Source: a virus
Strand: one strand, 5' to 3'
IMG/VR virus record: IMGVR_UViG_3300010354_000207
Span: 1-39,746 of that record
Length of the DNA: 39,746 nucleotides
In this document: positions 1 through 39,746 of the stretch, piece after piece
How the letters are laid out: each line of letters starts with the position of its first letter
Position numbering within the stretch: position 1 is the first letter of the stretch
The notes under the pieces: model-generated
Database searches by the model: none
What the model saw: only the letters and a program-made list of their open reading frames with translations
What the model was told of the DNA's origin: nothing
Translations under genes and position numbers: made by a program

Positions 1-1824
1 ACCTTTGTTTACATTCTTTATTTTGCCCCCATCAGTTTTCTTAAACTGTTTATTCTCCATGATATAGGACTTGTAACACCTGTTCTTGTCGTTCAATTTA
101 TTGGCAGGTGCCTGACCATTTGGTCTGCAATCGTAGTCACAATATCTTTCCCATTCCTTCTGACCGTTTTTAAATCGGACTTTATAGTTAAAGGTCGGTG
201 CATAAAGCGCACCAGAAACCCAATCATTGTAGAATTGGTATTTAACCAATCCAAGGGCTTCAACCAACTGGTTTCTTATACAATCTTCCCAAACCTTCGG
301 CTCCAGTTTCTCTTCACCACATGGCAGCGTTATTTCCCCACCAATAAGGTTTGCTATCAAGTTTAAAGCCTTTGCTATCGTCGCTATAATAGTTATTAAA
401 ACATTTATAATGACAAATAAAAATAAAAGTGCAAAGGACGGTCCACGAACAAACGATGCAATCGCTGCAAAATTCAGAGGGGAAAACGTATAGATTCTGT
501 TATATGGGAAACTATATGCTCCTTCACAAGTCCGCACATCTTTGATTCCGATAAAATTGGCATCATCTTCATCTGAAGCCTTGCTGTACCTCGGTATATA
601 TTGAGAGACGGTATATAGCTTCTTCCATTCCAGTTCGAACAAATCTCTTTCTTTTGTTTCTGCTCCGAAATTAAAGTCGTTATATAAGTTCGGAATCAAG
701 AAGCTACCCGTTCTTGTCGTGCCTTTAAAGAAACTGTAATTAAAATTTTCTGAATTGATTCTAAATCTGGCATTTGCTCTGGTAGGTATTCCAACATTCG
801 GATCCGAACTTAAAACCAATTCTCCATCTTCAGTCGTGACCATTCGCCTCAAATTCATAGGAATCAAGACATTGAAATTACCTTCGTTGTCAATCGGTGC
901 ATCCAGTGGCAGATATTCAAGACCTTCAAAATAATCAGATGCTTTTCGCACCATCTCAATACTTCCACTTGAAGGTTTTAAACTGCAATTATCCCCCATT
1001 TCATTTGAAGGCTTGCATTTTTTGGTTACTTGTTTACCATTTGAATCAGTGAAAAGAGAACCAAAAAATATTGCGTGTGGTGTGAGATTAATTGGCAGAT
1101 TGAAATTCAATTGGGTAATACCCACAGTAGTAATAGCACTGTCACCCCAAAAAGGTATTACTTCTACTGCTTGATTTGAACTTTGAATATGAGGTAATGT
1201 GTCGAGGTCTTTTGAATACTTGAATTTGTTGTTGGAGTCGAAGTAGTTGGACGGCGAACCTTGGGCAATCAAATCATAGGGTTTTAAAGAAACAAATCCC
1301 ACATCACTCAAATCGACATCCATGTGAACCTGTTGTGAACCGACAGGAATACCCACGATCATATAATCTCCACTACCGTTAGTAATGGCATTATATTTAT
1401 AATATTTCTCATAAACTTCTATCCAAACATCGTTGTCCAACAATTCATGTTTATCTGGAAATGTGCCTACTGGAACATGGCAATTAAACTGTTTGTCTTT
1501 CGGTAATAGATTATATCGAACTCCGTCTTTGTTTTTATCAAAAGGTGTTTTGAAATTATAATATGAAGTCAAAAACACATCGTCTTTATCTTCATCACTA
1601 ATCGGGATAAAAACAGAGACTTTTGCATTGGGAATACCATAACCACCGTTCGTAGAAACCCTGCCGACCAAGACACCATAATTGGCATTATGAAGCCGAT
1701 AAACCTCATCGGAAGTAAACTTCAAAGACAAAACCTCCAAGAAATCAAATTTTTGGGGTAGATTAATTACAAGATTTGCACTATTACTGGTAAGGTCTGC
1801 TTTGACCCGTATAGATTTTTCCAT
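1..1824 (-). CDS. Large virion protein next to baseplate genes (C-terminus outside window)
   Basis: Reading from an ATG at 1824 the frame stays open to the window edge (608 residues visible), so the C-terminus is missing. Residues about 35-75 and 125-150 (GVLVGRVSTNGGYGIPNAKV, then GDYMIVGIPVGSQQVHMDVD) look like a carboxypeptidase-regulatory/transthyretin-like beta sandwich, a fold often found in phage structural proteins. A strongly hydrophobic stretch of about 40 residues lies near residues 450-490 and is followed by a Cys-rich region. It sits 29 bp downstream of the gp6-like gene in the same orientation; in T4 the gene after gp6 is gp7, so a baseplate wedge or tail role is plausible by position only. 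A TATATTTG box lies just before the start. The long hydrophobic stretch is unusual for a baseplate protein. Exact function is not recognised. Confidence 0.7.
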   Translation of the reverse strand, partial: MEKSIRVKADLTSNSANLVINLPQKFDFLEVLSLKFTSDEVYRLHNANYGVLVGRVSTNGGYGIPNAKVSVFIPISDEDKDDVFLTSYYNFKTPFDKNKDGVRYNLLPKDKQFNCHVPVGTFPDKHELLDNDVWIEVYEKYYKYNAITNGSGDYMIVGIPVGSQQVHMDVDLSDVGFVSLKPYDLIAQGSPSNYFDSNNKFKYSKDLDTLPHIQSSNQAVEVIPFWGDSAITTVGITQLNFNLPINLTPHAIFFGSLFTDSNGKQVTKKCKPSNEMGDNCSLKPSSGSIEMVRKASDYFEGLEYLPLDAPIDNEGNFNVLIPMNLRRMVTTEDGELVLSSDPNVGIPTRANARFRINSENFNYSFFKGTTRTGSFLIPNLYNDFNFGAETKERDLFELEWKKLYTVSQYIPRYSKASDEDDANFIGIKDVRTCEGAYSFPYNRIYTFSPLNFAAIASFVRGPSFALLFLFVIINVLITIIATIAKALNLIANLIGGEITLPCGEEKLEPKVWEDCIRNQLVEALGLVKYQFYNDWVSGALYAPTFNYKVRFKNGQKEWERYCDYDCRPNGQAPANKLNDKNRCYKSYIMENKQFKKTDGGKIKNVNKG

Positions 1825-1853
1825 CAATCAAATATATGAATATGTTGTTTTTT

Positions 1854-3671
1854 TTAGAAAACAAAATTGATTTTTATATCAACATTCGGGTTTTTAATTT
1901 CGTAGATTTCATCATAAGCAACAAAAATTGTTTGATGTGCGCTGGTATCAATTTGTTTTGTCGAAGCATCAATAAAAGGCATGGTTGTTTGATTGACTGA
2001 ATAATTTCCACCGACCTTGTTGAATATCTTTATTTGGGTTACGTTTAATACGTTGCCGATATTATTTAATGACTCAATCAAGCTGGCCATGTAGATGTTG
2101 TTTCCAAAATACATTTGCTCATTGAAGAAGTCTGTTATTTGTTGGACGGCGGATTTAAGAATTTCAACCCTGTCAGAAAGTTTGTTAATATAGAGGGTAG
2201 CTTCAACTCCCACGTTAATAATTTTTCCATCACGAACCAATATGTAATCATTGATACTTTTAAATTTTGAAAGATATTCTGCTATGTTTGTTTTTAATGT
2301 ACTGGTAGAGTTGTTTGTCAGTTTTGAGTTTTGGTCAACACCGCAAATAACTATTTCGATTTTATTATCATTCTTTGCAACAGATGTGCGATAGGGAGAA
2401 CCGTAGTTGCCAGCCATCAGGCTAACCCTACTGTAATAATCCTGAAGAGTTATACATCTGTTTTGAGAAGCGAAATTATATTTGACAAGGTTTCTAAGTT
2501 CTGGTATCGAAAGTTCGTCTCTGCCACCGAGTGCTGGTAGTGGGTTATTTACTCTCAAAGAACCTTTTACTTGATTATTCTTGGTAGCGTTGGTTCCCAT
2601 GACGATAATATTGACCGTATTAACACTTGTCAATATGTTTGCACCAGCGTTCGTTCTAAGCCCACCGCCTGTTCGATACTTGATAAAAAGTGTAGTGTTC
2701 GACCTCGGAATTTGACCTAAACTAAGATTGTTGATTTTATTATCTAACTGTTCAAATAGCAAATCCGTGTCTGAAACATAATCACTAAAAAAAGATGTGT
2801 CCTCGACACCGTTTCCAAAACGGACAATACAGAAACCTTTGTCTGTATATTCAGTCATAAACTTTTTGTAGACCTTCTCCCATTTGCCGACCATAATGGA
2901 ATCATTATCTGTCATCATTTGAGGTTTAGCCATAAAGACTTCCTTTTCTGCAAGGGAATCTACTTCATACCAAAGATTGGCTGGGTCAGTCCATTCAAGG
3001 ATGGTAGGGAACTGATTGTAGTTCGTGCCATCCAAACTGATAATACTGTCAACACTTAATACGTCGTTGTCGGGTAAAACAATTTCCAAAAATGGTTTTA
3101 CCTCTTCTGGTGTAACAACCTTTTTAAAATATTTTGTAACACCATTGACTACCAATTCCCTTTTCGTGATAGTATATGATAAAATAGTGCCAGTGTTATC
3201 AATATTCGGAATAATTGTTCTGTTTGGAACGCCACTTTGTGAATAAGCAGAAGAAAAGTCTATATCGTTCAATGATTCAAAAAGCAATCCACCCCCAGAA
3301 ATTTGTGCGCCCCTTACAATCAAAGGACAATATGAAATATCAAAACTATCACCAAGCACTGGGACATCCACAGAAAAATCACATATTGTGATGGACGGCG
3401 ATTTGGATGGAATTTTTAACCCATAAGTTCTCGCAATCGCATATAATGACCTTCGTTCTTGTGCATAATCAATTTGTGTTTCTTGAAAAACCCTGTCAGT
3501 ATTAAAAGACAACATATCTCCAACCGCAGCGTTCAACTCCAAAAGCATCATACCAATGCTTGCATCATTAAAGTCGACATAGTAATCAGGGTAATTGGCT
3601 TTAACGAAGTTAATCAATTCACTGCGAATTGAACGGAAGTCACGGCTATAATAATTTATCTTTTTTTCCAT
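1854..3671 (-). CDS. Baseplate wedge protein, T4 gp6-like
   Basis: This 605-residue protein matches the T4 gp6/J-type baseplate wedge family, which joins neighbouring wedges around the central hub. The N-terminus has the family pattern: FVKANYPDYYVDFNDASIGM, followed by LLELNAAVGDMLSFNTDR (residues about 22-60). A C-terminal part carries the GRDELSIPELRNLVKYNFASQ and ITLQDYYSRV segments (residues about 390-425) typical of the gp6/J core, and the last 150 residues resemble the gp6 dimerisation region. The length is close to that of T4 gp6. It lies in a - strand structural block between the gp5-like gene and the large protein that runs off the window. The upstream gap is shared with a divergent nuclease-like gene. 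The motif GGACGGCG occurs twice inside it, antisense to the coding strand. Confidence 0.85.
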   Translation of the reverse strand: MEKKINYYSRDFRSIRSELINFVKANYPDYYVDFNDASIGMMLLELNAAVGDMLSFNTDRVFQETQIDYAQERRSLYAIARTYGLKIPSKSPSITICDFSVDVPVLGDSFDISYCPLIVRGAQISGGGLLFESLNDIDFSSAYSQSGVPNRTIIPNIDNTGTILSYTITKRELVVNGVTKYFKKVVTPEEVKPFLEIVLPDNDVLSVDSIISLDGTNYNQFPTILEWTDPANLWYEVDSLAEKEVFMAKPQMMTDNDSIMVGKWEKVYKKFMTEYTDKGFCIVRFGNGVEDTSFFSDYVSDTDLLFEQLDNKINNLSLGQIPRSNTTLFIKYRTGGGLRTNAGANILTSVNTVNIIVMGTNATKNNQVKGSLRVNNPLPALGGRDELSIPELRNLVKYNFASQNRCITLQDYYSRVSLMAGNYGSPYRTSVAKNDNKIEIVICGVDQNSKLTNNSTSTLKTNIAEYLSKFKSINDYILVRDGKIINVGVEATLYINKLSDRVEILKSAVQQITDFFNEQMYFGNNIYMASLIESLNNIGNVLNVTQIKIFNKVGGNYSVNQTTMPFIDASTKQIDTSAHQTIFVAYDEIYEIKNPNVDIKINFVF

Positions 3672-3717
3672 TTCAGAATTTAATCTATAAATATTTTATA
3701 TAAAAATCGGATTTTAT

Positions 3718-3749
3718 TTTGTTTTTTAATCTCCACAACATTATCTTTG
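3718..3749 (+). promoter_or_regulatory. Host-type (Bacteroidetes) promoter for the nuclease-like gene
   Basis: TTTG at 3718-3721 and TATCTTTG at 3742-3749, separated by 20 bases, fit the -33/-7 consensus TTTG-N~19-TAnnTTTG of the Bacteroidetes primary sigma factor. The ATG of the downstream gene is 20 bases further on. Confidence 0.65.
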
Positions 3750-3768
3750 CAGCTAAAATTTTAAAACT

Positions 3769-4281
3769 ATGAGCAATTTTCGTTACGAAGACTTTTTAAT
3801 GGCTGGAAAAGAAGCCGAACAAAAAATTATCAACACGTTTGGAAGATTCATCGCTGGAACCAGAGACGAAGATTTTAGAGGGATTGATTTGAAACTCACA
3901 TTTAATTTTGACGTAAAAAAAGCAAAAAAAATTAGGCGCGGCGATAGTATGCCAAATTATTTTAAAACATGGATAGAGTACAGGAATGTTAATGGTGGTT
4001 TAGGGTCTATATGTAAAGAAGATATAGATTTCTTCTTGATGGAGGGGTTAGCAGATTGGTTGGTGAAAAGCAGAATTGATACACAGAATTTATACAAAAT
4101 CAATGAAGTAGATTCGTTTGGAAATCCAAAACCGATTCTTTTTCTGGAAGATGCAACAAAAGTAGAGTTATATCAACCATATCAAAGGAAAGGCAGAAAA
4201 GATGTTATTATGCTGGTAGAGCTGAATAACCCGAATTGGCCCACAAAAATGTCTATTCCCAAACGGCTTTTTAACCAGTAA
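3769..4281 (+). CDS. Putative PD-(D/E)XK-like nuclease
   Basis: A 170-residue protein on the opposite strand to the surrounding baseplate genes. Residues 15-55 contain a Glu-rich helix (GKEAEQKIINTF), then DEDFRGIDLKLTFNFDVKKAKK. Spaced acidic residues followed by D-V-K are compatible with a PD-(D/E)XK nuclease core, and a following strand (TWIEYRNVNGGLGS) fits the fold. This is a pattern-level reading and not a firm family assignment. It has its own host-type promoter at 3718-3749, so it is probably expressed early and independently of the late structural operon. Its 3' end overlaps the convergent gp5-like gene by 11 bp. The lone, separately promoted gene within a late operon has the look of an inserted cargo gene. 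Confidence 0.5.
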   Translation: MSNFRYEDFLMAGKEAEQKIINTFGRFIAGTRDEDFRGIDLKLTFNFDVKKAKKIRRGDSMPNYFKTWIEYRNVNGGLGSICKEDIDFFLMEGLADWLVKSRIDTQNLYKINEVDSFGNPKPILFLEDATKVELYQPYQRKGRKDVIMLVELNNPNWPTKMSIPKRLFNQ

Positions 4282-5491
4282 GGACATTTTTATTTAACAG
4301 CCTTTGTAAATCAAAATTCAAAAGTTTTAACATTTGGTCATCTGGAACTGCCCTCATGCCAGGGTAAGGATGGACGTGACTTGAAACAACTTGACGTAAA
4401 ACATCAAGAAATTCAATTAATCTGTCTCCATAAGGGACAGGATGTGCTTTATCAGCAAGATTCAAGAAATCGGCATCATCAACCAAATCAGGTTGTTTTT
4501 TAACATTAAACTCTTTATTTAAATGGCTTACCAAAAATATTTTATCTGCTGCCATTAAAGAGGTAGAAAAATTCAAAGTTTTTTGAGTCAACTCCGTCAC
4601 CTCTGTACTCACATTGGTTGTCTCATTTGAATAAATCTTTGGCAGGCCATTTAAAGAAGAATCAGTGTACACCAATTCCCAATAAACATAGACATTTTGA
4701 AGACCAAGCAATTCAGATTTTAACTGCGCGGTCAATTCACTTTTCGTAGGTTTATTGTAGATTTGAGTGGAAATGATTTTATTTTTCTCCTTATCTTTTA
4801 TCTGTATTGTAGCCTTGGTATCTGCCAAAAAAGAGACAATAAACTGTGTCTTCGGGGCGATAAAAACAGGGGCCAACTTTGTTTTTACAGTTGCCTTTTT
4901 TTCAGACTCTACTGGAAACTTTAAAGTAATATAAGCTGGGTTGACCTTGTTAAAGGTTAACGGTTTATCATTTTCATGTGATCCTACTCTAAAAAGCAAT
5001 TGGTTGGCTTTCAAAAATATACTGCTATTATTCCTGCTGTTAATAGAAATATCTTCTTTGGAGGCGTACACGCCTTTAGATGCAGGTATGACAGAAGTTT
5101 TTTTCGGAGCCTTTATTGCCCCGTCAGGATAATGTGAATTGCTTTCAAGAGCAAACGGTTGATAATCGACATTGTATATATTAGAATGAACAACACTTAC
5201 CCAATACCTCAAATCTTTGGTATTTGAATCAAGGCTGGTGTATATGTTCCTGAACATCACCGTGACCCTTTCTCCAACCTTCGGCAAAGCCCTAAAAAAA
5301 GAGAAACTAAAAAGCGGTACGCAAACAGGTAAATCATCATTCGACACTGTTTTATCCAATTCAGGAATCCTGACCTTGATAACCCCATTTTCTTCGCCGT
5401 CCAACACACTAACAACCTCACCCTCCCAAATGACTTTGGAATAAGGTTTTTCAAATTTACTACTGCCATATTCAGTTCCGATTAATCTCAT
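4271..5491 (-). CDS. Baseplate hub/spike protein, gp5-like OB domain
   Basis: A 406-residue protein with an N-terminal OB-fold domain of the gp5/VgrG type at residues about 22-110: WEGEVVSVLDGEENGVIKV, RIPEL, a loop, LPVCVPLF, and ALPKVGERVTVMF ending in RYWVS. A second segment (EDISINSRNNSSIFLKANQL, residues about 148-168) resembles the repetitive part that follows the OB domain in T4-type hub proteins. The C-terminus has SSHVHPYPGM, a His-rich turn found in other phage baseplate proteins. No lysozyme domain like that of T4 gp5 is visible, so any tail-associated lytic activity must come from another protein. It overlaps the convergent nuclease-like gene at its 3' end and is 6 bp downstream of the next structural gene. 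Confidence 0.7.
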   Translation of the reverse strand: MRLIGTEYGSSKFEKPYSKVIWEGEVVSVLDGEENGVIKVRIPELDKTVSNDDLPVCVPLFSFSFFRALPKVGERVTVMFRNIYTSLDSNTKDLRYWVSVVHSNIYNVDYQPFALESNSHYPDGAIKAPKKTSVIPASKGVYASKEDISINSRNNSSIFLKANQLLFRVGSHENDKPLTFNKVNPAYITLKFPVESEKKATVKTKLAPVFIAPKTQFIVSFLADTKATIQIKDKEKNKIISTQIYNKPTKSELTAQLKSELLGLQNVYVYWELVYTDSSLNGLPKIYSNETTNVSTEVTELTQKTLNFSTSLMAADKIFLVSHLNKEFNVKKQPDLVDDADFLNLADKAHPVPYGDRLIEFLDVLRQVVSSHVHPYPGMRAVPDDQMLKLLNFDLQRLLNKNVLTG

Positions 5492-5497
5492 GTTAAT

Positions 5498-5905
5498 TTA
5501 TTGAATAATGCCTTTTCCCGTTGCGTAATTAGATGTAACACCTTGACCCACAACAGGCAAAACACCTCCAGCAAGACCTGTTACTGTTACAGGAACACCT
5601 GGGGGTATAACCACAGTCACTTTTGCGTTTTGTATTATATGTTCGACGACTGTCTCTACAATAGTGTATATCATTTTTTCCATTATAGATTCCGTGCCAT
5701 CAGGTAATGGTCCGATTGGAACACCAACTTTTTGACTTTTAATTATTATCTCCTTGGTAATATCTCTTGCAGATAACCCTTTTTTGTTTTCACTGCCAAT
5801 CAATATAAGGGGAGAAGGGATATTGGGTGGACGACTGCTGCCACCATCCAAAATCGAGTTTAGGAAACTTATGAGGGTTTCTATGTTCGTTAAATCTTCG
5901 TTCAT
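5498..5905 (-). CDS. Hypothetical structural-cluster protein
   Basis: A 135-residue protein without a recognised family. The C-terminal 50 residues are rich in Val, Gly and Pro (VTVVIPPGVPVTVTGLAGG), as is common in short baseplate or tail components. The rest is mildly hydrophobic with predicted helices. Its ATG overlaps the stop of the preceding gene in an ATGA arrangement, pointing to translational coupling, and it is followed after 6 bp by the gp5-like gene. By position it is probably a baseplate or tail accessory protein made late in infection. Confidence 0.55.
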   Translation of the reverse strand: MNEDLTNIETLISFLNSILDGGSSRPPNIPSPLILIGSENKKGLSARDITKEIIIKSQKVGVPIGPLPDGTESIMEKMIYTIVETVVEHIIQNAKVTVVIPPGVPVTVTGLAGGVLPVVGQGVTSNYATGKGIIQ

Positions 5906-7215
5906 CTGATAAATCCAGCCAAGGAGGTTATTTGTAAAACATACAACTTTAATTGTTCCTGTTGCTTTTTTATATTACTTTCTGCAATCAACTTTGTCAA
6001 CTCCCTTGTGATAATCGTGACCAAATATCTGACAACTGCACCCAGAATATGTTTTTTTACTATATCGAATATAAAGTTCTTATGTTCTTTGAAAAACCCA
6101 ACAAAGCTGACATCCACATCAACTTTCTTAACCATTTTCCTAAACAACTTTATAAACAAGATTTGTTTGGGTGAAAATAATTTTAAAGTTATTGACTTGG
6201 TTATATTCCTGAAAAACTCCAAGAATATATTATTTTGATAAGAGCCTTTGTCGGACGGCGAAACTGTTGGGGAGGTCTGGTTTATCAGGTAATCGAAATT
6301 GACATTATAAATATCTTCGTTATACTGGCTGACATTTACGAGGTCGTCAACAAAGCCTTGCAAGAGGTTATAATCGTATTTTACATAACTTAATTCACAG
6401 TCAACATATTCAAAATAACCTTCTTTCTTTTGTTTAATTCTTCTTTCAATTTCTTCATCGTCGAAACTATAAAAAGAATCATCTACCGTAACATCATCGA
6501 ATATTTTATCAAGAAGGATATTAAATTGCTCTCTATTTTTCAATCCTCTTTTTGAAATCGCATTTGAAGCTAAAGAACTTAGCGTACCAAAAATACCATC
6601 GACAAAATCAGAGATAATTGTAACATCATTGAAAAATTGAACTTTGCTGAAATAAGCATTGACAAAATCATAAACAGTTTTTCCCTGAAAACTTGGGTCC
6701 AGTTTTATGTAGAAATTTTGATTGGAATAACTAACCAAAAGAATATCGTTCCAATTATACTCAACACCTGGATTATTGATTGCCTGATAAAGCAATTTAT
6801 TCAGGTTGTTTTCATAGTCTTCATAATAAAACTTTCCGAGTTCACTATCTGGGTCAATCTTCAAGACTTCAAAAAAATCAATTTCTTTGACACTAAAACT
6901 AACTCCTGTAAAAAACTCATCAGGTATTTCAACGTCGACAGAACAGAATATATAATCGACAATATTCTGTTTGAAATATGAAATCAAATCCGCAGATAAA
7001 GACTTTAATTCAGTTAAAAGAAAAAGTTTAAATTCATCTTTAACCTTTTGCCCCCCAAAGAAAATCCTGAATAAATCCAGAGTAAACTCTAAACTATTCC
7101 TCGGTTTAGAAATTGAGGGGAGAGAATTAGTAAACGAGATATTAGTGAAAGCCTCGTTTGTAATCTTCAACCCCTCAATTTTACCCAATAAAATTTGTTT
7201 GGGGTCAATCGGCAT
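5902..7215 (-). CDS. Hypothetical structural-cluster protein (437 aa)
   Basis: A 437-residue acidic protein rich in Phe, Tyr, Asp and Asn. No family was recognised. The C-terminal third contains long amphipathic helices rich in Lys, Ile and Leu (HILGAVVRYLVTIITREL, residues about 385-405), ending in a Gln-rich helix. It overlaps the upstream gene by 11 bp and the downstream gene by 4 bp, so the genes from 7612 down to 4271 read as one transcription unit. The neighbours suggest a baseplate or tail component. One GGACGGCG copy (6253) lies antisense, in the Ser-Pro-Ser register. Confidence 0.55.
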   Translation of the reverse strand: MPIDPKQILLGKIEGLKITNEAFTNISFTNSLPSISKPRNSLEFTLDLFRIFFGGQKVKDEFKLFLLTELKSLSADLISYFKQNIVDYIFCSVDVEIPDEFFTGVSFSVKEIDFFEVLKIDPDSELGKFYYEDYENNLNKLLYQAINNPGVEYNWNDILLVSYSNQNFYIKLDPSFQGKTVYDFVNAYFSKVQFFNDVTIISDFVDGIFGTLSSLASNAISKRGLKNREQFNILLDKIFDDVTVDDSFYSFDDEEIERRIKQKKEGYFEYVDCELSYVKYDYNLLQGFVDDLVNVSQYNEDIYNVNFDYLINQTSPTVSPSDKGSYQNNIFLEFFRNITKSITLKLFSPKQILFIKLFRKMVKKVDVDVSFVGFFKEHKNFIFDIVKKHILGAVVRYLVTIITRELTKLIAESNIKKQQEQLKLYVLQITSLAGFIR

Positions 7216-7612
7216 TTAAAAGTAAATTGTTTTTCAGTGCTTGTCCTCTCAAGAACTCCAAATCTTTTTCTGTCAAAATTACATCATCCGATGTTTCATT
7301 TTCCGAAACATCTTCCACAGCAGTTCTTTGTGACATTATAGTCGTACCATAGAACTTTACCAGTTCGATTTTGAGTTTGTTATTGGTGTTGATAATGTCA
7401 AGTGCTTTATTGTTAAGAGCGTCCAAAATCTCTGTTTCCTTCAATGTCCTGACAGTATCTTCTTCCCCTTCGACTTGTCGTCTTTCGGTTATTTCATCTT
7501 CTCTTTTACGGATAAATGAAAGTGCCCTTTTTTCCTGACGTTCAAGGTCAATAAAAGTTGTCTGAATTTTTTCTAAAACGCCGTCCAACGACGCAGGTAT
7601 TTTGGATTTCAT
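7205..7612 (-). CDS. Hypothetical charged coiled-coil protein
   Basis: A 135-residue, highly charged protein. Residues about 8-95 are predicted to be mostly helical with heptad-like spacing (LEKIQTTFIDLERQEKRALS and following), suggesting a coiled coil. No family was recognised. It is the first gene of the - strand structural unit, 25 bp after the sigma-factor gene, and is preceded by a TATAAATA late-promoter-like box at 7625-7632. One GGACGGCG copy (7579, - strand) encodes Asp-Gly-Val near the N-terminus. Confidence 0.5.
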   Translation of the reverse strand: MKSKIPASLDGVLEKIQTTFIDLERQEKRALSFIRKREDEITERRQVEGEEDTVRTLKETEILDALNNKALDIINTNNKLKIELVKFYGTTIMSQRTAVEDVSENETSDDVILTEKDLEFLRGQALKNNLLLNAD

Positions 7613-7624
7613 TTTCTTGTTTTT

Positions 7625-7632
7625 TATTTATA
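7625..7632 (-). promoter_or_regulatory. Candidate T4-type late promoter (TATAAATA)
   Basis: TATAAATA on the - strand lies 12 bases before the ATG at 7612, in the 25-bp gap after the gp55-like sigma gene. The octamer is expected several times by chance in DNA this AT-rich, so support comes from its position and from the nearby late sigma gene. An overlapping + strand copy also exists because the stretch is partly palindromic. Confidence 0.4.
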
Positions 7633-7637
7633 AATAT

Positions 7638-8402
7638 TCAAAAGTCATCTTCAAGGTCACTCAAATAATTTTGTTTCCTTGCGACATAAAATTCTTTGTA
7701 GAATTTCAGACTTTGGCCTATTTGTGTCGTATTTAAAAGCGTCATGTTTCTGATACATTCAAGGACGAAGTTCTTGTTATACTTTTTAGTATCGTCAACG
7801 TAAATTCGTTCCCAATTCTGGGTTATTTCCAATATCGCTACGCCGACCTTAACATCTGAATCCTTTAGACCGTATTTTAAAATATTATCTTCCAATAAAA
7901 GGTCTTGTATTTCATCCACGATTATTTTAAAAAATTCATGCAGGAGATTATCTTCAGAGTATTCTTTCTCTTCTATATCATCCCCTTGAGTAATGCTTTT
8001 GTAAACGTCTTCGTATAAGACTACTTTCTTTTTATCTTTCGTCTCTTTTTTCCTGTTATTTTGTAATCTCCGTTTTATAATCGTACCAAAGTAAGAAAAT
8101 GATTTTTTTCCTCTACTTGGGTCGAACATTGAGATTTTCATGTGCAAAAAAGATAAAGTATCGTCAAACAATTCTTTATAAGACATTTTCGCGCTATATA
8201 ATTTATACCTGTTGATGATAGATTCAGTCATCTTCTCTAAAGGAAATTTCAGGTATTGATTATATATCTCGTTCCTTTCTGCTTCACTGGCCGCTGTCAA
8301 ATATCTAACAACTGCTTCTTCTTGCTCATTTGAAAAATATTCAGATGTTTTTACATTTTCATCTTGTTTCTCATTTTTTGATTTTCTACCTCTTTTTGCC
8401 AT
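7638..8402 (-). CDS. Late-transcription sigma factor, T4 gp55-like
   Basis: A 254-residue protein resembling phage sigma factors of the gp55 type, which direct host RNA polymerase to late promoters. Residues about 55-115 look like a reduced sigma region 2: EKMTESIINRYKLY, YKELFDDTLSFLHMKI, then FDPSRGKKSFSYFGTIIKRR. This F-D-x-x-(R/K)-G...F-x-Y-F pattern is characteristic of sigma-70 region 2. The N-terminus is a basic, disordered tail. No clear region 4 is visible, as in T4 gp55, which has a minimal C-terminal element instead. It stands at the head of the baseplate block, after the glycosyltransferase cluster, and is preceded by a strong hairpin at 8417-8456 that may limit read-through. Its presence supports reading nearby TATAAATA boxes as late promoters. 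Confidence 0.7.
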   Translation of the reverse strand: MAKRGRKSKNEKQDENVKTSEYFSNEQEEAVVRYLTAASEAERNEIYNQYLKFPLEKMTESIINRYKLYSAKMSYKELFDDTLSFLHMKISMFDPSRGKKSFSYFGTIIKRRLQNNRKKETKDKKKVVLYEDVYKSITQGDDIEEKEYSEDNLLHEFFKIIVDEIQDLLLEDNILKYGLKDSDVKVGVAILEITQNWERIYVDDTKKYNKNFVLECIRNMTLLNTTQIGQSLKFYKEFYVARKQNYLSDLEDDF

Positions 8403-8416
8403 AGATTAAAAGTTAA

Positions 8417-8456
8417 ATGAAGAGCAGGTTTTTTTAACCTTGGGCCTGCTCTTCAT
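8417..8456 (-). terminator. 12-bp perfect hairpin over the glycosyltransferase stop codon
   Basis: ATGAAGAGCAGG at 8417-8428 pairs perfectly with CCTGCTCTTCAT at 8445-8456 across a 16-base loop that holds the stop codon of the upstream gene. On the - strand the stem is followed by a T-rich run. It could be a terminator or attenuator between the glycosyltransferase genes and the sigma gene, or an RNA-processing hairpin. Confidence 0.5.
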
Positions 8457-9240
8457 AAAGTAATTTACGGTCTTCCGTAAAATAATATTCTTTCTTGGCA
8501 ACATCCTGATAAAAGCGTTGTTCAAGAACTGGAAGAGCGGAATTAATGCTCGAAATGGAACCTTCCCTATTTACAGTATGGCGAATAATGAAATGTGGAA
8601 TTACCATAACCTCTGCTTGTTGGTATAATAATCGGAGAAAAAATTCAAATTCAAAATATTTTTTGATACTGTGCTTAAAGCCGACATTTTTCACGAAAAG
8701 ATCCGTGTTGTAAACAGCGCCGACAAAAGAAGCTGTCATCAAATTTCTTAGGGATTCGAAATCGAAGTACCCTTGTTTTTCTGTGTAATTCAGATTCCAA
8801 ACTGCCTCATTACACATACGGACAAAAGATTCACCGTCGAAATCAAGACTGATAGGTATGAATACTGAAACAGATGGATAAGAGATATTATACCTCTTCA
8901 CCAGCTCTACATAATTCTCATTCAATACATCATCGTATTGTACAATGCTGAAAAGTTTTGTTTCGATGGAGTGGACGGCGAAATTAACAATCTCCGTATA
9001 ATTTGGTAGAGGGATATTTCGGATTTCCTCTGGGAGGTCAACAAAAGAGATATTCAAATCATAAATGTTCATATTATTGATTTGTTCCTTCAAATCCTCA
9101 AAGGTAGCAACAAGGATGTTAAAATCATTGTCTTTTTGTTTGGAAAGAGACTCAAACATATTTGTGATATACTTTCGGTCTATATCCAAAGCATGAATAG
9201 GTACTAATATAGTCAGAAATTCTGAATTTTTATTCTTCAT
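8434..9240 (-). CDS. GT-A glycosyltransferase, family 2-like
   Basis: A 268-residue protein with the layout of a family 2 (GT-A) glycosyltransferase. The nucleotide-binding start is FLTILVPIHALDIDRKYI (residues 8-25), and the acidic metal/nucleotide-sugar motif is IVQYDDVLNENYVELV (Asp103-Asp104). It overlaps the upstream GT-B gene by 11 bp and is the last of a run of three glycosyltransferase genes and one unknown. The substrate cannot be read from the sequence. Modified phage DNA, a virion protein, or host surface polysaccharide are all possible. The C-terminal codons and stop lie within the 12-bp hairpin. Confidence 0.7.
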   Translation of the reverse strand: MKNKNSEFLTILVPIHALDIDRKYITNMFESLSKQKDNDFNILVATFEDLKEQINNMNIYDLNISFVDLPEEIRNIPLPNYTEIVNFAVHSIETKLFSIVQYDDVLNENYVELVKRYNISYPSVSVFIPISLDFDGESFVRMCNEAVWNLNYTEKQGYFDFESLRNLMTASFVGAVYNTDLFVKNVGFKHSIKKYFEFEFFLRLLYQQAEVMVIPHFIIRHTVNREGSISSINSALPVLEQRFYQDVAKKEYYFTEDRKLLYEEQAQG

Positions 9241-10333
9241 CTTGATATTTTTTTATTGTGTTATCAATTTTTGAAATTTTACTTTCAAATATTCCACTGA
9301 AAGCATTTTTTGTTTGGGTGACAAAATTATCTTCAGTGTAGAAGGTCGGAGTGGCCTGCATACTGTCATAGAGATTTTGTGGCACATCACCCAAAAGCCA
9401 AGCCTCCATAAACTTCGCAATGTAATCTGGCAGACCCAAAACATTTGAAACATAGATTGCATTATCCGCAAGGTTGGCACCCTGTTCGGTGAAAACCTCT
9501 GCCCATTCTGGAATAAGGTCTGGTATCTTCATTATACAAGGGACACCAGAAGCCATTGATTCCAAAGGGAATGTTCCGAATGTAGCAAAATCATCAATCC
9601 AAACAGAAAGACAAGTTTCTTTAAGTGCCTCCGCAAAGTCTTCTTTTTTCATACCTCCAAGTGTCCTGAATGTAATCCATGAATACATAGGATACTTTTG
9701 ATAGAACAATTTAACAGCTCTTTCAAGGTCATCTTGTGATCTTGAGATAATACTTATGATTGGTTTTTGGGGGAATGTGGACGGCGAAAAATAAGAGGGG
9801 ATTGCTGGGTTTACCACAAAAATGTTTTTTACAGGTTGGTATTCCTGCAAGAAAACTTTCATTTTATTAGACGTAGTAATCACATTATCCACACCATAAT
9901 AACTCCAGTTCTCCCCAGCATTCAGGTACTTGAAAATAAAAGAATGTGATTGACAAATAACGACCGTATCAGAAGGGAGCTTCGTTTCATGTAGTTTTTT
10001 GATTAGGTCAGAGAAAAGCTCTGGTACAAAGAAAGTATCAGCACCAGTGATTTTATACTCTGTATTCTCATTCATCGCGGAAAGAGGTATATGTTTAAGA
10101 GACGAATATCTCTCACCCATCCAAGATTCAACTCCCACGAATTTGTCTTTTTCATGTACTATAATGACAGGATAACCTTCGTCCTGCATAAGCGCCGCCA
10201 TTTTATATATCTGTTCTACAGACGACATAGGCGCTCCAGCAGTATCGGAAACGAAAAAGAATAATCTACCTTTTTTGTTTTCGACCGCTGATTTAAGTTC
10301 TTCAAGTTTTTGTATTACTTCTTTATTGGTCAT
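9230..10333 (-). CDS. GT-B glycosyltransferase, family 4-like
   Basis: A 367-residue protein with two Rossmann-like halves. The N-terminal acceptor domain starts near residue 22 (GRLFFFVSDTAGAP). The C-terminal donor-binding domain contains FGTFPLESMASGVPCIM near residue 250, the Glu-containing loop that binds the nucleotide sugar in GT4 and related GT-B enzymes. It probably transfers a sugar within the same pathway as the flanking GT-A enzymes. It overlaps its neighbours by 4 and 11 bp, implying coupled translation. One GGACGGCG copy at 9779 lies antisense. Acceptor and donor are unknown. Confidence 0.75.
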   Translation of the reverse strand: MTNKEVIQKLEELKSAVENKKGRLFFFVSDTAGAPMSSVEQIYKMAALMQDEGYPVIIVHEKDKFVGVESWMGERYSSLKHIPLSAMNENTEYKITGADTFFVPELFSDLIKKLHETKLPSDTVVICQSHSFIFKYLNAGENWSYYGVDNVITTSNKMKVFLQEYQPVKNIFVVNPAIPSYFSPSTFPQKPIISIISRSQDDLERAVKLFYQKYPMYSWITFRTLGGMKKEDFAEALKETCLSVWIDDFATFGTFPLESMASGVPCIMKIPDLIPEWAEVFTEQGANLADNAIYVSNVLGLPDYIAKFMEAWLLGDVPQNLYDSMQATPTFYTEDNFVTQTKNAFSGIFESKISKIDNTIKKYQDEE

Positions 10334-10980
10334 TTTTTAAATTTGTTTAAAACATCTTTTAAATTTTTACAAGCAATTCCTTGCTCCAAATGTCTGTTGG
10401 TGTCAGTTTCGATTTTGAAAAGTTTTCGCCTGTCCCTTTTATTCTCGATTAAATAATTTTCCGCTGTTATCACTATTTGGTAATCATTCCATATTTTGGC
10501 GTAAGAATCCACAAATTTGATTGAAGTTGGTTTACATTTCTCTCTGGATAAAAAGAATAAGGTCGCTGGTTTACTGTTACTTTTTTCCATAGAGACAATA
10601 TCAACGTCCATATTTTTAGATGTAAAAAATGCAATCAACTCATGTAAGTCGTCAAACACTGTTTTGTAGGTGGCATTTGTTTTGGCAAAAATTTCAAACG
10701 CCATTTGCTGATATAGAAAGCTGTTAAATTCTTCAGCGTTTTCAAATTCGAAATTTGTTGTCAAATAGCTTGGATCAACAATACCGTCCAAATTTAAGAT
10801 TTTTCTTTCGATTTTAACTTTCTCAATTTCAATTACTTCCCCATCTTCATTCAACTCTCCGAATGTCAAATCTGGGTTTTCTTCCACTGAAAGCTCTTCT
10901 TCCAGATAGGTTTCATAGACTTCCTTAAATGTTTGATAATGCCTCCGAAGGACATCATTAATCGTTATACACACTTTCAT
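10330..10980 (-). CDS. Unknown protein in the glycosyltransferase cluster
   Basis: A 216-residue protein with no firm family. The stretch from residue about 115 to 185 (VFDDLHELIAFFTSKNMDVD, then PATLFFLSREKC and IVITAENYLI) alternates helices and strands in a way loosely reminiscent of HAD-type Rossmann proteins, but the usual DxD catalytic motif I is not visible near the N-terminus (MKVCITINDVLRRH). It may be a degenerate HAD-like protein. It overlaps both flanking glycosyltransferase genes by 4 bp, so it is probably made with them, perhaps as a partner or regulator. Confidence 0.45.
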   Translation of the reverse strand: MKVCITINDVLRRHYQTFKEVYETYLEEELSVEENPDLTFGELNEDGEVIEIEKVKIERKILNLDGIVDPSYLTTNFEFENAEEFNSFLYQQMAFEIFAKTNATYKTVFDDLHELIAFFTSKNMDVDIVSMEKSNSKPATLFFLSREKCKPTSIKFVDSYAKIWNDYQIVITAENYLIENKRDRRKLFKIETDTNRHLEQGIACKNLKDVLNKFKK

Positions 10981-12497
10981 GGCGTAATTAATATGAATTT
11001 TTTTAATGCGTTTCTGTATTTTTCAATCTTGGGGCCGAGGACGTTATTAAAATCAGCTTGCAGCCTTTCCAGTTGTTTTGGGTCTTCATTTCTGGTGAGA
11101 GATTCATAATGATAACAAACCGCGTCCCCTTGATAGTAATTGATTTTATTTAAGACTGCAATAGATTCGATATTGAGTACGACATCTTCAAAGCATTCGG
11201 TTGTCTGCTCATTAAACCCTTTCAGTTTTTCAAATTCTGTTTTCTTCATCAAAAGGAATGCCCCTGTGCTACCAACAAAAGTTCCAGTGACTTTACTTTT
11301 ACCAGAGTAGTAACTTTTCAAACCAAAGTGTGTGACACCGACAATACCAGCTTTTTTCCCGTAAATAACGATACCCGCGTGTTGGACCCTGTTATTAGGA
11401 TACAAAAGTCTGCAACCAACGGTTCCACAATGTTTTCTATTCTTTTGGTATGTCGATACCATCAAGTCCAAAGCATTGTTTATCAGTTCAATGTCGTTAT
11501 TGCAGAACAACAAAAGTTCTTGGTCTGAAAAACAATCTTTTACAATATCGTTATTGTTCTTTGCGAAGTTGTAATAAGGGAGTTTATATATCCTTAGTTT
11601 TACATTCTCTTTCGATACAGATGAGATGTATTCCCTTAACTCAATCAATGACTGTGAAGAGGAGCCTGTGTCACCTATAACAATATCAAGATTTAAAATC
11701 GGATTTGTTTTTTCTATAAGGGAAGATACACATTTTTTTACATAGTCTATTTTGTCTTTAGTAAGAATAACAACACCTATGTTAGTTGGTTTGAGGTCGA
11801 CTTTTGGTTGGACGGCGAAATGGGATAAATCAGGTGTGCATGATGCTGGCAGATTTTCCCCATATTCCTGCAAGAAAATTGCTCTGTTGTTATGCCAAGA
11901 TTGAGTGATTGGGCCGACACTTTTATGATGGACTTTGAAAGCAGTTGTTACACCAACCTTCACACCATTTAAAAAGTTCTCAAGGCTAAAGCTCACATCG
12001 TAAAAGTGAAATCCTGTTATCTTCTCGTTGAAACGTGCTTTTATCCTGTCTTTTTTCAATGCGATAAAAACGCCGTCCACCACACAAACATTCATAACAA
12101 AATCATGGTCGTCGGAAAAGAAAGAATCATATTTGATAAGTTTCCCATTATCCATTTTTTCATGTGAAACAATCCCCGCAAGATCACCCCTGTTTTCCCA
12201 CCAAACCCCACTCTTATTCATACTGGCTGAACCAGCCGCACCAATGATACCGTAGTCGGTTGTTTCAAAAATGTTTATAAGTTTTTCATCCCAACCATAG
12301 GGGAGGACAATATCATCATGTGCAAGAACCAATATTTCGCCGTCCAAACACATATCCAAAGCCTTATTATAACTTTCAGTCAAAGAATATTGTCCGTCAT
12401 TAATAAATTCATGTATTCTTACATCAGTTTTACAAGATTTTTTAACCTTATTTTGATATTCTGATGCAGCACTTCGTGTAGAATAAAAATAGAGCAT
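10977..12497 (-). CDS. Two-domain family 2-like glycosyltransferase
   Basis: A 506-residue protein counted from the ATG at 12497 (MLYFYSTRS). A longer frame to 12575 would overlap the divergent small gene and looks spurious. It contains two GT-A-like halves. The first has EILVLAHDDIVLPYGWDEKL (Asp-Asp motif) and a later HFYDVSF segment. The second starts at NIGVVILTKDKIDYVKKCV and has IVIGDTGSSS, LLFCNNDIEL and GSTGAFLLMKKTEFEKL, the canonical family 2 order. A bifunctional glycosyltransferase, or one active and one degenerate half, is likely. It is the first gene of the glycosyltransferase run. A TATATTTG box lies 28 bases before the start, and TATAAATA abuts the ATG. Three GGACGGCG copies fall within 535 bp here (11810, 12071, 12338). 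Confidence 0.75.
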   Translation of the reverse strand: MLYFYSTRSAASEYQNKVKKSCKTDVRIHEFINDGQYSLTESYNKALDMCLDGEILVLAHDDIVLPYGWDEKLINIFETTDYGIIGAAGSASMNKSGVWWENRGDLAGIVSHEKMDNGKLIKYDSFFSDDHDFVMNVCVVDGVFIALKKDRIKARFNEKITGFHFYDVSFSLENFLNGVKVGVTTAFKVHHKSVGPITQSWHNNRAIFLQEYGENLPASCTPDLSHFAVQPKVDLKPTNIGVVILTKDKIDYVKKCVSSLIEKTNPILNLDIVIGDTGSSSQSLIELREYISSVSKENVKLRIYKLPYYNFAKNNNDIVKDCFSDQELLLFCNNDIELINNALDLMVSTYQKNRKHCGTVGCRLLYPNNRVQHAGIVIYGKKAGIVGVTHFGLKSYYSGKSKVTGTFVGSTGAFLLMKKTEFEKLKGFNEQTTECFEDVVLNIESIAVLNKINYYQGDAVCYHYESLTRNEDPKQLERLQADFNNVLGPKIEKYRNALKKFILITP

Positions 12498-12552
12498 ATT
12501 TATATAGTGAATATTTTTTATTTCACACAAATATAAAACATTTTTATCAATT

Positions 12553-12771
12553 ATGAAGTGGTTCACACTCGACATTCTCCGTCAAATCCTTATGGTAGCA
12601 GGTGCTATCGCAGTAGGTTTGGGTTGGAAAGATAACGAAACGGTACAAGCTGGTATCGGTATCGTTATGTCCGTTGCAGGCGCTGTTTGGCAACTGTTCG
12701 ACCATAACAACGTCCAACAAGAGGTAAAGACTCTCCGCACAGAAGTAAAATCCCTCAAGGGTTTGAAATAA
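12553..12771 (+). CDS. Small two-helix membrane protein, holin-like
   Basis: A 72-residue protein with two hydrophobic segments (residues about 8-25 and 32-49, separated by the short polar turn WKDNETVQ) and a charged, helical C-terminal tail (VQQEVKTLRTEVKSLKG). This is the size and layout of many class II holins, which permeabilise the inner membrane for lysis, but other small phage membrane proteins look the same. It is a single + strand gene, divergent from the glycosyltransferase run and closed by a terminator at 12793-12830. The M15 lysin lies 16 kb away, so there is no lysis cassette to support the call. Confidence 0.5.
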   Translation: MKWFTLDILRQILMVAGAIAVGLGWKDNETVQAGIGIVMSVAGAVWQLFDHNNVQQEVKTLRTEVKSLKGLK

Positions 12772-12792
12772 GCGGAATGGCCCCAAAAAAAT

Positions 12793-12830
12793 ATGGCCAA
12801 CAGATTAAGTTCTGCTGGCCATTTTTATTT
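12793..12830. terminator. Bidirectional rho-independent terminator
   Basis: ATGGCCA (12793-12799) pairs with TGGCCAT (12816-12822), extended by CAG/CTG, and is followed by ATTTTTATTT on the + strand; A/T-rich tracts flank it for the - strand. It lies between the convergent ends of the holin-like gene and the 12829-13413 gene, whose stop codon overlaps the T tract. Confidence 0.75.
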
Positions 12831-13413
12831 AGAAAAAGTTTTCAAAAGCGTCGAGTACAATGAGGTAAAAAATCAATAGAAAGACTGATTCTTTATTCGG
12901 CCCGACTTTCTTGATGTTATATAAACTATTATCAATCAACGCTTTTATCCTGACTGTTTGACTTTTTGTAGAAAACAATTCAAACTCCCCAGAAATAAGG
13001 TCCGCAAAAAATTCTTTGAACGTATTTTCATATAATGTCAAAAGAAGTTCTTTGGGTGTTATTTTTCTTTCTTCTGCCACAAAGACTATCAAATGAAAAA
13101 GTAAAAGACCGAGAACATCTTTTTTCTCAACTTCAATATCTGTTTTTGTATATTCTGTAAAAATATTCAGTTTCTTGCCAGTGTAAAAAACAAGAAGGTT
13201 TTCGATTTTATTCAATCTATCTTCTTGAGAAGCATACTCATACGCTACGCTATTGAAATATTCATAGATTTTATTGAATGTTTGTTCGATGTCGGGGTGG
13301 ACGGCGAAATCAGGGGAGTTTGCTGCAAATTCATTCAGATTTTCAAAATACTCCTGCAAAAGAACAGGGTCTGAAATATTTGCGTTTTTCAAGATTTGAT
13401 ACTCGTAGTTCAT
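12829..13413 (-). CDS. Hypothetical protein (194 aa)
   Basis: A 194-residue, mostly helical acidic protein with no recognised family. The C-terminal third is hydrophobic (KESVFLLIFYLIVLDAFENF), either a membrane-associated helix or a buried core. Its start overlaps the previous gene by 4 bp and it ends at the bidirectional terminator, making it the last gene of the - strand unit that begins near 17.4 or 16.2 kb. One GGACGGCG copy (13299) lies antisense, in the Phe-Ala-Val register. Confidence 0.5.
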   Translation of the reverse strand: MNYEYQILKNANISDPVLLQEYFENLNEFAANSPDFAVHPDIEQTFNKIYEYFNSVAYEYASQEDRLNKIENLLVFYTGKKLNIFTEYTKTDIEVEKKDVLGLLLFHLIVFVAEERKITPKELLLTLYENTFKEFFADLISGEFELFSTKSQTVRIKALIDNSLYNIKKVGPNKESVFLLIFYLIVLDAFENFF

Positions 13414-14273
13414 ATTTTGCCTTCTTTTGCGATGAGATAATTTGAGAATGTTCTGACAATATAATAGACGATATAGTGCGGGTCATCAATCTGTCTATTT
13501 TCCCTAAACCAAATCCTCAAAGGTGCGTCCTTATAGAACATATACCAACTGGAAAACAAAACTGACCCAACATTGCTAAAAAGATAGGAGGAGAATACAT
13601 CCACTGAATCGTTTTGGTCAAAGTCAACATTAATATTCTTGCTATTTTCACTTACCAGTTTGACAAGATAATCAACTGCTTCCTGTACATTCTTCGGGCA
13701 AACTTTTAAAAGAAGAAGGTCATCTTCTGTGGGTTCAAAGTCTTCTTGAGTATAAGAACCTTGAGGATATTTTTCTTTTAGTTTCTTGGAAATCTCTGAC
13801 ATGATAGCGTAAGTTATTTCAGACATATCAGAAAGCCCAAGTTCTTTTTTGAGATTGTTGAAAAGTGGGTTCTTTTCATAATTCAATAAAAATTCATCTT
13901 GTATAAAAAGATTTGTTGCAGGGTATAAATAAGCAGTTATTACCTCTGGGGTAGTACTCGAAAATACTTCTTCAGCCCCTTCGTCAATAGAAAGCATATC
14001 TTCTTCAACAAAAAAATCAACAACCTCTTTTAAGTTTTTTGGTAATTCACTGACGATAGCATCCAAAAAATCTTTTAAAATTTGTGCCTTTTCATACGAC
14101 TTTGTATCTTCAGCAACTTCAATGAAATGATTGAAAAAATGAATCATGTTAAAGTTCGTATCAAACTGAAACATATTCTTTTCTTTTTTTACACTATACT
14201 TAACTGTTTCAACCACTTGATCCAAGTCGTAATTGTAAAGCAAACTGTCTGTTGTAAATTTAATCTTTTTCAT
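13410..14273 (-). CDS. Hypothetical protein (287 aa)
   Basis: Counted from the ATG at 14273 (MKKIKFTTDS), the product is 287 residues. An upstream TTG at 14309 would extend it by 12 residues and overlap the previous gene by 50 bp, so the ATG is preferred. The protein is acidic and helical, with no recognised domain. It overlaps genes on both sides (14 and 4 bp). The neighbouring P-loop-like protein and the following unknown are probably co-expressed with it and may work together, but the sequence shows no function. Confidence 0.5.
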   Translation of the reverse strand: MKKIKFTTDSLLYNYDLDQVVETVKYSVKKEKNMFQFDTNFNMIHFFNHFIEVAEDTKSYEKAQILKDFLDAIVSELPKNLKEVVDFFVEEDMLSIDEGAEEVFSSTTPEVITAYLYPATNLFIQDEFLLNYEKNPLFNNLKKELGLSDMSEITYAIMSEISKKLKEKYPQGSYTQEDFEPTEDDLLLLKVCPKNVQEAVDYLVKLVSENSKNINVDFDQNDSVDVFSSYLFSNVGSVLFSSWYMFYKDAPLRIWFRENRQIDDPHYIVYYIVRTFSNYLIAKEGKI

Positions 14274-14883
14274 TTTCAAACTCTCCTTTAATGATTTTTT
14301 CGTAGCCAATCGTGTAAGAATCTTTGTCTTTTAAAGATTTGATTTGTTTTTTTGACCGCTCCGAGTGAACAATAATTTTTTCTATAAGTTCTGTATCTGG
14401 TACATAAAAGATACTATCTTCTGTGTCATAGGTAGATACAATCCCTATTTTAGAAGAAGAAGGAATAAAATCCAAAAGATAATAATTCATAACGTCATTG
14501 TTTATATGTTTGTCAATATAAACACAATCCAGTTTCAAATCACTACCTTCGGAATCTACAACCACTTGCTCCATTTCACTATCTATAACAATCCCCACGA
14601 AATTATTATAAACATATAAAACATTTTTTTCATAATTAAAAAATGTTTCATAACCATAATTATCGAAAAGAAATTTGGTTATAGTGTCAGCGATAAAGAT
14701 TTTATCCCGAATATCACCTGTGACAACGAATAACGAAAAACTTTCATCAAAGAAAAGTTTCTTTGCAAAGTAATGGCAAAGCTCTGTTGTGAGGCCAACT
14801 CCTTTGGGTTGGCCCACAATCAACAGCTTTTTGTCAAATTCGTCTATGACTGCACCGATTTCTTGTACGTGAATCTTTTTCAT
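14260..14883 (-). CDS. P-loop-like protein with altered Walker A motif
   Basis: A 207-residue protein that begins like a P-loop NTPase: a strand (KKLLIVG), then GQPKGVGLTTELCHYFAKKL at residues about 24-43. The canonical G-K-(S/T) lysine is replaced by leucine (G-L-T), but a lysine sits four positions earlier, as in deviant Walker A motifs. A later strand, DCVYIDKH, could be a Walker B equivalent. It may bind a nucleotide or be an inactive relative. It lies between dUTPase and two unknowns with 4-14 bp overlaps. At this length it lacks room for a full ATPase or helicase. Confidence 0.45.
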   Translation of the reverse strand: MKKIHVQEIGAVIDEFDKKLLIVGQPKGVGLTTELCHYFAKKLFFDESFSLFVVTGDIRDKIFIADTITKFLFDNYGYETFFNYEKNVLYVYNNFVGIVIDSEMEQVVVDSEGSDLKLDCVYIDKHINNDVMNYYLLDFIPSSSKIGIVSTYDTEDSIFYVPDTELIEKIIVHSERSKKQIKSLKDKDSYTIGYEKIIKGEFENEKD

Positions 14884-15332
14884 ACACCAGTAGAGCCAAA
14901 GCCACCTCCACGATTGTTTCCTTCATCAAGACTGCTTACAAGTTCAAGACAGACATTAGGTAGCCTGTGAAACATGATTTGACAGACCCTGTCATTGACA
15001 TTATAAATGTTGCCGAGACCGAGTTTTGTAAATACTGCTTTCACTTCACCTCGATAACCAGAATCTATAACACCCACACAATTCGCCAAACTAAGTCCAT
15101 ATTTCATAACAGAACTTCTTGGGAAAATAAGTGCACACCAACCTTGAGGAATTTCAAGTGCAAAACCAAGGTTATAGGTAACATGGGTGTCTGTTTCTTC
15201 CATTTCAGCAGCATAACAATCGTAACAAGCGTCTGTTTCGTTTGCCTTCTGTGGAAGTTGTGTGTTTTCACGAACCTTCATTATCTTAATGTCGGTTGTG
15301 ACTTCAGTTAGATTACATAAAATGTTGCTCAT
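14880..15332 (-). CDS. dut: dUTP diphosphatase (dUTPase)
   Basis: A 150-residue trimeric-type dUTPase that hydrolyses dUTP to dUMP and diphosphate, supplying the dTMP precursor and keeping uracil out of phage DNA. The conserved motifs are in order: DACYDCYAAE (motif I), FPRSSVMKYGLSLAN (motif II), GVIDSGYRGEVKAVF (motif III, with the catalytic Asp and Tyr), VCQIMFHRL (motif IV) and the C-terminal arm NNRGGGFGSTGV (motif V). Length is normal for the family. Its ATG overlaps the stop of the DEDD exonuclease gene, so the two are likely coupled and driven from the host-type promoter at 16236-16267, fitting early nucleotide metabolism. Confidence 0.93.
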   Translation of the reverse strand: MSNILCNLTEVTTDIKIMKVRENTQLPQKANETDACYDCYAAEMEETDTHVTYNLGFALEIPQGWCALIFPRSSVMKYGLSLANCVGVIDSGYRGEVKAVFTKLGLGNIYNVNDRVCQIMFHRLPNVCLELVSSLDEGNNRGGGFGSTGV

Positions 15333-16210
15333 ATTTTTACAGATTTAAGATTTTGAAGATGTTTGAAGAGTTCATATTGGCAACGAACATCGTCCTCACA
15401 ATATGAAACTATTTTGTTAATATCACAAGCATCAGAGTAATAATATGATGCCATAGTGCTGCCATTTACTACATGGTCTTTGGATGTCGGGATACCGATT
15501 GAGAGAGCAATGGTTTCGAGTGTCGCATCACCAGTGGTATTACCAACCCGCCATTCGGTTGCGGTGTCAATAATTTTCTTGTTCCAAGGCTGCTGGAATG
15601 CTTTGTGGAGGAAATCGGGTATACTAAAGCCGTTGATATTGAGGCGTTTGACCATGTAAGGGATGTCGAAAAATCCAACATTATGACCAACAACCCAAAT
15701 ATCAGAATAATTGAATGAAAGACGCTTGTAGGTCATTTGAACACCGAAAAGGAAGTCTGTCAAAAGTTTTTGCTCTTCTCCCACAAAAGAAATGGTATTC
15801 AATTCGCCATCTTTAATAGAAGCTATTGAAATACAAATGATTTTACCATATTCAGGATAAAGGGAAGCAGACTCCAAATACAAGTCTTTTGGCTTTGTTT
15901 CCATGTTTTTACGGTAGATTTCGTAAAGAACATTGTCTGGAATAACATTTTTATTAGAGTTATCAAACTCTTTGAAAACCGCGTCAATTATTTTTGACTT
16001 GGAAGATTCAGAATATTTAATCCATTTTTCTACCTTTTCATCCCAACGGGCCTGCATTTCTTTACTCATACCCTCATAAGAGGAATATGCAGGGGCAGTT
16101 TCAATATCCAAGAAAATACACTGCTCCGCTTTAATCGGAACATTATTTTTCGGATCCCGAAAATAAGGCGAGGTTTCAAACTCGATTTGTTTTGTGTGTT
16201 TGTAAATCAT
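15329..16210 (-). CDS. DEDD-family 3'-5' exonuclease
   Basis: A 293-residue protein of the RNase H-like DEDD exonuclease superfamily. Motif Exo I is CIFLDIETAPAYSSYEG (residues about 31-47, Asp and Glu metal ligands). Exo II is VVGHNVGFFDIPYMVKRL. Exo III is IVSYCEDDVRCQYELFKHL, with Tyr and Asp in the DEDDy spacing. It resembles stand-alone proofreading-type 3'-5' exonucleases found in several phages. The family B polymerase at 23.7 kb has its own exonuclease domain, so this enzyme probably acts in repair, recombination or DNA degradation. A host-type promoter (16236-16267) lies 25 bp upstream, suggesting early expression with dut. Confidence 0.8.
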   Translation of the reverse strand: MIYKHTKQIEFETSPYFRDPKNNVPIKAEQCIFLDIETAPAYSSYEGMSKEMQARWDEKVEKWIKYSESSKSKIIDAVFKEFDNSNKNVIPDNVLYEIYRKNMETKPKDLYLESASLYPEYGKIICISIASIKDGELNTISFVGEEQKLLTDFLFGVQMTYKRLSFNYSDIWVVGHNVGFFDIPYMVKRLNINGFSIPDFLHKAFQQPWNKKIIDTATEWRVGNTTGDATLETIALSIGIPTSKDHVVNGSTMASYYYSDACDINKIVSYCEDDVRCQYELFKHLQNLKSVKI

Positions 16211-16235
16211 AGTAACGAAAGTTTAAAAGTTTCCG

Positions 16236-16267
16236 CAAAGGTAAGAACCCTAACGGAAACTTTCAAA
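16236..16267 (-). promoter_or_regulatory. Host-type promoter for exonuclease and dut
   Basis: On the - strand, TTTG (16264-16267) and TACCTTTG (16236-16243) are separated by exactly 20 bases, matching the Bacteroidetes consensus. The ATG at 16210 is 25 bases downstream. The same TACCTTTG box recurs before the DNA polymerase and at 31577. Confidence 0.75.
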
Positions 16268-16281
16268 CATTTTTCAGAAAA

Positions 16282-17412
16282 TTATTGTAAAAGTTTTCTG
16301 TAAACTTCTGCGCGGATAATCGTACTATAATCCAAATTGAATTTGGCTGTAACATATTCATACAGACTTTCACCCAAGTCCAAGCGCATTTGTGGAGAAT
16401 CAATAAGTTGATTCACATATTTTACCCAAAGTTTATGTTCTTTTTTGGGTTCGACCACCAAACAATTTTTACCATGAACGCCGTCCAAATAAGGCGCAAC
16501 ACCACTCACAATAATAGGCTTTTTCTTTGAACCAGCCTCCAGCATCTTCAAATTACTTTTACAAGTATTGAACTCGAAACTTTGAAGTGGTGCAAGACAA
16601 ACATCAAGTGGGTCGTACAGGTGCATATATGTATGAATAGATTTTGTCCATACCCGTTGATATTCCATATCGTTTTGGAAAGGATAAGGAATCTTGTCTT
16701 CAAATTCATAAAGATACTCAATAAACTTCTTGTCCCTAAGATTATGATTATCTGTAAACTCCAATTCCATTTTAAGCCATGTAGAATTTGGACCAGTTTC
16801 TTTGGTTACGTTAAAGCCACAGAGTTGCATTTGGACGGCTTTTTTGGAAACAGAGGTGAGGGTTCCACGAAGGAGTTTAATATCCTCAAGGTGTGACACA
16901 CCCGCTACATATCCGACGTTGACTTTTTCATGGTCATGTTTGATTATCTCAAACTGCTTTTCTTTTACATTAACGGAGTTGGGAACAACGTAAACATTCT
17001 GGTTGAGCTTCCTGATTTTATCTGCGAAGTAATCAGTCGTAGTAATTACCATATCGGCCTTCCTGACACCCTTAACTGTCTTCTCCTTCAACTTAATCTG
17101 TTTTGCCAAGTGAAAGTAGGGGTGGCTTGGATGGTAGTCCCAGAAGTCATCTATATCCAAAATAAGTTTTACACCGAGGGTTTTAAGAAATTCGGTTTGG
17201 ACGGCGATTTGGTCTGCCTGTTCAAGTGAGGCGTGATAAAATAGTGCATCGAATGATTTTACCTTTGCAGTATTAAGAATATCAACATCATTTCCAAATT
17301 CGATATAATAATCTTTGGGGAAAAGATTCTGGAGATGAACGTGTGGATCAATAAGGCGATATTTGTTAATACCTGAATCAATGTCCCGTACAGGGATTAC
17401 TAAAATTCTCAT
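16282..17412 (-). CDS. GT-B glycosyltransferase
   Basis: A 376-residue protein with the GT-B layout. The N-terminal part contains KLILDIDDFWDYHPSHPYF and ADMVITTTDYFADKI, followed by VYVVPNSVNV, the inter-domain stretch typical of GT4-type enzymes. The donor domain has CLAPLQSFEFNTCKSNLKML then EAGSKKKPIIVSGVAPYL, in the place of the usual E-x7-E loop. It is separated from the main glycosyltransferase run by 4 kb but is probably part of the same glycosylation pathway. A TATATTTG box 18 bases before the ATG could be its promoter -7 element, but no good -33 element is present. Confidence 0.72.
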   Translation of the reverse strand: MRILVIPVRDIDSGINKYRLIDPHVHLQNLFPKDYYIEFGNDVDILNTAKVKSFDALFYHASLEQADQIAVQTEFLKTLGVKLILDIDDFWDYHPSHPYFHLAKQIKLKEKTVKGVRKADMVITTTDYFADKIRKLNQNVYVVPNSVNVKEKQFEIIKHDHEKVNVGYVAGVSHLEDIKLLRGTLTSVSKKAVQMQLCGFNVTKETGPNSTWLKMELEFTDNHNLRDKKFIEYLYEFEDKIPYPFQNDMEYQRVWTKSIHTYMHLYDPLDVCLAPLQSFEFNTCKSNLKMLEAGSKKKPIIVSGVAPYLDGVHGKNCLVVEPKKEHKLWVKYVNQLIDSPQMRLDLGESLYEYVTAKFNLDYSTIIRAEVYRKLLQ

Positions 17413-17481
17413 TATCTTTTATATTTTCAACAAATATAAAAAATAATTGATTAAATTAATAACAGCCAAATATTTATTATC

Positions 17482-18189
17482 ATGGAATTAAGAAATTTTA
17501 TAGCAAACAATGTACGCGAATCTTTGAATGAGCAAATAAATAAGAAAAGCGATATATTAGAATTAGCAAAAAAATATGATTATGACACTTTTTTAGAAAA
17601 AATTAGTGAACTAACTGATGAATATTCTCCAAATGCTAATTTAAATATTCTTTTTCGGGGTATGCCAGAATATGATGAATTAGAAAACAACTCGTTTATG
17701 GCTGAATTTCTTTCACACGCAAGAGGATATGGTGAAAAAGTAGATGGCATTATTATTACCGATAAAGTATTATATTTTAACGATGAAGAGTTTGATAACT
17801 TGCGAAAAAATTTTATTCAAGTAATATTACCTACATTTCCAAAATATCTTGACTATGATGAATACGAAGAGGAAATTAAAGAAAAATTAAGGCAAATATA
17901 TCATAAAGCTAAATTAGATGATGCGATGGATTATTTAAATTACTCATCAGATAAAATCATAGATTTTGTTTATGATTTTTTAGTTAATTCTGTTGAAAAA
18001 TATTCAAAATATTCAGACAAAAAAATTAACGATTTTTTTATCCCCTTATTAACATATTATGCAAAAAATAAAGGATATAATATCATATCGTTTAGAGGTA
18101 GTGATTTTTATGGTGCTGACGAATTTGTGGTAAACGATATATCAAGATATGATAAGTTAAGTGATGTTTGGAAAAGTGTTAATTATTAA
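17482..18189 (+). CDS. Tagged internal virion protein, ART-like effector 1
   Basis: A 235-residue protein starting with MELRNFIANNVRESLNE, the tag shared by four genes in this window. The tag ends in L-N-E at residues 15-17, which fits the (L/I)-x-E cleavage rule of T4-type prohead proteases, so it is probably packaged and matured in the head. The rest looks like an ADP-ribosyltransferase: ILFRGM with Arg59, FLSHARGYG (Ser78, residues 77-84) in the place of the STS strand, and ADEFVVNDISRY with Glu214 in the place of the catalytic Glu. By analogy with T4 Alt it would be injected and modify a host protein. It is a lone + strand gene between two - strand units, unusually AT-rich, with no GGACGGCG copy. 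Fold assignment is by motif only. Confidence 0.6.
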   Translation: MELRNFIANNVRESLNEQINKKSDILELAKKYDYDTFLEKISELTDEYSPNANLNILFRGMPEYDELENNSFMAEFLSHARGYGEKVDGIIITDKVLYFNDEEFDNLRKNFIQVILPTFPKYLDYDEYEEEIKEKLRQIYHKAKLDDAMDYLNYSSDKIIDFVYDFLVNSVEKYSKYSDKKINDFFIPLLTYYAKNKGYNIISFRGSDFYGADEFVVNDISRYDKLSDVWKSVNY

Positions 18190-18207
18190 CTTTTTCAATA
18201 AAAAAAA

Positions 18208-18621
18208 TTAATTTGTTTTCACCAAAGTCATGTTACCCTTGAATAAACTGTTACCTACCTTAAAATAAATCACTTGATTGTCTTTCGATTCTTTAAGGAT
18301 TGTCTTGTCTTTAAGGAATGATGAAAGCTCCTCCCTAAATATCTGCCTTATCTGTGCTTCGGTTAAAGAACTTGTAGTATTACTGGAAGTCGGTTCTTTT
18401 GAAATACTTGCAAACGGGTCTTGATTTTCACTTAAAAATGAATCGAAATAGTCGTTTGTTGCGCTGAAAGATTCTTTCGCTGCCCGAAAATCTTGTACTT
18501 CATTTTCACCTACTGTCACCCCAATATCATCGAGGAAAGAAGATGAATCACTGGAAAAATCATTTAATAGCGCAGAAGCATCCATTACGAAGTCTTCTGT
18601 TTTTGATTTAGTTTTTGCCAT
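18208..18621 (-). CDS. Hypothetical Ser/Asp-rich protein
   Basis: A 137-residue protein. The N-terminal 85 residues are rich in Ser, Asp and Phe and look disordered. The C-terminal part (SLTEAQIRQIFREELSSFL, then a short beta-rich end) resembles the helical ends of small phage virion proteins. The first residues, MAKTKSKTEDFV, closely match the first residues of the next gene upstream (MVKTKSKTKEFV), evidence of a local duplication. It overlaps that gene by 14 bp. No function is recognised. Confidence 0.5.
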   Translation of the reverse strand: MAKTKSKTEDFVMDASALLNDFSSDSSSFLDDIGVTVGENEVQDFRAAKESFSATNDYFDSFLSENQDPFASISKEPTSSNTTSSLTEAQIRQIFREELSSFLKDKTILKESKDNQVIYFKVGNSLFKGNMTLVKTN

Positions 18622-19148
18622 AATTATTATTTGTTTTTAACTTAGCTTCCAAAATCGGAAGAAATTCTTTTACCATCACATCCAAAATAAGTTCCCTGAA
18701 GTAATCATCCATAGGATGTGTGGTCTCTGTTTTAGGCTTTTTATTTTCTTTCACCAAATTGAGTTGTGACTGGATATTAAGTAAATAATCCATTTCAACT
18801 GGTTGACCCGCAATTATTTCAGAATCAATATCTTCTTCAAATATTTTTAATTCATCTTTCTCATCATCCTCTAAATTTGTAACAAAGACTGGTATTACAA
18901 ATTCTTTTGTTTTTGATTTAGTTTTTACCATAATTGTTATTTGTTTTTAATTTAGCTTCCAAAATAGGAAGAAATTCTTTTACCATCACATCAAGAATCA
19001 ACTTTCTGAAATAGTCGTCCATAGGATGTGTGCTATCTGATTTAGGTTTTTTATTTTCTTTCACCAAATCAATCTGGGATTGGATATTAAGTAAATAATC
19101 CATTTCGACAGGCTGATCCGAAATTATTTCAGAATCAATATCTTCTTC
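18595..19148. repeat. Imperfect tandem direct repeat, period 310 bp
   Basis: About 18595-18838 and 18905-19148 are similar at the DNA level with a constant offset of 310 bp, for example GAATCAATATCTTCTTCAA at 18823 and 19133, and the two stop/start junctions at 18608 and 18918. The repeat carries the C-terminal module of one gene plus the first codons of the next. Confidence 0.75.
18608..18931 (-). CDS. Hypothetical protein, chimeric tandem duplicate
   Basis: A 107-residue acidic protein. Its C-terminal part (from about residue 30, including PVEMDYLLNIQSQLNLVKEN and HPMDDYFRELILDVMVKEFL) is nearly identical to that of the adjacent 18918-19268 product. Its N-terminus resembles the start of the 18208-18621 product. 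This is what an unequal crossover would produce when the duplicated unit spans one gene's 3' part and the next gene's start. Function is unknown; the conserved C-terminal helix suggests a small structural or assembly protein. Confidence 0.5.
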   Translation of the reverse strand: MVKTKSKTKEFVIPVFVTNLEDDEKDELKIFEEDIDSEIIAGQPVEMDYLLNIQSQLNLVKENKKPKTETTHPMDDYFRELILDVMVKEFLPILEAKLKTNNNYGKN

Positions 19149-19268
19149 AATTATTTCCAATTCCTCGTCCTCGTTCTCTTCATCCCGCAAATTGCTCAAA
19201 AAGATTAGTGGTTCGAGTTCTATCTCATTTAATTTGGTTTGTGATTTTTTTGAATAATTGGTCTCCAT
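18918..19268 (-). CDS. Hypothetical protein, probable parent of the tandem duplicate
   Basis: A 116-residue acidic protein with a Lys-rich N-terminus (METNYSKKSQTKLNE), a Glu/Asp-rich centre, and the same C-terminal module as the 18608-18931 product, ending NNNYGKN in both. It overlaps the WYL-like gene by 44 bp upstream and the duplicate by 14 bp downstream. No family was recognised. The unique N-terminus suggests this is the original copy. Confidence 0.5.
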   Translation of the reverse strand: METNYSKKSQTKLNEIELEPLIFLSNLRDEENEDEELEIIEEDIDSEIISDQPVEMDYLLNIQSQIDLVKENKKPKSDSTHPMDDYFRKLILDVMVKEFLPILEAKLKTNNNYGKN

Positions 19269-19590
19269 ATTTCCTATAATCGTTTCTTATCGTAAAAGGT
19301 TCATCCAAAACCTCCCAAGATACAATCTTGTTCACCAAAAATATCTTCCACCCTGGTTGGATGGTTTGGGTAACTCCTCTGACCTGATAAGCCCTGATAC
19401 CAGCATTATCGGCAATGGTTCTACCCAAAAGATAAGGCTCAATTATCCTTTCTCCTTTGGGTATATTGTCATCCCCAAGATAATTTATTTTGACAAGACT
19501 CTTTTGGCCTGTTTTTAATTGTTTCAGAATCTGGCTAAAGGTGATACCCTCATTCAGTATCGAAACAACTGTTTGTTCAAAATTTATCAC
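19225..19590 (-). CDS. WYL-domain-like protein
   Basis: Counted from a GTG at 19590 the product is 121 residues. Reading further upstream only gives a frame shadow of the preceding gene. Residues about 40-100 (ERIIEPYLLGRTIADNAGIR, then AYQVRGVTQTIQPGWKIFLV and NKIVSWEVLDEPF) match the pattern of WYL domains: an R-x-I-x-P-Y-x-L strand, an LRAYQ-like strand, and a W-K-x-F-x-V-x-K-I strand. WYL domains act as ligand- or nucleic-acid-sensing modules in bacterial regulators and defence-linked proteins. Here there is no helix-turn-helix. TATATTTG directly precedes the GTG. Start choice is uncertain. Confidence 0.55.
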   Translation of the reverse strand: MINFEQTVVSILNEGITFSQILKQLKTGQKSLVKINYLGDDNIPKGERIIEPYLLGRTIADNAGIRAYQVRGVTQTIQPGWKIFLVNKIVSWEVLDEPFTIRNDYRKYGDQLFKKITNQIK

Positions 19591-19618
19591 AAATATAGGA
19601 TTTTTTTTTGTTTTTTGT

Positions 19619-19927
19619 TTACATGAAGCATTCGTATTTGTTGTTTGGGTTATACTCGTTGACACTGTAGATAGCATTACGGCCACTACCAATCAACGAA
19701 GGTACCCCATTAATATCAACAATACTTCCACCGTTGTTGGTATCAAAAGAACCGCCAGTACCCTTGCCTTTGTAGTTAAGGGGGTCATCAATTCCGCCTT
19801 GTGCCTGTGTAGCGTTAGGGTGTGTAGAATTGTATTGAAGTCCTGACTGGTCAATATAGACATTTTGAGCAACCATTTGTTGCCTTGCCTGATTGGCAAT
19901 TTCTTCGAGTTTAGTGCAAGATGCCAT
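19619..19927 (-). CDS. Hypothetical Gly/Asn-rich protein
   Basis: A 102-residue protein with a helical N-terminus (CTKLEEIANQARQQMVAQN) and a low-complexity Gly/Asn/Ser-rich C-terminal part. No family was recognised. It overlaps the upstream gene by 17 bp and is separated from the WYL-like gene by an A-rich 28-base gap. By composition it could be a small virion protein. Confidence 0.5.
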   Translation of the reverse strand: MASCTKLEEIANQARQQMVAQNVYIDQSGLQYNSTHPNATQAQGGIDDPLNYKGKGTGGSFDTNNGGSIVDINGVPSLIGSGRNAIYSVNEYNPNNKYECFM

Positions 19928-20312
19928 TTTCTGTTAATTTTTTAAATGTGTTTTCTGTTATCTTTACCCTTGTCGGGTTTTTGTTAGTGTCTTTTCCGTG
20001 TGCTTTCAAATATTGATTGCCCAATCCAGCAGCAGTCTTAAACGCTTTATCTTTTTCAACACGCTTTCTAAGCATATTCAATTGGCCGTCCACCCACCTA
20101 TAAAACAAATCCCCCCCGTGCATAAGTTTTTCGCCGTCCAACATCGAAGGATAATTCTTTTTAAAGTTCTTCAGGTCATCGTATTCCAAATATCCACGCT
20201 CAATAAAGTTCTTCAATTGCTGTGAAAATTGCCCTTTGGAAACCTCCCGAAGACGTGGTAAAAGTGCCTTTGGGAATACAACTTTTACCCCTATTAGATT
20301 ACTGTTAGCCAT
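19911..20312 (-). CDS. Hypothetical basic protein (133 aa)
   Basis: A 133-residue, strongly basic helical protein (LRKRVEKDKAFKTAAGLGNQ and surroundings) that might bind nucleic acid. No family was recognised. It starts the small-gene run that ends at 18208. The 130-base gap upstream (20313-20442) is AT-rich and holds no gene; a CCTTTGTAA stretch in it could be part of a host-type promoter but the upstream element is poor. One GGACGGCG (20132) encodes Asp-Gly-Glu, and a variant lies 38 bases away at 20094. Confidence 0.5.
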   Translation of the reverse strand: MANSNLIGVKVVFPKALLPRLREVSKGQFSQQLKNFIERGYLEYDDLKNFKKNYPSMLDGEKLMHGGDLFYRWVDGQLNMLRKRVEKDKAFKTAAGLGNQYLKAHGKDTNKNPTRVKITENTFKKLTENGILH

Positions 20313-20442
20313 TTTATTTAAAAATCGTTACAAGTTATTGATTGTCAATGTGTTACAAAGGTTTTTTTGTATTCTGGAGGTGCTAAAAATATATATCTTT
20401 AAACTCCCGTAGATTACATTCTAAGAGCGTTCTTTACTCCTT

Positions 20443-20886
20443 TTAGATCTTATTCTTTATCTCTTCTTTCATAGCGTTGAAATTGGAGTTATCAGTCTTT
20501 GTAATGCCTGTGTCAAGGATGCTGTCCAATACAATAAATGCAGCTTCTGTTCTCTGATCTTCGTCTTGAATTGCAAGCAGTTTTTGAATTAAATCTTTCA
20601 AGGTTATCCTTATGCTATCCAAATTAAGCGGGTCTGAAAGTGCTTCTGAATTTGCAATTTCATCTTCATGTATAATCCAGCCGTTTGACGGGTATGGAAA
20701 GTAAGAGGATGCTCTGGCAGCTTGTGCAACGTGTGTATCTGTATCCAAAGTCTTTTCTCCATTCGCTCTCGACCTTGAAATCCCGACCTGCAAACCCATA
20801 GAACCAGGAGTATCATCTGATGCTATTGTCATATCAGCAGACAAGATAGAGGAAAGCATATATTCTGGTATTAACACTTTTTTCAT
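20443..20886 (-). CDS. Hypothetical protein (147 aa)
   Basis: A 147-residue protein starting at the ATG at 20886 (MKKVLIPEYMLSS). A TTG two codons upstream is a less likely start. It has no recognised domain: an N-terminal region rich in Ser and Asp, then a helical C-terminal half (ITLKDLIQKLLAIQDEDQRT). It is divergent from the adhesin gene, and the two share a palindromic late-promoter-like box at 20895-20910. That suggests a late gene, possibly a virion or fibre-assembly protein. Confidence 0.5.
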   Translation of the reverse strand: MKKVLIPEYMLSSILSADMTIASDDTPGSMGLQVGISRSRANGEKTLDTDTHVAQAARASSYFPYPSNGWIIHEDEIANSEALSDPLNLDSIRITLKDLIQKLLAIQDEDQRTEAAFIVLDSILDTGITKTDNSNFNAMKEEIKNKI

Positions 20887-20894
20887 TTTCAATT

Positions 20895-20910
20895 TATTTA
20901 TTAATAAATA
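20895..20910. promoter_or_regulatory. Palindromic divergent late-promoter-like box
   Basis: TATTTATTAATAAATA is a perfect 16-bp palindrome, so each strand carries AATAAATA, close to the T4 late consensus TATAAATA. It sits midway between two divergent genes whose starts are 8 bases away on each side. A near-identical arrangement occurs at 28888-28904. Confidence 0.45.
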
Positions 20911-20917
20911 TAAGCAG

Positions 20918-22561
20918 TTGGCATATATAAACAGTAATTATCATAAGCAACTGGATATTAAGTTGTCCAGCATAGATTATTATGATTTGACTTTGTCAGA
21001 TTATGATTTACTCTGTGGTTGTAACACTCCAGTATTACCCATTGTCTGCATAAATTTCACTGGAACTACTTTTAACTACGGTGATGAAGTATGGAGTGGG
21101 AGTGTTAATGGGTTGGACGGCGAAATAACAGATTTTGGTATAACTGGTTATGATAACAGGAGGGTAGCTACATTGGAGTCTGCTTTAGGGGAGTTGGACG
21201 GCGATTTTCGGTTTGTGTTGAAAGCAGTTAGCGGAGATACTTTTGATTACACAATCCAAAGCGGAAGTCCAACACAACTTTGTGGGGGATTTTATCAAGG
21301 ATTTTATAAACTCGAAGGTCTTGAATATCAAACACTTCCAGACTTTTATAAGGACGGATGGACAATAGAACTTTATTTGTCAAGCGGTGGATGCACTGCT
21401 TCGGGCAATACATTAAACAACCAATACCCCAATAACAGCGGTATTTTTTATTACTATGGTACAAGAGCGGAAAATAAATTCTGTTCACTAAAAGAACATT
21501 TACTTGGATATGAGGTAGCAAGCGGTGTTACATTTTTGGATGAATCAATCCCTTTGACATCTCACATCACACCCCCAGAAGGAGAAAGCTCCTTTTTGTT
21601 TTTTAATAGTTCGGGTCTTACCGATTTCTACGAAAACGCAACTGGTGTTACATTTGAATTGCCGAACTGTTGTGACGGCTTAAAATACAATGCACTAGCT
21701 TTCAGATTAAAAGACAATGGAACAATCGGGTATAGATACCTTGGCACTTCTGGAACTTGTGTGGATGGCAAATTTGAAGAAGGTTTTCAAGTCTTTGAAA
21801 GATACACCACAGAAGCCGTAATAAAAGATGCCAATTACCATTTGGTAAGCATAACATTCAGAAGCAACGAACACCACACCTGCAAACCAAATAAACAAAC
21901 ATTTGGTATGTTGAGTATATATGTGGATGGATTCTTGAAAATCAGGGATTACAACTTCCCAAATATCATCCCATACGCCTTCGATGATCTACCAACGAAA
22001 GAATATGGAGTGCCGTATAATATCAGTATCGGCGGTGGAACACAAGGGCTTTTGGAAATGCAACAAGACCCTCCTGTAACATACAACGTCTGCGATTATA
22101 GTTTCTTTATAGACCAATCACAAGGTATAAGCGGTGTCAGATATGATGGAGTAGATTATTATACTCCAACAACATACGGTTTCAATGATGAATTATTGAT
22201 ATTGGATTTCTTGAAATCTGTAATCCCCGAAACAATTGTGTCATTTAGTTACACAAAAACAGATTTTTATTTGGAATTTAATATGAGATTTGTTGAGGGC
22301 GACTTCGAACAAGTCTTTTATGAATTAGTTTTGGATGTAGGTAAGATTCATAATGTTTGTTCTCCAAACCTACCACAATATTCACAAGCATACCCCAACA
22401 AACAAAATTGCTTTTCTTTCACGACAGACAACAACACTTGTGGGATTTTAGAAGAAAATTTTGCTGGTAGCTTTATCGGTAAAATTTCTAAATTCTGTTT
22501 GTATGACAAGCCATTAGATATAGAAACAATTCGCTGTAATAATAACATCTATCAAAATTAA
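20918..22561 (+). CDS. Putative tail fibre/adhesin with LamG-like domain
   Basis: A 547-residue protein. The start is a TTG at 20918; no in-frame ATG exists nearby. The middle (residues about 150-370) has the strand pattern of a LamG/concanavalin-like jelly roll: DGWTIELYLSS, SGIFYYYGTRAENKF, NALAFRLKDNGTIGYRYLG, YHLVSITFRSN and MLSIYVDGFLKIRDY. A related C-terminal segment ends GSFIGKISKFCLYDKPLDIE, the usual closing strand of such domains. LamG domains bind glycans or proteins, and phage fibres use them for host attachment. It is rich in Cys and aromatic residues. It is followed after 3 bp by the second tagged ART-like gene. Two GGACGGCG copies lie 81 bp apart (21115, 21196), both encoding Leu-Asp-Gly. 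Confidence 0.7.
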   Translation: MAYINSNYHKQLDIKLSSIDYYDLTLSDYDLLCGCNTPVLPIVCINFTGTTFNYGDEVWSGSVNGLDGEITDFGITGYDNRRVATLESALGELDGDFRFVLKAVSGDTFDYTIQSGSPTQLCGGFYQGFYKLEGLEYQTLPDFYKDGWTIELYLSSGGCTASGNTLNNQYPNNSGIFYYYGTRAENKFCSLKEHLLGYEVASGVTFLDESIPLTSHITPPEGESSFLFFNSSGLTDFYENATGVTFELPNCCDGLKYNALAFRLKDNGTIGYRYLGTSGTCVDGKFEEGFQVFERYTTEAVIKDANYHLVSITFRSNEHHTCKPNKQTFGMLSIYVDGFLKIRDYNFPNIIPYAFDDLPTKEYGVPYNISIGGGTQGLLEMQQDPPVTYNVCDYSFFIDQSQGISGVRYDGVDYYTPTTYGFNDELLILDFLKSVIPETIVSFSYTKTDFYLEFNMRFVEGDFEQVFYELVLDVGKIHNVCSPNLPQYSQAYPNKQNCFSFTTDNNTCGILEENFAGSFIGKISKFCLYDKPLDIETIRCNNNIYQN

Positions 22562-22564
22562 AAA

Positions 22565-23302
22565 ATGAAAAATTTGAAATTTATTAAAGATGCTGTAATA
22601 AAGTCTTTGAATGAAGAGAAAACATCAAAAGATTTTGATATAAGACTAAAATGTTTACAGACGGCATTGAAACAAGAAATTGATAGATATAATAACGAAA
22701 ATCTGGATGATAGATGGGTTGATATTAGACAAGAGTTGCGTAGAATTAACAACTATTTTGAAGACGGATATTTTCATGCAAACAAATATGATGTAGAAAA
22801 ACAAATGTTTGATTTTTTAAAAAATCTGGATTATAGTAATCAATATAGTTATAAAAAAGGCGAAAAAATTAGGTTATTGCCGAATACAGACAGTGATGTG
22901 CCTGTTTACAAAGCGATTGGAGGCAAGGTTTTATTCAGAGGTGTTTCTTTGGAAGATTGGAACAGGATTAAAAGTCAAGGCTATATTGACAGTGATATGA
23001 GAGGTGCGATATTGGAAACAGAAGGAATTAATTTAGGGCAGATTCCAAGCACTGCGTTATACTATCTTCCAGCTAATAAAGAAGGGGTTATACTTGCAAT
23101 ATCCCCAAAAAATTTGGATTTATATATGTTAGCAGATGAATATATTAGGGTTTTTGAACCTATCCCAATAAAAAATATTTTGAAGGTTTCTAATGTTTTC
23201 ATAAAAAATTCAACAGGTGGACTTCTAACAACAAACACAGAAGAAAAAGTTAACGAGATAATTGAAACATTAAAAAAATTGAATGTTGGTGTTAATTGTT
23301 AA
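22565..23302 (+). CDS. Tagged internal virion protein, ART-like effector 2
   Basis: A 245-residue protein beginning MKNLKFIKDAVIKSLNEEK, the shared head-targeting tag with L-N-E at residues 15-17. After a Lys-rich helical linker, the C-terminal half has ADP-ribosyltransferase-like motifs: KVLFRGVSLEDW (Arg125), PSTALYYLP (residues 161-169) for the second motif, and ADEYIRVFEPIPIKNILKV with Glu192 as candidate catalytic Glu followed by the typical P-x-x-x-I strand. These fit the R-S-E class better than the H-Y-E class. By analogy with T4 Alt it would be packaged, cleaved after Glu17, injected and used to modify a host protein. It follows the adhesin gene after 3 bp, so it is likely expressed late, as expected for a packaged protein. 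Confidence 0.65.
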   Translation: MKNLKFIKDAVIKSLNEEKTSKDFDIRLKCLQTALKQEIDRYNNENLDDRWVDIRQELRRINNYFEDGYFHANKYDVEKQMFDFLKNLDYSNQYSYKKGEKIRLLPNTDSDVPVYKAIGGKVLFRGVSLEDWNRIKSQGYIDSDMRGAILETEGINLGQIPSTALYYLPANKEGVILAISPKNLDLYMLADEYIRVFEPIPIKNILKVSNVFIKNSTGGLLTTNTEEKVNEIIETLKKLNVGVNC

Positions 23303-23318
23303 CAAAAAGATTTAATAT

Positions 23319-23675
23319 ATGAACTTCGCAATCAGAAAAGACAGTATGCTTCCAGTGTTAACTGTTGAAGTTTCCCAAGACGGATTCCATTCCAGTCGGA
23401 CAATAAATGAACGATTGCAGAATGCCACCATTTCTTTTTTTATGGAGGAAATTGGTTCATGTATCCCTATGATACAATGTGGGGAGTGTTGTTTATTTAC
23501 TACACAACCTTGCAATGAATGCCCAGAGAAGGTTTATATACAATATAAGTGGACGGCGAATGACACAAAAAAAGCTGGAAAATATCGTGGCTGGTTTGAG
23601 ATAACATTCCTTGATGATAACAGCACCTTCATCGCACCTGTTAAAGATTCCTTACTGATAACAATAATTCCATAA
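23319..23675 (+). CDS. BppU-like beta-sandwich virion protein
   Basis: A 118-residue protein resembling the N-terminal domain of phage baseplate upper proteins: an opening strand (SMLPVLTVEVSQDG), SFFMEEIGS in the middle, then YIQYKWTANDTKKAGKYRGW followed by FEITFLDDNSTFIAPV. The W-x3-D-T-x2-A-G-x-Y signature is characteristic of this Ig-like/BppU domain group. In BppU the domain anchors a receptor-binding protein to the baseplate; alone it may be a small fibre connector or cap. It lies in the + strand adhesin unit upstream of the DNA polymerase promoter. A GGACGGCG copy here (23551) encodes Trp-Thr-Ala, a register used only once in the window. Confidence 0.6.
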   Translation: MNFAIRKDSMLPVLTVEVSQDGFHSSRTINERLQNATISFFMEEIGSCIPMIQCGECCLFTTQPCNECPEKVYIQYKWTANDTKKAGKYRGWFEITFLDDNSTFIAPVKDSLLITIIP

Positions 23676-23679
23676 AAAG

Positions 23680-23711
23680 TTTGTCCACCTGAATTATTCT
23701 TCTTACCTTTG
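23680..23711 (+). promoter_or_regulatory. Host-type promoter for DNA polymerase
   Basis: TTTG at 23680-23683 and TACCTTTG at 23704-23711 with a 20-base spacer match the Bacteroidetes sigma consensus. The polymerase ATG is 26 bases downstream. The element overlaps the stop region of the BppU-like gene. Confidence 0.78.
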
Positions 23712-23737
23712 CGCTGAACATTAAAAATGATACAGAT

Positions 23738-26700
23738 ATGCTTGGTAATAAAATTAATTTGAGGCTCGAAGACATTGAAAATCTTCTTCATGGTAAAGAC
23801 CCAGAAGAAGGTATTCGATATATTGATGCCAATAATTTCTCCCCAGAAGTTAAGGTTTTTATCAGGAGACCAGAAGATGAAAAGGTATCAATCAAAAAAG
23901 ATACTTTTAGACCCTTCCTTTGGTTCAAAGGTTTCGATTTTGATAAAGATTTCACTTGGGAATACTTTGCAATACCCGAATCTGATTACAACGAATTAGA
24001 TCACTGTATTTTATACAAAGGTGCCGTTCATTTTCTTGACGAGAATCTGAAAGTTGTATGTCAAACCTATGACGGCACTGAAGTGATTGTAAAAAGATTT
24101 TTGTCTGATGTAGAAGACAGGAGGAGGCTTTGTTATTCCAAAATGAAGGAATATAACATCGAGATTGAAGAGAAGACAACGAAGATAGACAAGAACAAGA
24201 ATATTGCGCGTCTTGAAAATGGTTTCAAGTATCTGGTTCATATAAATCCGCCAGATGAACCCAGACCATATACCAACCCTTTTATTGGCTATACAAAAAC
24301 AGGTTATGTTAAAAACATAAACGGTTCATATAATAACCTCCTTGATTTTTTCATGGAAGGTGGTTTGGATATATGGAAGAAATCTGGAGTGTTTTTGGAC
24401 GGCGAAAAGTTTGAAAATTTTTGGTCAGAGGGTACACCATTCCAAAAGCTCATGTTTTTCTTTGGCTTCCCAATGAAAAGCAATCTTTTCACTTTGGTAG
24501 ATGAAGGGGAAGCAGATGACGATATTTTCAACACATACGACGATGACAGGAAACAATATCTTTCGATTGTAAACTTTGATGAATTTTTAGACCTCACATT
24601 CAAGATTTTCAATGAGAAGTTGAAAATGACGAATGTATTTGAGTTTTATGAAAAGAAGATAAAAGATAAAGATTTAGATTTTCTTAGGAAGCATTCAAAA
24701 GAGTTATATTCAGCTCTTAACCTGAAAGTAGATAAAATCAAGTTCCAAGACCTTCTTGATAATGAATACACATTCGATTCAAGGAAAGGATTCAAGAACC
24801 TGAATAACACTTTTATTGAACACGGTATTGATGTCTTTTACGGCGAAGAACGTCTTTTCTTTGCAAATACTGCGCTTGAGCAGTATATGATCCAATCAGG
24901 CAAAAGGCTTTTCAAAGGATTTGAAGAATACACTGAACTTCGTATTATGACTATGGACATAGAAACGAAGGCACAGGAGGCTTTTGCATATCGAAATGAC
25001 GCTGCACTTCACGCCACTATGGGTAGGATATTCAAAATCGGTATCTATTGTAACAATGGATTGGAAGTGGTTTTGAATGCCAGCAATGATAAAGAGGAGA
25101 AAGAAATTATTGAAAAGTTCTTTGAAATTATGATGGAAACAGACCCAGACCTGTTTCTTACCTACAATGGAGAAGGTTTTGATTTTCCGTTCATTATCAA
25201 AAGATATGAACTGTTAAATCGTTTGAGGGATGAAGACGCTGCATTAAATGCTTTGAGGCATTTGCTAAAAGATTACTATTCCAAATTCGAGGGTGTTTAT
25301 ATTTCCAACAAAAACACCCTGACAAGAAGGAATGGAAACTTAAAGGTTGGTGGAAGCAGTGAGAAATATACACAAACAAATATCCTCGGCATAAATCTGT
25401 GCGATACCATGTTCGCTGTAAAGCGTGCTTCTGCTATCAACAAACAAATACCTAACTTTAAATTAAAAGATAATGTTAAGTTTGCTGGTTTGGCTAAACC
25501 GAATAGGGTTTATGTGGACGGCGGAAAAATCGGGGAAATAGAAAATTCGCCGTCCACCTTCTACCTAAACCCATCAAACGGACATTACATAAAATACCAC
25601 AAAGAAATAATTTTTGAGAGAGATGAATACAAAGAAACCAATATCAAGAAAAAAGCTGCAACAACTTTTATTTACGGCGATGAAAATGTATTATACACAT
25701 TCGATGCAAAGTCTGATGGGAGATTTATGCAGACCTGTGAAAATACGATTGAATTTAAAGCAGACGAAGATGTAGAAATATTCTTTGAGAGGCTTTACAG
25801 TAGATTCAAACAATATGATAAAGTCTGCTTTCAACATCAAAATTATGTCGGTAAGTGGCTTGAAAAAGAAGACCCACAAAAGTTTTCTACGCTTAAATTC
25901 CTCTTGAAAGATTTAAGGGAAAATCTGGATAACAAGTCTTTCTTCTACCCTGAAATCAATTTTGAAGAATATATTGAAACAACAGGTGCAGACATCATAA
26001 AAAGGTATCTGATAGACGACCTTTGGGAGACAGCCAAACTGGATGAGCATTACAGTCAGGCGACATTCCTGATTTCAAAGTGGCTCCCGACATCATATCA
26101 AAGGGCCGCTACTATGGGCGGTGCTACCGTTTGGAAATTGCTTTTGACCACGTACTCTTACGAATACGGACTCGCTATACCAGAGTTCGACGAACCAAGG
26201 GAGTTTAGTGGAGGGCTTGTGGCGTTAATATCTTGTGGGTATCATGGAAAGTCTTTTAAAGCAGACTTCTCCTCACTCTACCCTGCGGAGTTCTATGTCC
26301 ATGTGGATAGCCCTGAAATAGATTTGTTGGGGGTTTACAAGCTCTTTATGTACTATGGTTGGTCGACACGTATCAAGTACAAACAGTTGATGAATGAACA
26401 CAAGGAAAAAGGTGAAATGTCGCTTAGTAAAAAATACGAAGTAAGGCAGTTACCTATCAAAATCCTTATCAACAGTTTCTATGGTATGATGGGTGCAGCA
26501 GGTGTTACACCATTTGCTGACCTCGTTGTTGCGCAAGCGGTAACTTGCTCTGGAAGGCAACACCTTCGACACCTTATCAAATGGTTTACAAAGAAAGGGT
26601 TTTACGCTACCATCGCACATACAGACGGTGTATTCTTTTCTATTAACAAAGCAGACTTATCCTACAAATATATTGGCAAGGCAATCAACTGGCTTGTTAA

Positions 26701-27841
26701 AAAAGACAAGGAATATGAAGGTATTGCAGCTTATGTGGCAGAATACAACGACACCTTTATGAAAGGTATCATGGGTCTTGATATTGACGAAATCGTGGAA
26801 TCAGTAATCAATTTCTCCAAAGGAAACTATATCTACCTCAAGAAAGCCAAAAACAAAAAGACTGGTGTGGAGGAAGACAAATTAGAGATTATTGGAGGTG
26901 CAATCATTAAAAAAACGCAGTCTGAATATATCACGGAGTTTGTGGAAAAAGAAGTTGTGAAATTGATGAGAGGTGATGCACTCGGTTTTCTTAATGCTTA
27001 CTGGGATTATATCAGCCTGATACAAGACAAGAAACTCAATGTGAACCTTATCACATCGAAAGCTAAAATCAAGAAAAGCAAGAATGAATATCTGGAACAT
27101 ATCAAAGGTGTTAACAAAAACGGACAGCCATTGAATAGACAGGTACACATGGAAATGCTTATAAACGCTGGTGTAGATTTTGATATGGGTGATACAGTCT
27201 ATTATGTCAACACTGGAGCGAATGAGAAAGATAAAGATAGTATGAGTGTGAATACTACTTTTGCTACCTGTGACATTTCAGATGTTAATATTAACGACAT
27301 TACAAAAGTTATGGCTACTAATGACAGGAACCGTATCAAAAGTTATCTTGTCAGAATTTATGAGCAAGGTTATTTGACTGTCAATAGTAAGTGTATGGAC
27401 GGCGATTTGATTGCATTTTTGGATGATATTGCGACTTGGAAAAACATCAAATTCAAAACAAAGACCTTGAAGAAAGGCGTGTTTGTAGAATTTATCAAAA
27501 CAGAGTTTATCATAAATTGTACATTGGTTGACACTTACAAGTCAGACAACTTTATCAACTACAATAGCGTACTCTACATAGACAAATTCAATAAAGCCGT
27601 CCACCCACTATTCGTAGTCTTTAAACCTGAATTGAGGGAGAAATTAATGATTAAGGATAAGAGAGACAGACCTTTTGTGTTGGAATCTGATTTGGAACTC
27701 ATCAACAGTATTCCATTTGCAGGTAAAGAAAAGAAGACACAAATGAGCTATGAAGAAGTGATGGAGATAACAAAAGAAGAAGATGAATATTGGAGCTTTG
27801 TTAAAATAAGCCCAGACGATTTCAATGTCGAAAGAGCCTAA
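23738..27841 (+). CDS. Family B DNA polymerase
   Basis: A 1367-residue replicative DNA polymerase, about half again as long as T4 gp43. The exonuclease domain has Exo I IMTMDIETKA (residues about 404-413) and Exo II TYNGEGFDFPFIIKRYE (about 474). YLIDDLWETAKL (about 765) is a candidate Exo III. The polymerase domain has motif A FKADFSSLYPAEF (about 840), motif B KILINSFYGMMGAAG (about 910) and motif C TIAHTDGVFFS (about 958-968). Motif C reads H-T-D-G where most family B enzymes have D-T-D-S, leaving one of the two usual Asp. Long extra segments lie at the N-terminus, between the exonuclease motifs, and after motif C. It has its own host-type promoter, so it is probably early. Its stop overlaps the convergent phosphatase gene by 4 bp. 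It holds four GGACGGCG copies, two forming an inverted pair. Confidence 0.92.
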   Translation: MLGNKINLRLEDIENLLHGKDPEEGIRYIDANNFSPEVKVFIRRPEDEKVSIKKDTFRPFLWFKGFDFDKDFTWEYFAIPESDYNELDHCILYKGAVHFLDENLKVVCQTYDGTEVIVKRFLSDVEDRRRLCYSKMKEYNIEIEEKTTKIDKNKNIARLENGFKYLVHINPPDEPRPYTNPFIGYTKTGYVKNINGSYNNLLDFFMEGGLDIWKKSGVFLDGEKFENFWSEGTPFQKLMFFFGFPMKSNLFTLVDEGEADDDIFNTYDDDRKQYLSIVNFDEFLDLTFKIFNEKLKMTNVFEFYEKKIKDKDLDFLRKHSKELYSALNLKVDKIKFQDLLDNEYTFDSRKGFKNLNNTFIEHGIDVFYGEERLFFANTALEQYMIQSGKRLFKGFEEYTELRIMTMDIETKAQEAFAYRNDAALHATMGRIFKIGIYCNNGLEVVLNASNDKEEKEIIEKFFEIMMETDPDLFLTYNGEGFDFPFIIKRYELLNRLRDEDAALNALRHLLKDYYSKFEGVYISNKNTLTRRNGNLKVGGSSEKYTQTNILGINLCDTMFAVKRASAINKQIPNFKLKDNVKFAGLAKPNRVYVDGGKIGEIENSPSTFYLNPSNGHYIKYHKEIIFERDEYKETNIKKKAATTFIYGDENVLYTFDAKSDGRFMQTCENTIEFKADEDVEIFFERLYSRFKQYDKVCFQHQNYVGKWLEKEDPQKFSTLKFLLKDLRENLDNKSFFYPEINFEEYIETTGADIIKRYLIDDLWETAKLDEHYSQATFLISKWLPTSYQRAATMGGATVWKLLLTTYSYEYGLAIPEFDEPREFSGGLVALISCGYHGKSFKADFSSLYPAEFYVHVDSPEIDLLGVYKLFMYYGWSTRIKYKQLMNEHKEKGEMSLSKKYEVRQLPIKILINSFYGMMGAAGVTPFADLVVAQAVTCSGRQHLRHLIKWFTKKGFYATIAHTDGVFFSINKADLSYKYIGKAINWLVKKDKEYEGIAAYVAEYNDTFMKGIMGLDIDEIVESVINFSKGNYIYLKKAKNKKTGVEEDKLEIIGGAIIKKTQSEYITEFVEKEVVKLMRGDALGFLNAYWDYISLIQDKKLNVNLITSKAKIKKSKNEYLEHIKGVNKNGQPLNRQVHMEMLINAGVDFDMGDTVYYVNTGANEKDKDSMSVNTTFATCDISDVNINDITKVMATNDRNRIKSYLVRIYEQGYLTVNSKCMDGDLIAFLDDIATWKNIKFKTKTLKKGVFVEFIKTEFIINCTLVDTYKSDNFINYNSVLYIDKFNKAVHPLFVVFKPELREKLMIKDKRDRPFVLESDLELINSIPFAGKEKKTQMSYEEVMEITKEEDEYWSFVKISPDDFNVERA
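25514..25557. repeat. Inverted pair of the GGACGGCG motif inside the polymerase gene
   Basis: GTGGACGGCG at 25514-25523 and CGCCGTCCAC at 25548-25557 form a perfect 10-bp inverted repeat with a 24-base A-rich spacer. One arm encodes Val-Asp-Gly, the other Ser-Pro-Ser-Thr, so the symmetry is not a by-product of protein sequence. Confidence 0.8.
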
Positions 27842-28533
27842 AGTTTATAAAGTTTCTTTGTTAGTTGGCTCTGATGATATTCCATAGATTCCAAATTCAT
27901 AATCGTTAACTTCCCACCATTACCAGAACCCGTATCAATGTTTAATACATTCGATGCGGTTTCTGGTCTATGGGAAATAGTTGGAGTATGACCTATTATT
28001 ACTTTCGAGAAAGTAAAATCCATGTTTGTGAAGTTATACTTTAAAAGTCTGTCTTGGGATGCAGATACCAAAGCCTTTTGCCAAAGCGTCCTGTTGATTG
28101 CAAAGTTTATTGCTTTTTGATTGATTACAGATTTCCTTGTGTCGAAACCCGCATGGCAAATGAAGAAGTCTCCGTGATGATACCAATAATTGACTTTATT
28201 GAAATAGTTTTGTAGGTGTTCTTTTACGTCTTTATTTTTCTGGAGTATTTCTATTGTCTTCTCACCACCAGATTTAAGCCATGTTTTATTTATCTTACCT
28301 TGTTCGACCCAATACTTAACCCAAAGGTCATGGTTTCCCATACAGGCTTTTAAATGCTTTATTTTCAATAGCTCATTCAGACATTCGTTTGGGGAGTTTG
28401 CATGGCCGTCGAAAAGATCACCCACAAAATACAATATATCTTTTTTATAATCAAAATTTACCTTCTCAAAAAGTTGCATCAAGCCTTTATAGTTGCTATG
28501 CAAATCCCCCAAAACAAATGCTCGATTATCCAA
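27838..28533 (-). CDS. Metallophosphatase (PP1/lambda-type serine/threonine phosphatase)
   Basis: A 231-residue calcineurin-like metallophosphoesterase, close in size to phage lambda phosphatase. The metal-binding motifs are in order: VLGDLHSNYKGL (Asp10, His12), YFVGDLFDGHANS (Asp39), CMGNHDLWVKYW (Asn67, His68), FFICHAGFDTRKS and KVIIGHTPTISHRPE. Such enzymes remove phosphate from proteins or nucleotides; in phages they may reverse host or phage protein phosphorylation. The substrate is not evident. The gene is convergent with the polymerase, sharing 4 bp, and lies 6 bp after the small unknown upstream. Confidence 0.88.
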   Translation of the reverse strand: MDNRAFVLGDLHSNYKGLMQLFEKVNFDYKKDILYFVGDLFDGHANSPNECLNELLKIKHLKACMGNHDLWVKYWVEQGKINKTWLKSGGEKTIEILQKNKDVKEHLQNYFNKVNYWYHHGDFFICHAGFDTRKSVINQKAINFAINRTLWQKALVSASQDRLLKYNFTNMDFTFSKVIIGHTPTISHRPETASNVLNIDTGSGNGGKLTIMNLESMEYHQSQLTKKLYKL

Positions 28534-28539
28534 AAGATT

Positions 28540-28878
28540 TTATTCTTCTTCTTTCATTTTGAATGTTTCTGGGTCTCTTCCTTCCTTATTGGCAGTAGCA
28601 TAATATATTGCCTTTGCTTTCTTTTTACCGTATTTTTCCTCCATGCTTTTCATAACATCTTTATTATATTCATAAAGCTCTTCAGGTTCTTGAAGTAAAT
28701 TCAAAGCCTTTTTAGCGAAGAAGATAACAGTTCTGAAGTCATGTTTATTCAAACCATTTAAAATATTTTCTTCATAAGTTCTTAGTTGAACTTCAATATC
28801 TTCTGGATAGTTCGCTTTACCCATATTTTCTTGTATCTCATTATAAAGCGTTTCACTAATTTTTATCTTCTTGTTCAT
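28540..28878 (-). CDS. Small conserved-looking hypothetical protein
   Basis: A 112-residue charged helical protein. The C-terminal part EEKYGKKKAKAIYYATANKE followed by GRDPETFKM is a pattern that recurs in small phage proteins of unknown role. A purine-rich AAGGA lies 5 bases before the ATG, one of the few SD-like sites in the window. It is divergent from the M15 lysin gene across a compact double late-promoter-like box, and likely co-transcribed with the phosphatase. Function is unknown. Confidence 0.55.
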   Translation of the reverse strand: MNKKIKISETLYNEIQENMGKANYPEDIEVQLRTYEENILNGLNKHDFRTVIFFAKKALNLLQEPEELYEYNKDVMKSMEEKYGKKKAKAIYYATANKEGRDPETFKMKEEE

Positions 28879-28887
28879 AATTCCTTA

Positions 28888-28904
28888 TATTTATCATATA
28901 AATA
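28888..28904. promoter_or_regulatory. Divergent pair of late-promoter-like boxes
   Basis: TATAAATA at 28897-28904 (+) lies 9 bases before the lysin ATG, and GATAAATA (- strand, 28888-28895) points towards the 28540-28878 gene. Together they form a near-palindrome like the one at 20895-20910. An exact T4 late octamer just ahead of a lysis gene fits late expression. Confidence 0.5.
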
Positions 28905-28913
28905 TAATATACT

Positions 28914-29417
28914 ATGGAAAATGAGAATGAAAAGAGTGTGCAGTATGTGGACGGCGAAATGCAACTTTCAAAATATTTGAAGGTAAAGGATTTCACATAC
29001 TCACCAACAGCAGTGACAAATAATATTGATAACAGGTTGCCAGTTTCTTTGCTGGAAGATGCAAAGAAAATCGCGGCAATCTATGACCGAATTTACGACC
29101 AATTTAAAGGCAAGGTTAAATTGAACTCTGGATATAGAAGTCTTGCACTCAACAGGCGGGTAGGAGGCTCCACCACATCCCAACACGTCAGGGCACAAGC
29201 TATTGATGTGGACGGCGTAAATGGTGTAAAAAACTCCCAGATTTTAAGTTGGGTATTGAGGAACGTAACCTATAACCAGGTCATACACGAATACGGGACT
29301 GCAACAGAACCTGCTTGGGTTCATATCGGATTTGGAACTAAAATGCAGTTTTTGAAAATCGGTGTTAAGGGGACGAAAGCGTTAACCAATATGCTTGGGG
29401 AGGAAGTTGATATTTAA
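28914..29417 (+). CDS. M15-family peptidase endolysin
   Basis: A 167-residue zinc peptidase of the M15 (D-Ala-D-Ala carboxypeptidase/VanY-like, M15_3) family, used by phages to cleave peptidoglycan peptides at lysis. The zinc and active-site motifs are visible: LNSGYRSLALNRRVGGS (Arg75 region), TTSQHVRAQAIDVDG (His91 and Asp98), and PAWVHIGFG with His137. No signal peptide is present, so export would need a holin. It is a single + strand gene with a TATAAATA box in front, convergent with the tagged protein at 29423. Two GGACGGCG copies (28949, 29210) lie in it. Confidence 0.88.
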   Translation: MENENEKSVQYVDGEMQLSKYLKVKDFTYSPTAVTNNIDNRLPVSLLEDAKKIAAIYDRIYDQFKGKVKLNSGYRSLALNRRVGGSTTSQHVRAQAIDVDGVNGVKNSQILSWVLRNVTYNQVIHEYGTATEPAWVHIGFGTKMQFLKIGVKGTKALTNMLGEEVDI

Positions 29418-29422
29418 AAATA

Positions 29423-29971
29423 TTAATCTCCAAGCAAATCGTTTATTCTATCCAAAAATTCTTTTTTATCAAAGGCAACTTTTTTGTCGTAAGCGGCAAA
29501 ATCTGATTTTATGTCATTATAACCGATAGGATATAAATTGCGTAACATTATTGGACGCTCTTCATAACTTCCACCACCTTCGATGTCATAATCTCGATTA
29601 AATTCATCAAATCTGACTGTGACGTAAGGTTCATTGTTATCACTGTAACCTATGTTTGGATATAACCAACCAGTTTTTCCAGCAAACTGTTGACTAAATT
29701 TATGTTCTATCGGTTGTTCATTTGCAGGCTTAATTCTAACCTTTATCATTAACCTGCCAAATGTCCCACCATTTTCTTTATAAATCTTGTCTAAACTCAA
29801 CTTCTTTAGTTCATTTTCATTACCACTGTCGGATAATAATGCTAACTTATCTATATCTGGCAAGTTTTTAAAACCACCTACTTTATTTATCTTATCCAAA
29901 GCCTTGTCAACATATTGATTTTCATTTAAACATTTATGCACGGCTTCCTGTATAAATTCTTTTGCTTTCAT
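29423..29971 (-). CDS. Tagged internal virion protein, non-ART
   Basis: A 182-residue protein starting MKAKEFIQEAVHKCLNENQ, the same head-targeting tag with L-N-E at residues 15-17 (Cys instead of Ser at 14). After the tag comes a helical segment (KALDKINKVGGFKNLPDIDK), then a beta-rich domain (residues about 75-150: GRLMIKVRIKP, GWLYPNIGYSDNNEPYVTV), possibly a small barrel. No ADP-ribosyltransferase motif is seen. It lies 13 bp after the gp25-like gene, in a late structural setting, as expected for a head-packaged protein. What it does after injection is unknown. Confidence 0.55.
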   Translation of the reverse strand: MKAKEFIQEAVHKCLNENQYVDKALDKINKVGGFKNLPDIDKLALLSDSGNENELKKLSLDKIYKENGGTFGRLMIKVRIKPANEQPIEHKFSQQFAGKTGWLYPNIGYSDNNEPYVTVRFDEFNRDYDIEGGGSYEERPIMLRNLYPIGYNDIKSDFAAYDKKVAFDKKEFLDRINDLLGD

Positions 29972-29984
29972 TATTATTAACAGG

Positions 29985-30362
29985 TTAGATGTTTATATTC
30001 AAAATATCCTTAACCAAAAAAATCCCGTCATTGTAACTGTAATAAACGGTCAGATTAACAGTTTGGTCAAAAGATTCTACTGTGATGTTATCTATGTTTA
30101 TGCCCTGAATATTTGACTGCACTGTTTGTGTTATGTCATCTTTCAAAAGATTAAATGTTTGCTCATCCATAGGCTCAAACAAATAATCGTAAATGTTTGA
30201 TCCGAAATCTGGTCTGTATAATCTCGTACCTTTTTTCGTTACGAGAAGGTGTTTAAGGTTTGACTTCACTGCATCCTTTGATGTTTTAGTTAAATCGAAA
30301 TAGAACCCATCTGGACTCGTTCTGAATGGGAAGTTTATACCTATATATTTTCTTTGTGCCAT
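29985..30362 (-). CDS. Baseplate wedge protein, gp25-like
   Basis: A 125-residue protein of the GPW/gp25 family, the small wedge subunit that triggers sheath polymerisation in contractile tails. The family features are INFPFRTSPDGFYFDLTKT near the N-terminus, VKSNLKHLLVTKKGTRLYRP, then DFGSNIYDYLFEPMDEQ (residues about 37-70), with the L-x-T-x-x-G-x-R...F-G signature. A beta-rich end follows. Length is normal. It is placed among Nudix and tagged-protein genes, far from the gp6/gp5 block but in the same orientation. Its presence indicates a contractile (myovirus-type) tail. Confidence 0.88.
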   Translation of the reverse strand: MAQRKYIGINFPFRTSPDGFYFDLTKTSKDAVKSNLKHLLVTKKGTRLYRPDFGSNIYDYLFEPMDEQTFNLLKDDITQTVQSNIQGINIDNITVESFDQTVNLTVYYSYNDGIFLVKDILNINI

Positions 30363-30363
30363 C

Positions 30364-30825
30364 TTAACCTATTAATTTCTTTAAATGCTCTTCGGCTTCT
30401 TTTCTGAAATGTGCAACACCTGTATGAATCAATGACTTCTTTATATCCATAAATTGTTTAAATGATAACCACTTATAATCGGTTATTTCAATTTCCATAT
30501 CAACTGTTAACTTGTTTATAAGTGGGGTAAACTCATCTTCAACAAGTCCTATGAAATTATAGAAAGTAAAATTACCTTTTTTATCCACCACAGAAGGAAT
30601 TAATTTTATCGGCACATATACTCCACCTTCTTCATAAAACTCTCTTACAGCCGTTTCATAGGGCTTTTCACCTATGTTGGCCTTGCCTCCAAGATTTGCA
30701 AAAACATTTGGTTCGTTTTCCAATTTTGGACCGCGTTTGCAAAGCAAAATCCTTTTGGTTTTTAAACAGACTGCATATATTCCAGCGGCATAATTTTCTG
30801 GTCTCAACGATAAATCAAGTTTCAT
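30364..30825 (-). CDS. Nudix hydrolase
   Basis: A 153-residue Nudix hydrolase, counted from the ATG at 30825 rather than the TTG at 30831. The Nudix box is at residues about 46-68: GGKANIGEKPYETAVREFYE followed by EGG, matching G-x5-E-x7-R-E-U-x-E-E-x-G. The N-terminal strand GIYAVCLKTKRILLCKRGPK is typical. These enzymes hydrolyse nucleoside diphosphates linked to another moiety; phage members act on damaged or modified nucleotides, ADP-ribose or RNA caps. In a phage with several ART-like proteins an ADP-ribose/NAD role is an attractive but untested idea. It overlaps its upstream neighbour by 11 bp and is 1 bp from the gp25-like gene. Confidence 0.88.
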   Translation of the reverse strand: MKLDLSLRPENYAAGIYAVCLKTKRILLCKRGPKLENEPNVFANLGGKANIGEKPYETAVREFYEEGGVYVPIKLIPSVVDKKGNFTFYNFIGLVEDEFTPLINKLTVDMEIEITDYKWLSFKQFMDIKKSLIHTGVAHFRKEAEEHLKKLIG

Positions 30826-31186
30826 GTTCAAATTCTATTTTGTTTTTCTTTTTCAAAATGGAAGAACATTTTTCGTATTCTTCTGTCTTTTCAAAGAAAC
30901 GAAGCATTTTATCCAAGAAGTCTGTTGACAGGTTACTATCAAAATCGAGACGATAATATGCCATGTTATAATATAAGTCCATCGTCTCTGGGAACGGCAA
31001 ACTCTTTTTAAAATTAAAATAATCTATCGCCTCAATATCTTTTATGTTTTTAAAACCTTCAGATGAAAGATTTTTCATTATGTCGAAAGCTATCTCATCT
31101 GCTTCATCTATATTGTTAGCAATTATTGAACCCCCATAAAATCTATTTTCGGCGGTTTTTACTTCCAAAATATAGTTGCTGCTCAT
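30815..31186 (-). CDS. Hypothetical protein (123 aa)
   Basis: A 123-residue acidic protein with an alpha/beta start (YILEVKTAENRFYGGSIIAN) and a helical, Lys-rich end. No family was recognised. Its last codons overlap the Nudix start, suggesting translational coupling. It begins after the terminator at 31224-31256, so it may open a new transcription unit leading to Nudix, gp25 and the tagged protein. Confidence 0.5.
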   Translation of the reverse strand: MSSNYILEVKTAENRFYGGSIIANNIDEADEIAFDIMKNLSSEGFKNIKDIEAIDYFNFKKSLPFPETMDLYYNMAYYRLDFDSNLSTDFLDKMLRFFEKTEEYEKCSSILKKKNKIEFEHET

Positions 31187-31223
31187 AGTCCATCAATTAT
31201 ATAAAATAAATAGTTCTGGTGTT

Positions 31224-31256
31224 AAAACAAAAAACGCCAACCAATTGGTCGGCGTT
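31224..31256 (-). terminator. Rho-independent terminator after the membrane-protein gene
   Basis: On the - strand AACGCC-n-ACC pairs with GGT-n-GGCGTT around an AATT loop (31233-31256) and is followed by TTTTTGTTTT. It begins 5 bases after the stop codon of the gene at 31261. Confidence 0.8.
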
Positions 31257-31260
31257 AATT

Positions 31261-31560
31261 TCACTGTTCTTCTTTCTTTTTTCGAGGTTTTCTTGCTGGC
31301 TTAGATTTTTCATTTTCCGTCGGGGCAGGTGCCTGTTCATCGGAGGCATCTGGAAAACCTTCCGTAAAAAATTCTTGCTCAACCTCGCTGGTTTCTCCTT
31401 CTTGTTCACGGTCTATGAAAATGAAGTAAACCAGTGAAGTAACGACTGCGGAGATAGCAAAAAGTCCTGACAAAGGCATTGTTGGGAAAAGAACTTTTGC
31501 AATAAAAAAAGTGCAAAAAGCAACTAAGAGAGAAACAACAACATTTGAATTAAAAGTCAT
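31261..31560 (-). CDS. Small membrane protein with basic tail
   Basis: A 99-residue protein from the ATG at 31560; the frame extends to 31605 but the upstream part overlaps the promoter. Two hydrophobic segments (residues about 7-24, VVVSLLVAFCTFFIAKVL, and 28-48, GLFAISAVVTSLVYFIFI) are followed by an acidic stretch and a basic Pro/Lys-rich end (KPARKPRKKKEEQ). It is framed by a host-type promoter and a strong terminator, so it is a single-gene early unit. That argues against a holin, which would be late, and for an early membrane-acting protein such as a host-takeover or superinfection factor. No family was recognised. Confidence 0.6.
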   Translation of the reverse strand: MTFNSNVVVSLLVAFCTFFIAKVLFPTMPLSGLFAISAVVTSLVYFIFIDREQEGETSEVEQEFFTEGFPDASDEQAPAPTENEKSKPARKPRKKKEEQ

Positions 31561-31576
31561 ACTGTAATTTTTTTTG

Positions 31577-31606
31577 CAAAGGTAAGGATAATTTTTAGAT
31601 TTCAAA
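31577..31606 (-). promoter_or_regulatory. Host-type promoter for the membrane-protein gene
   Basis: On the - strand TTTG (31603-31606) and TACCTTTG (31577-31584) are separated by 18 bases. The -7 box is identical to those at 16236 and 23704. The ATG at 31560 is 16 bases downstream. Confidence 0.65.
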
Positions 31607-31615
31607 AATTTTAAA

Positions 31616-32311
31616 TCATTTATTTTTAATTTTTACATTTAAAGGATTTAAAACCATTCTAACCGTTGACTTTATTTTACCACCTTCATAAGAATCCAAA
31701 ACACCAATAACATCTATACAATCAAAACCTAAAAAGCTACCTATCGCGGCAATTACATTAGTTTTAATGCCAGTATTTCCTTGAACATAATAATTAAACA
31801 TAGCTATTAATTTATCAATCTGTTCTTCGCTTACTCCTGCATTAATAAAACCTCTTTTAACTTTTTCTACGGGTATAAACCTGAATCTATCACCAGTCGC
31901 ATCTATCCTAACTAATTTATCACATTTGACATCCACTTCATAAACTTTTTGGACGGCGTTTTGGTAATCAAAAGCTATTTTAGGGTTGGCGTAAGTTTTT
32001 GCGACAGCATATTTGTCAGTTAAAAAAAGAGGTTTCTTATATGTAAACTTATTTTTTAAATCGAAAACCAAGTTAATAACTCTATGATATTCTTTATTAT
32101 CTCCATTTTCTGATGCAATTCTTATTTGCTCTTGATAGTCCATTAATTTATTCGGGTCGGTAACATAATCAACTGTTACAGTATTATCAAAAAAACCTCC
32201 ATTTCTTTCAATTTCTCTGGAATCGGCAGTTCCATGATACCAAGTCTTTGTAGTTTTTTCCTCATTCAAAGACTGGAGAACATTACTTGTTATAAATTCT
32301 TGTGGTTTCAT
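31616..32311 (-). CDS. Tagged internal virion protein, ART-like 3 (catalytic Glu not evident)
   Basis: A 231-residue protein beginning MKPQEFITSNVLQSLNEEK, the shared tag with L-N-E at residues 15-17. The rest looks like an H-Y-E-type ADP-ribosyltransferase: TWYHGTADSREIE (His26), KPLFLTDKYAVAKTYANP (Tyr101), a strand VQKVYEVDVKC, and a closing STVRMVLNPLNVKI. In that last strand the position expected to hold the catalytic Glu is Thr216 or Val217, so it may be inactive, use another residue, or be a binding protein. Like the other tagged proteins it would be packaged, cleaved after Glu17 and injected. It shares one base with the thioredoxin start and lies 10 bp from the next promoter. One GGACGGCG (31951) lies antisense. 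Confidence 0.6.
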   Translation of the reverse strand: MKPQEFITSNVLQSLNEEKTTKTWYHGTADSREIERNGGFFDNTVTVDYVTDPNKLMDYQEQIRIASENGDNKEYHRVINLVFDLKNKFTYKKPLFLTDKYAVAKTYANPKIAFDYQNAVQKVYEVDVKCDKLVRIDATGDRFRFIPVEKVKRGFINAGVSEEQIDKLIAMFNYYVQGNTGIKTNVIAAIGSFLGFDCIDVIGVLDSYEGGKIKSTVRMVLNPLNVKIKNK

Positions 32312-32574
32312 TATGATAAAAGACTATTAATATTTTCAACATATTTTTGTTTCGATTGGAGGCCAACTATTTTATTGATTACCACACCATCCTTTTCAAA
32401 AACAACCATAGGGACGCTTCTGACTGAATATTTTAAAGCGAAGTCAACATCTTGATCCACGTCAACATCCACAAATTCTACGTTTGGAAATGTCTGTTTC
32501 AATTCATCAAAGATTGGAGAAAGTAGTTTGCAAGGTCCGCACCATTCTGCGTAAGCTCTTAAAATTTTAATCAT
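32311..32574 (-). CDS. Thioredoxin
   Basis: An 87-residue thioredoxin-fold protein with the active site AEWCGPCKLL (Cys12 and Cys15), the DVDQDVDFALKYSVRS segment and the cis-Pro loop VRSVPMVVF. It is slightly shorter than E. coli thioredoxin, as is common in phages. It lies directly after nrdA, so it is the probable reductant of the phage ribonucleotide reductase, whose C-terminus keeps a Cys-x2-Cys pair. A terminator-like hairpin (32603-32635) lies between the two genes, so it may be expressed partly on its own. Confidence 0.9.
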   Translation of the reverse strand: MIKILRAYAEWCGPCKLLSPIFDELKQTFPNVEFVDVDVDQDVDFALKYSVRSVPMVVFEKDGVVINKIVGLQSKQKYVENINSLLS

Positions 32575-32602
32575 ATTAAATAAAGTTTTATTGTAAAATT
32601 AA

Positions 32603-32635
32603 ATATGGCCGTCAAGAAAATCCCAACGGCCATAT
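32603..32635 (-). terminator. Hairpin terminator after nrdA
   Basis: ATATGGCCGT (32603-32612) pairs perfectly with ACGGCCATAT (32626-32635) across a 13-base loop. On the - strand it is followed by TTTAATTTT. It begins 12 bases after the nrdA stop. Confidence 0.75.
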
Positions 32636-32646
32636 TGTTTTGTTTA

Positions 32647-33822
32647 TTATCCGTCGCAACTTAAACAATTTGGATCCATAGCACTTGAAGCAATATCACC
32701 ACGCAAAACAGATTCGGTTCGCATATAATATAAAGTCTTTACACCTTTCTTCCATGCTTCCAAGTGAACCTGATTAATCCATTTGGGGTCTGCTGTACTT
32801 GGAAATGCAAGGTTCAAAGAAACAGCTTGGTCAATATATTGCTGCCTGATACCCGCCTGTCTTACCAAATCCAATTGGTTAATTTCTTTAAAGGTCTTAA
32901 AAACATCTTTAATTGAAACACCGTTTTGTGTATATTCTTCCTCTGTTATCTCTGACCTTTTTGTAATCACGCCGTTATAATAACACCAATCATCCAAGAA
33001 AGAAAGGTTTTGAACAGAACCCAAGTCTTCTAAAATCTGGTCCCAAACCTCTTTGGTGTCTTTACCGATAAGTCTCAACACTTTTTCAAGCTCTGGATTC
33101 TTCCTGATAAAAGTCCCCTTTGCCGATTGTTCTGTATAGACATTTGCGGCCCAAGGTTCGATTCCAGCACTTACGTTTCCAGATAGTTTACTATTCGATA
33201 CTGTGGGAGCTATTGCACGGAGGTGTGTGTTTCTGTAACCGAAATCTTTACACCAAAGTGGTTCACCGTATTCTTTAGCCATATCCATACTTGCCTTTTC
33301 AGTTTCAAGTTTCAATTGACTGAAAATTTTTCTTGTATGAAATTGTGCCTGAAGACCCTCAAAAGGAATGCCTCTTTGTTGGAGGTAGGTATGGTAGCCC
33401 AATGTGTTGTGAATTACATATTTTATTTTACCATTTGAACTTGTAAAATAGTTATGGTGTTCATCAACAGTTAAGTCGGCATATTCAATATCAATATTTT
33501 TGGGTTGCCATATCTCGCTAATTGTATTCAGTGTATTGTGTTCACTAACCATTACATTTCCGACAATTAACTCGTCCGCTCTTACATAATCCAATTTACC
33601 TTCAGATGTCATTACAAGCGTTGGATGCCAAAGTGAAGTATAAATAATACTACCACAATCCAATTTAATTGCAATTTGATCTTTCACTTCAACAATTGGT
33701 TTGTGTGTTGCAGTAATCATCCTAAAACAACTTGTTCTTTTATCTACATCATAAGACAAGACAAAATCACCAACTTTAGCATCTTCAATTGCTATTTCTT
33801 TTGTTATTATTTTAATTTTCAT
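32647..33822 (-). CDS. nrdA: Split-intein C-half fused to C-terminal ribonucleotide reductase alpha
   Basis: This 391-residue frame starts at an ATG that overlaps the end of the N-half gene. Residues 1-139 are intein: AIEDAKVGDFVLSYD, the block B region IIYTSLWHPTLV with T-x-x-H, block F DIEYADLTVDEHHNYFTS, and block G KIKYVIHN, followed by Thr as the first extein residue. Residues 140-391 are the C-terminal NrdA part: TLGYHTYLQQRGIPFEGLQA, GYRNTHLRAIAPTVSNS, and the final DPNCLSCDG with the redox Cys pair that thioredoxin reduces. Protein trans-splicing with the N-half would give a reductase of about 605 residues. It lies upstream of thioredoxin and a terminator. Confidence 0.82.
   Translation of the reverse strand: MKIKIITKEIAIEDAKVGDFVLSYDVDKRTSCFRMITATHKPIVEVKDQIAIKLDCGSIIYTSLWHPTLVMTSEGKLDYVRADELIVGNVMVSEHNTLNTISEIWQPKNIDIEYADLTVDEHHNYFTSSNGKIKYVIHNTLGYHTYLQQRGIPFEGLQAQFHTRKIFSQLKLETEKASMDMAKEYGEPLWCKDFGYRNTHLRAIAPTVSNSKLSGNVSAGIEPWAANVYTEQSAKGTFIRKNPELEKVLRLIGKDTKEVWDQILEDLGSVQNLSFLDDWCYYNGVITKRSEITEEEYTQNGVSIKDVFKTFKEINQLDLVRQAGIRQQYIDQAVSLNLAFPSTADPKWINQVHLEAWKKGVKTLYYMRTESVLRGDIASSAMDPNCLSCDG
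33406..33822 (-). mobile_element. C-terminal half of split intein
   Basis: Codons 1-139 of the downstream nrdA piece. They carry intein blocks B, F and G and the terminal His-Asn before Thr. The first residues (MKIKIITKEI) appear to repeat the strand that follows Cys1 in the N-half (SKIEIV), placing the functional split very close to the N-terminus, between blocks A and B. Confidence 0.75.
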
Positions 33823-34114
33823 GTTCTTTATTTTTAGAAAATATATCCTTTAGTTTGTTTTTTAAAGTATTTGAAAAACCTATAATCCAACCATCATCTA
33901 AATAAGAATTTAAGTTGTCTGGTTTAATATATTTATGTTTTCCATCTTTACTAATACAAATATTTTCAACAGGTGTAGAAGACTTTTCTATTTTTATTAA
34001 ATCGGCGACTTTTATTTTTTCGCCGTCCACTTCAATAACATCATTTACATTGTATGAAACACCATCAATTTCAACTGATTCAACTATTTCGATTTTTGAA
34101 CCTTTCGCAACACA
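33812..34114 (-). mobile_element. N-terminal half of split intein with homing-endonuclease-like tail
   Basis: One hundred codons from Cys1 (CVAKGSKIEIV, block A) to a stop. No block B is present. Residues about 50-82 of this half (ENICISKDGKHKYIKPDNLN and SYLDDGWIIGF) match the G-x-x-K-x-I-x3-x-L-x2-Y-L-x2-G-W-x2-G pattern that accompanies HNH-type homing endonucleases as a DNA-binding (NUMOD-like) motif. No nuclease catalytic motif is visible. Confidence 0.65.
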
Positions 34115-34333
34115 ACCAAGCCCCAATGCGCGACCCTTTTCAGCAGACCTGACAGCATTTTCAAACCCTTTCATGTTCTTTGCTTTTTGGATGAACTCTT
34201 CCAAAACGCCGTCCAAAAACCAAGTCGCAGTATAAATCAAATCAGTATCTTTCCATTCATCATATTTTGCAAGATTCAAAGAAGACAGACAACATACAAA
34301 AGAATGCTGTTCATCAGTGTGCAGGGTGATTTC
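33812..34333 (-). CDS. nrdA: nrdA exon 2 with split-intein N-half
   Basis: This continues exon 1 (34587-35426) after removal of the group I intron. The first 73 codons are NrdA: EITLHTDEQHSFVCCLSSLN with the second active-site Cys, then DLIYTATWFLDGVLEEFIQK and ending EKGRALGLG. The remaining 100 codons are the intein N-half and stop. An ATG inside the intron at 34384 could start an unspliced reading, but the residues it adds are intron sequence. The stop overlaps the start of the C-half gene (ATG within the last codons, +1 frame), suggesting coupled translation so both halves are made in similar amounts. Confidence 0.82.
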   Translation of the reverse strand, partial: EITLHTDEQHSFVCCLSSLNLAKYDEWKDTDLIYTATWFLDGVLEEFIQKAKNMKGFENAVRSAEKGRALGLGCVAKGSKIEIVESVEIDGVSYNVNDVIEVDGEKIKVADLIKIEKSSTPVENICISKDGKHKYIKPDNLNSYLDDGWIIGFSNTLKNKLKDIFSKNKEHEN

Positions 34334-34586
34334 CATTTTGTTATCCCACAAGCTCTTTATCTTGTGGCTCTTATGGTTTCCCATAAGTTCAGACTATATC
34401 ATCATCTCAATGAGATGTCGGGCACTCGTGTCAGCTTCATCAGTGTTCTACTGGTGTGCTGTTAGTCGTTGAACCTTCCACATATCCCTACGTGGCTTGG
34501 CTGCTGATTAGCATATCTAAAAGACTTAGCCTCCCAGCAATTCACCCGATTTTCCGTTTATATCACTACAAACGGCTCCAAAATTT
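34334..34586 (-). ncRNA. Self-splicing group I intron in nrdA
   Basis: A 253-nt intron. P1 is exon GCTCT paired with IGS GGAGC, giving U:G at the 5' splice site, which follows the T at 34587. P2 is CCGTTT/AAACGG. The P and Q strands are AATTGCTGGGAGGC and AATCAGCAGCCAAGCC. P7 is formed by R GTTCAACGACTA and S TAGTCTGAAC. P9 is CTTATGG-GAAA-CCATAAG, followed by a CCACAAG/CTTGTGG hairpin. The intron ends in G at 34334. The 3' exon GAAAT can pair with ATTTT of the IGS loop (P10). It has no internal reading frame of size. Removal restores N-I-C-S-E in frame. Confidence 0.92.
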
Positions 34587-35426
34587 AGAGCAGATATTCG
34601 TCATGTGAACCTTCAATCCATTCTTTTTATACATATCTGGATTTGCTTTGTTCACATTACCCTTAAACATAATATACGGTTCTCCTGTGGCCTTTCGCTT
34701 TTGGAGAAGTTTACCCCATTTCCTTCTTGCTTCATTATCTCCGTCTTCCAAAGCCCTCATAAACTTGTCGCTGATTATAACACAATGGTGAAGGTTTAAT
34801 GACTGTCGGTTTACATCACCTTTCGGTTCCCTGATTTCCAAAAAATCTTCAAAATCTTTGTGTTCGATTTTGATATTAACGGAAGCGGCACCCCTGCGGA
34901 CAGCACCTTGATTTGTAGCGAGAATGGTAGAATCGTAGATTTTACAAAACGGCACTATACCATCAGAAGTGCCGTTATTTGTGATTTTTGAACCAGCAGG
35001 TCGAATCATATTCACACCGATTCCAACACCACCGCCATTTTTTGCAAGGAGCATCAATTCCAGATTCTTGGAACCGATTTCATAAATACTGTCACCGACA
35101 TCAATACCGAAGCAACTAATCGGAAGACCCCTGTCAGTTCCAGTATTTGCCAAAACAGGTGTTGCAAGATTCAACCAACCCTTCCAAACATAATCAAAGA
35201 ACTTTGTTGCCAAATGCGGTTTTCCAAGCCTTTTGGCTACCGCTGTACAAACCCGCCAATAAGCGTCTTTAGGTTTTTCACCCTCCAACAAATATTCTTT
35301 GGATATTGTTTTTATATAGACTTCAGTGTTTCCCCATTCTGGGAAATCAACACCTACTTCCCAACCGAGGCCATAACCATGATTGATTGACCCATCTTCG
35401 AGATATTGAGATACTTGTTTGCTCAT
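34587..35426 (-). CDS. nrdA: Ribonucleotide reductase alpha subunit, exon 1
   Basis: Exon 1 gives 280 residues of class I ribonucleotide reductase large subunit, which reduces ribonucleoside diphosphates to the deoxy form. Visible parts are GWLNLATPVLANTGTDRGLP followed by ISCFG (first redox Cys), LLAKNGGGVGIGVNMIRPAG, DGIVPFCKIYDSTILATNQG, RRGAASVNIKIEHKDFEDFL and the end HMTNICS. Reading on without splicing adds six residues and a stop. No ATP-cone domain is present at the N-terminus, so the activity-regulating allosteric site found in many NrdA proteins is missing. The intron cuts the catalytic N-x-C-x-E motif between Ser and Glu. It follows nrdB by 31 bp. Confidence 0.92.
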
Positions 35427-35457
35427 AATTTAAAGTTTTTAAGATTTGAAAAAAAAA

Positions 35458-36456
35458 TTACCAAAGACCTTCATTCCAGTCTTCGCCTTCGTTTGCTTTA
35501 CTGTAATCTGTTGGTCTAATTGCGAAGAAATCTGTATGTGTAACCCCACCAGTCAAATGATAGAACCAATCAAGTTGTGAGGCACTTTCATCGTCCCATT
35601 CAAAGACGGCTTTATATCCCAATTCAATCAACTTTTCGTTAATTCGTTTGGTAATAAAATTCTTCAAATCAACTTTCTTTAGATTCTCCAAATCACCTTG
35701 CTCAAACATCTTGTCAATAAACTTGTGCTCCAATTCCAAAATCAAACTTGCGGCTTCATAAATAGATTCACTCGCTTCTTCTTTCAATTCTGGAAACTCT
35801 TCACAAAGGTGCTTAAACAATGCGCAACCCATTTTTGAATGCAAACTTTCATCCCGAACACTCCACTTCATTTGCTGGCCGATACCTTTCAAAAGGTTGC
35901 GCATTTGAAATGAATAAAGAACTGCAAAAGAAGAGTAAAGAGCAACACCTTCTGCGAAAGCAGAGAAAATAGCGAGGCTTCTCGCCACTTCAATTCTTGC
36001 TTGTGCGTTTGTGAGCAGGTCTTCGTGTGTATAATCGTCCTCTACTTCTGTCAGCAACTCAAACCTTGCTCTTGTAGCAGGTTCATGTAAAAACGCTTCA
36101 AAGTCGTCAAGCCCAAGGGTTTCATTAAGATATGAATAGGCAACAGCGTGAACTGTTTCCTGACTTCCAAAAGTCATAGCCATTTGTCTGATTTCATGTT
36201 TTGGAAACCATTTTGTCACTTTTCCAGTCCAGTAATCACCGACAGCACATTCTGTCTGCGCAAAACCAAGAAGAATATTCCCGACAAGGTGTTTTTCATG
36301 GCTTTTCATTCGCTCATTCCAATCTTTTATATCACCTATCATAGGTATTTCAGTGTGAAGCCAAAATGCTTGCTTTTGTTTCAGCCACCCTTCGTCATAA
36401 TAAAAAGGAAATTCAAAGGGTTTAAATGCGACCCTGTAAGTTAAAAGTTTGCTCAT
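35458..36456 (-). CDS. nrdB: Ribonucleotide reductase beta subunit
   Basis: A 332-residue radical-generating small subunit, started at the ATG at 36456 (MSKLLTYRVAF); an upstream ATG at 36519 would overlap the helicase gene. The di-iron and radical residues are in place: Glu36 in FWLHTEIPMIGD, Glu100 and His103 with Tyr107 in SQETVHAVAYSYLNET (the radical Tyr spacing of E. coli Y122), Glu169 in AFAEGVALYSS, and Glu203/His206 in VRDESLHSKMG. Together with NrdA and thioredoxin it forms a complete dNTP-supply set. It lies 40 bp after the helicase gene and 31 bp before nrdA. Confidence 0.93.
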   Translation of the reverse strand: MSKLLTYRVAFKPFEFPFYYDEGWLKQKQAFWLHTEIPMIGDIKDWNERMKSHEKHLVGNILLGFAQTECAVGDYWTGKVTKWFPKHEIRQMAMTFGSQETVHAVAYSYLNETLGLDDFEAFLHEPATRARFELLTEVEDDYTHEDLLTNAQARIEVARSLAIFSAFAEGVALYSSFAVLYSFQMRNLLKGIGQQMKWSVRDESLHSKMGCALFKHLCEEFPELKEEASESIYEAASLILELEHKFIDKMFEQGDLENLKKVDLKNFITKRINEKLIELGYKAVFEWDDESASQLDWFYHLTGGVTHTDFFAIRPTDYSKANEGEDWNEGLW

Positions 36457-36496
36457 ATTAAAATTGTTTAGTGTGAATAAATAATCCAAAACAAAA

Positions 36497-37882
36497 TTAT
36501 TGCTTTGGGTTCTTTTCATAAGCAGAAGTTACATTGTGGTCTTCGACCTTAATCTTAACCCTGCTATTATCAAATTTGACATCATCGAATTTTACACGTC
36601 CAGAACCAAGGCGATTTTTCCAGATATTGATATTTGCTTTTCCACTCAATATCTGCTCCTCATCCTTTCCAATCGTCATCATAACGTGTGTTATTTTTTG
36701 AAGGTCTCCAGAACCAGAAAGCATACTTGGTTCAAGGTCACGGATGCCGTGTGTACCTTTTTTACCTTGGAGCAATACCCAAGCAGCGCAATTGAAATTC
36801 GTTTCTGAAATAGCGTCTTCAATCTTTCTTAAAATTTCTGGACCAGCAAGGTAATCTTTATCACCGTAATCGTTCTTGTCACCTTTGATACATTCAAGAT
36901 AATCAATAATGATTAAATCCAATTTATACCCTTGCACCTTTTCGACGTGAAACAACGCTTGCTCGATATTAGACCAGTGTGTGTCGATTGCATCGAACTT
37001 TTTTACAATAAATTTGCCACCAGCTTCTTCACCTTTACGCAAAATACTCTTGCAGTGGGTTTCAATGATATGTTTGTTTTTAACATTCATTGATTCATCA
37101 ATTGAAAATCCACTCCAGTTGGCTTGCAATTTTGAGAAAAGGTCGTTTTGTGTTCCCTCAAAAAACGCATAAAAGACTGTTTTACCCTCAAGAAATGCTG
37201 TGGTAGCGATGACAGCAGAAAAGGTTGTCTTACCTACACCTGTACCAGCACCAACTAAAATAAGGTCTCCACGTGAAGGACCACCCTTGATTGCATCATC
37301 AAAAGGTTTTCCAAGCCCTGTCGGTATCGGAATGCGGGTTGTATCATCAACCAACTTAAAAGTCTCGCTACTGATAAGCAATGGCTTTTTGGAGGTATCA
37401 TTAATCTCGATTGCCTTTCTTACTTTTTCTACCGCAGAATCACCATCCTTAATTTTTCCTTTTTTCCATTCGTTTTTAACACTCTCGACAATATGAATAA
37501 AATTCTGTTGCTGAATGAAGTTCCTCGCATTATCTTTTACGTGGTCTGCATTCTCTATTACAACGTGTTCAATATCGTTGAGGAACTGAAAAAACACTTC
37601 CCTGTCTGTACCATACTTGGCAGAATATATTTCCCTGATGGTGTCATAAAAGGGGATACTACGGTATTCCACGTAGTATCCCTTGATAATCTCAAGAAGT
37701 GTTTTTGAAAATGGAAGGGAAAAGTGTTTCGGATTTAGAATGCCTATCATAGAGACACCATATTCAACGTCCCTATATAGTTCTTTTCCCTTCAACAAAC
37801 GCCGTCCAATCAACTGGTTAAAAAACTTGATTTCAAATTTTTCACCAAATACCCCCAAATCTAATGTCTCATTCAAATCCAT
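36497..37882 (-). CDS. Replicative DNA helicase, DnaB/gp41-like
   Basis: A 461-residue RecA-fold helicase of the DnaB/T4 gp41 type, which unwinds DNA ahead of the polymerase. The N-terminal helical domain (residues 1-160) is followed by PTGLGKPFDDAIKGGPSRGD, Walker A LILVGAGTGVGKTTFSAVI (residues about 208-226), Walker B LDLIIIDYLECIKG near 300, and GSGDLQKITHVMMTIGKDE near the Gln/His motif H4. The C-terminus is charged. No separate primase is seen in the window. It heads the nrdB-nrdA genes and follows an unknown gene by 20 bp. A GGACGGCG copy (37800) encodes Gly-Arg-Arg, the only use of that register. Confidence 0.9.
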   Translation of the reverse strand: MDLNETLDLGVFGEKFEIKFFNQLIGRRLLKGKELYRDVEYGVSMIGILNPKHFSLPFSKTLLEIIKGYYVEYRSIPFYDTIREIYSAKYGTDREVFFQFLNDIEHVVIENADHVKDNARNFIQQQNFIHIVESVKNEWKKGKIKDGDSAVEKVRKAIEINDTSKKPLLISSETFKLVDDTTRIPIPTGLGKPFDDAIKGGPSRGDLILVGAGTGVGKTTFSAVIATTAFLEGKTVFYAFFEGTQNDLFSKLQANWSGFSIDESMNVKNKHIIETHCKSILRKGEEAGGKFIVKKFDAIDTHWSNIEQALFHVEKVQGYKLDLIIIDYLECIKGDKNDYGDKDYLAGPEILRKIEDAISETNFNCAAWVLLQGKKGTHGIRDLEPSMLSGSGDLQKITHVMMTIGKDEEQILSGKANINIWKNRLGSGRVKFDDVKFDNSRVKIKVEDHNVTSAYEKNPKQ

Positions 37883-37902
37883 GTCATAAATACTTTTAAA
37901 TG

Positions 37903-38457
37903 TTAACGATAAAGTTCTTTACTATTAACAGAAAAAGTATTTACAGGTTGGAAACGCTTTTTGAACCTGTTATAGTACTTGTTCATAGAAAGGGTTTCTT
38001 TGAGTGTCGTCCGAATACCTGCATTGATTTCATTATCTTTCCATATAGGGATGATGGAGAGGTTTTGGACGGCGAAAAAATCGTTGGCGTAGATTTCGTG
38101 CTCATACAATACACGGACTTCTTTGTTCTGGGAAAGTGCACCGTTTTCCCTAACAGCAGCCTCATGGTCTACAAGTTTGAAAATGTAACGGGAATTTGGG
38201 TCTTGCTTGGGAATCGGCTCGTCAGAATGCTTGTAAAGCATATCCTCCGTGATTCGACGCATATAGTCTTGAAAAATATTGGTAATCTTACCAAAACATT
38301 CGACTATCTGCGTAGAATTTTCAACTGCCAAGTCTTCATTACCGAACTCTTTAAGAGGGGTAAAAAAGTTAAGATTGGTTAATTCTTGGGCCGTCCTTCC
38401 GTTGTGATAAATCACATGGAAGGTAAACCTTGCCTTAAAATCTTTTTGTTCAGTCAT
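37903..38457 (-). CDS. Hypothetical replication-cluster protein
   Basis: A 184-residue protein with no recognised family. It has a beta-rich start (ARFTFHVIYHNGRTAQEL), a helical centre and a basic end (NKYYNRFKKRFQPVNTF). It lies between the 5'-3' exonuclease (8 bp overlap) and the helicase (20 bp gap), so it is probably expressed with replication genes and could be a helicase loader or accessory protein by position. Nothing in the sequence proves that. One GGACGGCG (38067) lies antisense. Confidence 0.5.
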   Translation of the reverse strand: MTEQKDFKARFTFHVIYHNGRTAQELTNLNFFTPLKEFGNEDLAVENSTQIVECFGKITNIFQDYMRRITEDMLYKHSDEPIPKQDPNSRYIFKLVDHEAAVRENGALSQNKEVRVLYEHEIYANDFFAVQNLSIIPIWKDNEINAGIRTTLKETLSMNKYYNRFKKRFQPVNTFSVNSKELYR

Positions 38458-39469
38458 TTTTTTTAATTTTGTTTGTTAATAAAAAAGGTGAAGTAAAATT
38501 TCTAACATCCCCATCAAAATCAAGGTCTGTTCTTATTTGTTTGTAGATTTCTGTGCCTTTTAGTTTAGCATAAAACTCTTTCAAATCCACAGGCAAAGAT
38601 ACGATGTTTTTTATTTCTTCAATACAATCTGGTGAAATAAATTTTTGATTATTCAAATTAATCAAAGTCTCCGCCAGATTATATCTCTCATCATCTTCCA
38701 AGAAATCTACCAAAATCTGAAGCCTCTTGCCTTTTTTTCCTTTGGATTGTTGTTCAAGACAATATTCCAAAAGGCTCCCCCTTTCATACGGACGTTTTAT
38801 AAACATCGGGATTTCATTCAGGATAGATTTTTCAGAAAATCCTTTGGCTCCATAGATGTTATCAGATTCATCTCCGATAATAACCTTCCTCAAAAGAATA
38901 TTCTTGTGGGTCTGCTCGAAATAATATTCAAAGTTTTCACTGTTAATAAGAAGATTCTTTGGGTAGATGTGGTCTTTAACCTGTATCCTGTTGAGATAGT
39001 AGATAAAAACATTTTTGTCAATTAACTGAAAATAATCATTGTCATTCGACAGTATCAATATATTTTCCTTGTCTTTATTCTGTCTTACATATTCGGCAAT
39101 ACAATCATCCGCTTCGACAAAAGGATGTTCATAAGAATTGATTCCCAACATTTTCATAATGGAAATTATCATATCTTTTTGCTGATAATACGGGTCAATT
39201 CCATTAAAAAACCTGTTTCTCTTTTCTTTGTACGGTTCATAAATCTCCTTTCTCAATTTACCGCTTTCTGGGCCATCCCAAAAAAGAATGGTTTTATAAA
39301 TCTGATAAGTGTGGTTGTTTACATTCTCATTCAACAACCCCCTTAACTTCTTCATAAATCCCCAAACGGCATGGATATTATGCTTGTGGAGGGCGTAGGA
39401 TTTTACGCCCTCGAAGCATATTTTATAGAGATTCATTGCATCAACAATTAATACTGCCCTATTCTTCAT
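38450..39469 (-). CDS. 5'-3' exonuclease, FEN/T4 RNase H-like
   Basis: A 339-residue flap/5'-3' exonuclease of the PIN-like FEN superfamily, which removes RNA primers and 5' flaps. The acidic metal-binding motifs are in order: VLIVDAMNLYKICFEG (Asp10 region), LFWDGPESGKLRKEIYEPYK, FVEADDCIAEYVR, NILILSNDNDYFQLI, and VIIGDESDNIYGAKGFSEKS (helix-hairpin-helix entry). Overall length and motif spacing fit T4 RNase H and related phage enzymes. It overlaps both neighbours by 8-11 bp and begins the visible replication run leading to helicase, nrdB and nrdA. Confidence 0.9.
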   Translation of the reverse strand: MKNRAVLIVDAMNLYKICFEGVKSYALHKHNIHAVWGFMKKLRGLLNENVNNHTYQIYKTILFWDGPESGKLRKEIYEPYKEKRNRFFNGIDPYYQQKDMIISIMKMLGINSYEHPFVEADDCIAEYVRQNKDKENILILSNDNDYFQLIDKNVFIYYLNRIQVKDHIYPKNLLINSENFEYYFEQTHKNILLRKVIIGDESDNIYGAKGFSEKSILNEIPMFIKRPYERGSLLEYCLEQQSKGKKGKRLQILVDFLEDDERYNLAETLINLNNQKFISPDCIEEIKNIVSLPVDLKEFYAKLKGTEIYKQIRTDLDFDGDVRNFTSPFLLTNKIKKND

Positions 39470-39746
39470 TCGTCACAATTTCTTCAAATTCAACATTTTC
39501 AATATCAACAACATCAATTTCTCTGGTTATATTTGCAAAATATTCAATTATACCATCCTTATTATCTTTCTTATACTGTTCGAAAACAGATTTATCAGTA
39601 GCAGAAATAAAGCCATGTGGGGTAATGATAAGTTCACCTTCAGTGGAAATACCAGTAAAGTGGTTTTTTGTTACCCTGATTTTGGTTACTTTAGCAAGAT
39701 CAATCGTCTTTCCATTGACTTTAAACGGCAACTTCTTAACAGCAGC
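39459..39746 (-). CDS. Hypothetical protein (5' end outside window)
   Basis: An open frame enters from the window edge on the - strand (reading AAVKKLPFKVNGKTID at the border) and ends at 39459 after about 95 residues. A TTG at 39731 could be a start, but the frame stays open to the edge, so the true start is probably outside. The visible part is beta-rich with an acidic end (REIDVVDIENVEFEEIVTNE). It overlaps the exonuclease gene by 11 bp and is probably in the same transcription unit. No family was recognised. Confidence 0.5.
   Translation of the reverse strand, partial: AAVKKLPFKVNGKTIDLAKVTKIRVTKNHFTGISTEGELIITPHGFISATDKSVFEQYKKDNKDGIIEYFANITREIDVVDIENVEFEEIVTNEE

Follow-up and report, generated by a model that had tools for sequence, protein, structure and literature searches.

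A selected, strand-read DNA word in the genomes of one phage lineage, possibly a signal for lagging-strand priming

The window considered here, that is the whole stretch of DNA analysed, is a virus record of 39.7 kb in which one short word recurs through unrelated genes, and the question that it raises is what such a word is for. A preliminary description had counted a 12-bp word 29 times. This number holds for the core GGACGGCG, of which 29 copies lie over the span 1249-38074, whereas the strict 12-mer KTGGACGGCGWW occurs 24 times (0.04 expected). Dinucleotide shuffles yielded a mean of 0.03 copies of the core and never more than one. Nearly all copies in the window (28 of 29) have the form TGGACGGCG, and when synonymous codons were permuted inside each gene, a shuffle which keeps every protein and the codon usage, the mean count of this form was 1.6 and the maximum 4. 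The excess thus survives, and the difference between 1.6 and 28 means that neither composition, protein sequence nor codon usage explains the word; chance or composition as its source is rejected by both kinds of shuffle. Applied to the larger contig sets described below, the same codon-preserving null gave 4.7 copies against 70 observed, 2.2 against 34 and 6.5 against 67, the enrichment over this expectation being 10-20 fold.

These figures bear directly on the most ordinary explanation, a favoured Leu/Val-Asp-Gly-Glu peptide or a codon bias. About half of the copies do read [LV]DG[EV] in frame, but about half are antisense or stand in other registers, and the codon-preserving shuffles refute a coding effect, to which we give next to no credence. 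The five codon registers reported earlier for the window were found again (15, 1 and 1 copies in the three sense registers, 7 and 3 in two antisense ones), as was the strand split of 19 copies of the core on the plus and 10 on the minus strand. Relative to the genes, 38 copies are sense and 29 antisense in species A, 18 and 14 in species B, and 37 and 24 in species C (the species are described below). Overall the word occurs about once per 1-2 kb (0.5-0.9 per kb), on both strands and in all gene types.

On the plus strand of the window the word is found as copy 1 (TTGGACGGCGAA, 1247-1258), copy 2 (TTGGACGGCGGA, 2142-2153), copy 3 (ATGGACGGCGAT, 3391-3402), copy 5 (TCGGACGGCGAA, 6251-6262, the sole copy without a T before GG), copy 7 (8971-8982), copy 8 (9777-9788), copy 9 (11808-11819), copy 12 (13297-13308), copy 14 (17197-17208), copy 16 (21113-21124), copy 17 (21194-21205), copy 18 (23549-23560), copy 19 (24395-24406), copy 20 (GTGGACGGCGGA, 25514-25525), copy 22 (ATGGACGGCGAT again, 27395-27406), copy 23 (28947-28958), copy 24 (29208-29219), copy 25 (31949-31960) and copy 29 (38065-38076). 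The minus strand carries copies 4 (5393-5404), 6 (7577-7588), 10 (12069-12080), 11 (12336-12347), 13 (16477-16488), 15 (20130-20141), 21 (25546-25557), 26 (34019-34030), 27 (34205-34216) and 28 (37798-37809). The stretches earlier described as free of the word, at 34.2-37.8, 13.3-16.5 and 17.2-20.1 kb, are the three largest gaps in the window. Copies 20 and 21 form an inverted pair within a gene for a DNA polymerase of the elongation-subunit type (23738-27841, plus strand). Copy 28 lies in the gene for a DnaB-family replicative helicase (36497-37882, minus strand), where it takes the rare sense register that reads Gly-Arg-Arg; a 5'-3' exonuclease gene is located at 38450-39469 on the minus strand. 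Copy 26 falls inside the intein-like insert of nrdA.

Some other features of the window deserve mention. The gene nrdA is split by intein-like sequence at 32647-34384, with splicing-domain motifs in two ORFs, and its counterpart in species C apparently contains a GIY-YIG-like insert. Four otherwise different proteins (17482-18189, 22565-23302, 29423-29971 and 31616-32311) have in common an N-terminal signature of about 17 amino acids, M-x-x-x-x-F-I-x-x-x-V-x-x-S/C-L-N-E, which resembles the capsid-targeting sequence of the T4 internal head proteins. The last of the four looks like an ADP-ribosyltransferase, and all of them may travel in the head and enter the cell together with the DNA. Adjacent ORFs at 18208-19268 share a near-identical C-terminal stretch (MDDYFR..ILDVMVKEFLPILEAKLKTNNNYGKN) and are probably the result of a recent tandem duplication.

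When the copies are pooled, the site proves to be larger than the 12-bp word first described, and asymmetric. It reads approximately K-K-N-G-K-T-GGACGGCG-A-W-W, with one flank position at which neither G nor C ever occurs. On the 5' side of the word's own strand, and only there, lies a C-poor tract of G and T (keto bases) about 15-20 nt long, with a weak tail to about -40; the bases 5' of copy 7 (8952-8970, plus strand, about -2 to -20) are an example. Under a null in which proteins and codon usage are preserved, the excess of keto bases reaches a z of 16 at -6 to -2, 14 at -12 to -7 and 11.5 at -20 to -13, falls to 5-7 at -40 to -21, and is near zero on the 3' side. Each of species A, B and C shows the tract when taken by itself, as do sense and antisense copies alike and the window on its own (z 9.8); at the control sites, which encode Asp-Gly without the word, it was not seen. 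Exchanges between G and T make up 73 of 203 changes in the tract at sites shared between species, but 29 of 264 in the downstream sequence (pooled p 9e-11). This excess suggests selection on the keto character as such, part of the effect following from the tract being keto-rich. Gene conversion between copies, which had been named earlier as a possible source of the excess, is rejected: similarity between copies ends with the motif and its tract of keto bases, no information is left from position +12 onward, and the encoded peptides and frames differ.

The copies are also arranged along the genome in an orderly way. On each strand taken separately the spacing is more even than random (summed coefficients of variation 4.39 against 5.69), and none of 20,000 simulations was as low; with species A and C only the p value is 0.003. 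These p values are not fully independent, as the species share ancestry. The evenness of the two strands combined is that expected of independent strands (shift null, p 0.43), and the mean spacing per strand is 2.2-4.9 kb. Evenness on each strand, together with the independence of the strands, indicates that the process using the word probably reads one strand at a time.

Comparison between species argues that the copies are under selection, as many are kept at the same place while others turn over. Among the alignable copies of species A, the corresponding position holds an intact copy for 19 of 51 in species C, where 2.4 are expected, and for 8 of 19 in species B, where 0.9 are; from species B to species C the figure is 27 of 33 (5.2 expected), so that retention is 5-15 times that of chance. 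Copies which are not shared usually correspond to well diverged sequence in the relative, showing that sites are gained and lost. Variants with a single mismatch are few, yet above expectation, and deviate mostly at the last base of the core; two bases past the core all 48 of them, like every perfect copy, have A or T.

Outside the window the excess continues: 50 copies are found on a 66-kb contig that is about 97-98% identical to it, some in sequence that the window does not reach, and further contigs were assembled into species by pair-pattern scans of IMG/VR and flank extension. Species A (the window and contig G021) has 70 copies in 84 kb, species B (G005) 34 in 72 kb and species C (G022) 67 in 136 kb, and a further contig of 7.8 kb, L146, has three; at least four species bear the word. 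Contig L146 was the one new contig obtained when two peptide patterns of the tail sheath were used to scan for wider relatives, a search that otherwise returned the same lineage. Species A is about 67% identical in DNA to species B and C, which are about 78-80% identical to each other. Judged by their genes (RNR, a DnaB-like helicase, SbcCD, UvsX/RecA, UvsW-like and UvrD-like helicases, and baseplate and tail proteins of T4 type), these uncultured viruses are large T4-like myoviruses, probably phages of Bacteroidota. In a 29-kb contig of species C (G028) the start is repeated at the end, which is possibly an artefact of assembly closure or a true repeat.

A search with NrdB returned 80 contigs, and the word is confined to those of the same lineage. 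A contig with an 80% identical NrdB, otherwise unrelated, has no copy, and other wordless contigs share the RNR gene. Flavobacterium phage immuto (Immutovirus) and Cellulophaga phage phi14:2, which come closest among cultured phages by NrdB (53-56%), contain no copies. Pair scans of IMG/VR for unrelated phages with the word, which are of limited sensitivity, returned the lineage and some GC-rich contigs with few copies, and no AT-rich contig enriched in it. Nor were words of comparable strength found in immuto, MaF61 and a dozen contigs; one strong word, in contig G002 (L096), was discarded as a dispersed signal, being the repeat of a Gly-Ser-rich, collagen-like protein from about 30 to 1250.

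Among the contigs scanned, enrichment was seen only in the lineage and in one unplaced contig of 8.3 kb, G024 (L105). Most copies elsewhere are single and inside genes, and this contig is the exception in a test for inverted pairs between genes: eight of its ten copies form four such pairs, at 63-104, 537-573, 4716-4748 and 5950-5995. Its promoters are of Bacteroidota type and it carries a DUF932 gene; it has no match among the other contigs, and may represent the phage's own early region or a further element residing in that phage's host. In species C (L123, 7890-7944) three copies stand directly after a stop codon in a hairpin-like array between tail genes.

On the evidence of the sequences, then, the word is a genuine, selected, strand-read genome-wide signal of one phage lineage, undescribed before as far as could be found; of the papers listed, none has it in the context of a phage. 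The earlier proposal of a functional genome-wide DNA signal is upheld in its general form by the codon-preserving nulls, by conservation with turnover, by the one-sided tract and by the even spacing on each strand. The strand-indifferent roles offered with it do not fare so well: given strand-wise evenness and a one-sided flank, packaging, a nucleoid protein or a double-strand tag fits poorly. Base modification, also on that list, is a conceivable role that drew no support. Priming of DNA synthesis, which was absent from that list of candidates, fits most of the features and is most likely the function, although unproven.

A candidate reader of the word is encoded by the phages themselves. The contigs of species A (G001, G021) and C (G022, G003), which cover the gene, as the species B contig does not, encode outside the window a protein of about 1370 amino acids with a PF08800 BT4734-like domain (best E value 1e-13, over the cut-off in both species) and an SF2 helicase region. 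BT4734-like proteins are listed as a family of the AEP superfamily (PMC5862659), and by this assignment both species have a phage-encoded AEP-superfamily primase. Metal motif I (IYMDVD) is common to A and C, while the histidine of motif II is not evident. No solved relative was found by sequence, and the model of the primase domain was poor (pLDDT 41) and gave no match in fold searches; a helical domain of 107 amino acids that follows it was modelled well (pLDDT 81) and had no match in the PDB. In the word-bearing contigs examined we found no DnaG zinc ribbon. The wordless immuto, phi14:2, G009 and G014 gave DnaG-type hits, and PF08800 was not over the cut-off in them.

AEP primases of mobile elements require a word in the template and begin synthesis on the base that adjoins it on the 5' side. 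For NrS-1 this word is TTTGGTTA or GTGG; for pRN1 it is GTG, and the primer made is 8 nt long (PMC8718748, PMC8076596). In T7 the GTC site of the primase has keto bases on its 5' side, binding is tighter and primers are longer when the flanks are rich in G and T, and Okazaki fragments are about 3 kb long, with a range of 1-6 kb (PMC12839067). Since the known primases of this superfamily initiate next to a word in the template, on its 5' side, a priming signal appears the best explanation of the word, and we hypothesize, with a probability of roughly 0.42, that it is a genome-wide lagging-strand priming signal of the phage's own primase. It would be the single-strand (template) recognition site of the BT4734-like AEP primase fused to an SF2 helicase. 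As a strand is exposed as lagging-strand template, the primase would bind KTGGACGGCG with its A/T flank and initiate a primer at the word or immediately 5' to it, and the G/T-rich tract would be copied into an A/C-rich primer. Such a site would be too specific for chance occurrence, so that the genome would have to carry it on both strands, at about the spacing of Okazaki fragments and in any gene.

A tract on the 5' side only, independent strands and a spacing of 2.2-4.9 kb all match this model of lagging-strand priming; both strands are served at an Okazaki-like spacing, the means per strand lying near the length in T7. The word is asymmetric, with the keto tract on one side; its binding by the primase, the start of priming at this place and the use of the tract as template for the primer are steps which we infer. 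It is possible, though we would put it at somewhat less than even, that lagging-strand priming is set by a long exact word of the phage's own AEP primase-helicase, with at least 70 tract-bearing sites written by selection at even intervals into both strands. Several observations count against priming. With an exact core of 9 nt and flanks the site is longer than the known AEP sites (3-8 nt) and would be the most specific of them; the AEP assignment comes from one Pfam domain, with no evident motif II histidine and a poor model of the domain; the keto tail to about -40 exceeds the length of a primer; inverted pairs between genes are not predicted; and evenness and density also resemble uptake sequences, as the one-sided G/T tract also fits a Chi-like site.

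This last likeness gives the reading that explains the tract and the orientation nearly as well as priming does. A helicase-nuclease of the host or the phage (of AddAB/RecBCD type, or the phage UvrD-like helicase with a RecB-family exonuclease) would cease degradation on reaching the word from the 3' side, and the G/T-rich end of the resulting 3' tail would steady the filament of a recombinase. The tract does sit on the side of the future 3' single-stranded tail, and RecA filaments are steadiest on TGG-rich DNA (PMC3763553); a permuted linear genome would need both orientations throughout, and the phage encodes genes of the UvsX/RecA, SbcCD, UvrD and exonuclease families. Known Chi sites are 5-8 nt long, a length that the core of 9 nt and its flanks exceed, and a tract of hundreds of bases and a host-wide signal would be predicted where about 15-20 nt are found. 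If the host reads the word, other phages of that host should carry it, and none came up in the IMG/VR pair scans, limited as their sensitivity is. Going by titles among the references of PMC3763553, the G/T islands around Chi in E. coli were ascribed to codon usage, an account which is excluded for the word here. We regard a Chi-like site as unlikely.

Rather improbable, in our judgement, is that the phage acquired the word at the density of a host that takes up or retains DNA bearing it. The density of one per 1.2-2 kb, the length, the AT flank and the occasional inverted pairs (G024 and the triplet of species C) resemble the DUS of Neisseria, which lie 1.1-1.5 kb apart on average and form inverted pairs at terminators, but DUS are classically regarded as excluding phage DNA (PMC2397512). 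Unless G024 is such a case, the word did not turn up in any unrelated phage or element, and a strict scan of GTDB for inverted pairs returned only a local repeat in a Clostridia MAG, with a pattern that would miss the inverted pairs seen here. To our knowledge a one-sided keto tract of 20 nt is not a feature of DUS. We similarly doubt that the copies are dispersed double-stranded sites for a phage protein, be it a repressor of the stoperator kind, a transcription factor, or a protein that packages or compacts the genome. The length and near-exactness of the motif would suit such a protein, and cluster A mycobacteriophages have 20-30 asymmetric repressor sites of 13-14 bp genome-wide, mostly in one orientation relative to transcription (PMC6550527), whereas here sense and antisense copies are mixed and mostly inside genes. 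A protein indifferent to the strand is not expected to produce strand-wise evenness with independent strands, and the genes present, for RNR and for replication and recombination of T4 type, point to a lytic phage.

If priming is the function, the word would offer a readable map of the lagging-strand start points in a replicating genome, and the specificity of a primase would have shaped the coding sequence of a whole virus. If the site is instead Chi-like or otherwise read by the host, it would represent a new host signal, probably in Bacteroidota. The selection on copies, the G and T exchange in the tract and the spacing on each strand make the alternatives testable by simple oligonucleotide assays.

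Genome-wide signal words are known in bacteria as Chi, uptake sequences and KOPS, and we know of no phage-owned, strand-read word system with a structured flank. Like Chi (RecBCD/AddAB) the word is oriented and over-represented and has a G/T-rich 5' side, but it is longer and denser (0.5-0.9 per kb), has a tract of only about 20 nt, and belongs, as far as tested, to one lineage. With DUS of Neisseria and USS of Pasteurellaceae (words of 9-12 nt) it shares its length, an occurrence of one per 1-2 kb whatever the strand or type of gene, and some inverted pairs between genes; it differs in residing in a virus lineage, in its one-sided G/T tract and in that no bacterial genome was shown to have it. 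Stoperators of cluster A mycobacteriophages are likewise tens of near-identical asymmetric sites spread across a phage genome, yet they follow transcription, unlike copies lying inside genes in both orientations. The order helicase-nrdB-nrdA is common to the phages with the word and immuto, whereas immuto and phi14:2 are wordless and have a DnaG-type primase in place of the BT4734-like one. The sites of primases are shorter (NrS-1 PrimPol, TTTGGTTA or GTGG; pRN1 ORF904, GTG; phage 1706 GP55, CCAAC; T7, (G/T)2GTC; that is 3-8 nt, against 9 exact nt and flanks here), and they have not been reported as written by selection at even spacing, whereas the word is enriched 10-20 fold. What the word has in common with the sites of AEP and T7 primases is an asymmetric form read on one strand, a keto-rich 5' side as in T7, a candidate AEP primase-helicase encoded by the phage and a spacing near that of Okazaki fragments, and in those known systems synthesis starts at or 5' of the word.

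Follow-up and report, generated by a model that had tools for sequence, protein, structure and literature searches.

Joint replacement of the first motif C aspartate and the second KKxY lysine in a long phage family B DNA polymerase

The window, a 39,746-base stretch constituting an IMG/VR virus record, carries one complete family B DNA polymerase (PolB) gene, in which the first aspartate of motif C is replaced by histidine (HTDG) and the usual second lysine of the KKxY motif by glycine (SKGNY). Comparison with phage and bacterial relatives revealed that loss of the aspartate is accompanied by loss of the lysine in three variant lineages; what is new here is that the motif C substitution appears, from the aligned sequences, to be one half of a pair. 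We consider it probable that the protein serves a tailed phage as an active replicative PolB with proofreading, and that its probe of the minor groove, an Asp-Lys pair, was exchanged as a whole. The features of the gene are as follows.

23738..27841, + strand: family B DNA polymerase gene, open reading frame with ATG start, 1367 aa
24242..24778, + strand: insertion, residues 169-347, upstream of the exonuclease domain, mostly helical in the predicted model
24956..24970, + strand: Exo I, DIETK
25163..25183, + strand: Exo II, YNGEGFD
25604..25966, + strand: insertion block, residues 623-743, four gap-facing runs, in the exonuclease-polymerase motif interval
26006..26020, + strand: Exo III, YLIDD (Y-x3-D)
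26261..26284, + strand: motif A, ADFSSLYP, with D843 at the metal-ligand position
26459..26485, + strand: motif B, KILINSFYG
26618..26629, + strand: motif C, H961-T-D963-G, residues 961-964 (D-T-D-G in shorter relatives)
26816..26830, + strand: KKxY motif, S-K1028-G1029-N-Y1031 (SKGNY, residues 1027-1031), with Gly for the usual second Lys
27368..27490, + strand: insertion block near the C-terminus, residues 1211-1251, two gap-facing runs

An earlier note on this DNA had described an HTDG motif C beside orthodox motifs A and B in a PolB of 1367 residues, and the open reading frame, Pfam matches (DNA_pol_B_exo1, E 4.4e-11; DNA_pol_B, E 1.3e-10) and alignment all bear this out. The protein belongs to phrog_262, the PHROG that also holds T4 gp43, and agrees with the family at motifs A (DxxSLYP) and B (KxxxNSxYG) and at the second aspartate of motif C; the acidic residues of Exo I, II and III (DIE, NGEGFD and YLIDD) are present, as would be expected of a proofreading PolB. 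An AlphaFold model of residues 340-1367 (mean pLDDT 84.9, and 90-91 in the blocks holding motif C and KKxY) adopts the PolB fold, and its closest predicted structural resemblance is to archaeal PolBs (Foldseek E 1.9e-21; VIA Z 19.9). The model of N-terminal residues 1-406 gave no match in the PDB at E <= 0.001, and the polymerase DNA gave no megablast match to E. coli genomes. Residues were scored as extra when they faced gaps in at least 80% of 50 DTDG relatives, with precise edges that depend on the alignment; they comprise residues 69-83, 102-128, 169-347, 411-421, 504-522, 623-743, 1037-1045 and 1211-1251. The protein is longer than its DTDG kin. T4 gp43, against which insertions had been noted previously, is a less apt yardstick, since it (898 aa), which shares the order of exonuclease then polymerase motifs, forms a very long branch in the 58-row tree described below and keeps DTDS and KKRY intact.

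In the alignment, HTDG occupies the same column as the DTDG of the shorter relatives (about 890-1000 aa), and T-D-G is invariant across 57 aligned proteins while the preceding residue varies, identifying HTDG as the true motif C. A sequencing error is excluded because HTDG recurs on a separate contig at 99% identity (L001) and in relatives at 65-68% identity, with the histidine encoded by CAT in L001, as in the window, but by CAC in L005, L006 and L007. The histidine is kept in all relatives at 65% identity or above, and a second set of long HTDG proteins (L104, L105, L113 and L117) was found at 32-35% identity. The dN/dS ratio against L001 is about 0.02 (dN 0.0024, dS 0.124); the polymerase is under strong purifying selection. 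Most PolBs carry two aspartates (DTD) where the window and 7/7 rows of its clade carry HTD, a difference that does not exclude family B membership, because exceptions reported as active are described (PMC7544198). Two candidates were rejected. An apparent NTDG in L112 (positions 2938-7341 of a 362-kb virus contig) proved to be D, then an intein, then TDG; as the intein splits D from TDG inside motif C, L112 is a DTDG enzyme and was excluded from the counts. E851 (SLYPAEF), considered as a stand-in carboxylate, was dropped, the sister HTDG proteins L104 and L113 having Thr at that position.

The HTDG proteins, seven after removal of redundancy, fall into a single phage clade (H), supported at 100/99 in a 58-row tree and 100/98 in a 35-row tree, both built with columns 961 and 1029 excluded. 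The nearest phage records, 10 matches among 50,697, are all from Salinibacter phages at 23-28% identity, and the suggestion in the earlier note of a distinct phage polymerase branch is thus supported. The phylogeny and survey of motif C variants that it had called for yielded the H clade, the DTDG relatives and a further large clade with VTDG and RINY (V; L123-L202). A scan with the long VTDG proteins matched 124 loci, of which 80 were kept, on contigs of up to 365 kb; these read VTDG wherever a text pattern located motif C, except for ITDG in L168 and L196, and the pattern was not found in the open reading frames of L185, L199 and L202. V-clade support was 100/100 in both trees, and this clade groups with the D-type proteins rather than with H (93/94 and 97/93 in the 58- and 35-row trees, respectively); a single origin of the H and V clades is borderline disfavoured, not quite rejected (AU p 0.053). 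One scan of genome contigs added a single relative, L116. Before counting, near-duplicates (90-92% identity), V-set fragments shorter than 790 aa, L112 for its intein, the partial L014, and L176 and L205, whose contigs were already represented by other loci, were removed. The V clade also includes L193, whose open frame of 1590 aa runs about 350 aa beyond its kin, and L185, whose PolB lies in two open reading frames (418 and 819 aa) with motif C gapped in the alignment; the gene may be broken in this region.

About 50 alignment columns were found to distinguish HTDG from DTDG proteins, one of them being the second KKxY Lys, changed to Gly; the V clade has Ile at this column (1029), and the two ITDG proteins, L168 and L196, have Asn (Ile-Asn, not Val-Ile). 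Across a 123-row non-redundant set of phage and reference proteins, the residues at columns 961 and 1029 were Asp and Lys in 53 rows, Val and Ile in 60, His and Gly in 7 and Ile and Asn in 1; of the remaining two rows, that of L185 is gapped at motif C and that of T4, whose protein has DTDS and KKRY, came out misaligned. As an independent test of the pairing, a PolB search across a single bacterial phylum (296 genomes) gave matches in 107; among the best 30 loci by score, 20 had DTD with the lysine kept and 10 had Ile with Asn, Thr or Gln. We label these ten G2-like from their motif C; Ile replaces the first Asp in each, and the lysine column has Asn (7), Thr (2) or Gln (1). An 87-row alignment was then compiled from alternate D rows and one in three V rows of the phage set, the 7 H rows, 1 I row, 4 references and the 30 bacterial loci. 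All 49 D-type rows have both Asp and Lys, and all 38 variant rows lack both (7 His-Gly, 20 Val-Ile, 1 Ile-Asn and 10 G2-like); no main-type PolB sampled breaks the coupling. The D-type rows have 84 columns conserved at 85% or more, and of these just 961 and 1029 are lost from each of the three variant lineages, 'lost' meaning that the D-type residue occurs in no more than 10% of the rows of a lineage. The rows represent lineages, three of them variant, and not independent events. Many columns besides 961 set the H clade apart from the D clade; of these, loss extends to the V and G2-like proteins at 1029 alone.

The coupling is not universal in family B. All five plasmid polymerases compared, which we take for piPolBs, have lost the first Asp (TTDG in 4, VTDG in 1) yet keep Lys (4) or Arg (1) at the KxY lysine, a position set by eye against QKTY of phi29, with Arg replacing Tyr. 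A phmmer search of the PDB with the S. epidermidis plasmid polymerase found nothing. For a test of crAss-like PolBs, the 97,065 of 102,679 bases of crAss001 covered have no PolB annotated; a DNA polymerase I is annotated.

Published structures offer a possible physical basis for the pairing. Lys593, in the KKRY of an evolved Pfu polymerase, probes the minor groove at the penultimate base of the primer, and a salt bridge with Asp541 sets its orientation; the stated equivalents of this lysine are RB69 Lys706 and phi29 Lys498 (PMC3733885). By our reading of the numbering, Asp541 would be the first motif C Asp, KKxY lying at 592-595 in Pfu and 591-594 in Tgo, and DTDG at 540-543 in Tgo (PMC3733885, PMC7763228). 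Metals A and B of Tgo are coordinated by D404 and D542, and D540 is not among the ligands named for these metals, although the same source terms both D540 and D542 catalytic and shows both touching the primer-end nucleotide (PMC7763228). An RB69 review has D411 and D623 binding the catalytic ions (PMC3564110), and a catalytic triad of D411, D621 and D623 is spoken of elsewhere (PMC3792054). The loss of one Asp from motif C, as previously remarked, is real, but the residue lost is not a metal A or B ligand in the archaeal structure as described in PMC7763228, and a loss of activity does not follow.

With the salt bridge and metal ligands taken from these structures, we infer an active enzyme as follows. 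In ordinary PolBs the first motif C Asp would form a salt bridge with the second KKxY Lys and so direct this lysine, within the minor groove, at the penultimate base pair of the primer. The window enzyme retains the metal-binding aspartates D843 (motif A) and D963 (motif C), but both members of the pair have been replaced together, by His961 and Gly1029; in other lineages the same pair has become Val-Ile or Ile-Asn/Thr/Gln. Minor-groove checking would then be weaker or done otherwise, perhaps by His961 itself. A replicase role is suggested by 10/10 related phage records (5 from the H clade, that of L112 and 4 from the V clade), each with one PolB protein and no match to PF00476 (PolA) or PF07733 (PolIII); these records may be incomplete, which leaves room for another polymerase beyond their ends, and the two Pfam models may miss divergent enzymes.

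Other accounts of the two columns were weighed against an exchange of the pair as a unit. His961 could have acquired a function of its own, binding metal or shuttling protons in place of the aspartate; its presence in 7/7 clade rows despite the synonymous CAT/CAC change would fit, as would the catalytic role suggested for a motif C His in B2/G2 enzymes (PMC7544198). That histidine sits two residues earlier in G2-like proteins, however, and the occurrence of Val, Ile or Thr at the position of His961 in other lineages indicates that no ligand is needed there, in keeping with the absence of Tgo D540 from the named ligands of metals A and B (PMC7763228); we therefore regard such a role as unlikely. 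Equally doubtful is that columns 961 and 1029 changed jointly through shared ancestry only and without structural coupling. The small number of independent lineages, the many further columns that differ between the H and D clades and the Lys or Arg retained by the plasmid polymerases would all favour it; against it, just 2/84 conserved columns are lost in all three lineages, and the equivalent residues are salt-bridged in a solved relative (PMC3733885).

Least probable, in our estimation, is a degenerate polymerase site, with the protein acting as an exonuclease or structural factor while the phage relies on another enzyme for its replication. Archaeal B2 enzymes, which lack the first Asp, were long taken to be inactivated (PMC7390963, PMC7544198), but they act in vivo (PMC7390963) and piPolBs are reported to be highly efficient (PMC7544198). 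Strong purifying selection moreover acts on a protein that retains motifs A and B, D963 of motif C, K1028 and Y1031, and the ten related records have a single PolB each with neither a PolA nor a PolIII match.

The preferred reading, an active enzyme with an exchanged Asp-Lys pair, can be set beside known systems. Loss of the first motif C Asp is described for B2/G2, piPolB and PolB_SITDG, and both MotifC and KxY are noted to diverge in the crAss-like and HelPrimPolB groups (PMC7544198). Archaeal B2 and bacterial G2 enzymes (PMC7544198; Dpo2, PMC7390963) resemble the window in having lost the first Asp and kept the second, but their Exo I is not conserved and Exo III is missing (PMC7544198), whereas the window has all three Exo motifs; the ten G2-like bacterial proteins share the loss of the KKxY Lys but replace the Asp with Ile instead of His. 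PolB_SITDG of cyanobacteria and algae, compared by its published description, also replaces the first Asp, with a hydrophobic residue in contrast to His (PMC7544198). The piPolBs of pipolins share the loss of the first Asp, but the five putative members, keeping K/R, lack the joint loss. The T4-like/PolII-like clade is marked by the Trp of 'GWN' in Exo II (PMC7544198), where the window reads YNGEGFD. G3 PolBs of Salinibacter phages and bacteria have a TDG-type motif C as in the window, but in the form E[VA]DTDG with the KKxY Lys kept, compared with IAHTDG and KGNY; the conserved motif C Glu of EpsilonN/G3 (PMC7544198), which we place as in EVDTDG, is absent from TIAHTDG of the window.

The neighbourhood of the gene includes two further replication genes.

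36497..37882, - strand: DnaB-like helicase (PF03796)
38450..39469, - strand: 5'-3' exonuclease (PF02739)

The window also encodes ribonucleotide reductase and two baseplate wedge proteins, the latter suggesting a contractile tail. The ribonucleotide reductase large subunit spans three open reading frames (32647-35426, - strand), two of them separated by a group I intron (RF00028, 34370-34597, 108.6 bits) and two, slightly overlapping, sharing a divided HINT/intein-like sequence that looks like a split intein. A second, stand-alone exonuclease (PF10108; 15329-16210, - strand), related to the PolB exonuclease domain, coexists with the polymerase and its intact Exo motifs.

Where a PolB lacks the first Asp of motif C, it has been regarded as inactive or searched for a substitute carboxylate (PMC7544198), a stand-in Asp having been proposed for B2 and a catalytic motif C His for B2/G2 (PMC7544198). 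In a literature search that left most subscription journals outside it, no statement of the joint Asp-Lys loss or of HTDG phage polymerases was found; the altered KKxY (SKGNY) beside HTDG is an addition to the earlier note. The joint loss would give a simpler account, in which a salt-bridged, DNA-sensing pair is dropped together, and its recurrence suggests that the Asp may position a DNA-sensing Lys and not do chemistry. More tentatively, the main PolB group might not use its first motif C Asp for catalysis at all; the residue would be half of a replaceable minor-groove sensing pair that phages swapped for His-Gly or Val-Ile, yielding apparently sole replicases with a different primer-end check, in which His961 could read the minor groove through space freed by Gly1029; different fidelity or tolerance of modified DNA might then follow. 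The joint loss makes the role of the 'catalytic' Asp testable in a model PolB, and the two phage clades, H and V, would offer naturally occurring polymerases that check the primer end in an altered way.
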